Source: Bacteroides sp.
GTDB lineage: Bacteria > Bacteroidota > Bacteroidia > Bacteroidales > Bacteroidaceae
Direction: 5' to 3'
Assembly (NCBI GenBank): GCA_017621035.1
Contig: JAGATY010000022.1
Coordinates: forward strand, 1 to 64,000
DNA length: 64,000 nt
Shown here: piece by piece, positions 1 through 64,000 of the stretch
How the letters are laid out: each line of letters starts with the position of its first letter
How positions within the stretch are numbered: the first letter of the stretch is position 1
Position numbers and translations under genes: made by a program
Notes under the pieces: model-generated
Seen by the model: the letters and a program-made list of their open reading frames with translations, nothing else
Databases searched by the model: none
Told to the model about the DNA's origin: nothing

Positions 1-1
1 A

Positions 2-121
2 CATCGCTCTGTTGACAATTTTGCAACTAACCTATTTGCTGGTCTTATCGCATATAACCTCTTGCCTAAGAAGCCATCTATGAACATTGAAATCATTGAC
101 AAAAGCAGGTGGATTGGATAA
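2..121 (+). CDS. 3' remnant of a transposase gene (cut by window edge)
   Basis: An open frame enters from the left edge and stops at 119-121, giving 39 residues that begin HRSVDNFATNLFAGLIAYNL and end SRWIG. The pattern of conserved His-Arg-Ser, Asn, and a hydrophobic stretch ending AYNLLPKKPS resembles the C-terminal end of DDE transposases, perhaps the IS982 or IS4 type. This is family-level resemblance only; the catalytic residues lie outside the window. Whether the gene is intact upstream cannot be judged. Confidence 0.45.
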   Translation, partial: HRSVDNFATNLFAGLIAYNLLPKKPSMNIEIIDKSRWIG

Positions 122-225
122 ACCTTATACCGAACTCACGTAAATTTAATATTTAACCCGCACTTTTCCAACGTTCTCGGCAACCGCTTCCGGCCCCTCC
201 TACAGAGGTGTCTGGTGGGGGTTTT

Positions 226-297
226 GTCTTCGTACAACCAAAAGGGTGTCTTCGTACAACGAAAGCACCCTTTTCGTACAACCAAGACACCCTGAAG
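226..297. repeat. 22-bp-pitch triple repeat, GTAC type (first copy)
   Basis: Three copies of TTCGTACAAC start at 229, 251 and 273, exactly 22 bp apart, separated by GGGTGTC or its complement. The middle unit is an odd palindrome (TTCGT, ACA, ACGAA) with flanking GGGTG and CACCC arms. It lies in the 249-bp gap before the HU-like gene. C/T-rich DNA precedes it. The array at 40089-40160 has the same pitch and the same GGGTGTC linker, but different palindrome arms. Confidence 0.8.
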
Positions 298-370
298 TTC
301 CAACCAATGTCAGGCGGCGGTCAGACAGCGGCTGCCCCGAGTGGAGGAATTGTGTATAAATTGATTTAAT

Positions 371-868
371 ATGATTTTCTGGAAACGTAAACTCAGAAAA
401 TTGAAGAATCTGTGGTATCCACAGTCAATCTTAGTTGGAAAGCCTGCCGACACGCAGGAAGTGGCCGAACGTATAGCAAACAGCTGTACGCTGACGCCTA
501 GTGATGTTCATGCCGTTATCCGTGCTTTGCCCGAGGTAATGGCAGAGTTGATGGCCGAAAGTCGCTCAGTTCACCTGGACGGCCTTGGATGTTTCTTCTA
601 CAGCATCCAAGCCAAAGGTACAGGAGTTGCTACCGAAGCCGAGGTCAGCAGCAGTCAGATAACCAGTGTCCGCGTGCAGTTCCTGCCCAGTCGTAAGCGA
701 CAAGGCACCGTCATCACCCGCAGTCTGGTGGGCGGTGTCTCATTCGCCGAGTGGTTGGGTAAGGATACTTCCACCGACACGAGCGGAAGCAGTGGCGGCT
801 CTGACACCGACAGCGGCACGGGCGACAACGGAAGCAGCGGTACCGATAATGAGTACCCCATGGAGTAA
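371..868 (+). CDS. HU-like DNA-binding protein
   Basis: A 165-residue protein of the Bacteroidetes HU-like (histone-like) family. Residues about 25-125 hold the fold, with AERIANSCTLTPSDVHAVIRALPEVM as helical dimer region and VHLDGLGCFFYSIQAKG as the conserved beta segment; these proteins bind DNA as dimers and often silence or organise it. The last 35 residues are a Ser/Gly/Asp/Thr-rich tail, as seen in several Bacteroides paralogs. It is a stand-alone gene between a transposase remnant and the convergent alaS, and it ends in a strong terminator. The family is clear; the particular role is unknown. Confidence 0.85.
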   Translation: MIFWKRKLRKLKNLWYPQSILVGKPADTQEVAERIANSCTLTPSDVHAVIRALPEVMAELMAESRSVHLDGLGCFFYSIQAKGTGVATEAEVSSSQITSVRVQFLPSRKRQGTVITRSLVGGVSFAEWLGKDTSTDTSGSSGGSDTDSGTGDNGSSGTDNEYPME

Positions 869-878
869 ACTCCTAACA

Positions 879-928
879 GCCCCTCAAGGCTCTCCGGAAC
901 TTCGGAGCCTTGAGGGGCTTCTTTTTTT
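879..928 (+). terminator. Terminator of the HU-like gene
   Basis: GCCCCTCAAGGCTC and GAGCCTTGAGGGGC form a long stem with further TCCG/CGGA pairing around a GAAC-type loop, followed by CTTCTTTTTTTCC. It starts 10 bases after the stop codon. Confidence 0.92.
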
Positions 929-983
929 CCTCGCCGATTGGACCTCGGCTGCCTCCGGTCAACGAGATGCAACCACCAAGGCA

Positions 984-1019
984 CAAAAAAAATTGCCCGC
1001 ACTTGGGATGCGAGCAATC
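984..1019 (-). terminator. Terminator of alaS
   Basis: Read on the minus strand, ATTGCTCGCA pairs with TGCGGGCAAT (one internal mismatch) around a 7-base loop, followed directly by eight T. It lies about 32 bases past the alaS stop codon. Confidence 0.85.
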
Positions 1020-1051
1020 TTTTGTCTATGATTATGTTCTGTCGAAGTCTG

Positions 1052-3667
1052 TTAGAGACCGGCCAGTTCCACCACTTTGTCGGTGGCTGCCAACAGTCCG
1101 TCGGGGTTCTTGCCACCGGCTGTAGCGAAGTGAGGTTGACCGCCGCCACCGCCTTGTATCAGCTTGGCTGCCTCTTTCACCAACACTCCGGCCTTCAAAC
1201 CTGTAGCCACGAGGTTGTCACTGAGCATTACTGTCAGCATCGGCTTGCTTTCGTGAACGGTTCCGGCTACAAAGAAGAGGTTCTCAACAATCTCTCCACG
1301 CAGTTGGAAGGCTATATTTTTCACCGTTTCTGCCGGAAGCGGAGCCACGAATTTAATCAACTTCACCCCGTTCACCTCTTTTACTTCGCTGAGTAAACGT
1401 TGTTTCAGTTGAGCCTCTTTTTCCTTCATAAACTCCTCCACCTGCTTTTTCAAACCGGCGTTTTCTTCAATGTACTTACGGATGGCACCCGACAAATCGG
1501 GGGCGTTGTTGAAGAGAGCCTTCAGTTCGCGTACAGTGTCCTGCATCATGTCTAACATCTCTTCCACTCGCTTGCCAGTATAAGCCTCGATACGACGTAC
1601 ACCGGCAGCCACCGAACTTTCGGACACAATCTTCACCATGCCGATATGTCCCGTAGCCGAAACGTGTGTGCCGCCACAGAATTCAATGGAGTTTCCGAAC
1701 TGGATGACACGAACACGGTCGCCATACTTCTCACCAAAGAGGGCGATGGCACCCAACTCTTTAGCCTCTTCGATAGGAATGTTGCGGTACTCCTTCAGAG
1801 GAATGTTGGCACGAATCTTGGCATTAACGATGTGTTCCACCTGACGAATCTCCTCATCGGTTACTTTCTGGAAGTGAGAGAAGTCGAAACGAAGCGACTC
1901 CGGCGACACGAGAGAACCCTTCTGTTCCACATGCTCGCCCAACACTTCGCGCAGTGCTGCGTCAATCAAGTGTGTACAAGAGTGGTTGGCAGCACAAGCG
2001 GCACGCTTCTCCACGTCTACACAAGCCATCATCGGCGCCTCGATGTGTTCGGGCAACTTCTTGGCAATGTGGATGGGAAGGTTGTTTTCCTTCTTGGTGT
2101 CGATAATATCAATGGTCTCGAATTCACTGACCAAAACACCGCTGTCTCCCACCTGTCCACCGCTTTCGGCGTAGAAAGGAGTCTTGTCCAGTACTATCTG
2201 GTAGAGGGTTTGATTCTTCTGTTTAATCTGGCGGTAACGAAGTACACTGGTTTCATATTCAGTGTAGTCGTAGCCAACAAACTCAGTAGTGCCCTCCTTC
2301 AGTGTAATCCAGTCACCGGTTTCCACGGCGGCGGCATTGCGGGCACGCTGTTTTTGCTGCTGCATCTCTGCTTCAAAGCCTTGGATATCAGCAGTCATGC
2401 CATTCTCGCGGAGGATAAGTTCGGTGAGGTCCAACGGGAATCCAAAGGTGTCATACAGTGTGAAGGCATCCTTTCCACCGATTTCCGACTTGCCTGCCGC
2501 CTTAGCATCGGCCATGGTTTTCTCCAACAGGCGGATGCCGGTTTCCAATGTACGCAAGAAGGCGTCTTCTTCTTCTTTGATTACCTTTGCAATCAACTCC
2601 TTCTGAGCATTCAACTCAGGGTAGGCTCCGCCCATGTTTTCGATGAGCACCGGCAGCAACTTGTACATGAAAGCTTGCTTCTGACCGAGGAACGTGTAAC
2701 CATAACGAACGGCTCGACGCAAGATGCGACGAATCACATAACCGGCTTTCGCGTTGCTGGGCAACTGACCGTCGGTGATGGAGAATGCAATGGTGCGCAC
2801 GTGGTCTGCAATCACTCGCATGGCGATGTCAGTCTTTTCGTCGGCACCATACTTCACGCCGGCCATCTCGCCAATGGCAGTAAGGATGGGCTGGAACACG
2901 TCTGTGTCGTAGTTAGAAGTCTTGTTCTGCATGGTGCGAACCAATCTCTCGAAGCCCATACCCGTATCAATCACCTTGGCCGGCAGTCCTTCCAGGGAGC
3001 CGTCTGCCTTACGATTGTACTGCATGAACACGAGGTTCCATATCTCAATTACTTGCGGATGGTCTTTATTTACCAACTGAGCGCCGGGAATCTTTGCTTT
3101 TTCCTCCTCCGAACGTGAGTCAATGTGGATTTCAGAGCAGGGACCACAGGGACCCGTGTCACCCATTTCCCAGAAGTTATCATGCTTGTTTCCGTTCAGA
3201 ATGTGGTCTTTCGGCAGGAACTGCTCCCAGTAAGAGGCAGCCTCATCATCGCGACCCAGCCCGTCTTCGGTGCTACCTTCAAACACGGTAGCGTAAAGAT
3301 TCTTGGGGTCAATCTTTAATACATCCACCAAGTACTCCCAAGCCCAGGATATGGCTTCCTTCTTGAAGTAGTCGCCAAATGACCAGTTTCCCAGCATTTC
3401 GAACATAGTATGATGGTATGTATCGTGTCCCACTTCCTCCAAATCGTTGTGCTTTCCGCTCACGCGCAAGCACTTTTGCGAGTCTGCCACACGTTTGAAC
3501 TTGGCGGGATGGTTGCCTAAAATAATATCCTTGAACTGATTCATACCCGCGTTGGTAAACATCAACGTGGGGTCGTCTTTGACTACCATCGGTGCCGAGG
3601 GCACAATCTGGTGGCCTTTGCTCTCGAAGAAACTCTTGAAAGAGTCTCTTATTTCATTTGCAGTCAT
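1052..3667 (-). CDS. alaS: Alanyl-tRNA synthetase
   Basis: The 871-residue protein charges tRNA-Ala with alanine in the cytoplasm. The length is full for the family. The class II catalytic domain starts the protein ([19 protein letters not shown], then [15 protein letters not shown]). The editing domain that removes mischarged serine has its zinc ligands at NHSCTH (near residue 560) and CGGTH (near 667). The C-Ala domain ends with [15 protein letters not shown]. It is a single-gene unit, with its own terminator and a minus-strand promoter in the divergent gap with the M23 peptidase. Confidence 0.98.
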
Positions 3668-3800
3668 CGTAGGTTTTAATTATGATTTATAAATACTGAA
3701 TCATGGCCGAAACTTAGTTGAAAGGGCTTCCATTGTACATTTTATTGTCTAAAAAGGTAAAAAAGCCGGGGTTTCGTTCATAAATCCTTAAAAAACTGCG

Positions 3801-3828
3801 CAAAGATAGCTCGTTTTTATTACTTTTG
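3801..3828. promoter_or_regulatory. Divergent -7 boxes for alaS and the M23 peptidase
   Basis: On the minus strand 3801-3808 reads TATCTTTG; on the plus strand 3821-3828 reads TACTTTTG. Both fit the Bacteroides -7 consensus TAnnTTTG. The plus start would give a leader of about 25 bases before 3857, the minus one about 125 bases before alaS. Clear -33 boxes were not found. Confidence 0.6.
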
Positions 3829-3856
3829 TCGCATCGACAAGTGAAATTCTTCAAAC

Positions 3857-4825
3857 ATGCGCAAAGTTTACTACATTTATAATCCACAGACTGAAACGTA
3901 CGACCGCGTCAATCTTACCTGGCGGCAACGTTTAGTCAACTTCCTGCGCAGGCTTTTCATCGACCTGGGTTTTGTAGGGGCAGGACTGATTGCACTGCTC
4001 ATCATCTTCGGCTCCCCGTCTGAGAAGGAGCTGCGAAAGGAGAACAGCCGACTGAAGGCGCAATACGACTTGTTGGATGCCCGACTGGATGAAGCACTGG
4101 GGGTTCTGCAAGACATACAGCAGCGGGATGACAACCTTTACCGCGTCATCTTCCAGGCCGACCGCATTCCCGAAGCCATCCGCTCGGCCGGATATAGCGG
4201 TACAAGCCGCTACGAGCAACTGATGGACATGGCCAATGCCGAGCTGGTAATAAACACGACTAACAAACTAGACGTGCTTACCAAACAACTCTACATACAA
4301 TCCAACTCGTTCGACGATGTCCTGGCACTCTGCAAAAGCCACGACGAGATGCTGAAATGCGTGCCCGCCATCCAACCCATCTCCAACAAAGACCTGAAGA
4401 AAACGGCCTCGGGATACGGTACACGCATCGACCCCATCTATGGTACCACCCGTTTCCACTCGGGCATGGACTTCTCCGCTAACCCGGGAACCGACATCTA
4501 TGCTACGGGCGACGGCACGGTAGTTAAGATGGGATGGCAGACGGGATACGGACGCACCATCGTCATCGACCACGGTTTCGGGTACCAAACATTGTATGCT
4601 CACCTGAAAGACTTCCGTACCAAGCTGGGCAAACGCGTGGTGCGCGGTGAGGTGATTGGCGGTGTGGGCAGCACCGGAAAGAGTACCGGACCGCACCTGC
4701 ACTACGAGGTGCACGTGAAGGGACAGGTGGTAAACCCCATGAACTACTACTTCATGGACCTCTCTGCCGAAGACTACGACCGCATGATTCAGATTGCCGA
4801 GAACAACGGCAAGATGATGGACTGA
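3857..4825 (+). CDS. M23 family metallopeptidase, membrane-anchored
   Basis: A 322-residue protein of the LytM/M23 type, which cuts peptide cross-bridges in peptidoglycan. One membrane helix spans about residues 36-52 after a basic N-terminus, then a coiled coil (about 55-95), then the peptidase domain (about 190-300). The zinc ligands are visible: His201 and Asp205 in HSGMD and His282 in HLHYE, with the second catalytic His249 in YAHL. All are present, so it should be active rather than an activator-only relative. Placement is cell wall side of the inner membrane. It is transcribed alone, divergent from alaS. Confidence 0.9.
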   Translation: MRKVYYIYNPQTETYDRVNLTWRQRLVNFLRRLFIDLGFVGAGLIALLIIFGSPSEKELRKENSRLKAQYDLLDARLDEALGVLQDIQQRDDNLYRVIFQADRIPEAIRSAGYSGTSRYEQLMDMANAELVINTTNKLDVLTKQLYIQSNSFDDVLALCKSHDEMLKCVPAIQPISNKDLKKTASGYGTRIDPIYGTTRFHSGMDFSANPGTDIYATGDGTVVKMGWQTGYGRTIVIDHGFGYQTLYAHLKDFRTKLGKRVVRGEVIGGVGSTGKSTGPHLHYEVHVKGQVVNPMNYYFMDLSAEDYDRMIQIAENNGKMMD

Positions 4826-4934
4826 CCCCGACACACCATCCGCCCCTGCTTCAGACAGCAATCGCCCGACCGCCGGACTGCTACCCGACCGGCATCGGAC
4901 TACTTCCCGCGATTCTTCACATTAGAACCTAGCA

Positions 4935-5084
4935 TGCACAAGATGCCATCTTGTGTTGCATAAGATGCCATCTTGTGCAGCATAAGTTGGCATCTTGTGC
5001 ATGGGAAGGTTTAAAGGGGGAAACGGAAAGGTGAAAAGGGAAAGGTGGAAAGGTTAAAAGGAAAAGGTGGAAAGGTTTAATGGA
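4935..5084. repeat. 22-bp-pitch element, CAAGATGCCATCTTG type, copy A1, with purine repeat
   Basis: Three palindromes of the form CACAAGATGCCATCTTGTG have their centre words at 4941, 4963 and 4985, exactly 22 bp apart. They run into a G/A-rich stretch that keeps the pitch: GGAAAGGT-like words at 5003, 5025, 5047 and 5069. The left flank (4830-4930) is C/T-rich. This fills the 390-bp gap between the M23 peptidase and the Sua5-type gene. Copies of the same palindrome are at 27760 and 53561. No gene is seen here. Confidence 0.88.
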
Positions 5085-5180
5085 GAACGGGAGGAGAAGC
5101 TGTGCGGAGGTCGGGAGCGGTTAGTGAGAGGCCTCCCGAGGTTAAATGAGCAATTGCTTGCATAGAAATGCAAAAAACAA

Positions 5181-5188
5181 TACCTTTG
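5181..5188 (+). promoter_or_regulatory. -7 box of the Sua5-type gene
   Basis: TACCTTTG matches TAnnTTTG and lies 28 bases before the start codon at 5216. Confidence 0.6.
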
Positions 5189-5215
5189 TAGTTAGAAGTA
5201 TAAAAACATACAACC

Positions 5216-5827
5216 ATGCTCCTGAAACTTTATAACAAGAACAACAATCCGGCAGACCTGCAACGCATTGTGGACCTGTTGAACGACGGCGGAATCTTAA
5301 TCTACCCCACCGATACCATGTATGCCATCGGGTGCCACGGTTTGAAGGAACGAGCCATTGAACGCATCTGTCAGCTGAAGGGGATAGACCCCAAGAAGAG
5401 TCAACTCTCTATCATCTGCTACGACTTAAGCAGCATCAGCGAGTACGCCAAGGTAGATAACAACACGTTTAAACTGATGAAACGCAATCTGCCAGGCGCC
5501 TTCACCTTCATTCTGAATGGTACAACCCGTCTTCCAAAGATATTCCGCAACCGCAAAGAAGTGGGTGTGCGCATGCCGGACAATGCCATCATTCAGGAGA
5601 TTGCACGCTTGCTGGATGCCCCCATCATGACAACCACCCTGCCGCACAACGAGAGCGAAGAGATAGAATATTGTACCGACCCGGAGCTTATTGACGAGAA
5701 GTGGGGCGACATTGTTGACTTAGTTGTGGACGGAGGTATAGGGAACACAGAAGGCTCTACCATTGTGGATTGCACCCATGGAGAGCCTGAAATCATTCGC
5801 CAAGGCATGGGATGGCTGGAAGAGTAG
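5216..5827 (+). CDS. Sua5/YciO/YrdC-type threonylcarbamoyl-AMP synthase
   Basis: A 203-residue protein of the YrdC-like fold. Family members make threonylcarbamoyl-AMP from threonine, bicarbonate and ATP, the first step of the t6A modification of tRNAs that read ANN codons. The conserved opening GGILIYPTDTMYAIGCHG and the strongly basic segment GIDPKKSQLS are present, as is the later SEGSTIVDCTHGEPEIIRQG. The length is that of a single-domain YciO/YrdC protein, without the Sua5 extra domain. YciO-like members of this family have debated activity, so the substrate assignment is by family. It is a single-gene unit, convergent with a permease gene. Confidence 0.85.
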   Translation: MLLKLYNKNNNPADLQRIVDLLNDGGILIYPTDTMYAIGCHGLKERAIERICQLKGIDPKKSQLSIICYDLSSISEYAKVDNNTFKLMKRNLPGAFTFILNGTTRLPKIFRNRKEVGVRMPDNAIIQEIARLLDAPIMTTTLPHNESEEIEYCTDPELIDEKWGDIVDLVVDGGIGNTEGSTIVDCTHGEPEIIRQGMGWLEE

Positions 5828-5861
5828 TAAGGAAGGGCATAGTATAATACATCTTGAGAAT

Positions 5862-5957
5862 ATAAACACTGAGACACAGAGACACAGAGAAAGCTATTTC
5901 GTCAGATAAGCATCGACTGAAAAAAGCGCTCTGTATCTCTGTGTCTTAGTGTTTTAT
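5862..5957. terminator. Long inverted repeat between convergent genes
   Basis: TAAACACTGAGACACAGA at 5863 pairs with TCTGTGTCTTAGTGTTTTA ending near 5956, giving roughly 27 paired bases with few mismatches around a loop of about 36 bases. It fills the gap between the convergent Sua5-type gene and the permease, so a two-way terminator role is likely. The 'ACACAGAGACACAGAG' wording looks like a dispersed repeat rather than a unique terminator. Confidence 0.65.
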
Positions 5958-5983
5958 AAAGAACTCCTTGCACTACAGCTCAA

Positions 5984-8292
5984 TCATTCACTCTTTATCA
6001 CCTCTGCCGGATTCTGTCGGGCTGCTTGCCAGATGCGCCAGCCAATGCAGAAAAGAACCAGCAATGCCATGCTCAGGAAGACAAGTAAGTAAATCCAGCC
6101 GGATATGGTGGTTTGCTGTGTGTACTCTTCCAGCCAACGCCGCATCAGCAGATAGCCAACGGGGAAGGCCACAAGCGATGCAAGCAGTAACAGCAAGAGG
6201 TACTCGCGGACAAACATCAGCAAGATGTCACCCACCCGAGCGCCATTCACCTTGCGCACGGCTACCTCTTTTCGGCGCTGTTCGCAACTGAGCGTCACCA
6301 GAGAAAAGACACCAAAAGCGGTTATCAATACACATACCACAGAGACAAACGACAATAACTTCAGCAGCAGTTCTTCAGTCTTCAGATACTTGTTATACTC
6401 TTCCTCCGCATTATCAAAACTATACCGCACCTCCGGAAAGTCTGTTGCAAACATGTTGTCTACAAACTTCTTCAGCTCTTCCCACTTACCCGATTGGTAC
6501 TTTACAAGCAGATAACGTGAGGGCTGTTTATAAATATCCTCATCGTTACTAATGAATGCAGGTTTTACAGGCTCGGTAGGCGGGGTATTGAAGAAGTCTT
6601 TCACCACACCGGAAACAGTGCACGTCTTGTTCCGCCACACGATTTTCTTGCCCACGGCTTGTTCCAGGTTCATGGCTTTGGCAGCCGATTCATTGATTAA
6701 GACCAGTCCGTCGTTTACCGAGGGAAGCATCTCTCCGGCAGCCATTTGTATGCCGTAAGCCTCCAGTGTTTCAGGGCCTTCGTAATAGAATTGCACAGAG
6801 ACTTTGAGGGAATCACTGTTTCCCTCCCACTCTTTCAGACTCAGACCGATGTATCCATCCTGCGGGAAGATGGGGGAACATAACTTCAGCACCTTTTCAG
6901 CGTATGGCAACCCGTTCAATCGGGAGTAAACCTCCTCGAAAGAAGTTCTGGGGTACATGCGGGTAAGCACAGCCAAGTTCTTTCTCTCCCAACCGAAGTC
7001 GGTGTTCTTCAGGTAGTAGAGCTGCTTCATCAGCACCGCCAGGCAGAAGATGAAGAGCACGCCAACCAGCAATTGCACCCAGATGGAAACCTTGCGAAAC
7101 ACAAAATGCTCGCCTCGCAAAGAGCGGCGAGGCTTGGTGTAATAATGGATGAAAGGAAGCAGAACAAGTAACGCAATATCAATATCCCGCCAAAATAGGA
7201 GAGCGATTCGGCATAGATGCCGCCCTCGACACCGGTAAATGAACGGAAAGTAGGGTAAGAAAACTCCAGCAGAACCATACCAATCAGGCCTGAAAGTAAG
7301 ATCAGCAGGGTGTACTCACAAAAGAACAAGCCATACAGACTCAGTGTGGAAGAACCGCAGACCTTACGCAAAGCCACCTCTTTAGCACGCATACGCAGGC
7401 GGGTAAGGAATAAGGAGAGGAAGTTGAGTAAGGAAACAAAGATAATCAAAGCTCCCACAGAGGAGAACAGAATCAGATACTGGAACTTAATGTCACGCTC
7501 CTCGTTGTACATGGAATAGCGGTAGGCGGTGAGTGGAATCAGCTTCACGTCCTCAAACAGCAGGTTATCGCGGTGCTTCGGCGGACGCTTTCCACTGGTT
7601 CGAAGCTTCTCCTGAAACTCATCTGCCGAGGTTTCTTTGCTCAGTTTTATACAGATGATGTAAGAGGTGTAGTACCACTGTTTACACTCCCGATTGAATC
7701 GGGCGGCATTTCCCCAACAACCAAACTCGAAGTTGCTGTGGGGCAGGTCTTTCAAGACTGCCGCAACGCTCTTCTTGGTGTCATATTGGGTGATGATTTC
7801 TTTACCTATTGCAGCTGTTGCCGAACCAAACAATTGCTTTGCCGTCTTTTCCGACAGGGCGACATAGTCATCGTTATGAAGGAAATCAAAATTTCCCTCC
7901 AGCAACGTAGTACCAAACATCTGCATGAAACAAGTGTCGGTCATCAGTTCACCCACTTCAATCAGTTCCTCCCCTTCTCTCTTTATCTTCTCTTTATAAT
8001 AGGAAAAGGCACACGCCTCTTTCACTTCCGGGAAATCATTCTTTAGCAAGTCAGCCACCAAAGCACTCTCTCCCACATCATAACCATTGGAACGCAAGGG
8101 AGATTTAAAAGCCAACAGATAGAGCTGTTCGGCATCTTTGTGCTGTGTATCAAACGTAATCTCGTGCCGAATCCACATGGTAGAGAGGGCGAAACAGGTA
8201 AAGCCTATTGCCAGTCCGACGATGGAGACCACTGTCTGCATCTTGTACTTCATCAGGTTTCTGGCTGCAATCTTCAAACAATGAATGAACAT
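5984..8292 (-). pseudogene. FtsX/MacB-type ABC transporter permease, broken by one frameshift
   Basis: Two overlapping minus-strand reading frames together make one permease of about 770 residues, the normal size for Bacteroides FtsX/MacB-like proteins. The N-terminal part starts at 8292 (MFIHCLKIAARNLMKYK, a first membrane helix, then a periplasmic domain, then helices ending YFGGILIL). The reading then jumps frame near 7173: adding one G restores LILALLVLLPFIHYYTKPRR and runs into the C-terminal half, which has the second periplasmic domain and the last three helices (GVFSLVTLSCEQRRKEVAVRKVNGA). Such permeases normally work with an ATPase; none is adjacent. It may be a real pseudogene or a sequencing error. 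Confidence 0.85.
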
Positions 8293-8433
8293 ATGGGTTA
8301 GTTTTTAAGTAAATACTACGTTCAACAGACCTCAAACAGAGGCACATTTCCGCAAAAGAGGTAGCAAAAAGCATGCCAAACAGATAATCACTTAATAATC
8401 AACGGAAAGCAACTTAAAGCCCATACAAACAGA

Positions 8434-8470
8434 TGTGCGTTTCCGCACAAACTAGGTGCGAAAACGCACA
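8434..8470. repeat. Paired palindromes in the nagB/permease gap
   Basis: GTGCGTTTCCGCAC (8435-8448) and GTGCGAAAACGCAC (8456-8469) are each self-complementary at their ends and are also complementary to each other with one mismatch, with a 7-base gap. The copies are 21 bp apart. The 292-bp gap otherwise holds only the nagB terminator. Confidence 0.7.
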
Positions 8471-8501
8471 CATTGCACACCGAAGCGGCACCGAGCGCAC
8501 T

Positions 8502-8541
8502 AAAAAAGGGAGCAATCCAGTGGCGGATTACTCCCTCTTTT
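8502..8541 (-). terminator. nagB: Terminator of nagB
   Basis: GGGAGCAATCC and GGATTACTCCC pair (one mismatch) around a 6-base loop. A-run on the left and T-run on the right make it usable in both directions; on the minus strand it ends in TTTTTT about 45 bases after the nagB stop. Confidence 0.85.
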
Positions 8542-8584
8542 TACACCTTATTATATATAGGTTTACTTCGACTAAGGCAGGTGA

Positions 8585-9397
8585 TTACTTCAACAGGCTT
8601 TCGGGATCGAGGTGATCAGCTTCGATATCCTTGAAGTAACGATAAGTACCAACCTTCAACTCAGCAGTAGCAGCATCGTCACAAACGATGATTCCCTTTT
8701 CGTGCATTTGCAGAGCACTGATTGTCCACATCTGCATTACCGGGCCTTCAACAGCGTGATACAAAGCACGTGCCTTGTTGTGACCGTTAACGATAATCAT
8801 AACCTCACGAGCACTGAGTACTGTACCCACACCTACTGTCAATGATGTCTTGGGCACCTTGTTAACATCGTTGTCGAAGAAACGAGAGTTAGCAATGATA
8901 GTATCGGTTGTCAGTGTCTTTTGACGAGTGCGAGAAGTCAGTGACGAACCCGGCTCGTTAAAGGCGATGTGACCATCAGGACCGATTCCGCCCATGAAGA
9001 GGTCGATACCACCGTAAGACTTAATCTTCTCTTCATAACGTGCACACTCGGCTTCGAGGTCGGCAGCGTTACCATTTAAGATGTTGGTATTCTCAGGCTT
9101 GATATCAATGTGGCTAAAGAAGTTGTTCCACATGAATGAGTAATAGCTTTCGGGATGCTCTTTCGGCAGACCTACATACTCGTCCATGTTGAAGGTTACG
9201 ACATTCTGGAATGATACGAGTCCCTTCTTGTTTAGGTCAATCAGAGCTTTGTACATGCCCAGCGGTGACGAACCTGTAGGACATCCCAATACGAAAGGCT
9301 TCTCCGGAGTAGGGTTTGCAGCCTTGATTTTGGCAGCTACATAATGAGCGGCCCACTGTGATACGGATTGATAATCCGGTTGAATGATTACTCTCAT
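8585..9397 (-). CDS. nagB: Glucosamine-6-phosphate deaminase
   Basis: A 270-residue cytoplasmic enzyme that converts glucosamine 6-phosphate to fructose 6-phosphate and ammonia, joining amino-sugar breakdown to glycolysis. The length and residues match the family closely: Asp72 in NMDEYVG, and Asp141, His143 and Glu148 in [13 protein letters not shown]. The phosphate loop [15 protein letters not shown] is present. It stands alone here; an amino-sugar uptake operon (ROK kinase, carrier, SIS protein) lies 5 kb away and may serve the same pathway. Confidence 0.97.
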
Positions 9398-9438
9398 AGT
9401 ACTTTATTTTAGTTAGTTAATAAATTAGTTTCTTTCTT

Positions 9439-10635
9439 TTATACGCTCTCTTTCTTCAATCTGTCCGCCATGGCCTTGGCCAAAGCTTCGCATTGCTGAT
9501 AGGTTTCCTCCCGCATGGCTTGCTTCATCTCCACAGGGTCGGCCACCAATTCAAACTTACTCTTCTCCACAAACTCACCCATACGCTTGACGGCTGCACC
9601 TGCCCAGCAGTATGAACCGAAGTATCCGAAGAAACGATTCTTCACTTCGCGCAGTAATATCTTGGAGAGAAGGGCTTCCACTTCGGGGAACAACTGGTTG
9701 CTATAGGTCGGACTACCGATAATCAATCCCTTGTATTTGAAGATGTCTTTCAGGATGAATGAGGGATGACTCTTGGTTACGTTGTGCATCACTATGTTCT
9801 TGATGCCTTGCGCAGATAGTTCTGATGCAATGGCTTCGGCCATCTGTTCCGTGTTTCCATACATACTTCCGTAAGCAATTACCACACCTTCCTCAGCCTC
9901 GTAGCGGCTCAGTTTGTCGTAGATGTCTATCACGCGGGGAATATTTTCCGTCCACACAGGGCCGTGAGTGGAGCAGATAGTCTTGATGGGCAGGCCACCC
10001 AGTTTCTGTAAAGCCTTCTGCACGGGTGAACCATACTTGCCAACGATGTTGGAGTAATAGCGTATCATCTCATCCCAGTAGTGGTCTAAGTTGATGCGAG
10101 TGTCCAAGAAACCACCGTCCAACGTACCGAAACAACCAAATCCGTCACCGGCAAACAGCACTCCATCGGCTTCGTCGAAGGTCATCATCGTTTCCGGCCA
10201 GTGAACCATTGGCGTAAGATAGAAGCGCAAAGTGTGATGTCCCAGTGCCAAGAAGTCGCCATCGGTCACTTGATAACGGTCACCGGTCACGCCATAGAAA
10301 CCTTCAATCATGCCGAAAGTCTGCTTATTGCCCACAATGATAATGTCGGGATATTGCTGTTTAATCAGACTGATGGAGCCGGAATGGTCCGGTTCCATGT
10401 GATTTATAATCAGATATTGTATAGGGCGATTGCCTATGATGCTCTTGATTTTGCGGAGATAAGTTCCAAAATAGCACGCATCCACCGTATCAATCAGCGC
10501 TACAATATCATCGTCAATCAGGTAAGAATTGTAGGACACACCATAAGGAAGCGGCCACATGGCCTCGAAGCGATGCTTGTTGCGGTCGTTCACACCTACG
10601 TAATGTATCTTACCGGTTACAAGTGATTTCTGCAT
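9439..10635 (-). CDS. Flavodiiron protein (A-type flavoprotein, FprA family)
   Basis: A 398-residue two-domain protein that reduces oxygen to water, or nitric oxide to nitrous oxide, protecting anaerobes. The N-terminal metallo-beta-lactamase-like domain shows the di-iron ligands His79, Glu81, Asp83 and His84 (HMEPDHSG), His145, Asp164 and His224. The C-terminal flavodoxin domain begins near residue 251 with the FMN loop GSMYGNTEQM. I chose the ATG at 10635; a TTG three codons upstream is possible. A minus-strand TACTTTTG box at 10669-10676 fits its promoter. No rubredoxin or reductase gene is next to it. Confidence 0.95.
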   Translation of the reverse strand: MQKSLVTGKIHYVGVNDRNKHRFEAMWPLPYGVSYNSYLIDDDIVALIDTVDACYFGTYLRKIKSIIGNRPIQYLIINHMEPDHSGSISLIKQQYPDIIIVGNKQTFGMIEGFYGVTGDRYQVTDGDFLALGHHTLRFYLTPMVHWPETMMTFDEADGVLFAGDGFGCFGTLDGGFLDTRINLDHYWDEMIRYYSNIVGKYGSPVQKALQKLGGLPIKTICSTHGPVWTENIPRVIDIYDKLSRYEAEEGVVIAYGSMYGNTEQMAEAIASELSAQGIKNIVMHNVTKSHPSFILKDIFKYKGLIIGSPTYSNQLFPEVEALLSKILLREVKNRFFGYFGSYCWAGAAVKRMGEFVEKSKFELVADPVEMKQAMREETYQQCEALAKAMADRLKKESV

Positions 10636-10668
10636 ACTTTTCAATCTTTATTTTTGATATAACACCCG

Positions 10669-10676
10669 CAAAAGTA
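10669..10676 (-). promoter_or_regulatory. -7 box of the flavodiiron gene
   Basis: Minus-strand TACTTTTG, 34 bases before the chosen ATG, fits TAnnTTTG. Confidence 0.55.
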
Positions 10677-10687
10677 ATTCTTTTTTC

Positions 10688-11614
10688 TCACAAAACGTAC
10701 TTCTTCCCCTGATAAGCACCAAGTTCTTTCATTCTTTTTTGAAGCTGATGGTTAAATTCATGGTTTTTCACTCCCCAGTCGGGGGCAATTAACAGCTCTT
10801 TAGGCGACTGCGAAACGAAACGTTCCAGCACAAAGTCGGGGTGCAGATGCTCGATGTAGTCCACCACCAAGTCGATGTATTCACTCAGCGTAAAGAGATG
10901 GAACTCCTCCGGATGCTGCTCAAACTCCAGCGCCATGCGCGTGCCACGGATGAGCTGTAACTGATGAAGCTTCAGAGTAGTGAGGGGTAACTGTGAGAGG
11001 GTGACAGCCTGACTCATCAATCCTTCCCTACTCTCCCCCGGCAAGCCCAGAATGATGTGCCCTCCGGTGATGATGCCACGTGCCACCGTACGCTCCACGG
11101 CATCCACCGTTGTGCGGTAGGTGTGGCCACGATTGATGCGACGAAGTGTAGCGTCATCGGTGCTTTCAATACCATATTCCACCATCAAAAAGGTATGTTT
11201 GTTCAACGCTTCCAGATAGTTCAGCAATGTGTCAGGCATACAGTCCGGACGGGTACCTATCACCAGTCCCACCACATCGGCCACCTCTAGCGCCTCTTCG
11301 TACCTCCTTTTCAGCAACTCAAGCTCACCATAAGTGTTGGTGTAGGCCTGAAAGTAGGCCAGGTACTTCATCTCCGGATACTTGTGAGCGAAGAATTGTT
11401 TGCCCTCTTCCAGCTGCTGAGTGACCGATTTCTCCGTCTTGCAATACTCCGGGTTGAAGGTCTGATTGTTACAATAGGTACACCCGCCGTACCCAACGCT
11501 CCCATCGCGATTGGGACAAGTGAAGCCGGCATTCAGTGAAATCTTCTGCACCTTGTACGGAAAGTGCCGCTTCAGAAACTGCGGAAAGTCATTATATAAG
11601 AAAGGAGTAGCCAA
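10688..11614 (-). CDS. YhcC-family radical SAM protein
   Basis: A 308-residue protein of the YhcC/TIGR01212 radical SAM group. The iron-sulfur cluster cysteines are Cys33, Cys45 and Cys48 (CPNRDGSVGYGGCTYC), a spacing typical of this group instead of the usual CxxxCxxC. Conserved text such as VEYGIESTDDATLRRINRGH and GGHIILGLPGE is also present. The substrate of the family is not established, so none is given. The start appears to be TTG at 11614, since no suitable ATG lies upstream of the conserved YNDFPQFLKRHFP. A dual-promoter repeat lies 26 bases upstream. Confidence 0.9.
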   Translation of the reverse strand: MATPFLYNDFPQFLKRHFPYKVQKISLNAGFTCPNRDGSVGYGGCTYCNNQTFNPEYCKTEKSVTQQLEEGKQFFAHKYPEMKYLAYFQAYTNTYGELELLKRRYEEALEVADVVGLVIGTRPDCMPDTLLNYLEALNKHTFLMVEYGIESTDDATLRRINRGHTYRTTVDAVERTVARGIITGGHIILGLPGESREGLMSQAVTLSQLPLTTLKLHQLQLIRGTRMALEFEQHPEEFHLFTLSEYIDLVVDYIEHLHPDFVLERFVSQSPKELLIAPDWGVKNHEFNHQLQKRMKELGAYQGKKYVL

Positions 11615-11639
11615 CGTTATTACTGTTTTATATTCTCAG

Positions 11640-11759
11640 CAAAGAGATTGCAAGCCGAACGCATAAGCAAATTATTGAGGTTATGCCGAGGCACAGCTTA
11701 TCTTCGCTTCAATTTAAATGATTGAGGCAAAGATAGTGTAAGCCGGCCTCATAACCAAA
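11640..11759 (-). promoter_or_regulatory. Dispersed dual-promoter repeat, copy 1
   Basis: On the minus strand two promoters lie in tandem: TTTG (11759-11756), 20 bases, TATCTTTG (11735-11728); then TTTG (11671-11668), 20 bases, TCTCTTTG (11647-11640). The DNA between them (GCGAAGATAAGCTGTGCCTC and onward) matches the plus-strand copy at 40337-40456 over the whole 120 bp. It ends 25 bases before the YhcC-family gene. The second -7 box has one deviation from consensus here. Confidence 0.82.
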
Positions 11760-11933
11760 TTTATCTACCGATTCTCCTCCCCGCCCTGATTCCATCCCCT
11801 TTTCGTTTTCATCTTTCCCCTTTCCGCACCCAACCTTCTTCCTTCTCTGTTTTCCCCTTTTCCTTTTCAGCTCCTCCCCTTTCTTTTTTCCGTTCCTCAC
11901 CTTTCCCTTTTCCGTTTTCCGCTTCCTTCTCTC

Positions 11934-12183
11934 CTCATCCCCCTTCATTCCGTCACTCATCCTCACCCCTTCCAGGAGTGTTCCAGGGTCATATAACGAC
12001 TGATAAAAAGAAGAAAGGCTTTCTTATACTAAAAGAAAGGCTTTCTTTTGCCATAAGAAAGGCTTTCTTCTTTTAGTTAAAAGGCTTTCTTTTGTTCAAC
12101 AAAGGTAATTTGATGTCGGATAAGTGGTGAGATGAAGGGGGATGAGTGGGCAAAAAAGAGCGGATGAGAAGGGATAGGAATCG
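11934..12183. repeat. 22-bp-pitch element, AAAGGCTTT type, copy B1 (four palindromes)
   Basis: Three nested arrays share one pitch. Left: CTCATCC at 11934 and 11956. Centre: AAGAAAGGCTTTCTT palindromes with AAAGG at 12014, 12036, 12058 and 12080. Right: GGATGAG-like words at 12118, 12140 and 12162, the reverse complement of the left word. The C/T-rich DNA at 11760-11940 extends the left side; frames there encode only Lys/Arg/Glu-rich low-complexity peptide and I do not call a gene. The 677-bp gap lies between the divergent YhcC-family and sigma-factor genes. Confidence 0.88.
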
Positions 12184-12291
12184 GCTTGAAAGTGATACGC
12201 ATGTAAACTCCGGTTAATAAATCATAATTCGACGGCGGCGAGAGCAGTCTTTTGCTCGGTTGTCCGTCTTATAGACAAACGACGCGAAGAA

Positions 12292-12867
12292 ATGAGTCTG
12301 TTTAACGAGAAGAGAGCTTGGAAAAGCGAATCAGCATGGCTGGAAGCATGCCGGACAGGAGATAATGCCGCCCGAAAGAGGCTGTACACCCTCTACGCAG
12401 AACAGCTTTTGGCCGTTTGCTATCGTTACACAGGGGAGATGGAGAGCGCCCACGACGTGCTTCACGACGGTTTCATCAAGGTGTTCACCAATTTTTCTTA
12501 CCGAGGTGAGTGCCCGTTGTTCCTCTGGTTGCGGCGGGTGATGGTGACACAAGCCATCGATTACTTGCGCAAAGAGCAACGAATGAGGGAGCTTCCGACA
12601 GAAGAAATGCTGTTTTCCGCTACTGAAGAGGAGGCAGACATTGCCGAGGAAGGGGAGCAAATACCGCAAGAAAAGTTGATGGAGTTTCTGGCAGAACTAC
12701 CCGACGGCTGCCGAACGGTGTTCAATCTGTACGTCTTCGAGGAGAAATCGCATCGGGAAATTGCCGAGTTACTCGACATCAAGGTGCACACCTCCAGTTC
12801 ACAACTGCATCGTGCGAAATCAATTTTGGCTAAACGAATCAAAGAGTATATCCTATATGAAAGATGA
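12292..12867 (+). CDS. ECF RNA polymerase sigma factor
   Basis: A 191-residue sigma-70 family factor of the extracytoplasmic-function type. Region 2 spans about residues 25-95 (YTGEMESAHDVLHDGFIKVF, then FLWLRRVMVTQAIDYLRKEQ), and region 4 about 125-180 (LPDGCRTVFNLYVFEEKSHREIAELL). Regions 1.1 and 3 are absent, as expected. Its 3' end overlaps the next gene by 11 bases, and that gene encodes a membrane-anchored protein, an arrangement expected for a sigma factor and its regulator or output. The signal sensed is unknown. Confidence 0.93.
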   Translation: MSLFNEKRAWKSESAWLEACRTGDNAARKRLYTLYAEQLLAVCYRYTGEMESAHDVLHDGFIKVFTNFSYRGECPLFLWLRRVMVTQAIDYLRKEQRMRELPTEEMLFSATEEEADIAEEGEQIPQEKLMEFLAELPDGCRTVFNLYVFEEKSHREIAELLDIKVHTSSSQLHRAKSILAKRIKEYILYER

Positions 12868-13915
12868 GAAAGACATAACCAAACTGTTCCACAACCGCTT
12901 ATCGGATGCCGAAATGCCGGTGTGTGAAGGCTTTTGGGAAGAGCTTGAAGAGGAGTTGCAAGCCACTTCCACTCCCACTCTGTTCCGCACATTCCGCCCC
13001 TCCGGTGCCATTGCGGCAGCTGTGGCTGCACTGCTGGTTGCCGCTTCGGTCACTCTATTCCGGCTCTACACGCCTGAAAAGGTGTTGCACGATGCAGTAG
13101 CAATCGAGGAATCTGCCCGTCCGGAGAGCCTTCAAACGGCTCAAGCAATGCCGACGGAGGAGGAACTTATGCCGACAGAAACGGTCAACAGTCAGGACAA
13201 TCGAAGCACTCAGCTTCTCCACACCGGCACGCCGACCGGCCTTCAATCCACAGATGAAGAAGAGGATATGGTGTCTGTAGAGCTATCCATCACCATTCTG
13301 CAACCCCTTTCCAGACAACAGAAAAGGGACAACGAAGCCGTCTGCATGGCACAACAAGCGGCCGGAAAGGATGGTCAACCGATACAAAAGCAGGGAAATC
13401 TGTTGCCGGAGGTTGAGACAGCAGAAGAGGCAGACGAGGGTAAGAAGCGTGGCGGCTCGTGGTCATGGAAGGTGGGAATGGGGACAGGTACACCTGACGC
13501 CCCGCTTACTGCCTCGATTGGCGTGGAACACAGTGTGAATGATTACTTTGCTCTGGAGACAGGAATAGAATATCATCTGCTGGAAGAGAGCGGTCGAAAG
13601 CTACATTCGGTATCGGTCCCATTGCGTATGAATCTCTATCCGATGCCTGCCAAACGAACCGGACTCTACCTGACGGCAGGGGTGAGTGCCGAAAAATGTG
13701 TGGCTGGCGGGGCAGATAACAGCCTGTCGGCCGAACCAATTCAGCTGTCGGTAGCGGCAGGAGCAGGTATTCGTCACAAAATCAATGAGCGATTGGCTCT
13801 GTTTGCAGAATCCACCGTATCGCATCACTTTGGCGATGATTCACCTCTGCAATCGCTCCGAGCTGCCCACTCACTCAACTTCAATTTGCTTTGCGGCCTG
13901 CGTGCCACCTTCTAA
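12857..13915 (+). CDS. Membrane-anchored protein with C-terminal outer-membrane beta-barrel domain
   Basis: A 352-residue protein. The start ATG at 12857 lies inside the sigma gene end. A short acidic cytoplasmic segment (MKDEKDITKLFHNRLSDAEMP, then WEELEEEL) precedes one membrane helix near residues 55-75 (IAAAVAALLVAASVTLFRLY). A polar, low-complexity stretch follows, then from about residue 200 a porin-like barrel (VGMGTGTPDAPLTASIGVEH to LNFNLLCGLRATF, with the typical final Phe). The family is common next to ECF sigma factors in Bacteroides. An anti-sigma role for the cytoplasmic segment is inferred from position only. Confidence 0.75.
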   Translation: MKDEKDITKLFHNRLSDAEMPVCEGFWEELEEELQATSTPTLFRTFRPSGAIAAAVAALLVAASVTLFRLYTPEKVLHDAVAIEESARPESLQTAQAMPTEEELMPTETVNSQDNRSTQLLHTGTPTGLQSTDEEEDMVSVELSITILQPLSRQQKRDNEAVCMAQQAAGKDGQPIQKQGNLLPEVETAEEADEGKKRGGSWSWKVGMGTGTPDAPLTASIGVEHSVNDYFALETGIEYHLLEESGRKLHSVSVPLRMNLYPMPAKRTGLYLTAGVSAEKCVAGGADNSLSAEPIQLSVAAGAGIRHKINERLALFAESTVSHHFGDDSPLQSLRAAHSLNFNLLCGLRATF

Positions 13916-13930
13916 AACCGGAACATCGCC

Positions 13931-14419
13931 ATGCACTATCTCATCATCGACCTGCTGTTCTGTCTGCCTCTCTCCGCCTCTGCGCAGGAGTGGACACGGC
14001 AGGATTCCATACGCCTACAGAAAATATTACAGCGTGAAGGGGAAATCAGGTTGAACCCGGAAGCTGTTCAAGAATTGAAAAGAAGCTTCAACGAAGAGGT
14101 TCCACGCGCCTATAGCAACAAGCCGTGGCTGGACTTTCAGCTGGCTTTGCCTGGAGAGAAACGAAGTGGAAAGAATCTTTTCAGCAGTCCGCTTCCCGAA
14201 CGATATAATCAGGCTATGCACTTCACTCTGCCTCTAGAAGCCAATGGTCTGAAGCCTTCCGGACTCGATTTGATGCTTCCGTTTACCAAGGAGTTCTGGA
14301 CATTCAGGAAGAATCTTCGACGAGCGCGCACGTTGGAAGTGCTCCGTTCCTATGCAGATTCCACTCAGACGGCACTTCTCTTCCCCTCTTCTGATAGAGA
14401 GAATGAGGTCAAAGAGTGA
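13931..14419 (+). CDS. Secreted protein of unknown function (DUF4858-like)
   Basis: A 162-residue protein with a signal peptide (MHYLIIDLLFCLPLSASAQ) followed by EWTRQDSIRLQKILQREGEI. It lies 15 bases after the barrel gene and is almost surely its operon partner. I associate it with the DUF4858 group from memory of similar Bacteroides sigma-barrel operons; the match is not certain. No catalytic motif is seen. It probably acts in the periplasm or outer membrane with the barrel protein. Confidence 0.7.
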   Translation: MHYLIIDLLFCLPLSASAQEWTRQDSIRLQKILQREGEIRLNPEAVQELKRSFNEEVPRAYSNKPWLDFQLALPGEKRSGKNLFSSPLPERYNQAMHFTLPLEANGLKPSGLDLMLPFTKEFWTFRKNLRRARTLEVLRSYADSTQTALLFPSSDRENEVKE

Positions 14420-14523
14420 GCCATCTCAACCTCTTTTCCTCTTTAATGGGAGTGAAACGTTAACAATCACTAACTGAGCAGTAAAATCTCTTGCCATGAG
14501 TAGCGTTTCCGGTTGAAATTTCA

Positions 14524-14531
14524 TAGCTTTG
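14524..14531 (+). promoter_or_regulatory. -7 box of the amino-sugar operon
   Basis: TAGCTTTG fits TAnnTTTG and lies 37 bases before the ROK gene. Confidence 0.55.
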
Positions 14532-14568
14532 CTTCCACCTTAATAACAACCAGAAAAACATCACTACT

Positions 14569-15537
14569 ATGGCAGCAATAGCACTTGACATAGGTGGAAC
14601 CAAAATTGCAAGCGCCATCTTCCTACCCAATGGCGAGATGTTATACTATCGGAAACGGCTACTACAAGGCAGAACCGGTAGCGAAGTGGGCAGACTCGCA
14701 GCCGACATTCTCGCGGAACTACTATCCAAAGCACGCCGTAAACACATCACCATAGAGTGCATCGGCGTATGTATTCCCGGTATTGCTTACTCAAAAACTC
14801 GCCGTGTGTGGGCACCCAACATCCCCGGATGGGAGGACTATCCACTGTACGATGACCTGCGAGGTGTTACTCCGGAGGAGATTGACATCTTCATCGATAG
14901 CGACCGTACATGCTACATATACGGTGAGATGTGGCTTGGAGCAGCCATCAACTGCCACAGTGCTATCTTCATTGCCGTAGGCACCGGTATAGGAGCCGGC
15001 ATTATTGTGGACGGTAGAATGCTGCATGGTGCCAGCGATATCATAGGCGCAACGGGTTGGATGGCCTTACAACTGCCCTACGACAAGGAGTATGATGCCT
15101 GCGGATGCTTTGAATACTACGCATCGGGTAACGGTATTGGAGCCAGAGCACGCGATGCAGTCCGTGCAGATAAGGCCTATCAAGGCTGTTTGCGCAAGAA
15201 ACCAATCCGACGAATCACCGCCCATGACGTGTTTGCAGCCTATAACGAAGGCGACCCCATTGCCACCTCTGTACTGAAAAAGGCCGTACAGATGTGGGGA
15301 ATGGCAGCAGCCAACTTAGTAAGTATCCTCAATCCAGAGAAGATAATCTGGGGCGGAGGCGTATTCGGACCGGCAATCAATCTCATTGATGACATCTATC
15401 AAGAGGCATGTAAGTGGGCACAACCCATCAGTATAAAGCAGGTCGAGTTTGTTCCATCCGGCCTATCGGGGCACTCTGGTTTGACCGGAGCTGCCTACTT
15501 AGCCATCAAGAATAAGACATATGAACTGAAATTTTAA
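14569..15537 (+). CDS. ROK family sugar kinase
   Basis: A 322-residue ROK protein, most likely a cytoplasmic kinase for glucose or an N-acetyl amino sugar. The ATP-binding opening LDIGGTKIASAIF is at the N-terminus; GTGIGAGIIVDGRMLHGASD and the zinc-site CGCFEYYASG follow. There is no helix-turn-helix, so it is a kinase rather than a NagC-type repressor. It begins an operon with an MFS carrier 8 bases on and a SIS-domain protein. Exact substrate cannot be read from the sequence; the neighbours suggest an amino sugar. Confidence 0.88.
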   Translation: MAAIALDIGGTKIASAIFLPNGEMLYYRKRLLQGRTGSEVGRLAADILAELLSKARRKHITIECIGVCIPGIAYSKTRRVWAPNIPGWEDYPLYDDLRGVTPEEIDIFIDSDRTCYIYGEMWLGAAINCHSAIFIAVGTGIGAGIIVDGRMLHGASDIIGATGWMALQLPYDKEYDACGCFEYYASGNGIGARARDAVRADKAYQGCLRKKPIRRITAHDVFAAYNEGDPIATSVLKKAVQMWGMAAANLVSILNPEKIIWGGGVFGPAINLIDDIYQEACKWAQPISIKQVEFVPSGLSGHSGLTGAAYLAIKNKTYELKF

Positions 15538-15545
15538 GCATCTGT

Positions 15546-16697
15546 ATGGAGAAGAGTTTTAATAAGAATCGGGTTTTTACGGCCGCTTGTATCGGCATGT
15601 GTTTCTTTGGAATCGCCATGATTACACTAGGAGCTGTACTTCCGGCGCTCACAGAGAAGCTGAGTTTGGACAATCTGCAGGCCACCGCACTGGTTGCGTT
15701 CCTGCCTTTGGGTATGTTGGTCGGCTCATTGGTGTTCGGCCCGATTGTGGACAGATACGGACACAAGGCACTTCTGATACCCAGCTGTATCGTGGTTTGG
15801 GCGGGATTACTAGGACTTTCATGCTTCAGCAGCATCCCTTTGTTGCAGCTATCCATCGTATGTATCGGTCTGGGAGGAGGAATCCTGAATGGAGAGACCA
15901 ATGCTTTAGTAGCAGATATCTATGACGAGAACGAGAAAGGTTCGCGACTCAGTTTCCTTGGAGTTTTCTATGGACTGGGAGCTTTAGGCATCCCCTCCCT
16001 ACTGAGTTTCCTCTCTGAATACTATTCGTTTGAGACAATATTGCAAGGAATAGGCCTCCTCATGCTGGTGGGAATCCTGTTCTGTCTGCCCATACGTTTC
16101 CCTGCTCCTAAGCAAGCGCAGGGATTCCCCATCAAAGAAGGAGTGAAGTTACTTAAAGAGAAGGGCTTACTATTGCTCAGCTTCATCCTCTTTTTTCAGA
16201 GCGGAATCGAGAGCGTATGCAACAACTGGTCGGCTCTGTACTTCAATCAGAGCACCTCGATACCCGAAAATCAGGCACTGCTTACGCTTACCTGTATGCT
16301 TATCGGCATGACTGTGGCTCGCATGTTGCTGGTTGTTCTGTTTAAGAAGATTAAGCAAGAATTGGTTCTGACCTACAGTCTGCTGCTCACCATCGTAGGC
16401 TATGCCCTGCTGACATTCTCACCCGACGTGATTCGTGCCTGCACCGGTATGACATTGATTGGCGCCGGACTGGCATCCACCTTCCCCGTCATCTTCAGTA
16501 TTTTAGGCAGCAGATACCCCACTCTGTCGGGAACAGCCTTCAGTGTAGCCCTTGTGGTGGCACTTATAGGGCAGAATGTGATGAACAGCACGATGGGCAT
16601 TGCGTCACAACAGTTAGGCAGCGTCATCTATCCCTACTTCATGATTGGCTCCCTCTGCCTCATGTTACTCCTATTTAAAATAACACTCAAAAAATAA
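15546..16697 (+). CDS. MFS sugar transporter
   Basis: A 383-residue major facilitator protein with about 12 membrane helices in the inner membrane. The first helix starts FTAACIGMCFFGIAMITLG, and the loop 2-3 signature LVFGPIVDRYGHK is present. It follows the ROK kinase by 8 bases and is followed by a SIS-domain protein, so uptake of the sugar phosphorylated by the kinase is the simplest reading. Family members in Bacteroidetes include GlcNAc and fucose-type carriers; I cannot choose between them. Confidence 0.87.
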   Translation: MEKSFNKNRVFTAACIGMCFFGIAMITLGAVLPALTEKLSLDNLQATALVAFLPLGMLVGSLVFGPIVDRYGHKALLIPSCIVVWAGLLGLSCFSSIPLLQLSIVCIGLGGGILNGETNALVADIYDENEKGSRLSFLGVFYGLGALGIPSLLSFLSEYYSFETILQGIGLLMLVGILFCLPIRFPAPKQAQGFPIKEGVKLLKEKGLLLLSFILFFQSGIESVCNNWSALYFNQSTSIPENQALLTLTCMLIGMTVARMLLVVLFKKIKQELVLTYSLLLTIVGYALLTFSPDVIRACTGMTLIGAGLASTFPVIFSILGSRYPTLSGTAFSVALVVALIGQNVMNSTMGIASQQLGSVIYPYFMIGSLCLMLLLFKITLKK

Positions 16698-16730
16698 TTT
16701 ACCAACCCATTTAATTAAATCATAAGAGTT

Positions 16731-17492
16731 ATGTTAGCACTAGAATGGCTTAAAAATGCCCACGGCATTATGGAGAAGCTGGAAGCAACCCAGCTCGAAA
16801 ACGTAAAGAAAGCGGCCACCGCCATGGCCGATTCTATTGAAGCAGGACGTTGGGTGCACACCTTTGGTTGCGGTCATGCCACTATTCCTGTGGAAGAGAT
16901 GTACCCCCGTATCGGAAGTTTTGTCGGATTCCACCCACTCTGTGAGCTTCCGTTGACCTTCTTCACTCAGATTATCGGCCAGATGGGTATCCATCAATTC
17001 CTCTTTCTGGAACGAGCAGAAGGTTATGGACAAACCATCATGAAGAACTATGACTTCGACAGCAAGGATTGCATCTGGATATTCTCCCACACCGGCATCA
17101 ACGCTGTCAACATTGATGTTGCTCTTGAAGCCAAAAAGAGAGGCATGAAGGTCATCGTTTATGGCTCGGCCGAGCAGACGGGAGACAAGCCCAGTCGTCA
17201 CTCCAGTGGTAAGAACTTATTCCAACTGGCCGACATCGTGGTAGACTCATGCGTGCCTTTGGTTGATGCTTCTGTGCCTTTGAAGAATCACTTCGACAAG
17301 GTTGGCCCCCTCTCTACCCTCGGTTTTGTCACACTGGTATGGATGACCATCACCACCGTTGCCGAGATTCTGGAGGAACGAGGCGTTAAACTTTACATCC
17401 ATCCCTCGCACAACGTACCCGGCGACACCACCGCTCACGAGCGTCTGGATGCTGCCATTGCCGAGTATCAAAAGCGCGTAAAATGCCTATAA
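16731..17492 (+). CDS. SIS-domain phosphosugar-binding protein
   Basis: A 253-residue protein with one SIS (sugar isomerase) domain at about residues 35-200: HTFGCGHATIPVEEMYPRIG, then the Ser/Thr loop WIFSHTGINAVNIDVA and the second loop VIVYGSAEQTGDKPSRHSS. SIS domains bind phosphosugars; members act as isomerases, etherases or sensors. As last gene of the ROK-MFS operon it probably processes the phosphorylated amino sugar. A strong terminator follows, so the operon is three genes. Confidence 0.87.
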   Translation: MLALEWLKNAHGIMEKLEATQLENVKKAATAMADSIEAGRWVHTFGCGHATIPVEEMYPRIGSFVGFHPLCELPLTFFTQIIGQMGIHQFLFLERAEGYGQTIMKNYDFDSKDCIWIFSHTGINAVNIDVALEAKKRGMKVIVYGSAEQTGDKPSRHSSGKNLFQLADIVVDSCVPLVDASVPLKNHFDKVGPLSTLGFVTLVWMTITTVAEILEERGVKLYIHPSHNVPGDTTAHERLDAAIAEYQKRVKCL

Positions 17493-17558
17493 AGCACTAA
17501 CGTTCAAAGAACTTTCTCTCTCAGAAAGCTAAAATAAATTTAAGGTTAATACTTCGCG

Positions 17559-17611
17559 AAGGCGGATAAAGCCAACCTCTGCACACACGCAAGGTTGCTT
17601 ATCCGCCTTTT
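17559..17611 (+). terminator. Terminator of the amino-sugar operon
   Basis: AAGGCGGATAA pairs with TTATCCGCCTT and AACCT with AGGTT, with a 12-base loop; TTTT follows. It starts 66 bases after the SIS gene. Confidence 0.85.
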
Positions 17612-17629
17612 CATGTGTCCTCATTTCAC

Positions 17630-17800
17630 CACTCATCCTCACCCCTTCCAGGAGTGTTCCTGGGTCATATAACGACTGATGAAAAGAAGAAAGGCTTTCT
17701 TCTTTCAGTTAAAAGGCTTTCTTCTATTCAACAAAGGTAATTTGATGGCGGATGAGTAGTGAAATGAGAAGAGATGAGGGGGCAACTGAAGTGGGATGAG
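17630..17800. repeat. 22-bp-pitch element, AAAGGCTTT type, copy B2 (two palindromes)
   Basis: The flanks match copy B1 nearly base for base: ACTCATCCTCACCCCTTCC, then GGGTCATATAACGACTGAT, and on the right TTCAACAAAGGTAATTTGAT. Only two AAAGGCTTT palindromes are present (17690 and 17712) where B1 has four. The right GGATGAG words are at 17750, 17772 (AGATGAG) and 17794. G/A-rich DNA without a gene runs on to about 17935. The rest of the 556-bp gap holds the operon terminator and the next promoter. Confidence 0.88.
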
Positions 17801-17953
17801 AAGTAGTTTAAGCGGAAAACGGAATGGGGAAAGGGAAAAACGCAGAGGGGAACGAGTACGGGCTAAGAGGTAAAAAGGTGGGAATGAGGAGGGAGGAAAG
17901 TGCGGGAGGAGAATTAAAAGGGCATTTTCTTTTTATCTGAGGCAGAATTGCGT

Positions 17954-17961
17954 TATCTTTG
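17954..17961 (+). promoter_or_regulatory. -7 box of the dipeptidyl peptidase gene
   Basis: TATCTTTG, about 88 bases before the start codon; the leader of about 80 bases shows no obvious fold. Confidence 0.55.
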
Positions 17962-18048
17962 CCGTCAATAAATTTCCTGAAAGAGAAGTTGGGTTCGTGC
18001 AGCTTCCGGTTTCGGGTCGATGAGAAACTAATTTACTGATGTAACGAT

Positions 18049-20268
18049 ATGAAAAGAATAAGCATTGCAATGCTTCTCTGCCTCTGCACACTATTGGTAG
18101 GGGCACAAGGCAAAAAGGTGTTGGAGTTAAAAGAGGTAGTAGGCGGAGCGTTCCGCTCGGAAAATATTTATGGTGTCATCCCCATCCCGGGCGATGGTGA
18201 GCACTATTCACAGATGAATCGCGAGGGAACTCAGGTCATCAAGTACTCATTCAAGAGCGGAAAGCAGGTAGAAGTGCTGTTCGATGCCGCCACAGCTCGT
18301 GAATGTCCCTTCAAGCGGTTCGACAGTTACAGCTTCTCGCCCGACGGCAGCAAGCTGCTGATTGCCACACAAACCACCCCCATCTATCGCCACTCGTACA
18401 CTGCGGTGCACTATTTGTACAGTCTGAAACGCAACCTGGAGGGGAAAATCAACAACGTGGTGGAGCGACTGTCTGACGGCGGACCGCAACAGGTTCCCGT
18501 TTTCTCGCCCGACGGAAACATGGTAGCCTTTGTGCGTGACAACAACATCTACCTGGTGAAACTGCTCTATGGCAACAGTGAAAGCCAGGTGACAGAGGAC
18601 GGAAAACGCAACCAAGTGCTGAACGGTATCCCCGACTGGGTCTATGAGGAGGAGTTTGCCATGGATCGTGCCCTGGAGTTCAGTGCCGATAGTAAGATGC
18701 TGGCCTACATCCGGTGGGACGAAAGTGCCGTGCCATCTTACAACTTCCCGCTGTTTGCCGGCGAACGCCCGCACATCAGCTCCTACGAGAAGTACCCCGG
18801 CGAGTACGTCTATAAGTACCCGAAAACGGGTGAAGTCAACTCCAAAGTGTCGGTACACAGCTTTGATATCAAGTCGAAAGTAACCCGCAAAATCAATGTC
18901 CCGCTGGACGAGGACGGCTACATTCCCCGCATTCGCTTCACCAAAGATGCCAACAAGTTGGCTGTCATGACGCTGAACCGCCACCAGAACCGTCTTGACC
19001 TCTACTTCGCAGACCCACGAAGCACGGTTTGCAAGCTGATTCTTCGCGACGAGAGTGACAAGTACATCAAGGAAGCAACCTTTGATAACATCTGTTTCTA
19101 CGACCAAAACTTCAGCTTCTTGAGCGAGCGAAACGGTTACAACCATCTCTACTGGTACACCATGAACGGCAACCTGCAGAAGCAAGTGACCGACGGGCAG
19201 TTTGAAGTGAAAGAGTTCATCGGGTATGATGCACAGACAGGTTCCTTCTTCTTCACCAGCAATGAGGAGAGCCCGCTGCGTAAGGCTGTCTATAAAGTGG
19301 ACCGCAAAGGCAAGAAGACAAAGCTCTCGGCACAGGTCGGTACCAACAATGCCCAGTTCAGCACAGACCTGAAGTACTTCATGAATCGCTACAGCAACCT
19401 GAACACACCTACCGTCATCACCCTTAACGACTGCAACGGTAAGGTTCTCACTACGCTGATTGACAACCAAAAGCTGCAAAACAAACTGGCTGCATATGCC
19501 ATGCCGCAGAAGGAATTCTTCACTTTTACCACCCAACAAGGCACCCAATTGAACGGTTGGATGATGAAGCCTGCCGACTTCAACGCCAACAAAAAATATC
19601 CCGTATTGCTTTATCAATACAGTGGACCCGGCTCTCAGCAGGTATTGGATCAGTTCAGTGTGAGCTGGGAAACCTACATGGCCTCACATGGATACATCGT
19701 TGTCTGCGTGGATGGTCGGGGAACCGGCGGACGCGGAGCCGAGTTTGAAAAGTGTACCTACCTCTCTCTAGGCGTAAAAGAGGCTGAAGACCAAGTGGAA
19801 ACAGCCCTCTTCATGAGCAATCAGCCCTACGTAGACAAGGCACGCATCGGCATCTGGGGATGGAGCTATGGCGGCTATATGACGATTATGAGCATGAGTG
19901 AAGGACGACCGGTATTCAAGGCCGGTGTAGCCGTAGCACCGGTAACCGACTGGAACTACTACGATACCATCTATGGAGAACGCTTCATGCGCACACCCAA
20001 AGAGAACACCTCCGGCTATGAGGCCTCCTCTGCCTTCCACCGAGCCGAACAGCTGAACGGCAACCTGTTACTGGTGCACGGCATGGCCGACGACAACGTT
20101 CACTTCCAAAACTGTGCAGAATATGCCGAGCGACTGGTTCAGTTGGGCAAACAGTTCGACATGCACGTCTACACCAACCGCAACCACAGCATCTACGGAG
20201 GTAACACACGGCTGCATCTGTACACCAAAATCACCAACTTCTTCGACAGAGAATTGCTGCAAAAATAA
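18049..20268 (+). CDS. S9 family dipeptidyl/prolyl peptidase (DPP IV type)
   Basis: A 739-residue serine peptidase that removes Xaa-Pro dipeptides (or tripeptides) from peptide N-termini. A signal peptide (MKRISIAMLLCLCTLLVGAQG) sends it to the periplasm. Residues about 40-480 form the beta-propeller; WVYEEEFAMDRALEFSADS contains the double Glu that grips the substrate N-terminus. The alpha/beta hydrolase domain has Ser606 (GWSYGG), Asp681 (HGMADDNVHF) and His713 (NHSIYGG). The key residues are all in place. It may share a transcript with lipA, 16 bases on. Confidence 0.95.
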   Translation: MKRISIAMLLCLCTLLVGAQGKKVLELKEVVGGAFRSENIYGVIPIPGDGEHYSQMNREGTQVIKYSFKSGKQVEVLFDAATARECPFKRFDSYSFSPDGSKLLIATQTTPIYRHSYTAVHYLYSLKRNLEGKINNVVERLSDGGPQQVPVFSPDGNMVAFVRDNNIYLVKLLYGNSESQVTEDGKRNQVLNGIPDWVYEEEFAMDRALEFSADSKMLAYIRWDESAVPSYNFPLFAGERPHISSYEKYPGEYVYKYPKTGEVNSKVSVHSFDIKSKVTRKINVPLDEDGYIPRIRFTKDANKLAVMTLNRHQNRLDLYFADPRSTVCKLILRDESDKYIKEATFDNICFYDQNFSFLSERNGYNHLYWYTMNGNLQKQVTDGQFEVKEFIGYDAQTGSFFFTSNEESPLRKAVYKVDRKGKKTKLSAQVGTNNAQFSTDLKYFMNRYSNLNTPTVITLNDCNGKVLTTLIDNQKLQNKLAAYAMPQKEFFTFTTQQGTQLNGWMMKPADFNANKKYPVLLYQYSGPGSQQVLDQFSVSWETYMASHGYIVVCVDGRGTGGRGAEFEKCTYLSLGVKEAEDQVETALFMSNQPYVDKARIGIWGWSYGGYMTIMSMSEGRPVFKAGVAVAPVTDWNYYDTIYGERFMRTPKENTSGYEASSAFHRAEQLNGNLLLVHGMADDNVHFQNCAEYAERLVQLGKQFDMHVYTNRNHSIYGGNTRLHLYTKITNFFDRELLQK

Positions 20269-20284
20269 CCTTAATTACCCGCCC

Positions 20285-21160
20285 ATGAAAGACAGAGTAC
20301 GCAAACCGGAATGGCTGAAGATAAGCATCGGTGCCAACGAGAGATACACAGAAACCAAACGCATCGTGGAATCACACTGCCTGCACACCATCTGCAGCAG
20401 CGGCCGATGCCCCAACATGGGTGAGTGTTGGGGCAAAGGGACAGCCACCTTTATGATAGGAGGAAACATCTGTACCCGAAACTGTAAGTTCTGTAACACC
20501 CTTTCGGGCAAGCCCCTACCGCTGGATGAACACGAACCGGCACACGTGGCAGAGAGCATCAAACTGATGAAGTTGAGCCATGCCGTGATAACCTCTGTCG
20601 ACAGAGATGACCTTCCTGACCTGGGAGCCTCCCATTGGGCTGCCACCATTCGGGAGATACGTCGACAAAATCCTGACACCACCATCGAGGTGCTGATACC
20701 TGACTTCCAGGGGCGTAGTGAACTGATAGCCCAGGTGATTGAGGCCGGTGCCGACATCATCTCACATAACATGGAAACCGTACGCCGCATCACTCCCCTG
20801 GTACGCAGTGCCGCACGCTACGAGACCAGCCTTGAGGTGCTGAAGCAGGTGGCCTTAAGCGGCACAACAACCAAATCCGGTATCATGGTGGGCCTGGGTG
20901 AAAGCACAACAGAGGTGGAGGAACTGATGGACGATTTGCGAGCCATCGGGTGTCATATTCTCACCATCGGGCAATACCTCCAGCCCTCACACCGCCACTA
21001 TCCTGTAGCAGAATACGTTACCCCCGAGCAATTTGCCCGCTACAAACAGATTGGATTGGAGAAGGGATTCAAGCAAGTGGAGAGTGCCCCGCTGGTACGC
21101 TCCTCCTACCACGCAGAGAAGAATGTCTTTTTATTGCACAAAAAAGAGCAACAGAAGTGA
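20285..21160 (+). CDS. lipA: Lipoyl synthase
   Basis: A 291-residue radical SAM enzyme that inserts two sulfur atoms into octanoyl groups on lipoyl-dependent enzymes. The auxiliary cluster motif CSSGRCPNMGEC and the radical SAM motif CTRNCKFC are both seen near the N-terminus, and the C-terminal RSSY that binds the auxiliary cluster is present. I chose the ATG at 20285, which begins MKDRVRKPEWLKISI, the usual family start. It follows the peptidase gene by 16 bases. No lipB is adjacent. Confidence 0.97.
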   Translation: MKDRVRKPEWLKISIGANERYTETKRIVESHCLHTICSSGRCPNMGECWGKGTATFMIGGNICTRNCKFCNTLSGKPLPLDEHEPAHVAESIKLMKLSHAVITSVDRDDLPDLGASHWAATIREIRRQNPDTTIEVLIPDFQGRSELIAQVIEAGADIISHNMETVRRITPLVRSAARYETSLEVLKQVALSGTTTKSGIMVGLGESTTEVEELMDDLRAIGCHILTIGQYLQPSHRHYPVAEYVTPEQFARYKQIGLEKGFKQVESAPLVRSSYHAEKNVFLLHKKEQQK

Positions 21161-21210
21161 ACTTTTGTTGCACAGGGTTGTTCTAAAAGAAACGACAACT
21201 ACAAACAGAA

Positions 21211-22329
21211 ATGATTCAAAAAAAGACTTTATCCTATAAGTACAACATGGCTATGGGATTGATTCCCGTTGTCATTTTCTTCCTTTTGTGTGAATTCCTT
21301 CCGCACGACGTGGCCATCTATATCAGTACCGCTTGTGCACTGTCGGCCTCTCTACTGGCTCATCTGACACAAAAGAAACAGCCCATACCGCTGCTGCTCT
21401 ATGGCACTACGGGCATGCTGGTGTTGCTCTCTCTCACCCATCTGCTGGTGCACTGCAGCTGTAACTCCACACTCTATGCCATCACGATGGAGATAAGTGT
21501 AGCCATTCCGGCCATCCTGATACTCATCAACCGGAAACGATTCGTCAGACTGAAGAACCGAAGCCGGAAAGATACATTCAAGCATCTCTTTTCACGCAGT
21601 GCCGAAGCGTGCATCGTGTCAGCTCGGTTGACCACTATACTGGTTGCCCTGCACCTGCTCATCATCTTCATCTGCCTGCTCTTCTTTCGCCCGTTCGGAG
21701 AGGGACTCCGGCTTGTACTCTTCCGCATTGCGCCTCCTACGCTGTTTGTACTCATCATTTTGCTGAACCACCTCATACTCAAAGCATTCAACAAACTGAT
21801 GGAGCGCACCCCCTTCCTGCCCATAGTCAACAAAGAGGGCAACGTCATAGGGCGCTGTTTGGCGGAAGAGGCACGCAAGCATCCCGGCAAGTACCTGCAC
21901 CCTGTCATACGCATTGCTGTATCAACTCACGGAATGGTCTACCTGGCTCCCCGCCCGCAAAGCGTCCTGACCGAAGCCGGTAAGATGGACATCAGCCTAG
22001 AAACCCTCCTCTACTATGGCGAAAGCCTGGAAGAGGGACTGAACAGACTGCTGCGGGAAGAGTTTCCCGAAGCACCCATAGAGAACCTGCATTTCCATTT
22101 TATGTACCACCATCAGACAACTGATAGCAATCGCTTGGTCTACTTCTTCACCTTATCCCTGGAGAATGAAGAACAACTTCGGAGCGGGCAAAAAAAAGAC
22201 GGAAAGCTCTGGACCTTCCGTCAAATAGATTATAACCTGAACCGTAACTACTTCTCCAGCAGCCTGGAGTACGAGTACGATGAGTTGAAGCAGATTATTT
22301 ATACAAGAGAAAAATACAAGGAACCTTAG
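21211..22329 (+). CDS. Multi-helix membrane protein with Nudix-like C-terminal domain
   Basis: A 372-residue protein I cannot name. The first about 200 residues hold six or so membrane helices (GLIPVVIFFLLCEFL, ISTACALSASLLAHL and onward, with LLIIFICLLFFRPFG). The soluble C-terminal part (about 210-372) begins PFLPIVNKEGNVIGRCLAEE and includes YYGESLEEGLNRLLREEFPEA, which looks like a degenerate Nudix box, so pyrophosphohydrolase activity is uncertain. It follows lipA by 50 bases and its last 35 bases overlap the convergent methylase gene. Confidence 0.75.
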   Translation: MIQKKTLSYKYNMAMGLIPVVIFFLLCEFLPHDVAIYISTACALSASLLAHLTQKKQPIPLLLYGTTGMLVLLSLTHLLVHCSCNSTLYAITMEISVAIPAILILINRKRFVRLKNRSRKDTFKHLFSRSAEACIVSARLTTILVALHLLIIFICLLFFRPFGEGLRLVLFRIAPPTLFVLIILLNHLILKAFNKLMERTPFLPIVNKEGNVIGRCLAEEARKHPGKYLHPVIRIAVSTHGMVYLAPRPQSVLTEAGKMDISLETLLYYGESLEEGLNRLLREEFPEAPIENLHFHFMYHHQTTDSNRLVYFFTLSLENEEQLRSGQKKDGKLWTFRQIDYNLNRNYFSSSLEYEYDELKQIIYTREKYKEP

Positions 22330-22996
22330 TCAAATCAGGTCTCCCCGCCTGCCACTCCTTCACCGACTTGGTCTTTATGTACTCGCCCTCGCAAGTAATG
22401 TTGGCTGCAATGCAGAGCTTTGTCTGCGGGCGACAGTTCTGCAATATATCCTCCAACATCTTGTTGTTACGATAGGGCGTCTCTATAAAGAGCTGTGTCT
22501 GATGCTCATTATAGATGCGTTGCTCCAACTGTTTCAGACGTTTGGCACGCTCAGCCGGCTCTATAGGCAGATAACCGTGGAATGCAAAGCTCTGCCCATT
22601 GAAACCGGACCCCATTACAGAGAGAATGATGGACGAGGGACCAACCAACGGGATCACCTTCAGTCCCTTACGCTGTGCCAAGGCCACCACATCTGCTCCC
22701 GGGTCTGCCACGGCCGGACATCCGGCTTCTGAAATCACACCCATCGACTCTCCCGCCTGCAACGGCTTCAAGTAGCCGGAAATCTCCTCCGGCGAAGTGT
22801 GCTTGTTCAGCGGATAAAAGCTCAGTGTATCAATATCTATCCCCTTATCCACCTTCTTCAGAAAGCGACGCGCCGAGCGCACGTCCTCCACAATGAAGTG
22901 ACGAATACCCAAGATAATCTCTTTGTTATAAGCCGGAAGCACCTGCTCAATGGGGGTATCACCCAGCGTAACGGGAAGAAGATAGAGTGAAGCCAT
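22295..22996 (-). CDS. RsmI-like SAM-dependent methyltransferase
   Basis: A 233-residue protein of the tetrapyrrole-methylase fold, closest to RsmI, which methylates the ribose of C1402 in 16S rRNA. SEAGCPAVADPGADVVALAQRKGLKVIPLVGPSSI is the SAM-binding signature, and ETPYRNNKMLEDIL is typical. It is about 40 residues shorter than standard RsmI and its N-terminus (MASLYLLPVTLGDTPIEQVLP) differs from the usual PTPIGN, so it belongs to the shorter Bacteroidetes group. It lies 13 bases downstream of fabI on the same strand. Start is the ATG at 22996. Confidence 0.85.
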   Translation of the reverse strand: MASLYLLPVTLGDTPIEQVLPAYNKEIILGIRHFIVEDVRSARRFLKKVDKGIDIDTLSFYPLNKHTSPEEISGYLKPLQAGESMGVISEAGCPAVADPGADVVALAQRKGLKVIPLVGPSSIILSVMGSGFNGQSFAFHGYLPIEPAERAKRLKQLEQRIYNEHQTQLFIETPYRNNKMLEDILQNCRPQTKLCIAANITCEGEYIKTKSVKEWQAGRPDLTKVPCIFLLYK

Positions 22997-23009
22997 AGTC
23001 AATCAATAC

Positions 23010-23867
23010 TTATCCATAGATAATGTTTCCATTCTCATCCTTATACTCATCCAAGCCCTTCTCGTAAGTAGCCATGGCACGAAGACTCATGCCTACGCTA
23101 GAGAAGCCACCGTCGTGGTAAAGGTTCTGCATAGTAACCTTGCGGGTCAGGTCAGAGAACATCACGATGCAATAGTCTGCACACTCATCTGCCGAAGCAT
23201 TACCCAGAGGCGACATGCGGTTGGCAAAGTCAAACAACTTGTCCATTCCCTTCACACCCGAGCCAGCAGTAGTCATGGTAGGTGACTGCGAAATGGTGTT
23301 TACGCGCACGTGATGCTCGCGACCATAAATATAACCAAAGCTGCGTGCAATGCTTTCCAGCAGAGCCTTGGCATCAGCCATATCATTATAACCATAGAAT
23401 GTGCGCTGTGCAGCCACATAACTCAGTGCCAAGATGCTACCATAGTCGGCAATGGCATTCAACTTCTTGGCAGCCTGAATCATCTTATGAAACGATACAG
23501 CCGAGATGTCCAACGTCTTCGACAACATATCATAATCCAGGTCATCGTAAGTACGCTTCTTGCGAACGTTGGGTGACATGCCAATGGAGTGGAGCACGAA
23601 ATCGACCTGACCGCCCAGCACCTCCATCGAGCGACGGAACACCTCTTCCAAATCCTCCACACTGGTAGCATCGGCAGGAATCACCTCACACCCCAGCTTC
23701 TCAGCCAGAGCCGACACCTCACCCATGCGAACCGCTACGGGAGTGTTCGACAGCGTGATGGTAGCACCCTCTTCCACGGCCTTTTCTGCCACCTTCCATG
23801 CGATGGACTGCTCATTTAACGCACCAAAAATAATACCTTTCTTACCTTTCAATAAATTATAACTCAT
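23010..23867 (-). CDS. fabI: Enoyl-[acyl-carrier-protein] reductase (NADH)
   Basis: A 285-residue short-chain dehydrogenase that catalyses the last step of each fatty acid elongation cycle. The NADH-binding start GKKGIIFGALNEQSIAWKVAEK and the catalytic pair Tyr160 and Lys167 (YNDMADAK, the Tyr-x6-Lys of FabI) are present. A textbook promoter lies upstream (minus-strand TTTG, 20 bases, TATCTTTG). The methylase gene follows 13 bases later. Confidence 0.97.
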   Translation of the reverse strand: MSYNLLKGKKGIIFGALNEQSIAWKVAEKAVEEGATITLSNTPVAVRMGEVSALAEKLGCEVIPADATSVEDLEEVFRRSMEVLGGQVDFVLHSIGMSPNVRKKRTYDDLDYDMLSKTLDISAVSFHKMIQAAKKLNAIADYGSILALSYVAAQRTFYGYNDMADAKALLESIARSFGYIYGREHHVRVNTISQSPTMTTAGSGVKGMDKLFDFANRMSPLGNASADECADYCIVMFSDLTRKVTMQNLYHDGGFSSVGMSLRAMATYEKGLDEYKDENGNIIYG

Positions 23868-23926
23868 ACCTATTCAAAATTTTAATGACGAGAGGAAAGC
23901 CTTCCACCTCATCGGTTTAGCGGCCG

Positions 23927-23958
23927 CAAAGATAGCTGTTTTTCACAAAACTGCCAAA
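23927..23958 (-). promoter_or_regulatory. fabI: fabI promoter
   Basis: On the minus strand TTTG (23958-23955), exactly 20 bases, TATCTTTG (23934-23927). A perfect Bacteroides promoter; the leader is about 55 bases. Confidence 0.85.
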
Positions 23959-24045
23959 AGTGTGCAATTTTGAAGGCATCCCGCCATCCCCCTACCCACC
24001 CCTTATCACCTCCTTACCAACTCCATTACTCCTTCATCACACACT

Positions 24046-24128
24046 CGGTACTGCTTCGATATACATTCGGTAAAGTACTGATATTCCAAGGATATAGCAT
24101 ATAAATATCGAAGCAATACCGAATGTAT
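24046..24128. repeat. Inverted-repeat element with TGCTTCGATAT arms, copy E1
   Basis: TGCTTCGATAT (24052) and ATATCGAAGCA (24106) are complementary arms about 55 bp apart; overlapping arms ATACATTCGGTA and TACCGAATGTAT pair too. CGGTA recurs at 24046 and 24068, again 22 bp. The left flank (23965-24040) is C/T-rich and the right flank (24128-24190) G/A-rich. A related element is at 48747. This fills the 417-bp gap between the MmeI-like gene end and fabI; a short frame at 24026-24265 is judged spurious. Confidence 0.75.
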
Positions 24129-24284
24129 AAGGGGGAAGGTAGGGGGAGGAAAGGAGGAGGAAGGAAGGTTAGAAGAGGGTATGAAAAAGGCTTAAAAAAG
24201 GCATAAAGCAGCTTGCCTTGGTTATGAAAGCCAAAGCAGGCAACCAGGGATTCTGCCCGAATCAACAGGTTTTCTTTCTGATTT

Positions 24285-27059
24285 TCAACCTCCTATCAGT
24301 TGTTTGTAGCGTGTAAGCAGATGGCGCACAATTTCTGTCTCGCTGCTATCCGGCCTCAACCCGTAGAGTTTTAGTACTGCACAGTCCAGATTTTTGTGGG
24401 CACGACGTAGAGCAGGCGGCATGTAGCGGGGGTCGTAGAGGTCGGCAAGACAGTCACCTTTAGCCTCTTGTGCAGCACGAATATTGAGAATCTCCTGCAT
24501 CAGTTCCGCGATTTGTTGTTGCGAGCCATCTGTTTGTGGCCATGGGAAGCTATTGTAAACGATTTCTTTAGAATAGCGATAGCGCATCTCTAACCTTCCA
24601 CATGTCTCACGCATCCAAGCCATGTGCGCACTGCTACTCAATATTCCTAAATGATACACTGTGGCGTTGGGTATGGTTTGCACCTGATTGGTACACACCG
24701 TGTCTCCATGAAAGAATGCCATGGGTATGTACTCCCGTCGCTCACCCGATACGGCAGGGATGGCTATATAGTTGTCGGGATTCTTTGTATCACGGAAAGT
24801 CATAGGCCGCTCCGCCAATTTCTGAGAAGCTTTATCTTTCATAGCCAACCTATTCAAGCGGCACTGTTCCACACGAGCCAGTACCTTGGGGTATTTCTTT
24901 ACTTCAGAAATAGGAGTATCTACCAGCCAAAGAGCATAACGCATCTTATTGTAAAGCACCTCCTTGCCTCCGATGAGTCGTTTTATCAAGTGCGGGCAAT
25001 TCTCAAAATCTTTCAACTCTTCAGGTTCTATTTTTAGTGCTCCTCCATCAAGAGGAACGTTACCATTATCCATTTCAGGCGCATCACACAGAGGTTTGGT
25101 ACGTGGAGGCACATAGATGTCGGGGCGGTCTTTCAGATAACCATTGATGTTACTGCACGCTGTTGCTACCCCATCTGTATAGATATACTTGCATTTACGG
25201 CTCTTATTCCCGAATCCAATGATGACACAGTACACCGCAGCAGTATCTTCTGTCTCGCTTTCCCAAATGAAAGTGGTATGTGCAAAGTTTATCTTCACCG
25301 GCAGGTTCATCCACAAGGCATGCGTCTGTTCACCTTGTGTAATGCTGTTGGTTGAGACGAAAGCACACTCTATATCAGTCCCTTGTATATAGTCTGCTGT
25401 TTTCTTGTACCAGCAAGCCACATAGTCAATATCTTTATAGGTAAAGATTTCTGCAATCTCTTTCTTCTGCTCCGGAGTTTGATAAGCGCGTCCTGCAAAC
25501 GGTGGATTTCCAACAATATAGCTCAGTTCTCTCGGCTTTACGATGTCGTTCCAGTCTGTACGTAAGGCATTGGCGTTGTGAATGTGTGTCTGACGGGTAA
25601 GGGGCAGGAAATCATCCTCAAGGGTAATCATGTGATTAGTTTCATCACGCATTTGGTTTTCGGCAATCCACATAGCTGTTTTGCCCACATTCACGGCAAA
25701 GTCATTTATTTCTATGCCGTAGAACTGTTCTATACTTACCTTGACGGGGTTTCGCAACTCACCCAGCATGGTTTGCCCATGGTAAAGCATACGTATCACT
25801 TGATTTTCCAACCGCCGCAAAGAGAGGAACGTTTCAGTAAGGAAGTTACCGCTACCACAAGCCGGATCTAGCACACGAATGGAGGCAAGTTTCTGTTGAT
25901 AGGCCTCCAACTTGCGGGCACGAGAAGGGGTATCGGGAAGCGTCATGAGTGCGTTCAGTTCTTCTGTAAGGTCATCAAGGAACAGAGGACCGATGAGTTT
26001 ATGGATGTTCTCTACCGAGGTATAGTGCATTCCACCCTTGCGACGTTCCTGAGGGTTCAGTGTATTCTCAAACAAAGCGCCGAAAATGGTAGGAGAAATC
26101 TCACTCCAGTTGAATCCGTAGCTGGCCTTCTCCAGTAGCAAGGTTCGTAGCTCGTCAGTAAACATCGGTATCTCAATAGGATGCTCCACTTCGCTAAACA
26201 GACCGCCATTCACATAAGGAAAGTCCAGCAGTTCCGGGCGTTCAAACTTGCTTCGTCTCTCTTCCGGAGTGTCCAGGATACGAAACAGGCGGATGAGTGC
26301 ATCGCGCAGGTCGGCTGCAGCATACAGGGAGAGATAATCATGGAACATGTCTTTTTTCTTCTTAAACACATTCGCATCCTCGGCATAGAGGCAGAACACT
26401 AAGCGTACGCAAAGTACATTGAGTGAACGCAAGTCTGCTTCGGTGGGAGTGTCGCCATATTGCAACAAGAGTTTGTCGTACAGTTCACCTACCAATTTGC
26501 CGGCCTTTACGCTTACTTGTTCTTCACTCTGTACATGGGAGCTTTCTGCATCTACAAGAAATTGCAGGCGATGCAGTTCACTAGGAAGATTCTCCAGCAG
26601 TACTACTTCCGGAGGGTCATTCGGGTGCTCCATGTCATGGATATGAAACTCGCGGAAGTTACACACCACTATCCACTTAGGGTGTTCGCTTACGGGCAGC
26701 CCCAGCACATAACGGTGAGCTTGCTGAAAGGGTGTAAGCTTCTCCTTCAAGCCGCTCTGCTTGTCGGGCTTAGTGAGATCTACATGACTTCCCTTCTGCT
26801 CTATCATGACTCGGGTAGCAGGAATACGCCCGTCCACGAAGCGCTTACTCTCTTCCACTTTTAGTGAATCCTCGAAGCTGATGAGTTCTTCAGGCATGGC
26901 AATGCCGTAGCAGTCGCGTAACAAGGCCATCCAGAACGGTTCGGCCTGCCCCTTTTCATAGCCTCTATTGCTCCAACGATGCACAAAGTCAGCAGCCTTT
27001 TTCTTTTGTTCTATGTGTTTCGCCCTTTTGGGCAGTTCATAGATTAGAGATTTAGCCAT
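24285..27059 (-). CDS. MmeI-like type IIL restriction-modification enzyme
   Basis: A 924-residue single-chain enzyme, close to MmeI in length and order. MmeI relatives cut DNA about 20 bp from their site and methylate adenine on one strand for protection. The nuclease domain has Asp76 and Glu87-x-Lys89 (VMIEQKG). A helical spacer follows. The methylase core has motif I DPACGSGNF (near 395) and motif IV NPPF (near 515), the adenine-type form used by MmeI. The target-recognition domain and a C-terminal helical domain (SFPWPQ to end) complete it. It stands alone, with no separate specificity subunit, and is preceded by a folded leader. Recognition sequence cannot be deduced by eye. Confidence 0.92.
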   Translation of the reverse strand: MAKSLIYELPKRAKHIEQKKKAADFVHRWSNRGYEKGQAEPFWMALLRDCYGIAMPEELISFEDSLKVEESKRFVDGRIPATRVMIEQKGSHVDLTKPDKQSGLKEKLTPFQQAHRYVLGLPVSEHPKWIVVCNFREFHIHDMEHPNDPPEVVLLENLPSELHRLQFLVDAESSHVQSEEQVSVKAGKLVGELYDKLLLQYGDTPTEADLRSLNVLCVRLVFCLYAEDANVFKKKKDMFHDYLSLYAAADLRDALIRLFRILDTPEERRSKFERPELLDFPYVNGGLFSEVEHPIEIPMFTDELRTLLLEKASYGFNWSEISPTIFGALFENTLNPQERRKGGMHYTSVENIHKLIGPLFLDDLTEELNALMTLPDTPSRARKLEAYQQKLASIRVLDPACGSGNFLTETFLSLRRLENQVIRMLYHGQTMLGELRNPVKVSIEQFYGIEINDFAVNVGKTAMWIAENQMRDETNHMITLEDDFLPLTRQTHIHNANALRTDWNDIVKPRELSYIVGNPPFAGRAYQTPEQKKEIAEIFTYKDIDYVACWYKKTADYIQGTDIECAFVSTNSITQGEQTHALWMNLPVKINFAHTTFIWESETEDTAAVYCVIIGFGNKSRKCKYIYTDGVATACSNINGYLKDRPDIYVPPRTKPLCDAPEMDNGNVPLDGGALKIEPEELKDFENCPHLIKRLIGGKEVLYNKMRYALWLVDTPISEVKKYPKVLARVEQCRLNRLAMKDKASQKLAERPMTFRDTKNPDNYIAIPAVSGERREYIPMAFFHGDTVCTNQVQTIPNATVYHLGILSSSAHMAWMRETCGRLEMRYRYSKEIVYNSFPWPQTDGSQQQIAELMQEILNIRAAQEAKGDCLADLYDPRYMPPALRRAHKNLDCAVLKLYGLRPDSSETEIVRHLLTRYKQLIGG

Positions 27060-27061
27060 AG

Positions 27062-27289
27062 TGCTATTTGTTTTGCAGCCTTTGCTATCTCCCTATATTC
27101 AGTTTCGGCATTTCACATACGGGCACAAAAAACGCGAGCGATTCACTTGCTCACGTTGTGGCCCTGAGACTGCCAATTAAGGAAACAAGTCACGCCCGCG
27201 CTAGATATAGCGCAGACATTCACGACTTGTTCACATCCTTAATCTTTATTGAAATTTCTCAGGTTTCAACGTGAATAGAACAAATAGCA
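27062..27289 (-). ncRNA. Structured leader or small RNA upstream of the MmeI-like gene
   Basis: Read on the minus strand. An 11-bp perfect inverted repeat (TGCTATTTGTT at 27289-27279; AACAAATAGCA at 27072-27062) encloses everything and ends two bases before the MmeI start codon. Inside, five nested helices form a rod: CACGTTG/CAACGTG, CCTGAGA/TCTCAGG, ATTAAGGA/TCCTTAAT, ACAAGTC/GACTTGT, GCGCTA/TAGCGC with loop TATC. Then comes a terminator (CGTGAGC, 9 bases, GCTCGCG, TTTTTT, at 27155-27127). The terminator's first arm shares four bases with the outer rod helix, so the two compete. It could be an attenuator or a free small RNA such as a 6S homolog. Confidence 0.7.
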
Positions 27290-27443
27290 AATGCTATGTT
27301 AATAATCTTATAAACAGTTCCGCTTGCCGCTGCAGGCGGATACGGGGCAAAGTTAAAGGTTTTATTGATATGGTAAGCACCGGAGGGGAATTATTCTTAA
27401 AAATAACTGAATTCGGCAGATGGTTTGAAAGAGCGGTGCCGTA

Positions 27444-27646
27444 GGTACTATAGTAACCGCGGGCTTTTAAGCCCATGGTAGTGATATCTTTACACTTCTT
27501 GCGTCTGTAAAGACGCGGTCTGTAAGACTACTATAGCCTCCGGCCCCGTCTTCCAGACGGATGGATAGGAATCGAGTACCCTATCCACGGACTTGAAAGT
27601 CCGCGGTTATTGAAAGTGTCCTTACCACCTGGTCTTTCAGACCATC
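27444..27646. repeat. Array of five short hairpins at about 42-bp spacing
   Basis: Perfect small palindromes: GGGCTTTTAAGCCC (27461), GCGTCTGTAAAGACGC (27501), CCGTCTTCCAGACGG (27546), CGGACTTGAAAGTCCG (27588) and TGGTCTTTCAGACCA (27630). Centres are 41-44 bp apart, about twice 21-22. Between them sit weaker ones such as GGATAGG/CCTATCC centred at 27574. The arms differ but CTT..AAG or TCT..AGA cores recur. A CCCCCTC/GAGGGGG hairpin follows at 27670-27695. No gene is seen in 27290-27926. Confidence 0.75.
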
Positions 27647-27759
27647 TACCGGACTGACTTTAAAAATACCCCCTCTTGCACAGGTTGGGAGGGGGAAGTT
27701 TACTGCTTGCGAACAGCTGGCAGACTTATTCCGGCGAGGCGGCACATTAGAAGGGAGAA

Positions 27760-27826
27760 TGCACAAGATGGCATCTTGTGTTGCATAAGATGGCATCTTG
27801 TGCAGCATAAGATGCCAACTTGTGCA
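27760..27826. repeat. 22-bp-pitch element, CAAGATGGCATCTTG type, copy A2
   Basis: Three palindromic units with AGATG at 27766, 27788 and 27810, exactly 22 bp apart. The third unit carries CCAACTTG in place of CCATCTTG. ACATTAGAA precedes it as in copy A1. G/A-rich DNA follows to about 27890. Confidence 0.88.
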
Positions 27827-27901
27827 GAGGCGGAAAGAGTGGGAAGGGCGGGAAGAGTAAGAGAAGCGGGCGGAAAAGTTGCAAGGCGTGGACAGTTGTT
27901 G

Positions 27902-27909
27902 TATATTTG
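27902..27909 (+). promoter_or_regulatory. -7 box of the GSCFA/murF-alr operon
   Basis: TATATTTG, 17 bases before the ATG at 27927, giving a very short leader; this supports the chosen start. Confidence 0.6.
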
Positions 27910-27926
27910 TCTCGCCAAATATATTT

Positions 27927-28919
27927 ATGATGAAACTATTTACCACGGTAGAGATACCCAAGAAGATAATGTGCTTGTCGCATGCCGATAGGGTGCTGAT
28001 GTTCGGCTCTTGCTTTGCCACTGAGATGGGAAAAAGACTGGAGGAGGCTAAGTTCAGGTGCGACGTGAATCCTTACGGTGTGCTGTACAATCCGTTCTCC
28101 ATCGCCACGGCCATTCGGGAGATTGCAGCGGGAAAGCGGTATGAGGCCGGGGAGCTGTTTCTGCACGAGGGATGCTGGCACAGCAGCATGCACCACGGCA
28201 GTTTCTCTTCACCCTGTCGGGAAGAGGTGTTGGAGAGCATCAACAGCCGACTAGAGGCGGCTCAGCGGAATCTTAAAGAGGCTGACTGCCTGATGCTTAC
28301 CTGGGGCAGTGCTTACGTCTACGAAAGCAAGAGAGACGGGCGTGTGGTGGGCAACTGTCACAAACTTCCGGAGCGGGAGTTCTACAGAAGGAGGCTACAG
28401 GTGGAGGAGATTGTGAAGGTGTACAAGGCTCTGCTTGAAGAGCTGTTACAAACCTCTCCCAACCTGCAGTTACTCTTCACCGTCAGCCCCATTCGCCATG
28501 TGCGCGACGGTCTGCATGAGAACCAGCTGAGCAAGGCAGTACTGCTGCTGGCGGTGGAGGAACTTCAGCGGCTGTTTCCCGACAACCTCTGTTACTTCCC
28601 TGCATATGAGCTGGTGTTGGACGAGTTGCGCGACTACCGTTTCTTTGCCGACGACCTGGTACATCCGTCACAAATGGCCGTGGAGTATGTGTGGCAACGC
28701 TTCTGCGAACATTGCCTATCGCCCGAAGCTCTTAAACTGATGGAGCAGGTGGAGGAGATAAGGAAGGCTTTGCAGCATAAACCCTTCCGGCCTGAAAGCG
28801 AGGCTTATCAAGGCTTTATAAGACAAATAGTGTTAAAAATAGAGCAACTTACAGAAAAATACCCGTACTTAGTCCTCGAAAATGAGAGAGAACTATGTCG
28901 TACACGATTGAACAAATAA
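27927..28919 (+). CDS. GSCFA domain protein
   Basis: A 330-residue protein of the GSCFA family, named for its GSCFA motif, seen here in VLMFGSCFATEMGKRLEEAKF. The family has an SGNH-hydrolase-like layout: the GSCFA block, a middle TWGSAYVY, and a C-terminal FFADDLVHPSQMAVEYVW, which supplies the Asp-x-x-His pair. Substrate is unknown. I chose the ATG at 27927; upstream residues would lie across the promoter. Its end overlaps murF-alr by 25 bases, so the two are co-transcribed, which hints at a cell-envelope role. Confidence 0.88.
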   Translation: MMKLFTTVEIPKKIMCLSHADRVLMFGSCFATEMGKRLEEAKFRCDVNPYGVLYNPFSIATAIREIAAGKRYEAGELFLHEGCWHSSMHHGSFSSPCREEVLESINSRLEAAQRNLKEADCLMLTWGSAYVYESKRDGRVVGNCHKLPEREFYRRRLQVEEIVKVYKALLEELLQTSPNLQLLFTVSPIRHVRDGLHENQLSKAVLLLAVEELQRLFPDNLCYFPAYELVLDELRDYRFFADDLVHPSQMAVEYVWQRFCEHCLSPEALKLMEQVEEIRKALQHKPFRPESEAYQGFIRQIVLKIEQLTEKYPYLVLENERELCRTRLNK

Positions 28920-31408
28920 CAGAAGCCATTGGTGCTAAACGAGTTGGAGAAGCATCGGCAACCATAGATTGGTTACTGACAGACAGCCGCTCACTGAACT
29001 TTCCGGAAGAGACCCTTTTCTTTGCCCTGTCCACCAAGCGTAACAGTGGTGCACGCTATATCCCTGAGCTGTTGAGTCGGGGTGTACGTAACTTTGTAGT
29101 GACCGAAGAGGATTATGAGAAGTTGAAGAGCAGTCAAGCCCTCGCTCCCCAACCCGAGGCAGAGAGTTGTTTGGGTAGTGCTAACTTCCTACTGACTGCC
29201 TCTCCGCTGAAAGCCTTGCAAAAGCTGGCTGAGCAGCATCGTGGACAGTTTCGGATACCGATTGTAGGCATTACAGGCAGTAACGGAAAGACCATTGTAA
29301 AGGAGTGGCTTCATCAGTTGCTGGGCAGCAGTCGTCGCATTGTACGCTCTCCCCGCAGTTACAACTCACAGATAGGCGTCCCCCTCTCGGTCTGGCAACT
29401 CAATGAAGAGACAGAGTTGGGCATTTTCGAAGCCGGCATATCCGAGCCTGGTGAGATGCGGGCACTGGAAAACATCATTCGCCCCACCATCGGCATACTG
29501 ACACACATTGGCGGAGCACATCAGGAGAACTTCTTTACATTGCAAGAGAAGTGCATGGAGAAGCTTACGCTGTTCAGAAACTGTGACGTGATTATCTATA
29601 ACGGTGACGATGAGTTCATCAGCAACTGTGTCTCCAAGTCTATGCTCTCTGCCAAGGAGATTGCCTGGAGTCGGACAGACATGGAGCGTCCCCTCTTTAT
29701 AAGTAAGGTGGAAAAGAAGGAGAACTGTACCGAGATTGCCTATCGCTACTTGGCCATGGATAACCGCTTTACCCTTCCCTTTATTGACGATGCCAGCATT
29801 GAGAACGCTTTGCACTGCCTGGCTGCCTCACTCTACCTGATGCTGTCACCGGAAGAGATAACCAACCGGATGGCTCATCTGGAACCGGTGGCTATGCGCC
29901 TGGAGGTGAAAGAGGGCAAGAATGGTTGTCTGCTGATTAACGACTCTTATAACAGTGACCTGGGAGCACTGGACATTGCACTAGACTTTCTTTACCGGCG
30001 TTCACAGACCATTGGGCTGAAGCGCACTTTGATTCTGTCCGACATACTGGAGACCGGGCAAAACACCTCCACCCTTTACCGCCTGGTGGCTCAGCTGGTA
30101 CACAGTCGAGGAATTGAACGCATTGTGGGAGTGGGGCAGGAAATCAGTCTGTGTGCAGACAGGTTCGGCATGGAGAAACAGTTCTTCCGCACAACGGAAG
30201 CTCTGCTGGAAGCCATTCAGAAAGGTGAACTGAAGCTGGAGAATGAAATCATCCTGATAAAAGGTGCCCGAAAGTTTGGGTTCGATGCCTTGACAGAGGT
30301 GCTGGAGAAGAAGGTGCATGAAACCATTCTGGAAGTAAATTTGGGTGCCATGGTAGAGAACCTCAACCGATACCGCAGCTATCTCAAGCCGGAGACCAAG
30401 ATGGTCTGCATGGTGAAAGCATCGGCCTATGGAGCAGGCTCTTACGAGGTGGCGAAGACACTACAAGAACATCGAGCAGACTATCTGGCCGTGGCCGTGG
30501 CTGACGAAGGCTCGGAACTGCGCAAAGCAGGTATCACAGCCAACATCATCATCATGAATCCGGAGCTGACTGCCTTCAAGACTATGTTTGATTATAAACT
30601 GGAGCCAGAGGTGTATAGTTTCCATCTGTTGGAAGAGCTGATACAGGCTGCAGAGAAAGAGGGTATCACGCAGTTCCCCATCCATGTGAAGCTGGACACA
30701 GGCATGCACCGTTTGGGTTTCTTACCCGAGGAGGTGCCACAGTTGATAGAACGGTTGAAGGCTCAGAATGCTGTGTTGGTGCGTTCGGTATTCTCTCATC
30801 TGGTAGGCAGTGACTCTGCCGGTTTTGATGACTTCACTCGGAAGCAAATCAGTTGTTTCGACCAGGCCTCATCACTGTTACAAGCCTCATTTCCTCATAA
30901 GATATTGCGCCATATCTGTAACTCTGCCGCCATAGAGCGTTTCCCAGAATGGCAGTTTGACATGGTGCGACTGGGACTTGGCCTCTACGGCATCAATCCT
31001 ATAGACAATGGGGTAATGAGTAATGTAAGCACACTGAAGACGACCATCTTGCAGATTCATGATGTGCCGCAGGAGGATACTGTGGGGTACAGTCGGAAAG
31101 GTACGCTGAGCCGTCCGTCACGCATTGCAGCGCTGCCCATTGGTTATGCCGACGGTTTGGACAGACGGTTGGGCAACAGGCTGGGTTACTGCTTGGTGCG
31201 AGGCCAAAAGGCTCCGTATGTAGGCAACATCTGCATGGATGTCTGCATGATTGATGTTACAGAGATTGATTGCCGTGAAGGAGATTCGGTAGAAATCTTC
31301 GGCGACCACCTGCCCGTCTCCGTCTTGTCAGACCTCTTGGGTACCATTCCTTATGAAGTGCTCACCGGCGTTTCCACACGAGTGAAGCGAGTCTATTATC
31401 AAGACTGA
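28895..31408 (+). CDS. murF-alr: MurF-alanine racemase fusion
   Basis: An 837-residue fusion typical of Bacteroidetes. The N-terminal about 450 residues are MurF, which adds D-Ala-D-Ala to UDP-MurNAc-tripeptide; the ATP loop GITGSNGKT ends at residue 133. The C-terminal half (about 465-837) is a PLP-dependent alanine racemase with the cofactor lysine at 508 (MVKASAYGAGS) and the catalytic Tyr in GYSRKG, then LPIGYADGLDRRLG. The protein thus makes D-Ala and uses D-Ala-D-Ala; the D-Ala ligase is elsewhere. It overlaps the GSCFA gene upstream and the convergent phosphatase gene by 10 bases. Confidence 0.96.
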   Translation: MSYTIEQITEAIGAKRVGEASATIDWLLTDSRSLNFPEETLFFALSTKRNSGARYIPELLSRGVRNFVVTEEDYEKLKSSQALAPQPEAESCLGSANFLLTASPLKALQKLAEQHRGQFRIPIVGITGSNGKTIVKEWLHQLLGSSRRIVRSPRSYNSQIGVPLSVWQLNEETELGIFEAGISEPGEMRALENIIRPTIGILTHIGGAHQENFFTLQEKCMEKLTLFRNCDVIIYNGDDEFISNCVSKSMLSAKEIAWSRTDMERPLFISKVEKKENCTEIAYRYLAMDNRFTLPFIDDASIENALHCLAASLYLMLSPEEITNRMAHLEPVAMRLEVKEGKNGCLLINDSYNSDLGALDIALDFLYRRSQTIGLKRTLILSDILETGQNTSTLYRLVAQLVHSRGIERIVGVGQEISLCADRFGMEKQFFRTTEALLEAIQKGELKLENEIILIKGARKFGFDALTEVLEKKVHETILEVNLGAMVENLNRYRSYLKPETKMVCMVKASAYGAGSYEVAKTLQEHRADYLAVAVADEGSELRKAGITANIIIMNPELTAFKTMFDYKLEPEVYSFHLLEELIQAAEKEGITQFPIHVKLDTGMHRLGFLPEEVPQLIERLKAQNAVLVRSVFSHLVGSDSAGFDDFTRKQISCFDQASSLLQASFPHKILRHICNSAAIERFPEWQFDMVRLGLGLYGINPIDNGVMSNVSTLKTTILQIHDVPQEDTVGYSRKGTLSRPSRIAALPIGYADGLDRRLGNRLGYCLVRGQKAPYVGNICMDVCMIDVTEIDCREGDSVEIFGDHLPVSVLSDLLGTIPYEVLTGVSTRVKRVYYQD

Positions 31409-32058
31409 TGCAGGAAGGCAGCTATCTCCTCTGCTTTATCCACCAGCAAAGCGGGCTGATAGGAAGCCAACTCCTCACGCGAGCGAAATCCCCAGCACAC
31501 TCCACAAGCATCAACTTGTGCACGAGTGGCAGTCTGCATGTCTACACCTGAATCTCCTACATAGAGAATCTCCCTGCGGGAAGTAGCTGTCAGGCTCATG
31601 ATGTCTGCCACAATCTGTGGGTCGGGCTTTACCGGCACTCCATCGCGTTGTCCCAAAACAGCTGCGAAACGAATGTTGGGGAAGTAGTGAGCCACCAGTT
31701 TCTCTGTAGCAGCCTGATACTTATTGCTGGCAACAGCCAGTAGGAATCCCTCCTCTTGCAACTCGGCCAGCAACTTTTCAATACCCGGATAGGGTGTGCT
31801 TCGGTCTGCATTATGTACATCGTAGTGCGGGACAAACAGAGCTTTCATCCGCTGAACCTCCTCCGGCGTGCGTCTCTCGGCAGGCAGAGCGCGTTCTAAC
31901 AGCTTCGCAATGCCGTTTCCAACCATCACATGATAGGCCTCCACGGGATGTGTGGGGTAACCCAAGTGCTGCAAAGCCTGATTTGTACTTTGTGCCAGGT
32001 CGGCAATGGTATTCAGCAGAGTGCCATCCAAATCGAAAATAACAAGTCTCTTTCTCAT
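31399..32058 (-). CDS. HAD phosphatase, phosphoglycolate phosphatase type
   Basis: A 219-residue haloacid dehalogenase-fold phosphatase. Motif I is FDLDGTLLNT near the N-terminus, the helical cap follows, then motif II in AVASNKY, the motif III lysine in VPVKPDP and motif IV in LYVGDSGVDM. This order matches Gph-like enzymes, which clear 2-phosphoglycolate; other small phosphoesters are possible. I placed the start at 32058, not at the longer upstream frame, because a TATCTTTG box lies only 29 bases before it and the earlier residues look non-coding. Its 3' end overlaps murF-alr by 10 bases. Confidence 0.88.
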   Translation of the reverse strand: MRKRLVIFDLDGTLLNTIADLAQSTNQALQHLGYPTHPVEAYHVMVGNGIAKLLERALPAERRTPEEVQRMKALFVPHYDVHNADRSTPYPGIEKLLAELQEEGFLLAVASNKYQAATEKLVAHYFPNIRFAAVLGQRDGVPVKPDPQIVADIMSLTATSRREILYVGDSGVDMQTATRAQVDACGVCWGFRSREELASYQPALLVDKAEEIAAFLHQS

Positions 32059-32086
32059 TTTTTCAAAGTCTTTGGTTTGAAGAGCG

Positions 32087-32218
32087 CAAAGATAGAGATT
32101 TTTCTTCTGTTCGTCCTCCTTTTCAGTCTCCATCGCACAAGTGAGAAGTGAGTTAGAGGCGAAAGGGAAGTTTTTTAGGTAAAACAAGGAGGTTATCCGG
32201 TTTCTTTCGCTATATTTG
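32087..32218. promoter_or_regulatory. Divergent promoters for the phosphatase and dxs
   Basis: Minus-strand TATCTTTG at 32094-32087 serves the phosphatase, and plus-strand TATATTTG at 32211-32218 serves dxs with a leader of about 65 bases. Only -7 boxes are clear. Confidence 0.6.
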
Positions 32219-32288
32219 CAAATTGGATGCTTAGGCAAGTAAGGTTACAAGCCTATAGGCATCTTCTACAAATCTTTAAGACAAAGAG

Positions 32289-34193
32289 ATGAGCAACGAA
32301 AATACTACATATAACTTGCTGGAAACCATCAATTACCCGGAAGATTTACGCCGACTCAGCGTGGAGCAACTTCCGCAGGTTTGTGACGAGTTGCGGCAGG
32401 ACATCATTCAAGAATTATCCAACAATCCCGGCCATTTCGCAGCCAGCTTAGGAACAATAGAGCTGACTGTGGCACTACATTATGTGTTGAATACGCCCTA
32501 TGACCGCATTGTTTGGGACGTAGGACATCAGGCTTATGGACACAAGATACTTACCGGACGTCGGAAAGCCTTCTGTACCAACCGCAAGTTTCGGGGCATT
32601 CGTCCTTTCCCTACACCGGAAGAGAGTGAGTATGATTCGTTTGCCTGCGGTCACGCAAGTAACTCCATTTCAGCAGCTTTAGGCATGGCCGTGGCTGCCG
32701 AGAAGAAGGGCGAGAAGGATAGACACGTGGTGGCAGTGATTGGCGACGGCAGCATGAGTGGCGGTTTGGCCTTTGAGGGACTGAACAACGCCTCCTCTAC
32801 CCCCAACAATCTGCTTATCATTCTGAATGACAACGACATGGCCATTGACAGAAGTGTGGGGGGCATGAAGCAGTATCTCTTCAACATGACCACTTCAAAC
32901 CGCTACAACCAGTGGCGCTTTAAGCTCTCCAAACTACTCTTCAAACTGGGCATTCTTAATGAAGAGCGACGTAAGGCGTGGATACGCTTCTCCAACAGTC
33001 TTAAATCGTTGGCCGCACAGCAGCAGAACATCTTTGAGGGCATGAACATCAGATACTTCGGTCCGATTGATGGGCATGACGTAAAGAATGTAGCCCGCAT
33101 CCTTAGAGACATCAAAGACTTGGAGGGGCCGAAGATTCTTCACCTGCACACCACCAAAGGCAAGGGTTTCGAGCCGGCAGAAAAAGACCCGGGCATTTGG
33201 CATGCTCCGGGCAAGTTTGACCCTGAAACGGGAGAACGCAAGACCTGCGACGAGAGCAATCTGCCTCCACGCTTTCAGGATGTGTTTGGTGAAACGCTGG
33301 TAGAACTGGCTGAGAAGAATCCACGCATCGTGGGTATCACTCCGGCCATGCCTTCGGGTAGCAGTCTGTGCAAACTGATGGATGCCATGCCCGACAGAGC
33401 CTTCGACGTAGGCATAGCTGAGGGGCATGCCGCCACGTTTGCAGGTGGGCTGGCGAAAGAGGGATTGCAACCATTCTGCGCCATCTATTCCAGTTTCATG
33501 CAACGTGCTTACGACAATGTGATTCATGACGTGGCACTGCTTAATCTGCCCGTTGTTTTCTGTTTGGATAGAGCCGGATTGGTGGGAGAGGACGGACCTA
33601 CACATCACGGAGCATTCGACCTTTCGTACTTCCGCCCCATCCCTAACCTGACCATATCGTCCCCTATGGATGAACATGAGTTGCGCAAGCTGATGTACAC
33701 GGCACAACTTCCGGACAAGGGGCCTTTCGTTATTCGCTACCCACGCGGACGAGGGGTGTTGGTGGACTGGAAGTGTCCGTTGGAAGAGATTCCTGTAGGC
33801 AAAGGACGCAAGCTGAAGGATGGAAAGGATATGGCCATCATCACCATTGGTCCCATTGGTAATACGGTAGCACGTGCCATCCGTCGAGCCGAGCAGGAGA
33901 AGGGCATCAGCATTGCACACTATGACTTGCGCTTCTTAAAACCCATTGATGAAGATATGCTGCACGAGATAGGTAAAAACTTCCACCGGATTGTTACCAT
34001 TGAAGACGGCGTCAAGAAAGGAGGTATGGGCAGTGCCGTACTAGAGTTTATGGCAGACAATGGCTATGCGCCACACATTGAACGCATCGGATTGCCTGAC
34101 TCATTTGTTGAACACGGCTCACCTCAAGAGTTGTATCAGCTGTGTGGCATGGATGAAGAAGCTATTTATCAACGGATTGTGAACTTTGAATGA
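32289..34193 (+). CDS. dxs: 1-deoxy-D-xylulose-5-phosphate synthase
   Basis: A 634-residue thiamine-diphosphate enzyme that joins pyruvate and glyceraldehyde 3-phosphate, the first step of the MEP isoprenoid pathway. The N-terminal domain has the ThDP/Mg motif [19 protein letters not shown] to LNDNDMAID, and [17 protein letters not shown] text earlier ([16 protein letters not shown]). The middle transketolase domain has [17 protein letters not shown] and the C-terminal domain follows. Length is normal. It starts a group with trkA and trkH on the same strand, though these have gaps of 57 and 78 bases. Confidence 0.98.
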
Positions 34194-34250
34194 GTAAGAA
34201 CTGACAGAGGCGACCATTCAAGCATCACCATCTTAAACATATAACTCAAC

Positions 34251-35591
34251 GTGAAAATAATTATTGCCGGTGCCGGTGCAGTAGGCACACACTTAGCCAA
34301 GTTACTCTCGCGCGAGAAGCAGGACATCATACTGATGGACGAGGATGAAGAGAAGTTGAATCCGCTCAGTTCCAACTTCGACTTGATGACTGTTGAAGCC
34401 TCCCCTACCTCTATCAAAGGATTGGAAGAGGTGGGTGTAGACGGGGCAGACCTCTTCATCGCAGTAACCCCGGATGAGAGCAGAAACATGACTGCCTGCA
34501 TGTTGGCAAGCAACCTGGGGGCAGAAAAGACTGTGGCACGTATCGACAATTACGAGTATCTGCTGCCTAAGAACAAAGAGTTCTTCCAGAAGCTGGGTGT
34601 AGATTCTCTCATCTATCCCGAGATGCTGGCAGCCAAAGAGATTATCTCATCCGTACGCATGAGTTGGGTACGTCAATGGTGGGAGTTCTGCGGCGGAGCA
34701 CTCATCTTGATAGGTACAAAGATGCGCGAGAAAGCAGAGATACTCGACATTCCCCTCCATCAACTCGGTGGGCCAGATTTACCTTATCACATTGTAGCCA
34801 TCAAACGGGGCAATGATACCATCATTCCTCGCGGAGACGACATGCTGAAGTTGCACGACATCGTTTACTTCACCACCACACGTAAGTATGTTCCCTATAT
34901 TCGCAAGATAGTTGGAAAGGAGGATTATCCGGATGCCCGCAATGTAATGATTATGGGTGGAAGCCGCATCGCGGTACGGGCTGTGCAGTATGCCCCGGAC
35001 TACATGCAAATGAAAATCATTGAGCGAGACTTGAATCGCTGCAACCGACTGACCGAACTTCTGGATGACAAGACCATGATTATCAATGGCGATGGTCGCG
35101 ACCTCAGCCTGTTGGAGGAGGAAGGACTGCACAACACGGAAGCATTCGTGGCCCTGACAGACAGCTCGGAGACCAACATTCTGGCCTGCCTAGCCGCCAA
35201 GCGCATGGGAGTTCACAAGACCGTAGCCGAGGTGGAGAATGTGGATTATATCAGCATGGCCGAGAGCTTGGACATAGGTACAGTCATCAATAAGAAGTTC
35301 ATCGCAGCCAGTCATATCTACCAAATGATGCTGGATGCCGATGTTAACAATGTGAAGAGTCTGACCTTCGGCAGTGCTGAGGTGGCTGAATTTACCGTCC
35401 GCGAGGGGTCTAAGATTACCAAACATCCCGTGAAAGACTTGGGACTTCCCAAAGGAACCACCATTGGCGGCCTGATACGAAATGGTGAAGGTGTTGTGGT
35501 AATGGGTAATACACAGATACTACCGGGTGACCACGTCGTAGTCTTCTGCCTCAGTATGATGATTAAAAAGATAGAGAAGTTCTTCTCCTGA
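34251..35591 (+). CDS. trkA: Trk potassium uptake regulator TrkA
   Basis: A 446-residue cytoplasmic protein that gates the TrkH channel. It has two RCK units: a nucleotide-binding domain at the N-terminus (IIIAGAGAVGTHLAKLLS) with its TrkA-C domain, then a second (VMIMGGSRIAVRAVQYA) near residue 232 and its TrkA-C domain at the end. The start codon is GTG, which begins VKIIIAGAGAVG at the usual family start. trkH follows 78 bases later. Confidence 0.95.
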   Translation: MKIIIAGAGAVGTHLAKLLSREKQDIILMDEDEEKLNPLSSNFDLMTVEASPTSIKGLEEVGVDGADLFIAVTPDESRNMTACMLASNLGAEKTVARIDNYEYLLPKNKEFFQKLGVDSLIYPEMLAAKEIISSVRMSWVRQWWEFCGGALILIGTKMREKAEILDIPLHQLGGPDLPYHIVAIKRGNDTIIPRGDDMLKLHDIVYFTTTRKYVPYIRKIVGKEDYPDARNVMIMGGSRIAVRAVQYAPDYMQMKIIERDLNRCNRLTELLDDKTMIINGDGRDLSLLEEEGLHNTEAFVALTDSSETNILACLAAKRMGVHKTVAEVENVDYISMAESLDIGTVINKKFIAASHIYQMMLDADVNNVKSLTFGSAEVAEFTVREGSKITKHPVKDLGLPKGTTIGGLIRNGEGVVVMGNTQILPGDHVVVFCLSMMIKKIEKFFS

Positions 35592-35669
35592 CCCACCGAA
35601 TGCTGAAGGGTTAATAGAGGAAGATGTGAAATTCACGATTCATAATTCATAACCGGCTACTTACTTCTT

Positions 35670-37121
35670 ATGTTACACAAACGAATGATATACCGCGTCC
35701 TAGGGTACTTACTTTTGATAGAGACGGTGCTACTTCTGATATGCGCCGGAGTTTCGTTCGCCTACCGCGAGGACGATTTGCTGGCTTTCATCGTTTCTGC
35801 CGCTACCACCACCGGGGTGGGATTCTTCCTTGTCTACCTGGGCAAAGGAGCAGAGCGACAGCTCACTCGGCGCGACGGTTACCTGATTGTCTCCCTAACC
35901 TGGCTCATCTTCTCACTCTTCGGTATGCTTCCTTTTCTCATCAGTGGGTATATTCCCAGTGTAACGAATGCCTTCTTTGAAGCCATGTCGGGGGTAAGTA
36001 GTACGGGAGCCACCATTCTGGACGATGTAGAGGCTCTGCCCCACGGATTGCTATTCTGGCGAAGTCTGACACAATGGATTGGTGGATTGGGCATTATCCT
36101 GTTCACCATTGCTGTTCTACCCATCTTTGGTGTGAGTGGCGTACAGATATTTGCCGCCGAAGCCAGTGGCCCCACCCATGATAAGATACATCCCCGTATA
36201 GGCATCACAGCCCGCTGGATTTGGCTAACCTATACTGTGCTCACAGCTATCGCCACCGTACTTCTGGCGGCGGGAGGCATGGGGTGGTTCGACAGCATAT
36301 GCCACGCCTTTGCAGCAACAGGTACCGGTGGGTTCTCCACCAAGACGGCAAGCATCGCCTACTATCACTCGGCCTATATAGAATATGTGCTATCTGCTTT
36401 CATGTTCATCTCAGGCATCAACTTCACCCTGATTTTGCTCTTTGCTATGGGCAAGTTTAAAAAGACCTTGTTTGATGCTGAGTTGAAGTTCTACTGTGCC
36501 TGCGTTGCTACCAGTACCCTCTTCATTACCACCGTATTGTGCCTACAGACGAATACTGACCTGGAGTCCGCCTTCCGCACCTCCCTCTTTCAAGTGATAT
36601 CGATACAGACCTCCACAGGCTTTGCCACCAGCGACTACATGACATGGCCGGCCGTGGCTTGGGGCATCATGCCGATTCTGATGGTGATAGGAGCTTGCGC
36701 CGGCAGTACTTCAGGTGGCATGAAGTGCATCCGCATGGTGATTCTGTCGCGCATCACCAAGAACGAGTTCAAACGTCTGCTCCACCCCAATGCAGTCTTG
36801 CCGGTGCGGGTCAACAAACAGGTCATCCCCTCCACCCTACAGTCCACCGTTCTTGCCTTTTGCTTCTTGTTCGTGATTATCACCCTTGTCAGCATTCTGA
36901 TACTACTGGCCATGGATATCCCCTTTATGGAGGCAGTGGGAGTAATCGTTTCTAGCATTGGCAACACAGGCCCCGGACTGGGCACCTTCGGACCGGCCTA
37001 CTCCTTCAATGCGTTGCCCGACTTGGCAAAGTGGATTTCTTCCCTCCTGATGTTGCTGGGCAGACTAGAGCTATTCACCGTGTTGCTTCTGTTTACTCCT
37101 GAATTCTGGAAGAAGAACTGA
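35670..37121 (+). CDS. trkH: Trk potassium uptake channel TrkH
   Basis: A 483-residue inner-membrane protein of the TrkH/KtrB family, with about ten helices and four pore loops. Selectivity-type glycines are seen in AMSGVSSTGATI, AFAATGTGGFST, QTSTGFATSDY and SSIGNTGPGLG. It forms the K+ uptake system with TrkA just upstream. A strong hairpin follows the gene. Confidence 0.95.
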   Translation: MLHKRMIYRVLGYLLLIETVLLLICAGVSFAYREDDLLAFIVSAATTTGVGFFLVYLGKGAERQLTRRDGYLIVSLTWLIFSLFGMLPFLISGYIPSVTNAFFEAMSGVSSTGATILDDVEALPHGLLFWRSLTQWIGGLGIILFTIAVLPIFGVSGVQIFAAEASGPTHDKIHPRIGITARWIWLTYTVLTAIATVLLAAGGMGWFDSICHAFAATGTGGFSTKTASIAYYHSAYIEYVLSAFMFISGINFTLILLFAMGKFKKTLFDAELKFYCACVATSTLFITTVLCLQTNTDLESAFRTSLFQVISIQTSTGFATSDYMTWPAVAWGIMPILMVIGACAGSTSGGMKCIRMVILSRITKNEFKRLLHPNAVLPVRVNKQVIPSTLQSTVLAFCFLFVIITLVSILILLAMDIPFMEAVGVIVSSIGNTGPGLGTFGPAYSFNALPDLAKWISSLLMLLGRLELFTVLLLFTPEFWKKN

Positions 37122-37136
37122 GCAGGTTCCATACAG

Positions 37137-37189
37137 AGAATGCCGGAAGAAGATGGGTCGCCTCTGCATCCCTCTTCTTCCGGCATTCT
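37137..37189. terminator. Two-way terminator after trkH
   Basis: AGAATGCCGGAAGAAGA and TCTTCTTCCGGCATTCT pair perfectly over 17 bp, with GGG/CCC inside the loop. It separates trkH from the convergent esterase gene; T-runs are weak. Confidence 0.8.
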
Positions 37190-37211
37190 GTATTCCTTGT
37201 GTTTCAGTCCC

Positions 37212-38885
37212 TTATCCCTGTCCTTGAGACTTGTAGGTGATAGGTGCTTCCCACGAGTTATGAGCCGTGGCATTCAGACGGCGGACAAAGATGCGTTCGC
37301 CACACACCACGTAAAGATAGTTACCACTGAAGGCCAAGCTGCTAACTCTGCCTGCCGGCAGTGAGAGGATGGCACGCACACGGCCGTTATGGTCAGCCAC
37401 CTGCACGCCAAGAGGGGTAGCCGTGTACAGATTGCCCTTGGTGTCGAAAACCATGCTTCCCGGCAGCTGCTTTGTACCGTTAGAGGCGTCATGCAGATAG
37501 TAGAAAGGTTCACTGTACAACAGATGCCCCTGCTTATCCAGCACGGTGCTCAGCAGATGGTGCGAGTCTGCCTCCCCACTCACCAGGAAGCGATTGTCCG
37601 GCGCTATGGCCAACGCACGACATCCTTCAGTAGTCACAATAACCTTTGCCGTACCCTTTGCCTTCTTGCTACAGAGGGCGATGTATCTTCCGTCAGAGAG
37701 TTCCAGTGCGGCCTCCAAACCATTCAGACCGTCAGCCACCTTCTTGCCATTCTTATAGAGCGATGCCCCACGTGCCGTCAGTCCGCTTCCCATCAGTCGT
37801 TCTCCCGCCTTCAGCGTACCGGCCTCCAGCACCTCACCCGTGTGAGTCACCTTATAGAGGCGGTTGCCTGCGGCGAAGAGGGCGGCAGTGTCCGTCTGTG
37901 CATAAATGTCCGACGTAGGAGCAGCCGGCAGTGTTACCTCCTTCCAGTCACTCTCTTCTTGCAGAATGGACTCCAGCATACCGTTGCGTGAGGTTCCCTT
38001 CTGCACCCTGGCCGGATAACCTTTCCACAACCAGCGCATGGCGTCGGGGAAAGCAATGGTTCCATACTTAATGCTGTGATTGCCACGATCCCACTTATGG
38101 AAGGCCTCGTAACCGGCAAAGTTCAGTGCCGATTCCATCAACTGATTGTATTCAAACCACTCTCCGAAGATGGGGTTCCAGACATCATACCACCCATCTT
38201 GCATGTAGATGCGCAGAGGTTTCGGCTCCGTCTTACGCACCAGTGCAGGATAGGTATGCCCGCCTCGCATGGAGACGAAGGTTCCTACCGTTGTGTACAC
38301 CCTGCTGAACATATCGGGGCGATGCCAAGCTACCGAGAAGGCGGCAATACCACCGCTACTGGCACCGGTAATGGCACAATCGTTCGGGTCTTTTGATAGC
38401 AAGATGGGGTGCCCCTCCTTTGTTTGTAGGCCGGTTACTCGTGGCAACACCTCCTGCTCGATGAACAATGCCAGGTTGCCATCCGTTGAGTCAAACTCCT
38501 TGCATCGGTTGTAGCGAACCACCTTGCCGTCCTCATCATAGACCACTCCGGGGTTGATGAAGACACCAATAGTGACGGGCATTTCGCCCGTGGCAATCAG
38601 ATTATCCATCACTGTCGTTGCATCATACAAGATGCCGTCCATGCACACCAGCAGGCAGGCAGGCTTACTTCCGTCATACTGACGCGGCACATAGACCAGC
38701 ACCTCGCGCTTGGTTCCGGGGTAGATTTTCGAATCGGTGATGTGGAACGATTGCACCTCGCCTCTTTTCTCTTCGGCCATCCGCACCGTCGCGGGGTCAA
38801 ATGGGGTACGTGTGTTATGTACCTGCTGAGCCTGAAGGCCCGATAAACACAGTGCTGAGAGCAGCACTAAAACTGTCTTTTTCAT
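37212..38885 (-). CDS. Secreted esterase with C-terminal beta-propeller
   Basis: A 557-residue protein with a signal peptide (MKKTVLVLLSALCLSGLQAQ). Residues about 40-310 are an esterase-D-type alpha/beta hydrolase: the nucleophile Ser is in CAITGASSGGIAAFS and a late His in KWDRGNHSIKYG. Residues about 320-557 resemble an SMP-30/gluconolactonase-like propeller (MVFDTKGNLYTATPLGVQV, SSLAFSGNYLYVVCGERIF). Such fusions in Bacteroides act on acylated glycans or sugar lactones in the periplasm, but no glycan-use genes are adjacent, so substrate is unknown. Start is the ATG at 38885; a TTG two codons earlier is possible. Confidence 0.82.
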   Translation of the reverse strand: MKKTVLVLLSALCLSGLQAQQVHNTRTPFDPATVRMAEEKRGEVQSFHITDSKIYPGTKREVLVYVPRQYDGSKPACLLVCMDGILYDATTVMDNLIATGEMPVTIGVFINPGVVYDEDGKVVRYNRCKEFDSTDGNLALFIEQEVLPRVTGLQTKEGHPILLSKDPNDCAITGASSGGIAAFSVAWHRPDMFSRVYTTVGTFVSMRGGHTYPALVRKTEPKPLRIYMQDGWYDVWNPIFGEWFEYNQLMESALNFAGYEAFHKWDRGNHSIKYGTIAFPDAMRWLWKGYPARVQKGTSRNGMLESILQEESDWKEVTLPAAPTSDIYAQTDTAALFAAGNRLYKVTHTGEVLEAGTLKAGERLMGSGLTARGASLYKNGKKVADGLNGLEAALELSDGRYIALCSKKAKGTAKVIVTTEGCRALAIAPDNRFLVSGEADSHHLLSTVLDKQGHLLYSEPFYYLHDASNGTKQLPGSMVFDTKGNLYTATPLGVQVADHNGRVRAILSLPAGRVSSLAFSGNYLYVVCGERIFVRRLNATAHNSWEAPITYKSQGQG

Positions 38886-38923
38886 TGTCAATAGATTATT
38901 GATAGTTGATATTTGATTGGTCT

Positions 38924-39730
38924 TTATTTACTCTTCTCCACCTCCGGCTTCTCCTTTCGCACCATCAGAATGCTGAGTTCATAGAGCATATAGAGCGGGA
39001 TGGCTACCACAGAGAGCGTAAAGGGGTCGCCCGTGGGTGTAATCACGGCGGCCAAAATCACAATGCCCACCACGGCATGACGCCTATACCGACGCAGTGT
39101 GCCCCGATGAATCAGCCCCAGCAGTGAGAGCAACCAGGTGACAAGTGGCAACTCAAACGCCAGCCCCATGCAGAGTACCAGCATCATAAAGTTGTCGATG
39201 TAGGAGTTGAGGGAGATTTGATTGACTATGGAGGTACTAAGTTGATAGGTAGAAAGAAAGCGTAGAGCCAGGGGATATACCATGAAGTACCCCAGAGCTA
39301 CACCAATAAAGAACATCACCGTCCCCAGTACCAGTGCCTTGCGTACACCGTTGCGCTCGTGTTGGTAGAGGGCAGGCGCCACAAACTTCCATACTTCATA
39401 AAATATATATGGTGCGGCAGTGACCACAGAGAGCCAGAATGCCGTAGACATGTGTATGAAGAAGGGTGCCGCCAGATTGATGTTGATGAGCTTGACGTGG
39501 AACTCCTGGGTAAAGAAGGGGTCACTCAGAGAGAGCTTTTCTCCAATCCACCGCAACAGGTCGTAGAAGACGAAGTCGTTGTGGCACGGAGCCAGAATGA
39601 CGCTATCAAAGATGGAGGGCATGGCAATGAAGTACCCCACCGCCAGCACGAACCAAACGCCGAATACCCTAAACAGTACCCGGCGTAGCACTTCCAGATG
39701 GTCCCAGAATGTCAATTCCTTACTTTCCAT
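38924..39730 (-). CDS. tatC: Sec-independent protein translocase TatC
   Basis: A 268-residue inner-membrane protein with six helices, the receptor for twin-arginine signal peptides. The N-terminal [15 protein letters not shown] and the periplasmic loop with [18 protein letters not shown] are typical. Its start overlaps the end of tatA by 11 bases. A charged tail ends the protein. The Tat system carries folded cofactor proteins; no obvious Tat substrate is adjacent. Confidence 0.96.
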
Positions 39731-39923
39731 CCGCCTCGTCCTTGGCTTTCTCTATCTCCTCTTTGGCCTCGTTTACGCCTTCTTTGAAACTTTTCACGCC
39801 TTTACCCAAGCCTTTCATCAGTTCGGGTATCTTCTTGCCGCCGAAGAGTAACAGTATAACCACCAGGATGATAATCCATTCGCTGCCGCTGGGCAGGAAA
39901 CTTAATAACAGAAGGTTTGTCAT
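39720..39923 (-). CDS. tatA: Sec-independent protein translocase TatA
   Basis: A 67-residue protein with one N-terminal membrane helix ([27 protein letters not shown], an extended hinge with the FGGKKIPEL motif) and an amphipathic helix plus a charged tail. It forms the export pore with TatC, encoded just downstream with 11 bases of overlap. A minus-strand TAAGTTTG box lies 33 bases upstream. Confidence 0.95.
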
Positions 39924-39955
39924 ATCTCGTTTTTTGATTGATTACTAATTGTGCG

Positions 39956-39963
39956 CAAACTTA
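39956..39963 (-). promoter_or_regulatory. -7 box of tatA-tatC
   Basis: Minus-strand TAAGTTTG fits TAnnTTTG; leader about 30 bases. Confidence 0.55.
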
Positions 39964-40088
39964 ATGAAAATCCTCCAAATTCAGCACGCTTCGGGGCAAG
40001 ATTTCGCACTCGCGCCCCTCATTTTTTCCACCCGAGGCCACCCCCGCTCAGAACTACTTCCTGCGAGGGTTGAGAGGAGCATTTGGCT

Positions 40089-40160
40089 TCGTACTACCTC
40101 GAGGGTGTCGAGGTACTATCTCGAGGGTGTCAAGGTACTACCTCGAGGGCGTCTTGGTTG
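40089..40160. repeat. 22-bp-pitch triple repeat, GTAC type (second copy)
   Basis: GTAC is at 40091, 40113 and 40135, exactly 22 bp apart, in units such as GAGGTACTATCTC joined by GAGGGTGTC. The palindrome arms (GAGGTA/TACCTC) differ from those at 226-297 (TTCGT/ACGAA), but the pitch, the GTAC core and the GGGTGTC linker are the same. It lies in the 561-bp gap between tatA and a divergent phosphatase gene. Confidence 0.85.
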
Positions 40161-40230
40161 GATGAAGAGAATCGCCCCGCCGCAAGCTGAAAGTGGAGGG
40201 GTTGGAAGAGCAGCTCCGGAAGGCCGAAAA

Positions 40231-40300
40231 TGAAGGTCGCCGAGGGTCGGGTCGAAGGTCGCCGAGGGTCAGGCCTTAGGTCGCCGAGGGTCACCCCGAG
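40231..40300. repeat. 22-bp-pitch triple repeat, GGTCGCCGAGGGTC type
   Basis: GGTCGCCGAGGGTC occurs at 40235, 40257 and 40279, exactly 22 bp apart. It is not clearly palindromic. It lies 75 bp right of the GTAC array in the same gap. Confidence 0.88.
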
Positions 40301-40336
40301 GGGTCGGTAGGTTGCATCTCGACATATTCTATTATA

Positions 40337-40456
40337 TTTGTCAATCCCCCCACTTTGCATTATCTTTGCCTTCGTTATTTAAACTAAAGCGAAGATAAGC
40401 TGCGCCTCGGCATAAGCAAAATAATTTGCTTCTGCGCTCGGCTTGCATTATCTTTG
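40337..40456 (+). promoter_or_regulatory. Dispersed dual-promoter repeat, copy 2
   Basis: Two perfect promoters in tandem: TTTG (40337), 20 bases, TATCTTTG (40361); and TTTG (40425), 20 bases, TATCTTTG (40449). The 120-bp unit matches the minus-strand copy at 11640-11759, including GCGAAGATAAGCTG and GCCTCGGCATAA. It ends 28 bases before the phosphatase gene. AAGCAAA/TTTGCTT around the second -33 box can form a hairpin in this copy only. Confidence 0.85.
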
Positions 40457-40484
40457 CACCCGACATCAGACAAAAGACACATTT

Positions 40485-41291
40485 ATGATAAAAGCCCTCT
40501 TCTTCGACATCGACGGTACGCTGGTCAGCTTCCAAACCCACGAGATTCCGACCTCTACCCTTCGCGCCATCCGCGCCGCACGTGCCAAAGGCATCCACAT
40601 CTTCATCTCTACCGGACGGCCGGCAACCATCATCAACAACCTGGCACCGCTGCAGGAGGAGGGTCTGATAGATGGATACATTACCATGAATGGTGCCTAC
40701 TGCTTTGTGGGAGACGAGGTTATCTACAAAAGTGCCATCCCGCCCGAGGAGGTGGACATCATCATGGACTACTGCACACGCCGACAGGCCGCCTGCATTG
40801 TGGTGGGCGAGCATAGCTACTGTGCCTGCGGGCTGAACGAGCAGATAAGAACCATCTTCCACGAGCACCTGAAGGTGACTCACCCCATACCTGACACGCC
40901 CGTGGACGAGGCCACCAAGGGCAAAGAGGTGTTCATGCTCACCCCATTCATCGACCGCGAGCAAGAGGCCGAAGTGGCCCGACACCTGCAACACTGCGAA
41001 GTGGGGCGCTGGCATCCGGCCTTTGCCGACATCACCGCCCGAGGAAACACTAAGCAGAAGGGGATGGACGAAATCATTCGTCACTTCCAACTGAGGCTGG
41101 AGGAGACAATGTCCTTTGGCGACGGTGGGAACGACGTGCCCATGCTGTTGCATGCCGGCATAGGCGTGGCCATGGGGAATGCCTCCGACGATGTGAAACA
41201 GCATGCCGACTATATCACCGAAAGCGTGGACGAGGATGGCATCCTGAAGGCACTCCTCCACTTCAACATACTCACTCCGGCCGACCTTTAA
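40485..41291 (+). CDS. Cof-type HAD phosphatase
   Basis: A 268-residue cytoplasmic phosphatase of HAD subfamily IIB. Motif I FFDIDGTLVSF opens the protein, ISTGRPATI is motif II, and FGDGGNDVPMLLHAGIGVAMGNA the C-terminal motif. Members remove phosphate from sugar phosphates or from cofactors such as PLP and FMN; the substrate is not given by sequence. The start at 40485 is set by the MIKALFFDIDGT opening and the dual promoter. The Pif1-like gene follows 13 bases later, so they form an operon. Confidence 0.92.
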   Translation: MIKALFFDIDGTLVSFQTHEIPTSTLRAIRAARAKGIHIFISTGRPATIINNLAPLQEEGLIDGYITMNGAYCFVGDEVIYKSAIPPEEVDIIMDYCTRRQAACIVVGEHSYCACGLNEQIRTIFHEHLKVTHPIPDTPVDEATKGKEVFMLTPFIDREQEAEVARHLQHCEVGRWHPAFADITARGNTKQKGMDEIIRHFQLRLEETMSFGDGGNDVPMLLHAGIGVAMGNASDDVKQHADYITESVDEDGILKALLHFNILTPADL

Positions 41292-41304
41292 CCCCTCTGC
41301 GCAC

Positions 41305-43044
41305 ATGGAATTTGTACCCGACACCCGCAATCAGGAGTTTCAAGATGCCTTGAACCTCATCAAATATACCCGCCAATCACTCTTCTTGACGGGAAAAGCC
41401 GGCACGGGCAAATCAACCTTCCTGCGCTATATATGCCAACACGTGAAGAAGAAGCATGTAGTATTGGCACCCACAGGTATAGCGGCCATCAATGCAGGTG
41501 GTAGCACACTGCACAGCTTCTTCAAACTTCCGTTCCACCCTCTTCTGCCGGACGACCCCAATCTGAGCCTCCAAAAGGGGCGCATCCACGACTTCTTCAA
41601 GTACTCTAAACCACACAGGAAGCTGCTGGAGGAGATTCAATTGGTCATCATCGACGAGATTTCCATGGTTCGTGCCGACATCATCGATGCAGTGGATCGC
41701 ATACTTCGGGTCTACTCTCACAATCTTCGGGAACCTTTCGGTGGGAAGCAGCTACTGCTGGTGGGCGACATCTTCCAGCTGGAGCCGGTAGTGAAGGGTG
41801 ACGAGCGTGAGATACTGAACCGTTTCTATCCCACTCCCTACTTCTTCTCCGCCCGAGTCTTCAGTCAGATAGACCTGGTGTCGGTGGAGCTTCAGAAGGT
41901 CTATCGGCAGAGCGATGAGCGATTCATCGGGGTGCTGGATCGTATCCGCAACAACACGGCATCGGCTCCCGACCTGCAACTGCTCAACAGCAGGTATGGT
42001 GCCGCTCCGACCGACGAGGCCGATATGTACATCACTCTGGCTACCAAGCGCGACACAGTAGACCACATCAATGAGAAGAAACTGGCAGAACTGCCGGGCG
42101 AAGCGGCCACCTTCTGGGGACTGATAGAGGGTGACTTCCCCGAGAGCAGCCTGCCAACCCCGCTGGAACTCACCTTGAAGGCCGGAGCACAAGTCATCTT
42201 TATCAAGAACGACTTCGACAAGAGGTGGGTAAATGGCACCATCGGCACCGTAACAGGCTATGATCCGGTTGAGGAGACCATCTACGTGCTGACGGAAGAT
42301 GGCAAGGAGTGTGACGTAAAACCGGAGCTTTGGCGTAACATCCGCTACACCTATAATGAGGAGAAAAAGGAGGTGGAGGAGGAGGTTCTGGGTACCTTCA
42401 AGCAGTTCCCCATCCGGTTGGCGTGGGCCATCACGGTACACAAGAGCCAAGGGTTGACCTTCAGCCGCGTGGTCATCGACTTCTCGGGAGGCGTCTTTGC
42501 CGGTGGCCAGGCCTATGTGGCACTGAGCCGCTGCACCTCGTTGGAAGGTATTCGGTTGAAAAAGAACATCAACAGGGCCGATATCTTCGTGCGTCCCGAA
42601 ATAGTGAGCTTTGCCGAAAGGTTCAACAACCGACAGGCCATAGACCGTGCCCTGAAGCAGGCACAAGCAGACGTGCTCTATCATAGTGCCGTAGAAGCCT
42701 TTGACAAGGGCGATTTCGATGCCTTCCTCGGCGACTTCTTCAAGGCCATTCACTCCCGTTATGACATAGAGAAGCCCAACGTGAAACGCCTCATCCGCCG
42801 CAAGTTAAACATCATCAATCGCCTCCGCGAGGAGAACAAGGCGCTGAAAGAGGCTGCTCGCGAGAAGGAGAAAGCACTGCTGAAGTATGCCCGCGAATAC
42901 ATCATCATGGGAGACGAGTGCCTCAAGCACAACATGAAAGAGGCGGCCATGAGGAACTATGAGAAGGCCGTCACCCTATGTCCCAAGTTCAAGGAGGCGT
43001 GGAAGAAGATTCAAAAGCTGGAAAAAGAAATGCTCAACCGCTGA
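41305..43044 (+). CDS. Pif1-like AAA helicase with C-terminal TPR segment
   Basis: A 579-residue superfamily 1 helicase of the Pif1/RecD-like group. Walker A is GKAGTGKST (30-38), motif Ia LAPTGIAAINAGGSTLHSFF, Walker B VIIDEISMVRADI, and VHKSQGLTF with YVALSRCTSLEG the late motifs. The last 70 residues form a helical, TPR-like segment (YIIMGDECLKHNMKEAAMRNYEKAV). Pif1 helicases unwind G-quadruplexes and stalled forks; the role here is inferred. It is in an operon with the Cof-type phosphatase. Confidence 0.9.
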   Translation: MEFVPDTRNQEFQDALNLIKYTRQSLFLTGKAGTGKSTFLRYICQHVKKKHVVLAPTGIAAINAGGSTLHSFFKLPFHPLLPDDPNLSLQKGRIHDFFKYSKPHRKLLEEIQLVIIDEISMVRADIIDAVDRILRVYSHNLREPFGGKQLLLVGDIFQLEPVVKGDEREILNRFYPTPYFFSARVFSQIDLVSVELQKVYRQSDERFIGVLDRIRNNTASAPDLQLLNSRYGAAPTDEADMYITLATKRDTVDHINEKKLAELPGEAATFWGLIEGDFPESSLPTPLELTLKAGAQVIFIKNDFDKRWVNGTIGTVTGYDPVEETIYVLTEDGKECDVKPELWRNIRYTYNEEKKEVEEEVLGTFKQFPIRLAWAITVHKSQGLTFSRVVIDFSGGVFAGGQAYVALSRCTSLEGIRLKKNINRADIFVRPEIVSFAERFNNRQAIDRALKQAQADVLYHSAVEAFDKGDFDAFLGDFFKAIHSRYDIEKPNVKRLIRRKLNIINRLREENKALKEAAREKEKALLKYAREYIIMGDECLKHNMKEAAMRNYEKAVTLCPKFKEAWKKIQKLEKEMLNR

Positions 43045-43061
43045 TGCCCGTTAATTACTAA

Positions 43062-43138
43062 TAATACCTTCCGTATTACTAAAAACAGACGTTAAACTTC
43101 TCTCTCCCAGCGAAAATAGTTTATCTAACGTATTAGAT
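43062..43138. promoter_or_regulatory. Candidate BlaI operators upstream of blaI
   Basis: Two dyads: TAATAC, 5 bases, GTATTA (43062-43078) and ATCTAA, 4 bases, TTAGAT (43123-43138). The second sits where a -33 box would be for a -7-like TATCTTCG near 43156. BlaI-type repressors bind such A/T-rich dyads and often repress their own operon, so these are likely self-control sites. Confidence 0.6.
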
Positions 43139-43189
43139 TTCTAAAAAGTTCGATTTATCTTCGTGCCACAATCCTATAACACTTGTGGC

Positions 43190-43579
43190 ATGAAAGAAGA
43201 GAAAACATACACACTTACCAAAGCCGAGATGCAAATCATGAACATTCTGTGGGAATTGCCCGAAGGAGGATGTGTTCATGACATCATTGCTCACTACGAT
43301 GAGCCGAAACCGGCCTATACCACCGTCGCCACCTTCATGAAGATTCTCCTGAACAAAGAGTTCGTGGCCTTCCGCAAAGGGCAGAAGAAGACGCAAATCT
43401 ACTACCCCCTACTTACACGCGAAGAGTACACACGTCAGGTGATGAACGATGTCAAGAAGAATTTCTTCGGTGGCTCAGGCTCATCCCTCCTGAAGTTCTT
43501 TGTGAATGAAGAGAAGCTCTCGGAAGCAGATATCCGTGAACTGCTTGAAATGATTAATGCACCAGAAAACAATCCATAA
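43190..43579 (+). CDS. BlaI/MecI-family repressor
   Basis: A 129-residue winged-helix repressor. LTKAEMQIMNILWELPEGGCVHDIIAHY and AYTTVATFMKILLNKEFV are the DNA-binding domain; the C-terminal part (YTRQVMNDVKKNFFGGSGSSLLKFFV) is the dimer and cleavage region. Family members are cut by a partner BlaR1 metalloprotease upon an envelope signal. The start at 43190 (MKEEKTYTLTKAEM) fits the family better than the ATG nine codons earlier. blaR1 begins 3 bases after its stop. Confidence 0.92.
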   Translation: MKEEKTYTLTKAEMQIMNILWELPEGGCVHDIIAHYDEPKPAYTTVATFMKILLNKEFVAFRKGQKKTQIYYPLLTREEYTRQVMNDVKKNFFGGSGSSLLKFFVNEEKLSEADIRELLEMINAPENNP

Positions 43580-43582
43580 CTC

Positions 43583-45030
43583 ATGGGACACCTATTTATA
43601 TATATACTGAATTGGGCCATCTGCCTGGCACTGCTCTATCTTCCCTACTGCTTCCTGCTACGGAAAGATACCTTCCACGCATTCAATCGCTTTGCACTAC
43701 TGACCATCGTGTGCTCTCGGCACTGCTCCCGCTGTTCGACGTCGGTTGGCTGGCACTGCCAATGGAGCAGATTCAGCTGGCACCCATTGGCAAGTTGAGT
43801 CGCCAAATGCAAGAGGTAACACTGCCCACCATCGTGGTACAGAGTTCCGACCATGCTCCTCTCTCCATCTGGGTATGGGTCTGTCTGGTCTATTTCCTTG
43901 GTCTGGGCATCTGCCTGATGCGTAAGACGGCAGGCTTCCTCCACTTCTACCATACCCGTCGGAAGGGCTGTCTGTGGACCGACCAAGAAGAGGGCGTTAC
44001 CATCTATTGCCACGCAGACGACACGGCTCCCTACAGCTGGATGCGCAACATCGTCATCTCCGAGAAGGACTATCGGGAGAACGGTCGAGAAATCCTGTTA
44101 CACGAGAAGGCACACATCCGCCTCTGCCACTCTTGGGACATGTTGTTGCTGATGCTGGCGCAGTGTTTTCAGTGGTTCAATCCCTTTATCTGGATGCTTG
44201 GAAATGACTTGCAAGATATTCATGAGTACCAGGCCGACTTAGCCGTAATCAGACACCGCGACACCAATGCCCGCCAGTACCAGCTGCTCATCATCAAGAA
44301 AGCAGTGGGCAACAATGCACCTTACGCATTCATCAACAGTTTCAATCATAGTTTACTTAAAAAACGAATCACCATGATGCTAAAACAAAAGTCAAGCCCT
44401 TGGGCAACCGTCAAGTACATGTACTTACTGCCCGCAGCCGCCATCTGTCTGATGGCATGTAGCCAAAGTGCTAACCAAAAGAGTGAAGAGTCTGCAAATC
44501 CGGAAAAGGTAGTTACCATCACCAAGAGCGATTGGGTGCGTGAAAATGCCCCTCTCTATATAGTGGATGGTATTATCACTTCCGGAGAAGAGATGGTCAA
44601 GCTGGACACAGAAACCATCACCGGTATGACCGTGCTTACCGATAGTGCCGCCACCGCCCGCTACGGGGAACAAGGAAAGCATGGCGCCATGCTGATTACC
44701 ACCAACAATCCTAACAAGATTTATGAGATTGTGGACCAAATGCCTGAGTTCCCCGGTGGCATGAATGCCCTGATTAAGTACCTGAGAGAGAACCTCCAAT
44801 ATCCGAAGGAGGCACAGAAGAAGGGCACACAAGGCCGCGTTGCCGTTCAGTTCGTGGTAGAGAAAGATGGCAGCATTGGCGAGGTTGGAATCATCCGACC
44901 GGTAGACCCTGAACTGGATAAGGAGGCCGCCCGCGTCATCAGCACCATGCCGAAGTGGACACCTGGCAGCAACAAGGGCGAACCGGTAAGGGTTAAATAC
45001 ACCGTGCCCGTCATGTTCCAGTTGAAATGA
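43583..45030 (+). pseudogene. BlaR1/M56 peptidase with TonB C-terminal domain, broken by one frameshift
   Basis: Two overlapping frames make one 482-residue protein. The first 43 residues (MGHLFIYILNWAICLALLYL to FNRFALLTIV) are the expected BlaR1 first helix; the reading must then shift at about 43711, where one added G gives TIVVLSALLPLFDVGW. The rest has the M56 zinc motif HEKAH, a late lipoprotein-like LPAAAICLMAC segment, a plug-like part (PLYIVDGIITSG), and a TonB C-terminal domain (PEFPGGMNALIKYL onward). It should sense an envelope signal and cut the BlaI partner. As read, it lacks a proper N-terminus. True mutation or sequencing error cannot be told apart. Confidence 0.85.
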
Positions 45031-45131
45031 TTCCCTCTGAAGTCACGCTGATTATCAACCGCATACAGGAGATTCATTCCGTCCACGTGTGAAGCGAGCC
45101 TCTTGCAGGCGGGAGAGAAAGCAACCCGAAG

Positions 45132-45186
45132 AGCGGGGGCAGAAACAGTTTTTATTTGTTTCTGCCCCCGCTTTGTTTTATCTTTG
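45132..45186 (+). promoter_or_regulatory. Terminator overlapping the promoter of the Dna2-like gene
   Basis: AGCGGGGGCAGAAACA and TGTTTCTGCCCCCGCT pair perfectly over 16 bp (45132-45172), ending in TTTGTTTT, a terminator for blaR1. TTTG at 45155-45158 in the second arm, 20 bases, then TATCTTTG at 45179-45186 form a perfect promoter for the gene at 45195. Confidence 0.82.
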
Positions 45187-45194
45187 CTCCCCGT

Positions 45195-48100
45195 ATGGAG
45201 AATGAAGTACAGGCATATTACGAAGAGCTGACCACCCTCTGCCAGACCGAGGAGCTGCCTCTGTTGGCTGCCTACCGTCGGTTGCGCGAACTGCTGGAGC
45301 GTATCTGTCGCACTCAGATGGAGGGTAGTCAGTTACAGATGACCGACCTCTCGGCACGCATCAACTACGTGGCTGTGAAGGGGAACCTCTCCGTAGCCGA
45401 GCAGAACCGCCTCCACACCTTTCGTCTGACCTGCAACCACGTGCTCAACCATCGCACCCAACCCAACCGAGAGCAGCTGCTGCGCGATGCTAAGTCTATT
45501 GCCTTCTGCATCAAGAAACTGTTCGGTATGGAGATTCCCGAAGCGCTGTACCGACTGCTGCCACGTGCCGATGCCACCTACCAGGTAGCCCCTCCTGCCC
45601 AAGAACGGGTGAAGAGAATGCGGGTATGCTATCTGCATGCCGACGACAACTTCCTCTATGTGCAACCTACCGAACGCATTGGCGAGGAGCCGCTGCGGGT
45701 AAGATACAACGTGCCGCAAGTGAATGAGGAGTTCTCTGCCACCTGTCAACTGTTGTGGCACCACGCACAGCTGAACCTACTGGACGTGGACATCGACGCG
45801 AAGGGCTTCCTCACCCCCTCTTTCATCATACTGGAACCCGACTATCTGGTAGACATCAGCTCACTGGCAGAGTGCTTTAAAGAGTACGGAAGCCACCCGT
45901 TGAACTACACTTTCGCCCGCCTACAACCGTCGGGAAACACCCGTGCCCTGCTACTAGGTAACATAGCCAACCTATTTTTAGACGAGTGGATTCATGCCAA
46001 AGAGGAGGAACCTACCTACCTGGAGTGCATGAAGAAGGCTTTCCGACAGTATGCACTTGAGTTGGCCGCCTGCCCTGACCTGCGCGACCGCGAGCTGGAG
46101 AAACAATTCTTTGCCGACTGCCATCTGCACTTTGAGAACATCAGGCAGACCGTACAGAAGACTTTCCAAGCATCCGGCTACTGTCTAGACCGCACAGATG
46201 CGGTGCTGGAGCCCTCCTACATCTGTGAAGCCTTGGGACTGCAAGGGCGTCTGGACTACATGCAGCGTGACCTGGAGTCCTTCATAGAGATGAAATCAGG
46301 CAAAGCTGACGAGTACTCCTTCCGAGGAAAGATAGAGCCGAAAGAGAATAATAAGGTGCAGATGCTACTCTATCAAGCCGTGCTGGAATACAATATGGGA
46401 CGCGACCACCGGCACGTACACGCCTACCTCTTCTACACTCGCTACCCCCTACTCTATCCGGCTCGCAGTTCCTGGGCCATGGTCAGGCGGGTAATGGATG
46501 TGCGGAACCGCATCGTGGCCGGCGAGTACGGCATCCAACTGCACAACTCACCCAGCTTCACTGCCAGCCAACTGGCTGCCATCACACCGGAAAGCCTCAA
46601 CGAACGCGGGCTGAACAATGTGTTGTGGAAACGCTATCTTGCCCCTGCCATCGGGCAATGGGGAGAGCAGTTGCAAGCCCTCTCACCTCTGGAGCGGGAC
46701 TATTTTCACACCTTATACAACTTCATCACCAAAGAACTCTACACCTCCAAGTCGGGAGATATGGAGTATGAGGGACGCAAAGGGGCAGCCTCACTCTGGC
46801 TGGATTCACTGGAGGAGAAGCTGGACTCGGGAGCTATCCTGACCGACTTGCAGATAACCGAACACCAAGCCGCCGACCTGCAGCAGCCTCACCTCTGCCT
46901 ATGCCGCAAGCAGGAAGAACAGCCTGCCCCCGAATGTCGCCGCCTGCCCGACTTCAGAACCGGCGATGCCATCGTCCTCTATCAGCGAAACACGCCCGAA
47001 GACAACGTCACCAACAAGTTGGTTTTCAAAGGAAGCATTGAGCAGATCAGTGAGGAAGCCATCCGCATCCGTCTGCGTGCCCCTCAGAGAAACAGAGCCG
47101 TGCTCCCCATGGAGAGCCTCTACGCCATTGAACACGAGGCCACGATGGAGACCTCCTTCAGAAGTATGTACCAAGGACTCTCAGCCTTTCTGCAAGCAAC
47201 CGAGCGCCGACGCAGTCTGTTGCTCTGCAGACGGGAACCGGAATTTGACCCGCAATACCTCCCTGCCATCGACGCAACCGAGGATGACTTCCAACGCATC
47301 ACCCTCAAAGCACAAGCAGCTCGCGACTACTTCCTGCTGGTAGGCCCTCCCGGCACCGGAAAGACCTCACGCGCCTTGCGGAGCATGGTGGAGGCTTTTC
47401 TGAAAGAGGGCAAACAACTGCTGCTGCTCTCCTACACCAACCGTGCCGTAGACGAAATCTGTAAGACACTGACAGCCATTGCTCCCGCCGTAGACTTCAT
47501 ACGCATGGGAAGTGAATTGGCATGCGAAACCTGTTACCGCCCCTACCTGATGGAGAGCGTTCTGGCTGCCTGCAACAACCGGAGAGAAGTGCAAGAGCGC
47601 ATCAACCGCTGCCCTATATTTGTCGGCACCGTCTCTACCCTCTCTTCCCGACAAGACCTGTTCCGACTGAAGCAGTTTGATGTAGCCATTGTTGACGAGG
47701 CCACGCAAATACTGGAGCCTCAACTGCTCGGGCTCTTCTGCCTCCGCACTCCGGAGGAAACTGATGCCATCGGCAAATTTATCCTGATTGGAGACCACAA
47801 GCAACTGCCCGCAGTGGTGTTGCAAGCCGCTGCCCAGTCGGAAGTAACCGGTGAGGAGTTGCGCAGCATCGGACTGCTGAACCTGAAGGATTCACTGTTT
47901 GAACGGCTCTATCGCCGGCAACTGCAACAGGCATCCGGAGGCAATGCCTCCACCCTTGCCTCTCGCTCGTTCGACATGCTCTGCCGGCAAGGACGCATGA
48001 ATCCGGCCGTGGCCGACTTCCCCAACCGAGCTTTCTACAACAACCGCCTGCGCTCCATCGGACTGCCTCACCAGCAAGGTGAGCTGCTCTTGGCCAATGG

Positions 48101-48617
48101 ACTGGAAGCAGACGAGTTCAATAAACTGCTGACTCAACGCATTGCTTTCCTCCCCTCACAACCGGAATCGGCTGCAGGCAGCATCAAGCAGAACCACTCA
48201 GAAGCCGAAGTCGCCGTCCGACTGGCCACTGCCCTCTACCATCAGTACCGCCGGAGTGAAGGGTTTGACCCTCTACGCACCCTGGGTATCATCACCCCCT
48301 ACCGCAGTCAGATAGCCCTCATCCGGAGCAAGCTGGAGCAATGTGGCATAGAAGAGTTGGCAGCCATCACTGTAGACACCGTGGAACGCTATCAGGGAAG
48401 CGAGCGCGACGTCATCATCTACTCCTTCTGCGTCAACCAAACCTACCAGCTGAAGCAACTGTCTAACCTTACTGAAGAGAACGGAGTGCAGATAGACCGC
48501 AAACTGAACGTGGCCCTGACCCGCGCACGCAAACAACTCTTCCTGACCGGTGTACCCGGACTGTTGCAACTCAACCCCATCTACAAGGCGCTCTTGGAGA
48601 GTCTCCAACAACTGTAA
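45195..48617 (+). CDS. Dna2-like nuclease-helicase
   Basis: A 1140-residue protein. An N-terminal half of unclear fold leads to a PD-(D/E)XK nuclease of Cas4/Dna2 type near residues 345-420: GRLDY (350) and FIEMKSGK (367) supply the Asp and Glu-x-Lys. The C-terminal half is a superfamily 1B helicase like Dna2 or Upf1: Walker A VGPPGTGKTS near 716-724, Walker B VAIVDEATQ near 832, RQGRMNP, and ERYQGSERDVIIYSF, then VALTRARKQL. Such enzymes trim and unwind DNA ends in repair. No cysteine set for an iron-sulfur cluster is plain. The leader is about 3 bases from the promoter, so translation may be near leaderless. Confidence 0.88.
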   Translation: MENEVQAYYEELTTLCQTEELPLLAAYRRLRELLERICRTQMEGSQLQMTDLSARINYVAVKGNLSVAEQNRLHTFRLTCNHVLNHRTQPNREQLLRDAKSIAFCIKKLFGMEIPEALYRLLPRADATYQVAPPAQERVKRMRVCYLHADDNFLYVQPTERIGEEPLRVRYNVPQVNEEFSATCQLLWHHAQLNLLDVDIDAKGFLTPSFIILEPDYLVDISSLAECFKEYGSHPLNYTFARLQPSGNTRALLLGNIANLFLDEWIHAKEEEPTYLECMKKAFRQYALELAACPDLRDRELEKQFFADCHLHFENIRQTVQKTFQASGYCLDRTDAVLEPSYICEALGLQGRLDYMQRDLESFIEMKSGKADEYSFRGKIEPKENNKVQMLLYQAVLEYNMGRDHRHVHAYLFYTRYPLLYPARSSWAMVRRVMDVRNRIVAGEYGIQLHNSPSFTASQLAAITPESLNERGLNNVLWKRYLAPAIGQWGEQLQALSPLERDYFHTLYNFITKELYTSKSGDMEYEGRKGAASLWLDSLEEKLDSGAILTDLQITEHQAADLQQPHLCLCRKQEEQPAPECRRLPDFRTGDAIVLYQRNTPEDNVTNKLVFKGSIEQISEEAIRIRLRAPQRNRAVLPMESLYAIEHEATMETSFRSMYQGLSAFLQATERRRSLLLCRREPEFDPQYLPAIDATEDDFQRITLKAQAARDYFLLVGPPGTGKTSRALRSMVEAFLKEGKQLLLLSYTNRAVDEICKTLTAIAPAVDFIRMGSELACETCYRPYLMESVLAACNNRREVQERINRCPIFVGTVSTLSSRQDLFRLKQFDVAIVDEATQILEPQLLGLFCLRTPEETDAIGKFILIGDHKQLPAVVLQAAAQSEVTGEELRSIGLLNLKDSLFERLYRRQLQQASGGNASTLASRSFDMLCRQGRMNPAVADFPNRAFYNNRLRSIGLPHQQGELLLANGLEADEFNKLLTQRIAFLPSQPESAAGSIKQNHSEAEVAVRLATALYHQYRRSEGFDPLRTLGIITPYRSQIALIRSKLEQCGIEELAAITVDTVERYQGSERDVIIYSFCVNQTYQLKQLSNLTEENGVQIDRKLNVALTRARKQLFLTGVPGLLQLNPIYKALLESLQQL

Positions 48618-48624
48618 CCGGTAG

Positions 48625-48700
48625 GCAAGTCCCCTCTCTACTTCAACCAATCCCCCTCTTTACTTCAGGCAAGCTCCCTCTCTACTTCCCCATCTTACCA
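48625..48700. repeat. 22-bp-pitch triple repeat, CTCTCTACTTC type
   Basis: TACTTC recurs at 48639, 48661 and 48683, exactly 22 bp apart, within units like CCCTCTCTACTTCA. It is the C/T-rich left part of a 498-bp gap that contains three repeat arrays and no gene. Confidence 0.85.
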
Positions 48701-48746
48701 TCGTTTCCTGCCCCTATCTCAGACCTACCTACGCCATTATCTCTAT

Positions 48747-48820
48747 AGTATTGCTTCGATATTTGTATGATATCTCCTTAGATTTCCAGCATTTTATCGA
48801 ATAGATATCGAAGCAGTAAC
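48747..48820. repeat. Inverted-repeat element with TGCTTCGATAT arms, copy E2
   Basis: TATTGCTTCGATAT (48749) and ATATCGAAGCAGTA (48805) are complementary arms, as in copy E1 at 24046, but the inner sequence differs. It sits at the junction of C/T-rich DNA on the left and G-rich DNA on the right. Confidence 0.75.
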
Positions 48821-48855
48821 AAAGATATAAAAAGGGTATAACGGGGTTGGTAGGG

Positions 48856-48988
48856 GGTTAGTAGGAGGTTGGTGGCGGGTTAGTAACGCGAGGTATGTTG
48901 GTTGATGATGTGGGGTATACGGGTTGATGATGTGGGGTATGCGGGTTAGTAACAGCAGGGTGGTGGGTTAGAATTCGGGGGATGCAGG
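48856..48988. repeat. 22-bp-pitch array of six GGGTTAGTA/GGGTTGATG units
   Basis: GTTA or GTTG begins at 48857, 48879, 48901, 48923, 48945 and 48967: six units in strict 22-bp steps. The two central units (GGTTGATGATGTGGGGTAT) are nearly identical, the outer ones have decayed. The G-rich strand is the plus strand. Confidence 0.9.
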
Positions 48989-49048
48989 CAGTGAAAAGGG
49001 TGGATTCTGTTAATAAACACTAACAGCAGAAAGAATCTCTGACGGAGG

Positions 49049-49080
49049 TTTGTTTTTGAAGCGGAGAGGAGATATTTTTG
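49049..49080 (+). promoter_or_regulatory. Promoter of the SPFH operon
   Basis: TTTG (49049), exactly 20 bases, TATTTTTG (49073-49080); leader about 30 bases. Confidence 0.82.
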
Positions 49081-49115
49081 CGATATCAAAATAATATCAT
49101 TAAAACAATTTGGAT

Positions 49116-50075
49116 ATGGAAACAAAAGAGATGAATTTCAGCGGTTTTAAGATGAATGGCTTTGTAATGTTACTCCTTCATCTGTTAGTGATACCGGCAA
49201 CCATTGTGTATGGTTTCTACCTGGGAGAAGTGGCCTCTATCGTGGTGGCCGCGTTGCTTATCATCGGTTGGTTTGTACTGCTGGCCGGCTACATGCAATT
49301 GGAGCCGAATGAAGCCAGGGCGATGGTGTTCTTTGGTCAGTATAAAGGCACCTTTAAAGAGACTGGTTTCTTCTGGGTCAACCCGTTTTTGGATAAGAAG
49401 AAGCTCTCTTTACGTGCCCGCAACCTGGATATAGACCCCATCAAAGTAAACGACAAGATTGGTAATCCCATACTCATCGGCCTGGTGTTGGTGTGGAAGT
49501 TGAAGGACACTTACAAGGCAATGTTTGAGATAGACTCTCAGACCATGGCTGCCCCGGGCAGTAACAGCAACGGCAGCAATCAGGTAAGTATTGGCAATGT
49601 GGTAGCCAGTCGCATGAATGCTTTTGAAAACTTTGTCAAGATTCAGAGCGATGCAGCCCTGCGTCAGGTAGCCGGACAGTATGCGTATGATGATAACGAA
49701 GCCAACAGCAGCGAGTTAACCCTGCGCTCGGGAGGCGAGGAAATCAACGATCAGCTGGAACAAAAGCTCAACGAACGCTTGGCAATGGCCGGCATGGAGG
49801 TGGTAGAAGCCCGCATCAACTACCTGGCTTACGCGCCGGAGATAGCTGCCGTAATGTTGCGCCGTCAGCAGGCTTCGGCCATCATCACTGCCCGAGAAAA
49901 GATTGTGGAGGGTGCCGTATCTATGGTTAAGATGGCACTGGAGAAACTGTCGGCAGAGGAGATTGTGGAGCTGGACGAAGAGAAGAAGGCTGCCATGGTA
50001 AGTAATCTGCTCGTGGTGCTGTGTGCTGACGAGGCTGCACAGCCTGTGGTAAACACCGGAACACTGCATCATTGA
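49116..50075 (+). CDS. SPFH/band-7 domain membrane protein
   Basis: A 319-residue protein with a basic-polar start and two adjacent membrane helices (about 15-60: FVMLLLHLLVIPATIVYGFY, VVAALLIIGWFVLLAGYM), then an SPFH domain (LEPNEARAMVFFGQYKGTFKETGFFW onward) and a long helical part (YAPEIAAVMLRRQQASAIITAREKIVEGA). SPFH proteins form ring or cage assemblies in membranes and often control membrane proteases. It heads an operon with a hydrolase, an Arc-like protein and a small membrane protein. Start is the ATG at 49116. Confidence 0.9.
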   Translation: METKEMNFSGFKMNGFVMLLLHLLVIPATIVYGFYLGEVASIVVAALLIIGWFVLLAGYMQLEPNEARAMVFFGQYKGTFKETGFFWVNPFLDKKKLSLRARNLDIDPIKVNDKIGNPILIGLVLVWKLKDTYKAMFEIDSQTMAAPGSNSNGSNQVSIGNVVASRMNAFENFVKIQSDAALRQVAGQYAYDDNEANSSELTLRSGGEEINDQLEQKLNERLAMAGMEVVEARINYLAYAPEIAAVMLRRQQASAIITAREKIVEGAVSMVKMALEKLSAEEIVELDEEKKAAMVSNLLVVLCADEAAQPVVNTGTLHH

Positions 50076-50076
50076 T

Positions 50077-51129
50077 ATGAGAACTCACTATAAATACCTG
50101 TTACTGCTGGGACTTCTGCCGGGAAACATGCCTGCCTCGCTGGCGCAAGAGTTGGTACGTCCGGCCACAGAAGCGACTTCTGTTGTCTTTAATAAGGAGA
50201 GAATGACGGAGCGCGACATCGTTGTAGAGGCTGACGGATTTAAACTTCCCGGCACGCTCACCCTGCCCATCACTGCCTCGGAGCAGCACAAGGTGCCCTG
50301 CCTGATATTGGTACACGGCTCCGGACCGAATGATAGAGACGAGTCGATTGGTCCCAACAAGCCTTTCCGAGATTTGGCGTGGGGACTGGCTGAGCGAGGC
50401 ATTGCCACCATCCGTTACGACAAACGCACGCGGGTGTATGGTGCCAACTGTGTTCCTGTCGGTCGCGAGCTGGATTATGATACCGAGGCCGTGGACGATG
50501 CAGTAGCCGCAGTGGCCTTGGCAAGCAGCGTTTCAGAGGTGGCAAGCGACAGTATCTTCCTGCTGGGACACAGTTTGGGAGGCACGCTGGCACCCCGCAT
50601 TGCCGAACGGTCTGATGCACTGGCGGGCATCATTATTCTTGCCGGACTGGTTCGTCCGTTGGGAGAGGCGGTGATAGAGCAAGTCACTTACCTCTCTTCA
50701 CTCAGCGGTGAGATGTCGGCAGCAGCCAAAGCACAAGTGGAACAGCTTCGCCTGCTGGTGAATAACGCCAAGAAGGCCGGAACCGTAGAGTTCGACAACA
50801 GTCTGCCCTTACCCCTGGGTCTGCCCGCCTCGTATTGGCAAATGGCCAACAAGTATCAGCCGACAGAGACGGCAGCCGGTCTGGAGATGCCTATCTTAGT
50901 GTTGCAAGGAGAACGTGACTATCAGGTGACCATGCTGGACTTTACGCTGTGGCAGTTCCGGCTGTCGGGCAAGAAGAATGCAGTATTCAAGAGCTATCCC
51001 CGACTGAACCATCTCATGCAGGAGGGCGAAGGAAAGTCTACTCCCCAGGAATACACGCAGCCCACTCCGGTAGCACCCTACGTCATAGAGGATGTAGCCG
51101 CCTTCATTCACCATCAAAAGATTCAATAA
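50077..51129 (+). CDS. Exported alpha/beta hydrolase
   Basis: A 350-residue protein with a signal peptide (MRTHYKYLLLLGLLPGNMPASLAQ). The alpha/beta hydrolase domain covers about 45-345: oxyanion segment LVHGSGPNDRDE, nucleophile Ser in LLGHSLGGTLAPR, acid in LQGERDYQV and His in LNHLMQEG. The group is a bacterial periplasmic esterase-like family; substrate is unknown. It starts one base after the SPFH stop codon, so the two are tightly coupled. Confidence 0.88.
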   Translation: MRTHYKYLLLLGLLPGNMPASLAQELVRPATEATSVVFNKERMTERDIVVEADGFKLPGTLTLPITASEQHKVPCLILVHGSGPNDRDESIGPNKPFRDLAWGLAERGIATIRYDKRTRVYGANCVPVGRELDYDTEAVDDAVAAVALASSVSEVASDSIFLLGHSLGGTLAPRIAERSDALAGIIILAGLVRPLGEAVIEQVTYLSSLSGEMSAAAKAQVEQLRLLVNNAKKAGTVEFDNSLPLPLGLPASYWQMANKYQPTETAAGLEMPILVLQGERDYQVTMLDFTLWQFRLSGKKNAVFKSYPRLNHLMQEGEGKSTPQEYTQPTPVAPYVIEDVAAFIHHQKIQ

Positions 51130-51150
51130 ACATCTATCCCTCATCCGACT

Positions 51151-51357
51151 GTGGCAAAGAAAGATACTTCAACCAAGAGTTTCATCCTCCGCATAGATGC
51201 AAGCACCATGGAGGCTGTGGAGCAGTGGGCTGCCGACGAGTTCCGCAGCACCAATGGGCAGCTGCAATGGATTATTGCCGAGGCATTGCGTAAGAGCGGA
51301 CGATTGAAACAAAGCAAGAAATCATCATTAACCCCCAAAGAAGAGACTCATGATTAA
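51151..51357 (+). CDS. Arc-like ribbon-helix-helix protein
   Basis: A 68-residue protein beginning at GTG. KSFILRIDASTMEAVEQWAADEFRSTNGQLQWIIAEALRKSG fits a ribbon-helix-helix fold: a short DNA-contacting strand (FILRID) and two helices. A basic tail ends it. Such proteins usually repress DNA as dimers, or serve as antitoxins. It lies 21 bases after the hydrolase and overlaps the next gene by 8 bases, so it may regulate its own SPFH operon; that is inference. Confidence 0.82.
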   Translation: MAKKDTSTKSFILRIDASTMEAVEQWAADEFRSTNGQLQWIIAEALRKSGRLKQSKKSSLTPKEETHD

Positions 51358-51793
51358 CTTAGGATTCCATTCCGGGAAGCAGGCACCCGAGGTGCACTAC
51401 TATCCCAACCTGTTAGACCGCGTGCTGGAGGGCATCGCTCTTGTAGAACTTATTGCCATGTGGGGAGGTTACTTCCGGCTGAGAGAAGAGTTTACGCCGG
51501 CCATGGAGCAAGCCATCATTGCCTCACTGCTCTGCTTGCTGGTGGGTGCATCGGCTTACTTCCCCATCCGCTATATAAACTTTCCCGTCAAGATTACCCG
51601 ACAGAACGTGGCTATGCAGTACACCTTGGTGATACGTCTCTGCCGCATGCTGAACATTGCACTTACAGGAATGATGGCTGCCAGCGTTTTCATGGAGCAT
51701 TCCGAGCTGTGCGAAACACTCTTCTATGCTGCTTTGTTGGGCATGGCCGGAAGTCTGGTGGCCTATTTCATCCTGGCTTTTCGGTACAAGTGA
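51350..51793 (+). CDS. Small four-helix membrane protein of unknown function
   Basis: A 147-residue protein with about four membrane helices (VLEGIALVELIAMWGGYF, IIASLLCLLVGASAYFP, ALTGMMAASVF, LLGMAGSLVAYFILAF). I do not recognise a named family; it looks like a DUF1648-type integral protein. It is the last gene of the SPFH operon, overlapping the Arc-like gene by 8 bases. Confidence 0.8.
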   Translation: MINLGFHSGKQAPEVHYYPNLLDRVLEGIALVELIAMWGGYFRLREEFTPAMEQAIIASLLCLLVGASAYFPIRYINFPVKITRQNVAMQYTLVIRLCRMLNIALTGMMAASVFMEHSELCETLFYAALLGMAGSLVAYFILAFRYK

Positions 51794-51886
51794 CCCGTTT
51801 TTACCTACATGTAGGGATTCTGCCGCAGCAATTATACCTAATTCATGCGATTGCAGGGAAGTGAGAAACCCCGTATCTTTGCATCG

Positions 51887-51991
51887 TCAGATTTAAATGA
51901 ATGAATTAGTTAGTCATAATTACGTAATCTCTTTTATTCAATAAAAGAATATCCGCCCCCCGATGAGAGATCGAGGGGCGGAACTTTTTTT
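51887..51991 (+). ncRNA. Candidate small RNA of about 105 nt
   Basis: A promoter (ATTG at 51850, 20 bases, TATCTTTG at 51874-51881) and a strong terminator (CCGCCCC.CGAT, 5-base loop, ATCG.GGGGCGG, then seven T, 51953-51991) enclose about 105 bases with no reading frame of note. CTTTTATT/AATAAAAG at 51931-51947 forms an inner hairpin. The terminator would also end the SPFH operon, so the short transcript is a prediction. Confidence 0.6.
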
Positions 51992-52037
51992 AAGCATGAA
52001 CATTACTTGTATAAGAAACATTCCTTATATTTGCAGC

Positions 52038-52220
52038 ATGAGAAAAGAATTTGGTAAATGGTTAATGGATATAGCCAAGTATATGACGACGGCACTGTTG
52101 CTGTCATCTGTTTTTGGAGACATGGAGAATCCTTGGATCATGGGAACAGTCATCGGTGGAGCAATACTGACTTTGTTATCCGGCCTATGGCTTGTAAAAG
52201 ATAAAAAAGTAGAAAATTAA
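52038..52220 (+). CDS. 60-residue membrane protein (DUF6722-like)
   Basis: MRKEFGKWLMDIAKYMTTALLLSSVF opens a protein with two membrane helices (about 15-28 and 35-52) and a Lys-rich end. It resembles the short DUF6722 proteins of Bacteroides; the name is from memory. A TATATTTG box at 52026-52033 lies only 4 bases before the ATG, so the transcript is nearly leaderless or the start is later. A 33-residue frame follows 16 bases on. Confidence 0.75.
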   Translation: MRKEFGKWLMDIAKYMTTALLLSSVFGDMENPWIMGTVIGGAILTLLSGLWLVKDKKVEN

Positions 52221-52236
52221 GAAAGGAGGTTTATAT

Positions 52237-52338
52237 ATGGGAGCTATCGTTTCATCTGTTTTTGTTTCTGTTGTAGCCATTGTAGGGGTCATCTATTTCT
52301 ACCTGGAGGACAAGAAGAATGCGAGACAAACCAAATAA
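52237..52338 (+). CDS. 33-residue single-helix membrane protein
   Basis: A tiny frame, MGAIVSSVFVSVVAIVGVIY then FYLEDKKNARQTK and a stop at 52336. It has one membrane helix and a charged tail. A strong Shine-Dalgarno run AAAGGAGG lies 7 bases before the ATG, which is uncommon in Bacteroides and supports translation. It follows the 60-residue gene by 16 bases and precedes a terminator. Function unknown. Confidence 0.7.
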   Translation: MGAIVSSVFVSVVAIVGVIYFYLEDKKNARQTK

Positions 52339-52346
52339 GAGAAAAG

Positions 52347-52383
52347 AAAGGAGGGCAATCTAAACGGTTGTCCTCCTTTTTTC
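52347..52383. terminator. Two-way terminator
   Basis: AAAGGAGGGCAA pairs with TTGTCCTCCTTT (one mismatch), 10-base loop, then T-run. It lies between the tiny membrane genes and the convergent regulator gene. Confidence 0.85.
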
Positions 52384-52384
52384 T

Positions 52385-53347
52385 CTAATACTTCACCTCC
52401 TCCAAAGAGACCAGTTTGTTTACGATGGCGTAGATGGTGAGGCCGGCCGGGGAGTGAATCTGCAGCTTGCGGGCTATGTTGCGCCGGTGAGTAATAACGG
52501 TATGGATGGAGAGGAAGAGTTGTTCGGCAATCGCTTTATTGGTCATTCCCTTCACTACACAGGTTATAATCTCCTTTTCCCGTTGACTCAAGGCCTCCGG
52601 TTCGTCACCCTTATCACTGTTTTCTTTGCTATCGGGACGCAAGAAGCCTTGTTGAAGTTGCTGTTCCAAGTGCTCCACGGCAGGCACAAACATGTAATCC
52701 TCCACCTGGCAGTGGGTGGCTAAGTCCTGTTCACAGTTGAAGATGTCGAACAGCACACTGTTCAGCAGGTTGTTGTTCTCTTTACCGGGGTAGTACTTTA
52801 TGATGATGTTCTTCAGCTCCGTCAGCTTACTCTCCACCTGGCTGTGCTTGCTGGCAAAGGTGGCGATGTCATAGCCCGAGGGGCGATGTCCTTGCAACAG
52901 TTGCTCCACATAGGTAAAAACGGAGCGGTTCTCATACTCCATATGGCGACGAACCTCTTTGGCATACTCGTCGAAGAACTTCAGAATGAGGGTGGCCACT
53001 TCGTCGGAGCCGGAACAGTCGATAGTCTCTATCAGCTTCCTACGCAGTGCGGGGAGGTTGAAGTCCAGGAAATAGACATGGGCACGCTTCAAGTAATCCA
53101 TCAGTGCAGGCAGTGCAAAGTCGGTCGGCAAGCACTCTCCTTTGACGTGATGCTCTTTGCTCAGGAAGTTGGCAACCGCCAAAAAGGTGCGGCAGTCCAC
53201 ACCCTGCGCCTGGCAAACCTCTTTCACACTCTTGTCGCCAAAGCCTAACGAGAGGCCGAAACGACTCATCACCATCAGCAGCGAATAGTTGCTGTTAATC
53301 AAATCTATAAGTTTGTCATCCTCGCGGTATTTAACCTGTCTTTCCAT
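52385..53347 (-). CDS. Ric/hemerythrin sensor fused to LuxR-type DNA-binding domain
   Basis: A 320-residue regulator. The N-terminal part (about 25-65, SVKEVCQAQGVDCRTFLAVANFL) resembles the cysteine-bearing start of Ric/ScdA iron-sulfur repair proteins. The middle (about 95-235) looks like a hemerythrin fold, with candidate ligands in RRHMEYENRS, ASKHSQVESK and THCQVEDYMFVPAVEH. The C-terminus (SQREKEIITCVVKGMTNKAIAEQLFLS) is a LuxR helix-turn-helix. A role in sensing oxygen, nitric oxide or iron damage is inferred. Start is the ATG at 53347, which begins MERQVKYREDDKLIDL. Confidence 0.82.
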   Translation of the reverse strand: MERQVKYREDDKLIDLINSNYSLLMVMSRFGLSLGFGDKSVKEVCQAQGVDCRTFLAVANFLSKEHHVKGECLPTDFALPALMDYLKRAHVYFLDFNLPALRRKLIETIDCSGSDEVATLILKFFDEYAKEVRRHMEYENRSVFTYVEQLLQGHRPSGYDIATFASKHSQVESKLTELKNIIIKYYPGKENNNLLNSVLFDIFNCEQDLATHCQVEDYMFVPAVEHLEQQLQQGFLRPDSKENSDKGDEPEALSQREKEIITCVVKGMTNKAIAEQLFLSIHTVITHRRNIARKLQIHSPAGLTIYAIVNKLVSLEEVKY

Positions 53348-53560
53348 CCTATATCTGCTATTTATTGTTTCGCTATATCTGATGCAAAGTAAGCGTTTTT
53401 CCCGTAAACCCGCAACCCTACTCTGCCGATATTCTTCTTTGTATCTGCAGAAATCTTTCCCTGTTTCCAACAACTGCCACATACAAACGGTTCACCCGTT
53501 GCACTGCTTCCGGCCACCCCGCACATTAAGACCTCTCACCCTCCGCACACATACCTAATC

Positions 53561-53627
53561 TGCACAAGATGCCAACTTGTGTTGCACAAGATGCCATCTT
53601 GTGCAGCATAAGATGCCATCTTGTGCA
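53561..53627. repeat. 22-bp-pitch element, CAAGATGCCATCTTG type, copy A3
   Basis: Three palindromic units with AGATG at 53567, 53589 and 53611, exactly 22 bp apart. The first unit has CCAACTTG. C/T-rich DNA precedes. The 512-bp gap lies between the divergent regulator and Ntn-hydrolase genes; it also has an ATCAGTG/CACTGAT hairpin at about 53659-53676 and no gene. Confidence 0.88.
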
Positions 53628-53822
53628 TCTCACCTTTTAATGTGCCGGTAGAGAAGAATCAGTGTAACCACTGATGAGAATAAGTGCAACAAGTCACCGC
53701 CAGCAGTGAAACATCCGTCAGGTTTTAGTGCGGGAGGTAGGCGGAACGTTTCCGGAGTGAGAAAATTGGGGCAATGCGCACAGCTTTTTCCTGCATTTCT
53801 TTCTTCCTTATTTAAAATTGGT

Positions 53823-53830
53823 TACCTTTG
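53823..53830 (+). promoter_or_regulatory. -7 box of the Ntn-hydrolase operon
   Basis: TACCTTTG, 29 bases before the start codon at 53860. Confidence 0.55.
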
Positions 53831-53859
53831 CTTCCCGAACATTTTAAGAGAATCCATTT

Positions 53860-55074
53860 ATGAAAAAAATCTTATCTCTATTACTTTTGTTGGCCGTGAC
53901 TGCTCCTACGTGGGCTTGTTCGTCGGCCGTAATTTCCGGTAAAGTAACTCCAGACGGTCGGCCGTTGCTGTGGAAGAACCGCGATACCGGTTTCATGAAG
54001 AATCACATGGCGTATGTAAAAGGTGAAAAGTATGACTTTGTTGCCAATGTCAACAGTGCCAACTTCGGTGAATTAAAGGAGGCGTGGATTGGTGCCAATA
54101 CGGCCGGCTTCGCCTTGATGAATACCCAAAGCTATAACTTAGTGGAAGAGATTGCTCCCGGCAAAGACCGCGGCGATGCCAATGGTAGTGTCATCTACCG
54201 TGCTTTGGAGGTATGCGCCACGGTGGAAGACTTCTGCCACTTTCTTGATACTATTAAGAAACCCAGTCTGATTGAAGCCAACTTTGGTGTGATTGATGCA
54301 CAGGGCGGTGCCGCCATGTTTGAGGTGGACTACTTCAACTATAAGATGTTCGACGCCAATGACCCTGCCGTGGCTCCTTATGGTTACATCGGACGCACCA
54401 ACTTCTCTTTCTCCGGAAAGGTGAATGAAGGCTCGGGCTATGTCCGCTATATGGAAGTGGAACGTGTGCTGATGAAGGCTTCTGCCACGGGAGGTATTAC
54501 GCCGGAGCTGATTTTTAACGACTTGTCGCGTTCGTTCCGTAACAACATGCTGGACGTTGACTTGAAGAAGGGCGGCTACAATGCGCCTGAAGCTTCCGGT
54601 TGGTTTGTAGACCAGGACTTCATTCCTCGCAACAGCACCTCCTGCTCTGTAGTCATTCAGGGCGTGAAGAAAGGCGAGAAGGCTGAACTTACCACACTGT
54701 GGACCATCTTGGGTTACCCACCGACCGGCATTGCCGTACCACTCTGGGTAAAGAACAATCTGCCCGACATGATGACATATAATAAGGTATATAAGGCTGC
54801 TCCGCTTAGTCACCAGTCGCTGAAGCTGGCAGACGAGAAGGTGTTCTGCTACAACCAAGGCGGCGGAACCAGTAAATACCTCTGCTGGGATAACCTCTAC
54901 AACCACGATGGCACCGGCCTGATGCAACAAGTAGTCAAATGGGAAGAGGGCATCACAGCATACACCACCCCCATCATAGAAGGCTGGCGGAAGAGAGGTA
55001 AAGTGGATCTGAAAGAGATGGAAGCTTTGTACCAGAAGCTGGAAGAAGACCTGAAGGCTGTTTATTTGAAATAA
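53860..55074 (+). CDS. Exported C45-type Ntn-hydrolase
   Basis: A 404-residue protein with a signal peptide (MKKILSLLLLLAVTAPTWA) that ends directly before Cys20. CSSAVISGKVTPDGRPLLWKNRDTG matches the opening of C45/choloylglycine-like Ntn-hydrolases, where the N-terminal Cys is the nucleophile; Arg and Asp of NRD are conserved. Signal cleavage would thus also free the active site. The group includes acyl-transferases and amidases; bile-salt or acyl-amide substrates are possible, not shown. It is followed 6 bases later by a TPR gene. Confidence 0.85.
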   Translation: MKKILSLLLLLAVTAPTWACSSAVISGKVTPDGRPLLWKNRDTGFMKNHMAYVKGEKYDFVANVNSANFGELKEAWIGANTAGFALMNTQSYNLVEEIAPGKDRGDANGSVIYRALEVCATVEDFCHFLDTIKKPSLIEANFGVIDAQGGAAMFEVDYFNYKMFDANDPAVAPYGYIGRTNFSFSGKVNEGSGYVRYMEVERVLMKASATGGITPELIFNDLSRSFRNNMLDVDLKKGGYNAPEASGWFVDQDFIPRNSTSCSVVIQGVKKGEKAELTTLWTILGYPPTGIAVPLWVKNNLPDMMTYNKVYKAAPLSHQSLKLADEKVFCYNQGGGTSKYLCWDNLYNHDGTGLMQQVVKWEEGITAYTTPIIEGWRKRGKVDLKEMEALYQKLEEDLKAVYLK

Positions 55075-55080
55075 CACACT

Positions 55081-56202
55081 ATGCACAAGAAGATATTTTG
55101 CATGGTACTCACCCTTATCATCGGATTGCCTGTACTGCCCGTGCAGGCAATCTCTTTTGAGTACCCCGAGAACATTAGAACCGTTGCGTTTCAACAAGCC
55201 GAAGACACCCTGAAGGGAAGTAAGGAAGCGTTGGAAAGGTTGCAAGAACTGACCAAACAGGGGCGCAAATCGGAAAGAATATTCAGTACTCTGAGCAAGA
55301 ACAAAGGGGATGAAGAGAAGGCAAACTTCCATTTGTTACAGGCATACAAACTCTACATTCAGTGCGAAAAGGAGATTCCGCAGGAGGTAGAAGGAGTGAA
55401 TCGGGAGAGTTATCGCAGCTTTCTGAAGGAGAACTGCATGCGCCTGTACAATGCCGGCATCTACTTCAACGAGCAGAAGCAGTTCACCTTGGCAGACGAT
55501 TGTTACGCTACGCTGACCGACTTGTTACAGTTTGGAAAAGACAATTACGACGTGACCCTGGAGGACGTGGTCTACAATCGTGCCCACGTGGCCTATTGGG
55601 CCAAGGATTATCAAAAGGTGGTCACCCTGCTCTCTCCGCTTGACCCTATGCCTCACGCACGCAACGGCTACAAGTATCTGGCCGAAAGTCACAAGGCATT
55701 GAAACAGTTTCCGGAGATGGCTAAAGCACTTCGTAAAGGTGCCGAGCAGTTCCCTGGTGATGAGTTCTTCTTCAACAACCTGGGACTCTACTATCTGGAG
55801 CACCGACAATACGATGAGGGGTTGAAGTTCTTGAATCACTATCACTCGGTGGACCGCTCTTCAGAGAAGATTCTCCGCCTGCAACTGGAGCTGGCAACCC
55901 GTAAGCATGACACGCAGTTGGAGATTGCCACAGCCAAGGAGTTATTGAACGTGACTTCACAAAAGCTGGACATTGCCGTCCACATAGGTGAAGCTTACAT
56001 AGAACTGGCGATGAAGACAAACCAAGATTCGCCCTTTCTGTTGCCGGACTTAAACAATCCGGAGTACGTGAAAGAACAGGCACTCATCAAAAGTTACTAT
56101 CAAGAGGCCATCCATTACCTGGAGTTTGCCAAGAAACTGGCTCCCCACCGCAACGATTTATGGGAACGCGGGCTGAAGTGGGCCAGAAAATATGGAGAAT
56201 AA
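55081..56202 (+). CDS. Exported TPR protein
   Basis: A 373-residue protein with a signal peptide (MHKKIFCMVLTLIIGLPVLPVQA) and several tetratricopeptide-like helix pairs. A clear one is YKYLAESHKALKQFPEMAKALRKGAEQFPGDEFFFNNLGLYYLEHRQYDEGLKFLNHY (split by prolines). TPRs mediate protein contacts. It follows the Ntn-hydrolase by 6 bases and may hold it in a periplasmic complex, by context only. Confidence 0.85.
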   Translation: MHKKIFCMVLTLIIGLPVLPVQAISFEYPENIRTVAFQQAEDTLKGSKEALERLQELTKQGRKSERIFSTLSKNKGDEEKANFHLLQAYKLYIQCEKEIPQEVEGVNRESYRSFLKENCMRLYNAGIYFNEQKQFTLADDCYATLTDLLQFGKDNYDVTLEDVVYNRAHVAYWAKDYQKVVTLLSPLDPMPHARNGYKYLAESHKALKQFPEMAKALRKGAEQFPGDEFFFNNLGLYYLEHRQYDEGLKFLNHYHSVDRSSEKILRLQLELATRKHDTQLEIATAKELLNVTSQKLDIAVHIGEAYIELAMKTNQDSPFLLPDLNNPEYVKEQALIKSYYQEAIHYLEFAKKLAPHRNDLWERGLKWARKYGE

Positions 56203-56223
56203 GAGGGAATCATTCAACATCTC

Positions 56224-57501
56224 TCAGGCACTGCCTAGCAACAGCAGAATGCCAATGATGAGGGCTGCCAGTGCCACAAGAATGAGCAGGCTGTAAATCA
56301 GCATGCGTGCCGTTCCCCAGAAACTGCCCCACCAGGAGGCGTGGTAAAGTTGTTTGTAGTCTATCCAAAAGAGGAAAAAGATGAGCCACTGGGGTACATC
56401 GTAGAGGTCGTCTACCTGAGCCTGCCCACAGAAAGGAAGCACCAGAATGCTGATGAGCAACGTCTGGCAAGCTATGTAGGCCTGGATGAAGAGGTGCTCC
56501 GTAAGGTTATAGCGTGGAGAAAAGCGACGGCGAAAGGAGAAAAGGGTGGCCAGGGCAAACAGGGGCAGCGTGGCAATGATGCGGAAGGCTTTGTTTCCGT
56601 GCATCCAGCTCTCCAGTAGTTTACAGACTCGTTGCAGGTAGGAACTGTCGGCCAGTGTGGTATCTACATTGTTCCGCACGAGGTCACCTCCTTCTATGAG
56701 TGATTCAATGATACCATAACCCTCTTCTGCCTCATTATCAGCGACCGATTCACTTGTTGCTTTCTCTTTCCGAACGGCTTGCAGGTGACGGTCGATGGAA
56801 TTTATTTCTTGCAGAGCAATGGCAATGGTTGCACTGTCTTGCTCGGTTTCCAGTTCTTTTGCCAGTTCTTTTTTCACCTCTTCCCAGCGGGTTTGTGTGG
56901 CTGTGCCACCCTCTTTCTGCGTGCGGAGTAAAGCCTCGGGGTCGACCAGTTGCACGATCATGATGTAGAGGGCTGCCAGAATAAAGAGCATTTGAAAGGG
57001 GCGGAACTGAGGAGCACGCTGTCCGGCAATGAAGTCGCGTATCATGTAACCGGGGCGATGGAGTAAGTCGAGCATGGTGCGTCCGAATCCGGTGTCGATG
57101 TTGAAGAAGCCGCTGGCTATGTTCTGTAAAGCATTGCGCAGACGGTAACGTGTTGTCTTCCGGCTCTGTCCGCAGCGAGGGCAGAAGTTGCCCGTATATT
57201 CCTCCCCACAACAGAGACAGGTAGAGGGCTCTTCATGCTTGAGAGGCAAGGTCTTTCCCCGCATCAAACGGATGTTCAGCAAGCGTACGCGAGCGGTAAG
57301 CGGAGCCATCAGGCGGGCTATAGCCTCTATCCAGGTGAGGGGAAGAATGCGACGGTGGCGCAACATTCCCCAGAGTGTCAGCAGAAAGATAGTAGGGAAA
57401 AGAAAGGTCTCAAAATCAGGCACACACTCTACGTAACTCAGACAAGCGAGCAACAACAGTATGGCAACCTGCCACCAGCAGAGAGGAAGACGTGAATTCA
57501 T
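56224..57501 (-). CDS. DUF3667 membrane protein
   Basis: A 425-residue protein. Two N-terminal membrane helices, then a zinc-ribbon (CLCCGEEYTGNFCPRCGQ, four Cys) at about 97-115, the DUF3667 core FNIDTGFGRTMLDLLHRPGYMIRDFI, a helix, a polar domain and five or so further helices. The family is found almost only in Bacteroidetes and has no known function. A minus-strand TACCTTTG lies 28 bases before the start. It is convergent with the TPR gene. Confidence 0.9.
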   Translation of the reverse strand: MNSRLPLCWWQVAILLLLACLSYVECVPDFETFLFPTIFLLTLWGMLRHRRILPLTWIEAIARLMAPLTARVRLLNIRLMRGKTLPLKHEEPSTCLCCGEEYTGNFCPRCGQSRKTTRYRLRNALQNIASGFFNIDTGFGRTMLDLLHRPGYMIRDFIAGQRAPQFRPFQMLFILAALYIMIVQLVDPEALLRTQKEGGTATQTRWEEVKKELAKELETEQDSATIAIALQEINSIDRHLQAVRKEKATSESVADNEAEEGYGIIESLIEGGDLVRNNVDTTLADSSYLQRVCKLLESWMHGNKAFRIIATLPLFALATLFSFRRRFSPRYNLTEHLFIQAYIACQTLLISILVLPFCGQAQVDDLYDVPQWLIFFLFWIDYKQLYHASWWGSFWGTARMLIYSLLILVALAALIIGILLLLGSA

Positions 57502-57528
57502 TGCATGTGTGTTTTATTCGGTTGGCGG

Positions 57529-57536
57529 CAAAGGTA
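57529..57536 (-). promoter_or_regulatory. -7 box of the DUF3667 gene
   Basis: Minus-strand TACCTTTG, 28 bases before the ATG at 57501. Confidence 0.55.
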
Positions 57537-57569
57537 AAGATTTTTAAGGAATTTATCCTGTACGCATCA

Positions 57570-57599
57570 TTTGAAATAGGGGGAAACTCTCTATCTTTG
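57570..57599 (+). promoter_or_regulatory. Promoter of the toxin-antitoxin pair
   Basis: TTTG (57570), 18 bases, TATCTTTG (57592-57599). Spacing is 1-2 bases shorter than usual. CTATAACTAATAGATAG follows and may include an operator. Confidence 0.65.
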
Positions 57600-57634
57600 T
57601 GGCACTATAACTAATAGATAGAAAGGATTGTAAT

Positions 57635-57883
57635 ATGAGCGCAATGGAACTGAATGCTGAAATTCTGCGCCAACTTAGCTATATTGCCGATGAAGAGAGC
57701 GCGATGCAAGAGGTGTTGGAGTACATCAAAGGCGTGGTACGTCGTCATACGGCCGGTGATTCTCCTTGTTGCTACTCGCTGGAGGAAGTGAAGCAACGTC
57801 TGCAAAGAACAGAAGCGGATGCGATAGCGGGGCGGGGACTCAGTGAAGAGGAAGCAGACAAACTAATAGACGCTATGTTATGA
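57635..57883 (+). CDS. Type II antitoxin
   Basis: An 82-residue protein of mostly helix (MELNAEILRQLSYIADEESAMQEVLEYIKGVV, then EEVKQRLQRTEADAIAGRGLSEEEADKLI). It lacks an obvious DNA-binding motif but matches in size and position the antitoxins that precede RelE/ParE toxins in Bacteroidetes. Its stop overlaps the toxin start (ATGA, 57880-57883), the usual coupling. Confidence 0.82.
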   Translation: MSAMELNAEILRQLSYIADEESAMQEVLEYIKGVVRRHTAGDSPCCYSLEEVKQRLQRTEADAIAGRGLSEEEADKLIDAML

Positions 57884-58266
57884 AACTAAAGTGGCATCCA
57901 TTAGCAATCGAAGACCTTAGCAGAACGGTAGATTATTGCCGTGAACGTTTTGGAACGCTTGTTTCAATACAAGTGCGTGAAAAGATTAGACACTCTGCTA
58001 AGTTACTAAAGACGCATCCCCTACTCGGTCCCATCGAGCCAAAGCTACAAGGCTGTACTCGCCTAGAATATCGGGGACTTGTAGCCGATGCACACACCAA
58101 GATTATCTATACGGTTCATAAGGAGTACGTCTACATTCACTTGCTGTGGGACGTTCGCAAAGATGATACCTATCTGCCACAAGCAGCCGTTCATCGCTAC
58201 CATTTCTCGGAAGAGGAGCAACACTGGATGGTTAATGAAGAGTCTCAAGAAGAGTACGAGAAGTAG
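57880..58266 (+). CDS. RelE/ParE-family toxin
   Basis: A 128-residue protein. LKWHPLAIEDLSRTVDYCRERFG is the RelE/ParE opening, and the strands GPIEPKLQGCTRLEYRGLVADAHTKIIYTVHKEYVYIHLLWDVRKDD the core. After the normal end near residue 97 there is an extra polar tail (FSEEEQHWMVNEESQEEYEK), so it is longer than the typical 95-100. RelE members cut mRNA in the ribosome, ParE members poison gyrase; I cannot choose. The antitoxin gene overlaps by 4 bases. Confidence 0.88.
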   Translation: MKLKWHPLAIEDLSRTVDYCRERFGTLVSIQVREKIRHSAKLLKTHPLLGPIEPKLQGCTRLEYRGLVADAHTKIIYTVHKEYVYIHLLWDVRKDDTYLPQAAVHRYHFSEEEQHWMVNEESQEEYEK

Positions 58267-58288
58267 AATCTAACAGAAAGATATAAAC

Positions 58289-58329
58289 GATGGATGCAAC
58301 ACTGGAATTTGTCCGGTATTGCATCCATC
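58289..58329 (+). terminator. Terminator of the toxin-antitoxin operon
   Basis: GATGGATGCAA and TTGCATCCATC pair over 11 bp, with CTTCTTTTT after. It also faces the nuoN end on the other strand. Confidence 0.82.
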
Positions 58330-58368
58330 TTCTTTTTACTGTTATCTGTCGGTAGTTAAAGACAGAAG

Positions 58369-59820
58369 TTACATTCCAAAGCTATAATTCCCTATATTCT
58401 CTGCAACACTGCTTACAATGCCCAGCAACACAATACCCAAGGTACAGATGACAAGGGCTGCACGACTGTAACCGTCGGTACGGATGGGGGCAATGGGTTC
58501 ATCGTTCTTGTTGATATACATAGCCTTGACTATCTTCAGGTAGTAGTAGAGGGAGATGACGGTATTGAGCAAGGCAATGAACACCAGCAGATGGAAACCG
58601 CTATTGAAGGCTGCCGCGAAGATAAAGAACTTCGAGAAGAATCCTGCAAAAGGCGGAATACCTGCCAAAGAGAAGAGTGCCAAAGTCATGAGGAAGGTAA
58701 GGCGGGGATTGGTGGTGTAGAGGCCATTATACTCATCAAGGGTAAACTTGTGGGCTTGAATGGCCACGATGGTAATCACCGCAAACACAGCCATGTTGGC
58801 AAAAAGGTAGACCAGAATGTAATAGATAAGGGAGGTCATACCTTGTGCCGTGCCGCTGATGACACCGAGCATGATATAGCCCGCCTGCGAGATACTACTG
58901 AAAGCCATCAAACGTTTCAGGTTCTGCTGGCGCAAAGCGAAGAGGTTGGCCAGGGTGATGGTAGCAATGATGACCCAGTAGAGAGCAGTCTGCCAGTCAT
59001 CCACCATTGGGGTGAAGACTTTAAAGAGCATGGTCATCAACACGAAAGCAGCACCACCTTTAGAAACAACACTCAGGTAGGCCGTCACAGTGGAGGGAGC
59101 GCCCTGATAGACATCGGCTGTCCAGAGGTGGAAAGGTACCAGCGAAATCTTGAAAGCCATACCGGCAAAGAAGAAGACGAAAGCCATCACCTGCATGGAG
59201 TTGCCCACCAGTTTCTCGGGCATATCAGCAAAGTAGAGTGTGCCCACTGTGCCGTAAATAAGTGAAATACCATAAAGCAGCAAACCGCTGGAGAAGAGAG
59301 CGGAAAGGATATACTTCGCACCTGCTTCTGCCGAGTGGTGTCGATACTTGTCGATGGCTACGAGGGCAGCCATGGGAACGCAGGCCATCTCTAAGCCGAT
59401 GAAGAACATCAGGAAGTGACCGGCCGAAATCATCAGATACATTCCCAGCAGGGTACAGAGGGTAAGGAAGTAGAACTCACCTTGTTTGTATGCATTGGCG
59501 GGCCACTTCATCCACTCATGGCCTATCAAGAAGACGATGAGGGTACCTATACTAAGGATAGACTTGACAATGCTCTGCACTGGCGCATTCTGATACATAC
59601 CGCCAAAAGCTTCCGTCTCCGGACCGGGCACAATGGTGATGAGGGTGTGTATCAGGAGTAGTACCACAGGAATAATCGTATTCAGCACCGGCTTGCCATC
59701 TTTCTTGTGGGCATCGGGGCTGAGGAAGAGCAGGTCGGCGATAAACAGGATGAGGATGACACCGATAAGCGACAGCTCTTCTTTGAGAATGAGGAATTGG
59801 GAATAGTCCATATCTTTCAA
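58369..59820 (-). CDS. nuoN: NADH-quinone oxidoreductase subunit N
   Basis: A 483-residue inner-membrane antiporter-like subunit of complex I. About 14 helices. The conserved proton-path lysine lies in [28 protein letters not shown]. It is the last gene of the nuo operon, 28 bases after nuoM. Complex I here passes electrons to menaquinone and pumps protons or sodium. Confidence 0.96.
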
Positions 59821-59848
59821 TTATGAATTATAAATTTAGAATTATGAA

Positions 59849-61336
59849 TTATCTGCACGTTAATGGACTAACCAAGCCGGCCACACTCTCCCCTATCATA
59901 TCACTTATCCACCAGGGAGCGATGCCGAGGGCGGCCACACAGACTATGAGGATGATGACAGCAGTGCGCTCGTCCCACGTAGCGTCAGTCAGAGTGAGGT
60001 GATGAGGATTAGTGCAAGTACCATAGAGAATCTTGCCCACCAGACGGAGAATGTAGACAGCCGTAATGACGATGCTGCAGCAAGCGATGATGGTCCACAC
60101 GCGGTGGAAGGTATCGGCGTGCTGGAAGGCTCCGTTGAAGATGGTCATCTCGGCCACGAAGCCACTCAGACCGGGCAGGCCGAGGTTGGCGAGACCGGCA
60201 ATCACATAGCTGACAGCCAAGAAGGGCATTATCTTCATCAGGCCACTAAGCTCGCGAACGTCGCGGGTATGGGTGCGGCCGTAAATCATACCGATGAGGG
60301 CGAAGAAGAGGGCAGTCATCAATCCGTGAGAGAGCATCTGCAGGATGGCTCCCGTGTTGGCTGTTTGGTTCATCATCAGGATGGCGAAGAGTACCAGACC
60401 GCAGTGGGACACGGAGCTGTAGGCATTGATGTACTTCAGGTCGGTCTGTACACAAGCAGAGAAGGCACCATACACTACCGAGATTCCGGTCAGCACGAGG
60501 AATATCCAGCCCAACTCATTGGCCGCTTCGGGCATCAACTGCATGGCGATGCGGAAACAGCCGTAGCCGCCCAACTTCATCAGCACACCGGCGTGAAGCA
60601 TACTCACAGCCGTGGGAGCTGAGGCGTGACCGTCAGGACTCCAAGTATGGAAGGGGAACAGTGCGCCAAGCACACCGAAACCGAGGAAGGTCAGCGGAAA
60701 CCAGATGCGTTGCTGTTCCACGGGGATGGCGTGCAGTGCGGCCAACTGCTCCACATTCATGGTCTGTGCCCCGCTACCGTAGTAAATACCCAAGATACCT
60801 ATCAGCAGGAAGGCTGAGCCACCCATCAGCATCAGCGTCAGTTTCATGGCAGAATACTCCTTGCGGCCGCTTCCCCACACACCGATGAGCAGGTACATAG
60901 GAATGAGTGCCACCTCATAGAACATAAACATGGTGAAGAGGTCGGTACAAATGAAGAAACCGAACACACCCAGCGACAGCAGTGTGTACCAAAGAAAATA
61001 CTCTTTCGTCAGCGGTTGCAGTCTCCACGAAGCAAACACACCGGTGAAGACGATGACAGACGTCAGCAGCAGCATGGCTACTGATATACCGTCCACACCG
61101 ACAGAGTAGCAGATGTTAAGCGCAGGATACCACGCCCACGAGTCGGTGAAGAGCATTTCAGCCGTATCGCCACCCGAACGAGCCTGCAGGTAAGCAACGG
61201 TCAAGCCCACAGCTGCCAACAGCAGAACCGAGGCACCGGTCACCATCACCGTACGAACTTGCCTGATGCTTCGGGCCATCCACAGCCCCAACAGCATCAG
61301 CAGAGGAATCAATACAAATATATTCAAGAAGTTCAT
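59849..61336 (-). CDS. nuoM: NADH-quinone oxidoreductase subunit M
   Basis: A 495-residue inner-membrane subunit with about 14 helices, a homolog of Na+/H+ antiporters. The conserved Glu is in MFYEVALIPMYLLIGVWG and the path lysine/His region in FLGFGVLGALFPFHTWSPDGHASAPTAVSM. It lies between nuoL and nuoN. The gap to nuoL is unusually long (154 bp) and contains a large inverted repeat. Confidence 0.96.
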   Translation of the reverse strand: MNFLNIFVLIPLLMLLGLWMARSIRQVRTVMVTGASVLLLAAVGLTVAYLQARSGGDTAEMLFTDSWAWYPALNICYSVGVDGISVAMLLLTSVIVFTGVFASWRLQPLTKEYFLWYTLLSLGVFGFFICTDLFTMFMFYEVALIPMYLLIGVWGSGRKEYSAMKLTLMLMGGSAFLLIGILGIYYGSGAQTMNVEQLAALHAIPVEQQRIWFPLTFLGFGVLGALFPFHTWSPDGHASAPTAVSMLHAGVLMKLGGYGCFRIAMQLMPEAANELGWIFLVLTGISVVYGAFSACVQTDLKYINAYSSVSHCGLVLFAILMMNQTANTGAILQMLSHGLMTALFFALIGMIYGRTHTRDVRELSGLMKIMPFLAVSYVIAGLANLGLPGLSGFVAEMTIFNGAFQHADTFHRVWTIIACCSIVITAVYILRLVGKILYGTCTNPHHLTLTDATWDERTAVIILIVCVAALGIAPWWISDMIGESVAGLVSPLTCR

Positions 61337-61354
61337 AATATCTAATTATCGGGT

Positions 61355-61488
61355 CCTCCCTCGTCCCCTCCCTCTATGGAGGGGAGAGAGATTGTCCAGT
61401 TAATCATTTATGTTATTTGTCTCTATTCATTTTATTTATTATTAAAGGTCTCGTTACACCCCTCCATAGAGGGAGGGGACGGGGGAGG
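61355..61488. repeat. 134-bp inverted-repeat element between nuoL and nuoM
   Basis: CCTCCCTCGTCCCCTCCCTC (start 61355) and its complement (ending 61488, GAGGGAGGGGACGGGGGAGG) form 30-bp arms with one mismatch, 74 bp apart, an A/T-rich centre between them. The right arm ends two bases before the nuoL stop codon. No frame inside. In RNA it would form a very stable stem inside the operon. Confidence 0.88.
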
Positions 61489-61490
61489 GT

Positions 61491-63371
61491 CTATAGCAGT
61501 ATCAATATCAACGCCAGCGTTCCAAGCAGGAAGACAAAGGCATATTGCTGCACATGGCCATTCTGCAAGCCCCGGATTTCGTCGGACGTGGCATCTGCTC
61601 CCCAAGCCAGAAAGTCGAAGAAGCCATCCACCACATGACGGTCGAACCAAGCAATGGGGCGACTGATACAGCCGAAGATTATCTTGTGTGTGACAAACTG
61701 GTACACCTCATCTATATAGAAGCGGTGGTAAGCAGCCGTCCACAAGCCCCGGAAGCGGCGTTGCAAACCGTCGGCCACGGGCTGTTTCTCACCTTTATAT
61801 ATATAGGTAGCCAACAGAATGGCCGCTACAGCCACGGCAATGCTGGTTCCGGCCACTGTCCAGTCAAGGTGAATATCGTAGGCCGTACCGTTAGAACTGG
61901 TGAAGTGTCCAAAGGGGATGAATCCGGCCACGCAGGTGATGACGGCAAGGAACATCAGGGGCAGGGACATGGAAAGCCCCTCCCTAACCCTCCCCCGATG
62001 GGTGGGAGTTGAGGGGGCTGCCCAAAAGATTCCATAATACAATCTGAACATATAGAACGCTGTCATACCAGCAATCAGTGTCATCGCCCAACCCATAAGA
62101 GGACTGAAGTGGAAGCAAGCAGTCAGGATCTCGTCTTTCGAGAAGAATCCCGAGAAAGGCGGGATGCCTGCAATGGCCAAGCAGGCGATGAGGAACGTCC
62201 AGTGCGTGATGGGCATATACTTGCGCAGTCCGCCCATAGCCGACATTTCGTTGCTATGCACAGCGTGGATGATGCTGCCTGCACCGAGGAAAAGCAATGC
62301 CTTGAACATGGCATGGGTAAAGAGGTGGAACATAGAGGCCATGTAGCCCAATCCGCCTTCGTGCGGGTCGGCCGAGGTACATACACCCAAAGCAACCATC
62401 ATGAAGCCAATTTGCGAGATGGTAGAAAAGGCCAGCACACGCTTGATGTCGCTCTGCACGCAAGCCACCGAAGCGGCATAGAAGGCTGTGACGAGACCGA
62501 CGTAAGCCACCAGATGCAGTACGTCGGGCGCATAGCCGATGAAGAGCGGGAACATACGAGCCACCAGATAGACACCGGCCACCACCATCGTAGCAGCATG
62601 GATAAGGGCACTGACAGGAGTCGGGCCTTCCATCGCGTCGGGCAACCAAATGTGCAGGGGAAACATGGCACTCTTTCCGGCACCGCCGATGAACATCAGT
62701 CCCAATGCCAAGGGAACCATCTTCACGGCCATACCCGTCAGACTGCCGGTATCCGTCAGGAAACTGTAGGAACCGACGTAGTAACCATAAACAAGAATGC
62801 CTATCAGAAATCCCAAGTCGGCAAAGCGCGTCACGATGAATGCTTTCTTCGAAGCGGCAATGGCAGCAGGTTTGGTGTAGTAGAATCCGATGAGCAGATA
62901 ACTCGACACACCCACCAGCTCCCAGAAGAGATACATCTGGAAGATATTCGTTGCCACCACCAATCCGAGCATCGACATAGTGAAGAGACTGAGGAAAGCG
63001 TAGTATCGCTGAAAACCGCGTTCGCCCTTCATGTAACCGAAGGAGTAGATGTGTACCATCAGGCTGACGGTGGAGATGACTACAAGCATCATTACCGAGA
63101 TGGGGTCGAGCAGGATACCCATGTCAATGCTCAGCGTCTCCGTGAAGGGAAGCCAGCAGATGTTGTAAGGAACAAGCGTCTCAAACGTGCCGTCTGCCAG
63201 TCGGGGTGCGGTGAAGTAGTTTGCAGCCGTCAGCCACGACAACACCGTCACCACTGTCAGCGAAGCCGTGCCGATGAGACCCGCCGCGCGGTGGCTCATC
63301 CATTTGCCTCCCAATCCCAACGTAAGGAAAGAGAGCAGAGGCAAGAGAAGTATTAGAATCGTATATTCCAT
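61491..63371 (-). CDS. nuoL: NADH-quinone oxidoreductase subunit L
   Basis: A 626-residue inner-membrane subunit with about 16 helices, the distal proton-pumping part of complex I. Conserved LFWELVGVSSYLLIGFYY (Glu) and LGLMFIGGAGKSAMFPLHIWLPDAMEGPTPVSAL (Lys and His) segments are seen. Near residue 455 a hydrophilic loop PSTPTHRGRVREGL is encoded by a G/C-rich palindromic sequence like dispersed intergenic repeats. nuoK is one base upstream. Confidence 0.96.
   Translation of the reverse strand: MEYTILILLLPLLSFLTLGLGGKWMSHRAAGLIGTASLTVVTVLSWLTAANYFTAPRLADGTFETLVPYNICWLPFTETLSIDMGILLDPISVMMLVVISTVSLMVHIYSFGYMKGERGFQRYYAFLSLFTMSMLGLVVATNIFQMYLFWELVGVSSYLLIGFYYTKPAAIAASKKAFIVTRFADLGFLIGILVYGYYVGSYSFLTDTGSLTGMAVKMVPLALGLMFIGGAGKSAMFPLHIWLPDAMEGPTPVSALIHAATMVVAGVYLVARMFPLFIGYAPDVLHLVAYVGLVTAFYAASVACVQSDIKRVLAFSTISQIGFMMVALGVCTSADPHEGGLGYMASMFHLFTHAMFKALLFLGAGSIIHAVHSNEMSAMGGLRKYMPITHWTFLIACLAIAGIPPFSGFFSKDEILTACFHFSPLMGWAMTLIAGMTAFYMFRLYYGIFWAAPSTPTHRGRVREGLSMSLPLMFLAVITCVAGFIPFGHFTSSNGTAYDIHLDWTVAGTSIAVAVAAILLATYIYKGEKQPVADGLQRRFRGLWTAAYHRFYIDEVYQFVTHKIIFGCISRPIAWFDRHVVDGFFDFLAWGADATSDEIRGLQNGHVQQYAFVFLLGTLALILILL
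61974..62019. repeat. Palindromic repeat inside nuoL, in frame
   Basis: AGCCCCTCCC, TAACCCTCCCCC, GATGGGTGGG and GTTGAGGGGGCT form an imperfect palindrome of about 46 bp. It resembles the G/C-rich arms at 61355-61488. It is read through as PSTPTHRGRVREGL in a loop between two helices of NuoL. Confidence 0.7.
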
Positions 63372-63372
63372 A

Positions 63373-63681
63373 TCACCATTTCATTTCGTTGAGGTTCTTC
63401 ACCTGAATGTTCTTCAGGTTACGATAGATGTTAATCATAATGGCAATAGCCACAGCCGTTTCCGCAGCCGAGATGGCAATGGAGAAGAGCGCAAAAAAGT
63501 ATCCCTCCATGCCGCCGGGGAACAGATAGCGGTTGAACACGGCGAAGTTGATGTCCGTAGCATTCAGAATCAGTTCCACACTGATAAGAATGGCCAGCGT
63601 GTTGCGTCGGGTGAAGAATCCATACATCCCGGCAAAGAACATGATGGCCGAGAGGATGAGGTAGTATTCCATGTAAACCAT
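63373..63681 (-). CDS. nuoK: NADH-quinone oxidoreductase subunit K
   Basis: A 102-residue inner-membrane subunit with three helices. FFAGMYGFFTRRNTLAILISVELILNATDINFAVF has the conserved Glu of the second helix (VELILNA) and the earlier one is replaced by the usual pattern for this family. It lies between nuoJ (5-base gap) and nuoL (1-base gap). Confidence 0.95.
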   Translation of the reverse strand: MVYMEYYLILSAIMFFAGMYGFFTRRNTLAILISVELILNATDINFAVFNRYLFPGGMEGYFFALFSIAISAAETAVAIAIMINIYRNLKNIQVKNLNEMKW

Positions 63682-63686
63682 AAGCG

Positions 63687-64000
63687 TTATCTTTTTCTTG
63701 CAATTAAGATGCCCCCCACAATGCAGGCCAGCAACAGGATGCTGACTGCCTCGAAGGGCAAGAGGTATCCATACTTGTCGCCCGAGAGCATCTGCTGCCC
63801 GATGAGGCGGACGTTGATTTCAATAGGTGTCACGTCGGCAGAGGCCAGGAACTTGTGTTTCAGCGTTACCAGCACCACGATGATGGCGCCGGCCACGGTA
63901 GCGCCGGCTCCGGCCAGAAACTTGCGACGTTTCAGCTCTTCGGCACGGTCTCCCTTGTCACTCGTCAAGAGGATGGAGAAGACGTAGAGCACCACAATGC
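63687..64000 (-). CDS. nuoJ: NADH-quinone oxidoreductase subunit J (N-terminus outside window)
   Basis: The C-terminal about 104 residues of NuoJ. IVVLYVFSILLT is the third helix with the usual VGAIVVLYVF-type end; a loop with TSDKGDRAEELKRRKF follows, then a helix, a polar stretch and the last helix AVSILLLACIVGGILIARK. About 65 N-terminal residues lie beyond the right edge; the GTG at 63995 is not the true start. It continues the operon order J-K-L-M-N. Confidence 0.92.
   Translation of the reverse strand, partial: IVVLYVFSILLTSDKGDRAEELKRRKFLAGAGATVAGAIIVVLVTLKHKFLASADVTPIEINVRLIGQQMLSGDKYGYLLPFEAVSILLLACIVGGILIARKR

Follow-up and report, generated by a model that had tools for sequence, protein, structure and literature searches.

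Why should intergenic repeats of dissimilar sequence share one spacing? The window analysed here, a stretch of 64,000 nucleotides from a Bacteroides sp. (contig JAGATY010000022.1, positions 1 to 64,000), was originally predicted to hold at least ten arrays in exact 22-bp steps, with units unrelated between most loci. We read every position listed and all step by 22 bp; Tandem Repeats Finder independently assigns period 22 to most of these arrays, and further arrays lie at about 5006-5089, 11797-11917 and 24027-24072. The unrelatedness of the units stands only in part. Many families are present, but the three AGATG arrays belong to a single one (family A), which numbers 38 copies across the genome sample, so the listed arrays represent fewer independent families. 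Rfam at gathering scores gave zero matches in the window, whose features are as follows.

1..141, minus strand: end of a multicopy insertion sequence (IS); its terminal repeat is ACGTGAGTTCGGTATAAG and its outer boundary lies at 141, and the contig begins inside the IS.
229..293, plus strand: family F array (TTTTCGTACAACNAAA), 3 units, pitch 22 (positions read, Tandem Repeats Finder).
4935..5001, plus strand: family A array with three near-palindromic units at a 22-bp pitch (positions read, Tandem Repeats Finder, consensus match).
5006..5089, plus strand: purine-rich outward flank units of the family A element at 4935..5001, pitch 22 (Tandem Repeats Finder).
11797..11917, unstranded: pyrimidine-rich, weaker array, pitch 22 (Tandem Repeats Finder, lag runs).
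12011..12094, plus strand: family G array (AAGAAAGGCTTTCTT), 4 units, pitch 22 (positions read, Tandem Repeats Finder).
17687..17724, plus strand: family G element (AAAGG), second copy, 2 units (comparison with 12011..12094).
24027..24072, unstranded: two-unit repeat, period 22 (Tandem Repeats Finder).
27398..27404, unstranded: left target-site duplication of the MITE, TAAAAAT.
27405..27660, unstranded: 256-bp MITE with ends AACTGAATTCGGCAGATGG and AAGTCAGTCCGGTAGATGG, 22-bp array not detected.
27661..27667, unstranded: right target-site duplication of the MITE, TAAAAAT.
27760..27826, plus strand: family A array, 3 units, pitch 22, situated some 100 bp upstream of the operon ending in murF-alr (positions read, Tandem Repeats Finder, gene context).
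40091..40153, plus strand: family H array of 3 hairpin-like units built around ACCTCGAGGGTGTCAAGGT, pitch 22 (positions read, Tandem Repeats Finder).
40232..40293, plus strand: family B array (GGTCGCCGAGGGTC), 3 units, pitch 22 (positions read, Tandem Repeats Finder).
48626..48688, unstranded: TACTTC array, 3 units, pitch 22 (positions read, Tandem Repeats Finder).
48841..48973, unstranded: GTTA/GTTG array, pitch 22, first part with an 11-bp sub-period (positions read, Tandem Repeats Finder).
53561..53627, plus strand: family A array, 3 units, pitch 22 (positions read, Tandem Repeats Finder, consensus match).

At a threshold of at least 18/22 matches, the intergenic DNA of the window contains 12 runs at lag 22 and none at lags 21 and 23, and its coding DNA has no run at any lag from 5 to 79. 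The intergenic match at lag 22 is 0.338, the median across lags 5-60 being 0.264. When 1.60 Mb of the genome are sampled, lag 22 is again the highest, with 101 intergenic runs, next to 4 at lag 20 and 5 at lag 23. Lag 21 yields 76 runs, 60 of them heptamer-like; heptamers were considered as an explanation of the pitch signal of these lag-21 runs and were set aside from later counts, runs with strong 7-bp periodicity being kept in the window and 1.60-Mb counts and excluded from the later genome, relatives and family counts. The lag-22 excess looked for by comparing the autocorrelation of intergenic and coding DNA is present genome-wide, with low neighbouring lags after heptamers are set aside. 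A crude ORF mask places 25 lag-22 runs inside ORFs in the 1.60-Mb sample and 32 in the family A-targeted sample, whereas a codon-based gene caller leaves only 2 inside genes.

Counted as families by primitive pitch in 1.90 Mb of the genome, 36 of 102 fall at 22 bp, 6 at 21, 4 at 23 and 4 in total at 24-31 bp; these totals vary with clustering, a coarser one giving 26 of 43 at 22 bp. The larger sample was partly aimed at family A copies, which are over-represented in it, the 1.60-Mb sample being less targeted; one further run count, in which runs with strong 7-bp periodicity were likewise kept, leaves out seven short loci that come from the same genome as the window, and the family counts leave out runs with N. 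Among 80 loci of named relatives, 22 of 54 families have a pitch of 22 bp and 23 bp comes second. The fixed pitch thus survives as a sharp mode at 22 but not as the sole pitch, since families at 20, 21, 23 and 24 bp exist. Its exactness holds in this genome and is weaker in relatives, because pitches of 20-24 bp occur there; 11-bp families are also present. Two same-genus genomes carry no arrays in 100 kb each and a third has two in 60 kb, so the arrays are dispensable in places. The genome is a 93-contig assembly, 91% complete, and such fragmentation would be a ground for chance or an assembly artefact, a reading of negligible probability given that lag 22 exceeds its neighbours in the window, the genome sample and the 80 named loci, and that 100 kb of E. 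coli contain zero arrays.

The mobile-element context was left out of the earlier interpretation. The arrays occur as dispersed elements and not as isolated sites. In family A, 66 of 66 neighbour spacings equal 22 bp, and 37 of the 38 copies align gap-free to a 67-bp consensus, agreeing with it at 59-66 positions, with 176 substitutions in all; the core usually has 3 units, one copy having two. The family count leaves out 8 low-scoring motif hits and the register test the two-unit copy. The family A array is part of a larger element with mirror-symmetric flanks; conservation falls off outward from the array core, and near-identical copies stop abruptly on both sides.

Two family A copies lie in MITEs of 376 and 374 bp (L187 2603-2978 and L108 1680-2053), recognised by inverted ends (ACGTCAGTTCG) and 7-bp target duplications (7/7; TAACCTT and TAAGTCA) among 45 end pairs examined. 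Terminal inverted repeats with a duplication were found for 2 of the 38 family A copies. A scan for ends plus duplication was passed by 4 of 892 places, namely these two MITEs and two array-free ones; no array family other than A gave a pass among the 892, and the marks of transposition are therefore demonstrated in family A alone. The terminal motif of the family A MITEs also occurs near three J and two C arrays. The array-free MITE of the window (27405-27660, duplication TAAAAAT) was missed by the scan because the agreement between its two ends, 8 of the first 12 bases, is below the threshold. It is 93% identical over 262 bp to L159 1213-1474, a relative with no target duplication at its ends.

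An element with matching ends is resident in this genome: an IS with ends ACGTGAGTTCGGTATAAG and a PF13612 transposase fragment. Twelve sampled places, nearly all at contig ends, carry the IS with ends ACGTGAGTTCGGTATAA, and on contig C86 this IS end adjoins a transposase that matches PF13612 (E 1.7e-61). This transposase is seen here as a fragment, and a complete copy of the IS was not seen in this genome. The complete related ISs of two same-genus genomes, G007 (1033 bp) and G020 (1048 bp), each have 7-bp duplications, and two of the four relatives' loci examined (G005 and G024) show no duplication. A PF13612 match at E <= 0.001 occurs in 12 of 41 genomes; all three of the 41 with family A are among the five with a match at E < 1e-60, a co-occurrence that rests on an E-value cut picked afterwards. 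PF13586 gave one match. Because the ends and the duplication length match, the IS transposase would act on the MITEs in trans, and the resident PF13612 insertion sequence likely moves the two family A copies that ride in them.

Intergenic, dispersed and often clustered near-palindromes are also the hallmark of REP/BIME elements, which a Y1 (RAYT) transposase could have moved here. Many units can fold as hairpins and are on average more palindromic than shuffles (5.3 versus 3.6 in relatives, 4.2 versus 3.4 in this genome), but palindromy is not universal among them. In addition, this 91%-complete genome (G000) has 0 matches to PF01797, the Y1 transposase, whereas 12 of 25 genomes searched have one, and the two family A copies in MITEs have DDE-type features, inverted-repeat ends with 7-bp duplications as in DDE ISs. 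Together with the fixed two-turn pitch, these differences led us to reject a REP/RAYT origin as very improbable. A 22-bp phasing peak is absent among hairpins that differ in sequence; sequence-independent hairpin phasing was discarded, its peaks at 33 and 55 being taken to follow from alternating dyads. CRISPR arrays consist of identical repeats of about 30 bp with unique spacers between them. Family B has about 14 conserved and 8 recurring bases per 22-bp unit in mostly 3 units, and a CRISPR array was rejected.

Gene context bears on a further possibility, that the arrays are operators of hybrid two-component (HTCS) AraC-type regulators or palindromic Crp-like sites. A 2013 study of Bacteroides thetaiotaomicron (PMC3878776) reports HTCS direct repeats whose centres lie 21 bp apart on average, together with a palindromic motif of 22 bp. 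Nevertheless, family A occupies convergent, divergent and tandem gaps (10, 8, and 9 and 7 of 38, with 4 at edges; background 110, 151, and 210 and 206), convergent gaps being somewhat over-represented, at a median of 248 bp from gene starts. Instead of sites upstream of regulated genes, all gene-orientation classes are represented; with 38 copies in one species, yet presence in only 3 of 41 genomes, the operator reading is already weakened and we consider it improbable. A promoter or terminator role for the arrays was likewise dismissed on the mixed gene context.

What remains is how the pitch is maintained while sequences diverge. In the arrays, spacing outlasts sequence. Gaps per mismatch amount to 0.0117 inside arrays versus 0.0634 outside, about a fivefold fall, while mismatch is only slightly lower inside (0.127 versus 0.165); in this comparison the array zones come from just one member of each pair, a choice that on its own depresses the number of gaps, and the pairs are not mutually independent. 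Small indels do occur in arrays, because 130 of 170 gap openings inside them are single bases. Diverged family A flank units keep register, the best offset being 0 in 69/74, 59/73, 58/70, 39/67, 26/60 and 14/48 cases for units 0-5.

Two mechanisms had been offered for the shared pitch, and the proposal finds partial support. A process that makes 22-bp duplications agrees with the gain and loss of whole units, seen in the one two-unit family A copy, in within-array gaps of 11, 22 and 44 bp and in the family G copy at 17687, which is exactly 44 bp (two units) shorter than its paralogue at 12011; many copies were not made in place, because families also spread as dispersed elements. A DNA-binding assembly on one face of the helix is in line with the shortage of indels, the diverged units in register and the clustering of pitches near 11, 22, 33 and 42 bp, the last in this genome only. 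Here, without the 20-24 band, helical quantisation reaches R 0.51 at period 10.8, with 7.9 slightly higher; in the named loci without this band, pitches do not cluster on helical turns.

The explanation we favour, at about an even chance of being right, is that the arrays are 22-bp minisatellites in dispersed intergenic elements, with two family A copies in MITEs that the IS likely moves, and that their pitch is probably kept for a putative protein assembly on one face. Selection on helical register would hold the pitch at two turns, as an assembly that must line up on one DNA face likely demands, and we infer that the spacing keeps the putative bound proteins there. The binder may be a cooperative DNA binder, a host nucleoid protein or a transposase. 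Alternatively, the pitch may simply be inherited: a few old 22-bp minisatellites would drift in sequence while slippage and gene conversion move whole units, with no selection on register. That families keep their own pitch (A 22, K 21), that 21 and 23 resemble one-step changes from 22, that whole-unit length changes occur and that conservation decays outward from the core all suit such descent. The register of diverged flank units, the existence of 11-bp families and the fivefold fall in gaps per mismatch at barely lower mismatch speak against it, and we regard descent as possible but somewhat doubtful. A stronger version of register selection, a spacing rule independent of sequence, would accept any unit in Bacteroides intergenic DNA as long as its length is an integral number of turns (11, 22, about 33, about 42 bp), the cause being a putative widespread, sequence-tolerant nucleoid protein or transposition complex that polymerises on one helical face. 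This we hold to be unlikely; if true, out-of-register insertions would be selected against and mobile arrays would be portable docking strips.

Helix-phased repeats of about 22 bp that bind protein are known from iterons and TnsB/MuA site arrays, which are confined to single replicons or transposon ends and have a known binding protein. A literature search of freely accessible papers retrieved no report of 22-bp arrays in Bacteroides. The closest known system is BrickBuilt of Porphyromonas gingivalis, described in PMC4596501 as a 23-nt minisatellite MITE whose 19 copies contain 1 to 22.8 units along with a leader and a tail that are non-repetitive, and show 0-6% indels and predicted stem loops. 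Both systems belong to the same order and comprise intergenic minisatellites of variable unit number, lying in MITEs with short inverted ends shared with a resident IS in the case of BrickBuilt and of two family A copies here. BrickBuilt is one sequence family, whereas tens of unlike families share the pitch here; units measure 22 instead of 23 nt, a family A core is usually three units long with mirror flanks that stay in register, and indels are scarce relative to substitutions. The GAGACCTTTGCA-type BrickBuilt ends do not match those of family A (ACGTCAGTTCG), which match P. gingivalis ISPg3 and MITE239: their terminal repeats, ACGTCAGTTCGA and ACGTGAGTTCGATATAAAGGAA in Table 2 of the same source, are nearly those of the family A MITEs and of the IS found here. 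MITE239/700-type elements seem to be without mini- or microsatellites, whereas the family A MITEs carry arrays. PMC4596501 also quotes an earlier mention of repeats of 41, 23 and 22 nt in strain W83 of P. gingivalis.

In this species and in a large number of relatives, tens of unlike families have come to share a single pitch, which is lost less easily than their sequence. Minisatellites are generally thought to have arbitrary unit lengths. If helical register is the cause, a DNA-bound assembly is implied that would be invisible to any motif search, the spacing itself being the readout; if descent is, the arrays show how a mobile minisatellite can hold its unit length constant as the sequence changes. 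Under either reading, a likely source of intergenic turnover in gut Bacteroides has been identified in the multicopy IS with its MITEs.

At every array for which the original prediction had claimed steps of exactly 22 bp, positions read directly from the window show that pitch (the unit-to-unit spacing), and Tandem Repeats Finder returns period 22 for most of these arrays. At a threshold of at least 18/22 matches, the intergenic DNA of the window contains 12 runs (stretches matching themselves at a given lag) at lag 22 and none at lag 21 or 23, and its coding DNA contains none. The predicted genome-wide excess is present as well: 1.60 Mb of the same genome gave 101 intergenic runs at lag 22, four at lag 20 and five at lag 23, together with 76 at lag 21, of which 60 are heptamer-like. 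With heptamers excluded, 1.90 Mb of the window's own genome (G000) gave 109 runs at lag 22, 18 at 21, eight at 23 and four each at 20 and 24; a codon-based gene caller left only two lag-22 runs in coding DNA of this genome. AT-rich heptamer-like arrays (TAAATCG/TAAATTG) are frequent in its intergenic DNA (e.g., sampled loci L111 5637-5757 and L097 6427-6509), part of them being spaced at lag 22 (7+7+8) instead of 21.

The G000 assembly comprises 93 contigs and 2.64 Mb, the window being contig C48, and the best named matches of the window's MurF-Alr protein are Bacteroides spp. (B. fluxus, 80% identity; B. gallinarum, 79%). The pitch extends to named relatives, where 80 loci (1.56 Mb) gave 37 runs at lag 22, ten at 23, six at 21, four at 20 and two at 24, with no lag-22 run in their coding DNA. 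No runs were found in 100 kb of E. coli K-12 or in 100 kb from each of two same-genus genomes; 60 kb of a third gave one run at 22 and one at 23. A two-unit TTTCCGTGCACGAAA array occupies roughly the same position in six Bacteroides loci (L049 22018, L053 21930, L057 21870, L058 21867, L063 21795, L065 21781), so some arrays persist across species.

Clustering on shared words defined 102 array families in G000, with a primitive pitch of 22 in 36, 11 in nine, 21 in six and 23 in four; pitches of 24-31 account for only four families in total, 32-34 for five, 35-40 for none and 41-44 for 18. Coarser clustering placed 26/43 families at 22. Among the named loci, 22/54 families lie at 22, eight at 23, four at 21, three at 20, two at 24 and none at 25-37. 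When the 20-24 band is left out, a Rayleigh test is significant near 10.8 bp in G000 (p 5e-7), where 7.9 scores slightly higher; the named loci give no significant result near 10.5-11. Based on the family counts and the Rayleigh results, 22 is firmly a sharp mode of the pitch, and a quantisation of pitches by helical turn has the standing of a lead. A second band comprises arrays whose units are 41-43 bp long (L138 14658, L102 9377, L104 16657), some of them alternating two hairpins that each span about 21 bp; units of 41 nt are described for MITE464 of P. gingivalis (PMC4596501).

The three AGATG arrays of the window belong to one family (A), with 38 copies in the sample. Two of these, 376 and 374 bp long, are complete MITEs (short elements with inverted-repeat ends) that terminate in ACGTCAGTTCG and are flanked by perfect 7-bp duplications; they represent 2 out of 45 end pairs examined and were recovered again in a second scan. 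In the closest family A pair, near-identity extends over roughly 15 blocks of 22 bp, beyond which it ends abruptly. A multicopy insertion sequence (IS) with ends ACGTGAGTTCGGTATAA was found at 12 sampled places, nearly all contig ends, and its transposase fragment matches PF13612 (1.7e-61). The following features of the window belong to or lie near such elements or arrays.

1-141: IS end, one of the 12 sampled places
24285-27059: MmeI-type restriction-methylation enzyme, adjoining the MITE and family A array
27405-27660: array-free MITE (256 bp; related ends; 7-bp duplication), adjoining a family A array
41305-43044 and 45194-48617: PIF1-like helicase and large AAA_11/AAA_12 helicase, near four arrays

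For the relative of the 256-bp MITE at L159, a duplication was not found. At least 11 contigs start or stop about 120-140 bp into the same IS (e.g., the starts of C48, C57, C61, C75, C82 and C90), so that assembly breaks mark IS copies. Related IS copies in other genomes measure 1033 bp (G007) and 1048 bp (G020), both with 7-bp duplications, which were not found at the other two of the four loci (G005 and G024). Family A occurs in 3/41 genomes, all among the five with a PF13612 match below 1e-60; the hypergeometric chance, calculated by hand with relatedness uncontrolled, is near 0.001, or near 0.02 if every genome matching at E ≤ 0.001 is counted (12 in all). Given these ends, duplications and a co-occurrence uncorrected for kinship, we infer that the IS transposase moves family A MITEs in trans. 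Two short elements that lack arrays, have CTTAA/TTTAA..TTCGC-like ends and are flanked by duplications of 8 or 7 bp (L199 14599-14766, L152 4797-4985) possibly constitute another MITE family.

Array families are confined to few species, family B being present in 3/41 genomes and C in 1/41. Among the 80 named loci, the gap 5' of the operon ending in murF-alr is comparable in 73, of which 62 share the same one-gene operon start; in 31/73 it measures at most 130 bp. At lag 21-23, a run of 17/20 or better occurs in this gap in 11 loci, and two loci have one at a different tested lag (16 or 26); the array sequences look unrelated, except in L059 and L061, both B. pyogenes. In B. faecis (L063, about 8600-9040), this gap contains an insert of about 430-450 bp with an array, which close relatives lack. 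Two family G copies in the window differ in length by exactly 44 bp.

The literature searches made here yielded no account of 22-bp arrays in Bacteroides. Closest in kind is BrickBuilt of P. gingivalis, in which a 23-nt minisatellite lies within a MITE with IS-like ends, and the family A ends match those given there for ISPg3 and MITE239 (PMC4596501). Bacteroides HTCS operators are described with direct repeats about 21 bp apart (PMC3878776), a similar spacing but in a context unlike that of the arrays.

The family A core is 67 bp long and consists of three near-palindromic units. An ungapped fit to the consensus was obtained for 37/38 copies (59-66 positions identical, 176 substitutions in all), and the remaining copy has two units. 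Flanking units continue the pitch on both sides as mirror images, with an outward consensus near GGTTCTAATGYGGAGG and conservation falling outward; among 22 offsets tried, offset 0 was best for 69/74, 59/73, 58/70, 39/67, 26/60 and 14/48 units, counted outward. Families B, C, D, E, F and K, with about 3-6 units per element, likewise lose conservation outward. Across 3323 paralogous alignments, gaps per mismatch amount to 0.0117 in arrays versus 0.0634 outside, at a divergence of 0.127 versus 0.165; array zones were defined from a single copy per pair, which lowers the gap count by an estimated factor of about two at most, and the pairs are not mutually independent. The in-register family A flanks are independent of how these zones were chosen. 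Among 170 gap openings in arrays, 130 are single-base, three have length 11, two 22 and one 44. The arrays keep spacing, not letters. The main rival explanation is plain inheritance of unit length as the sequence drifts. In the mechanism we propose, the arrays travel within intergenic elements that are dispersed, and their unit number shifts by whole units; at least some copies of family A lie in MITEs, which the PF13612 IS would mobilise in trans. The two-turn pitch would likely be retained through a putative DNA-bound assembly that reads its sites along one helical face.
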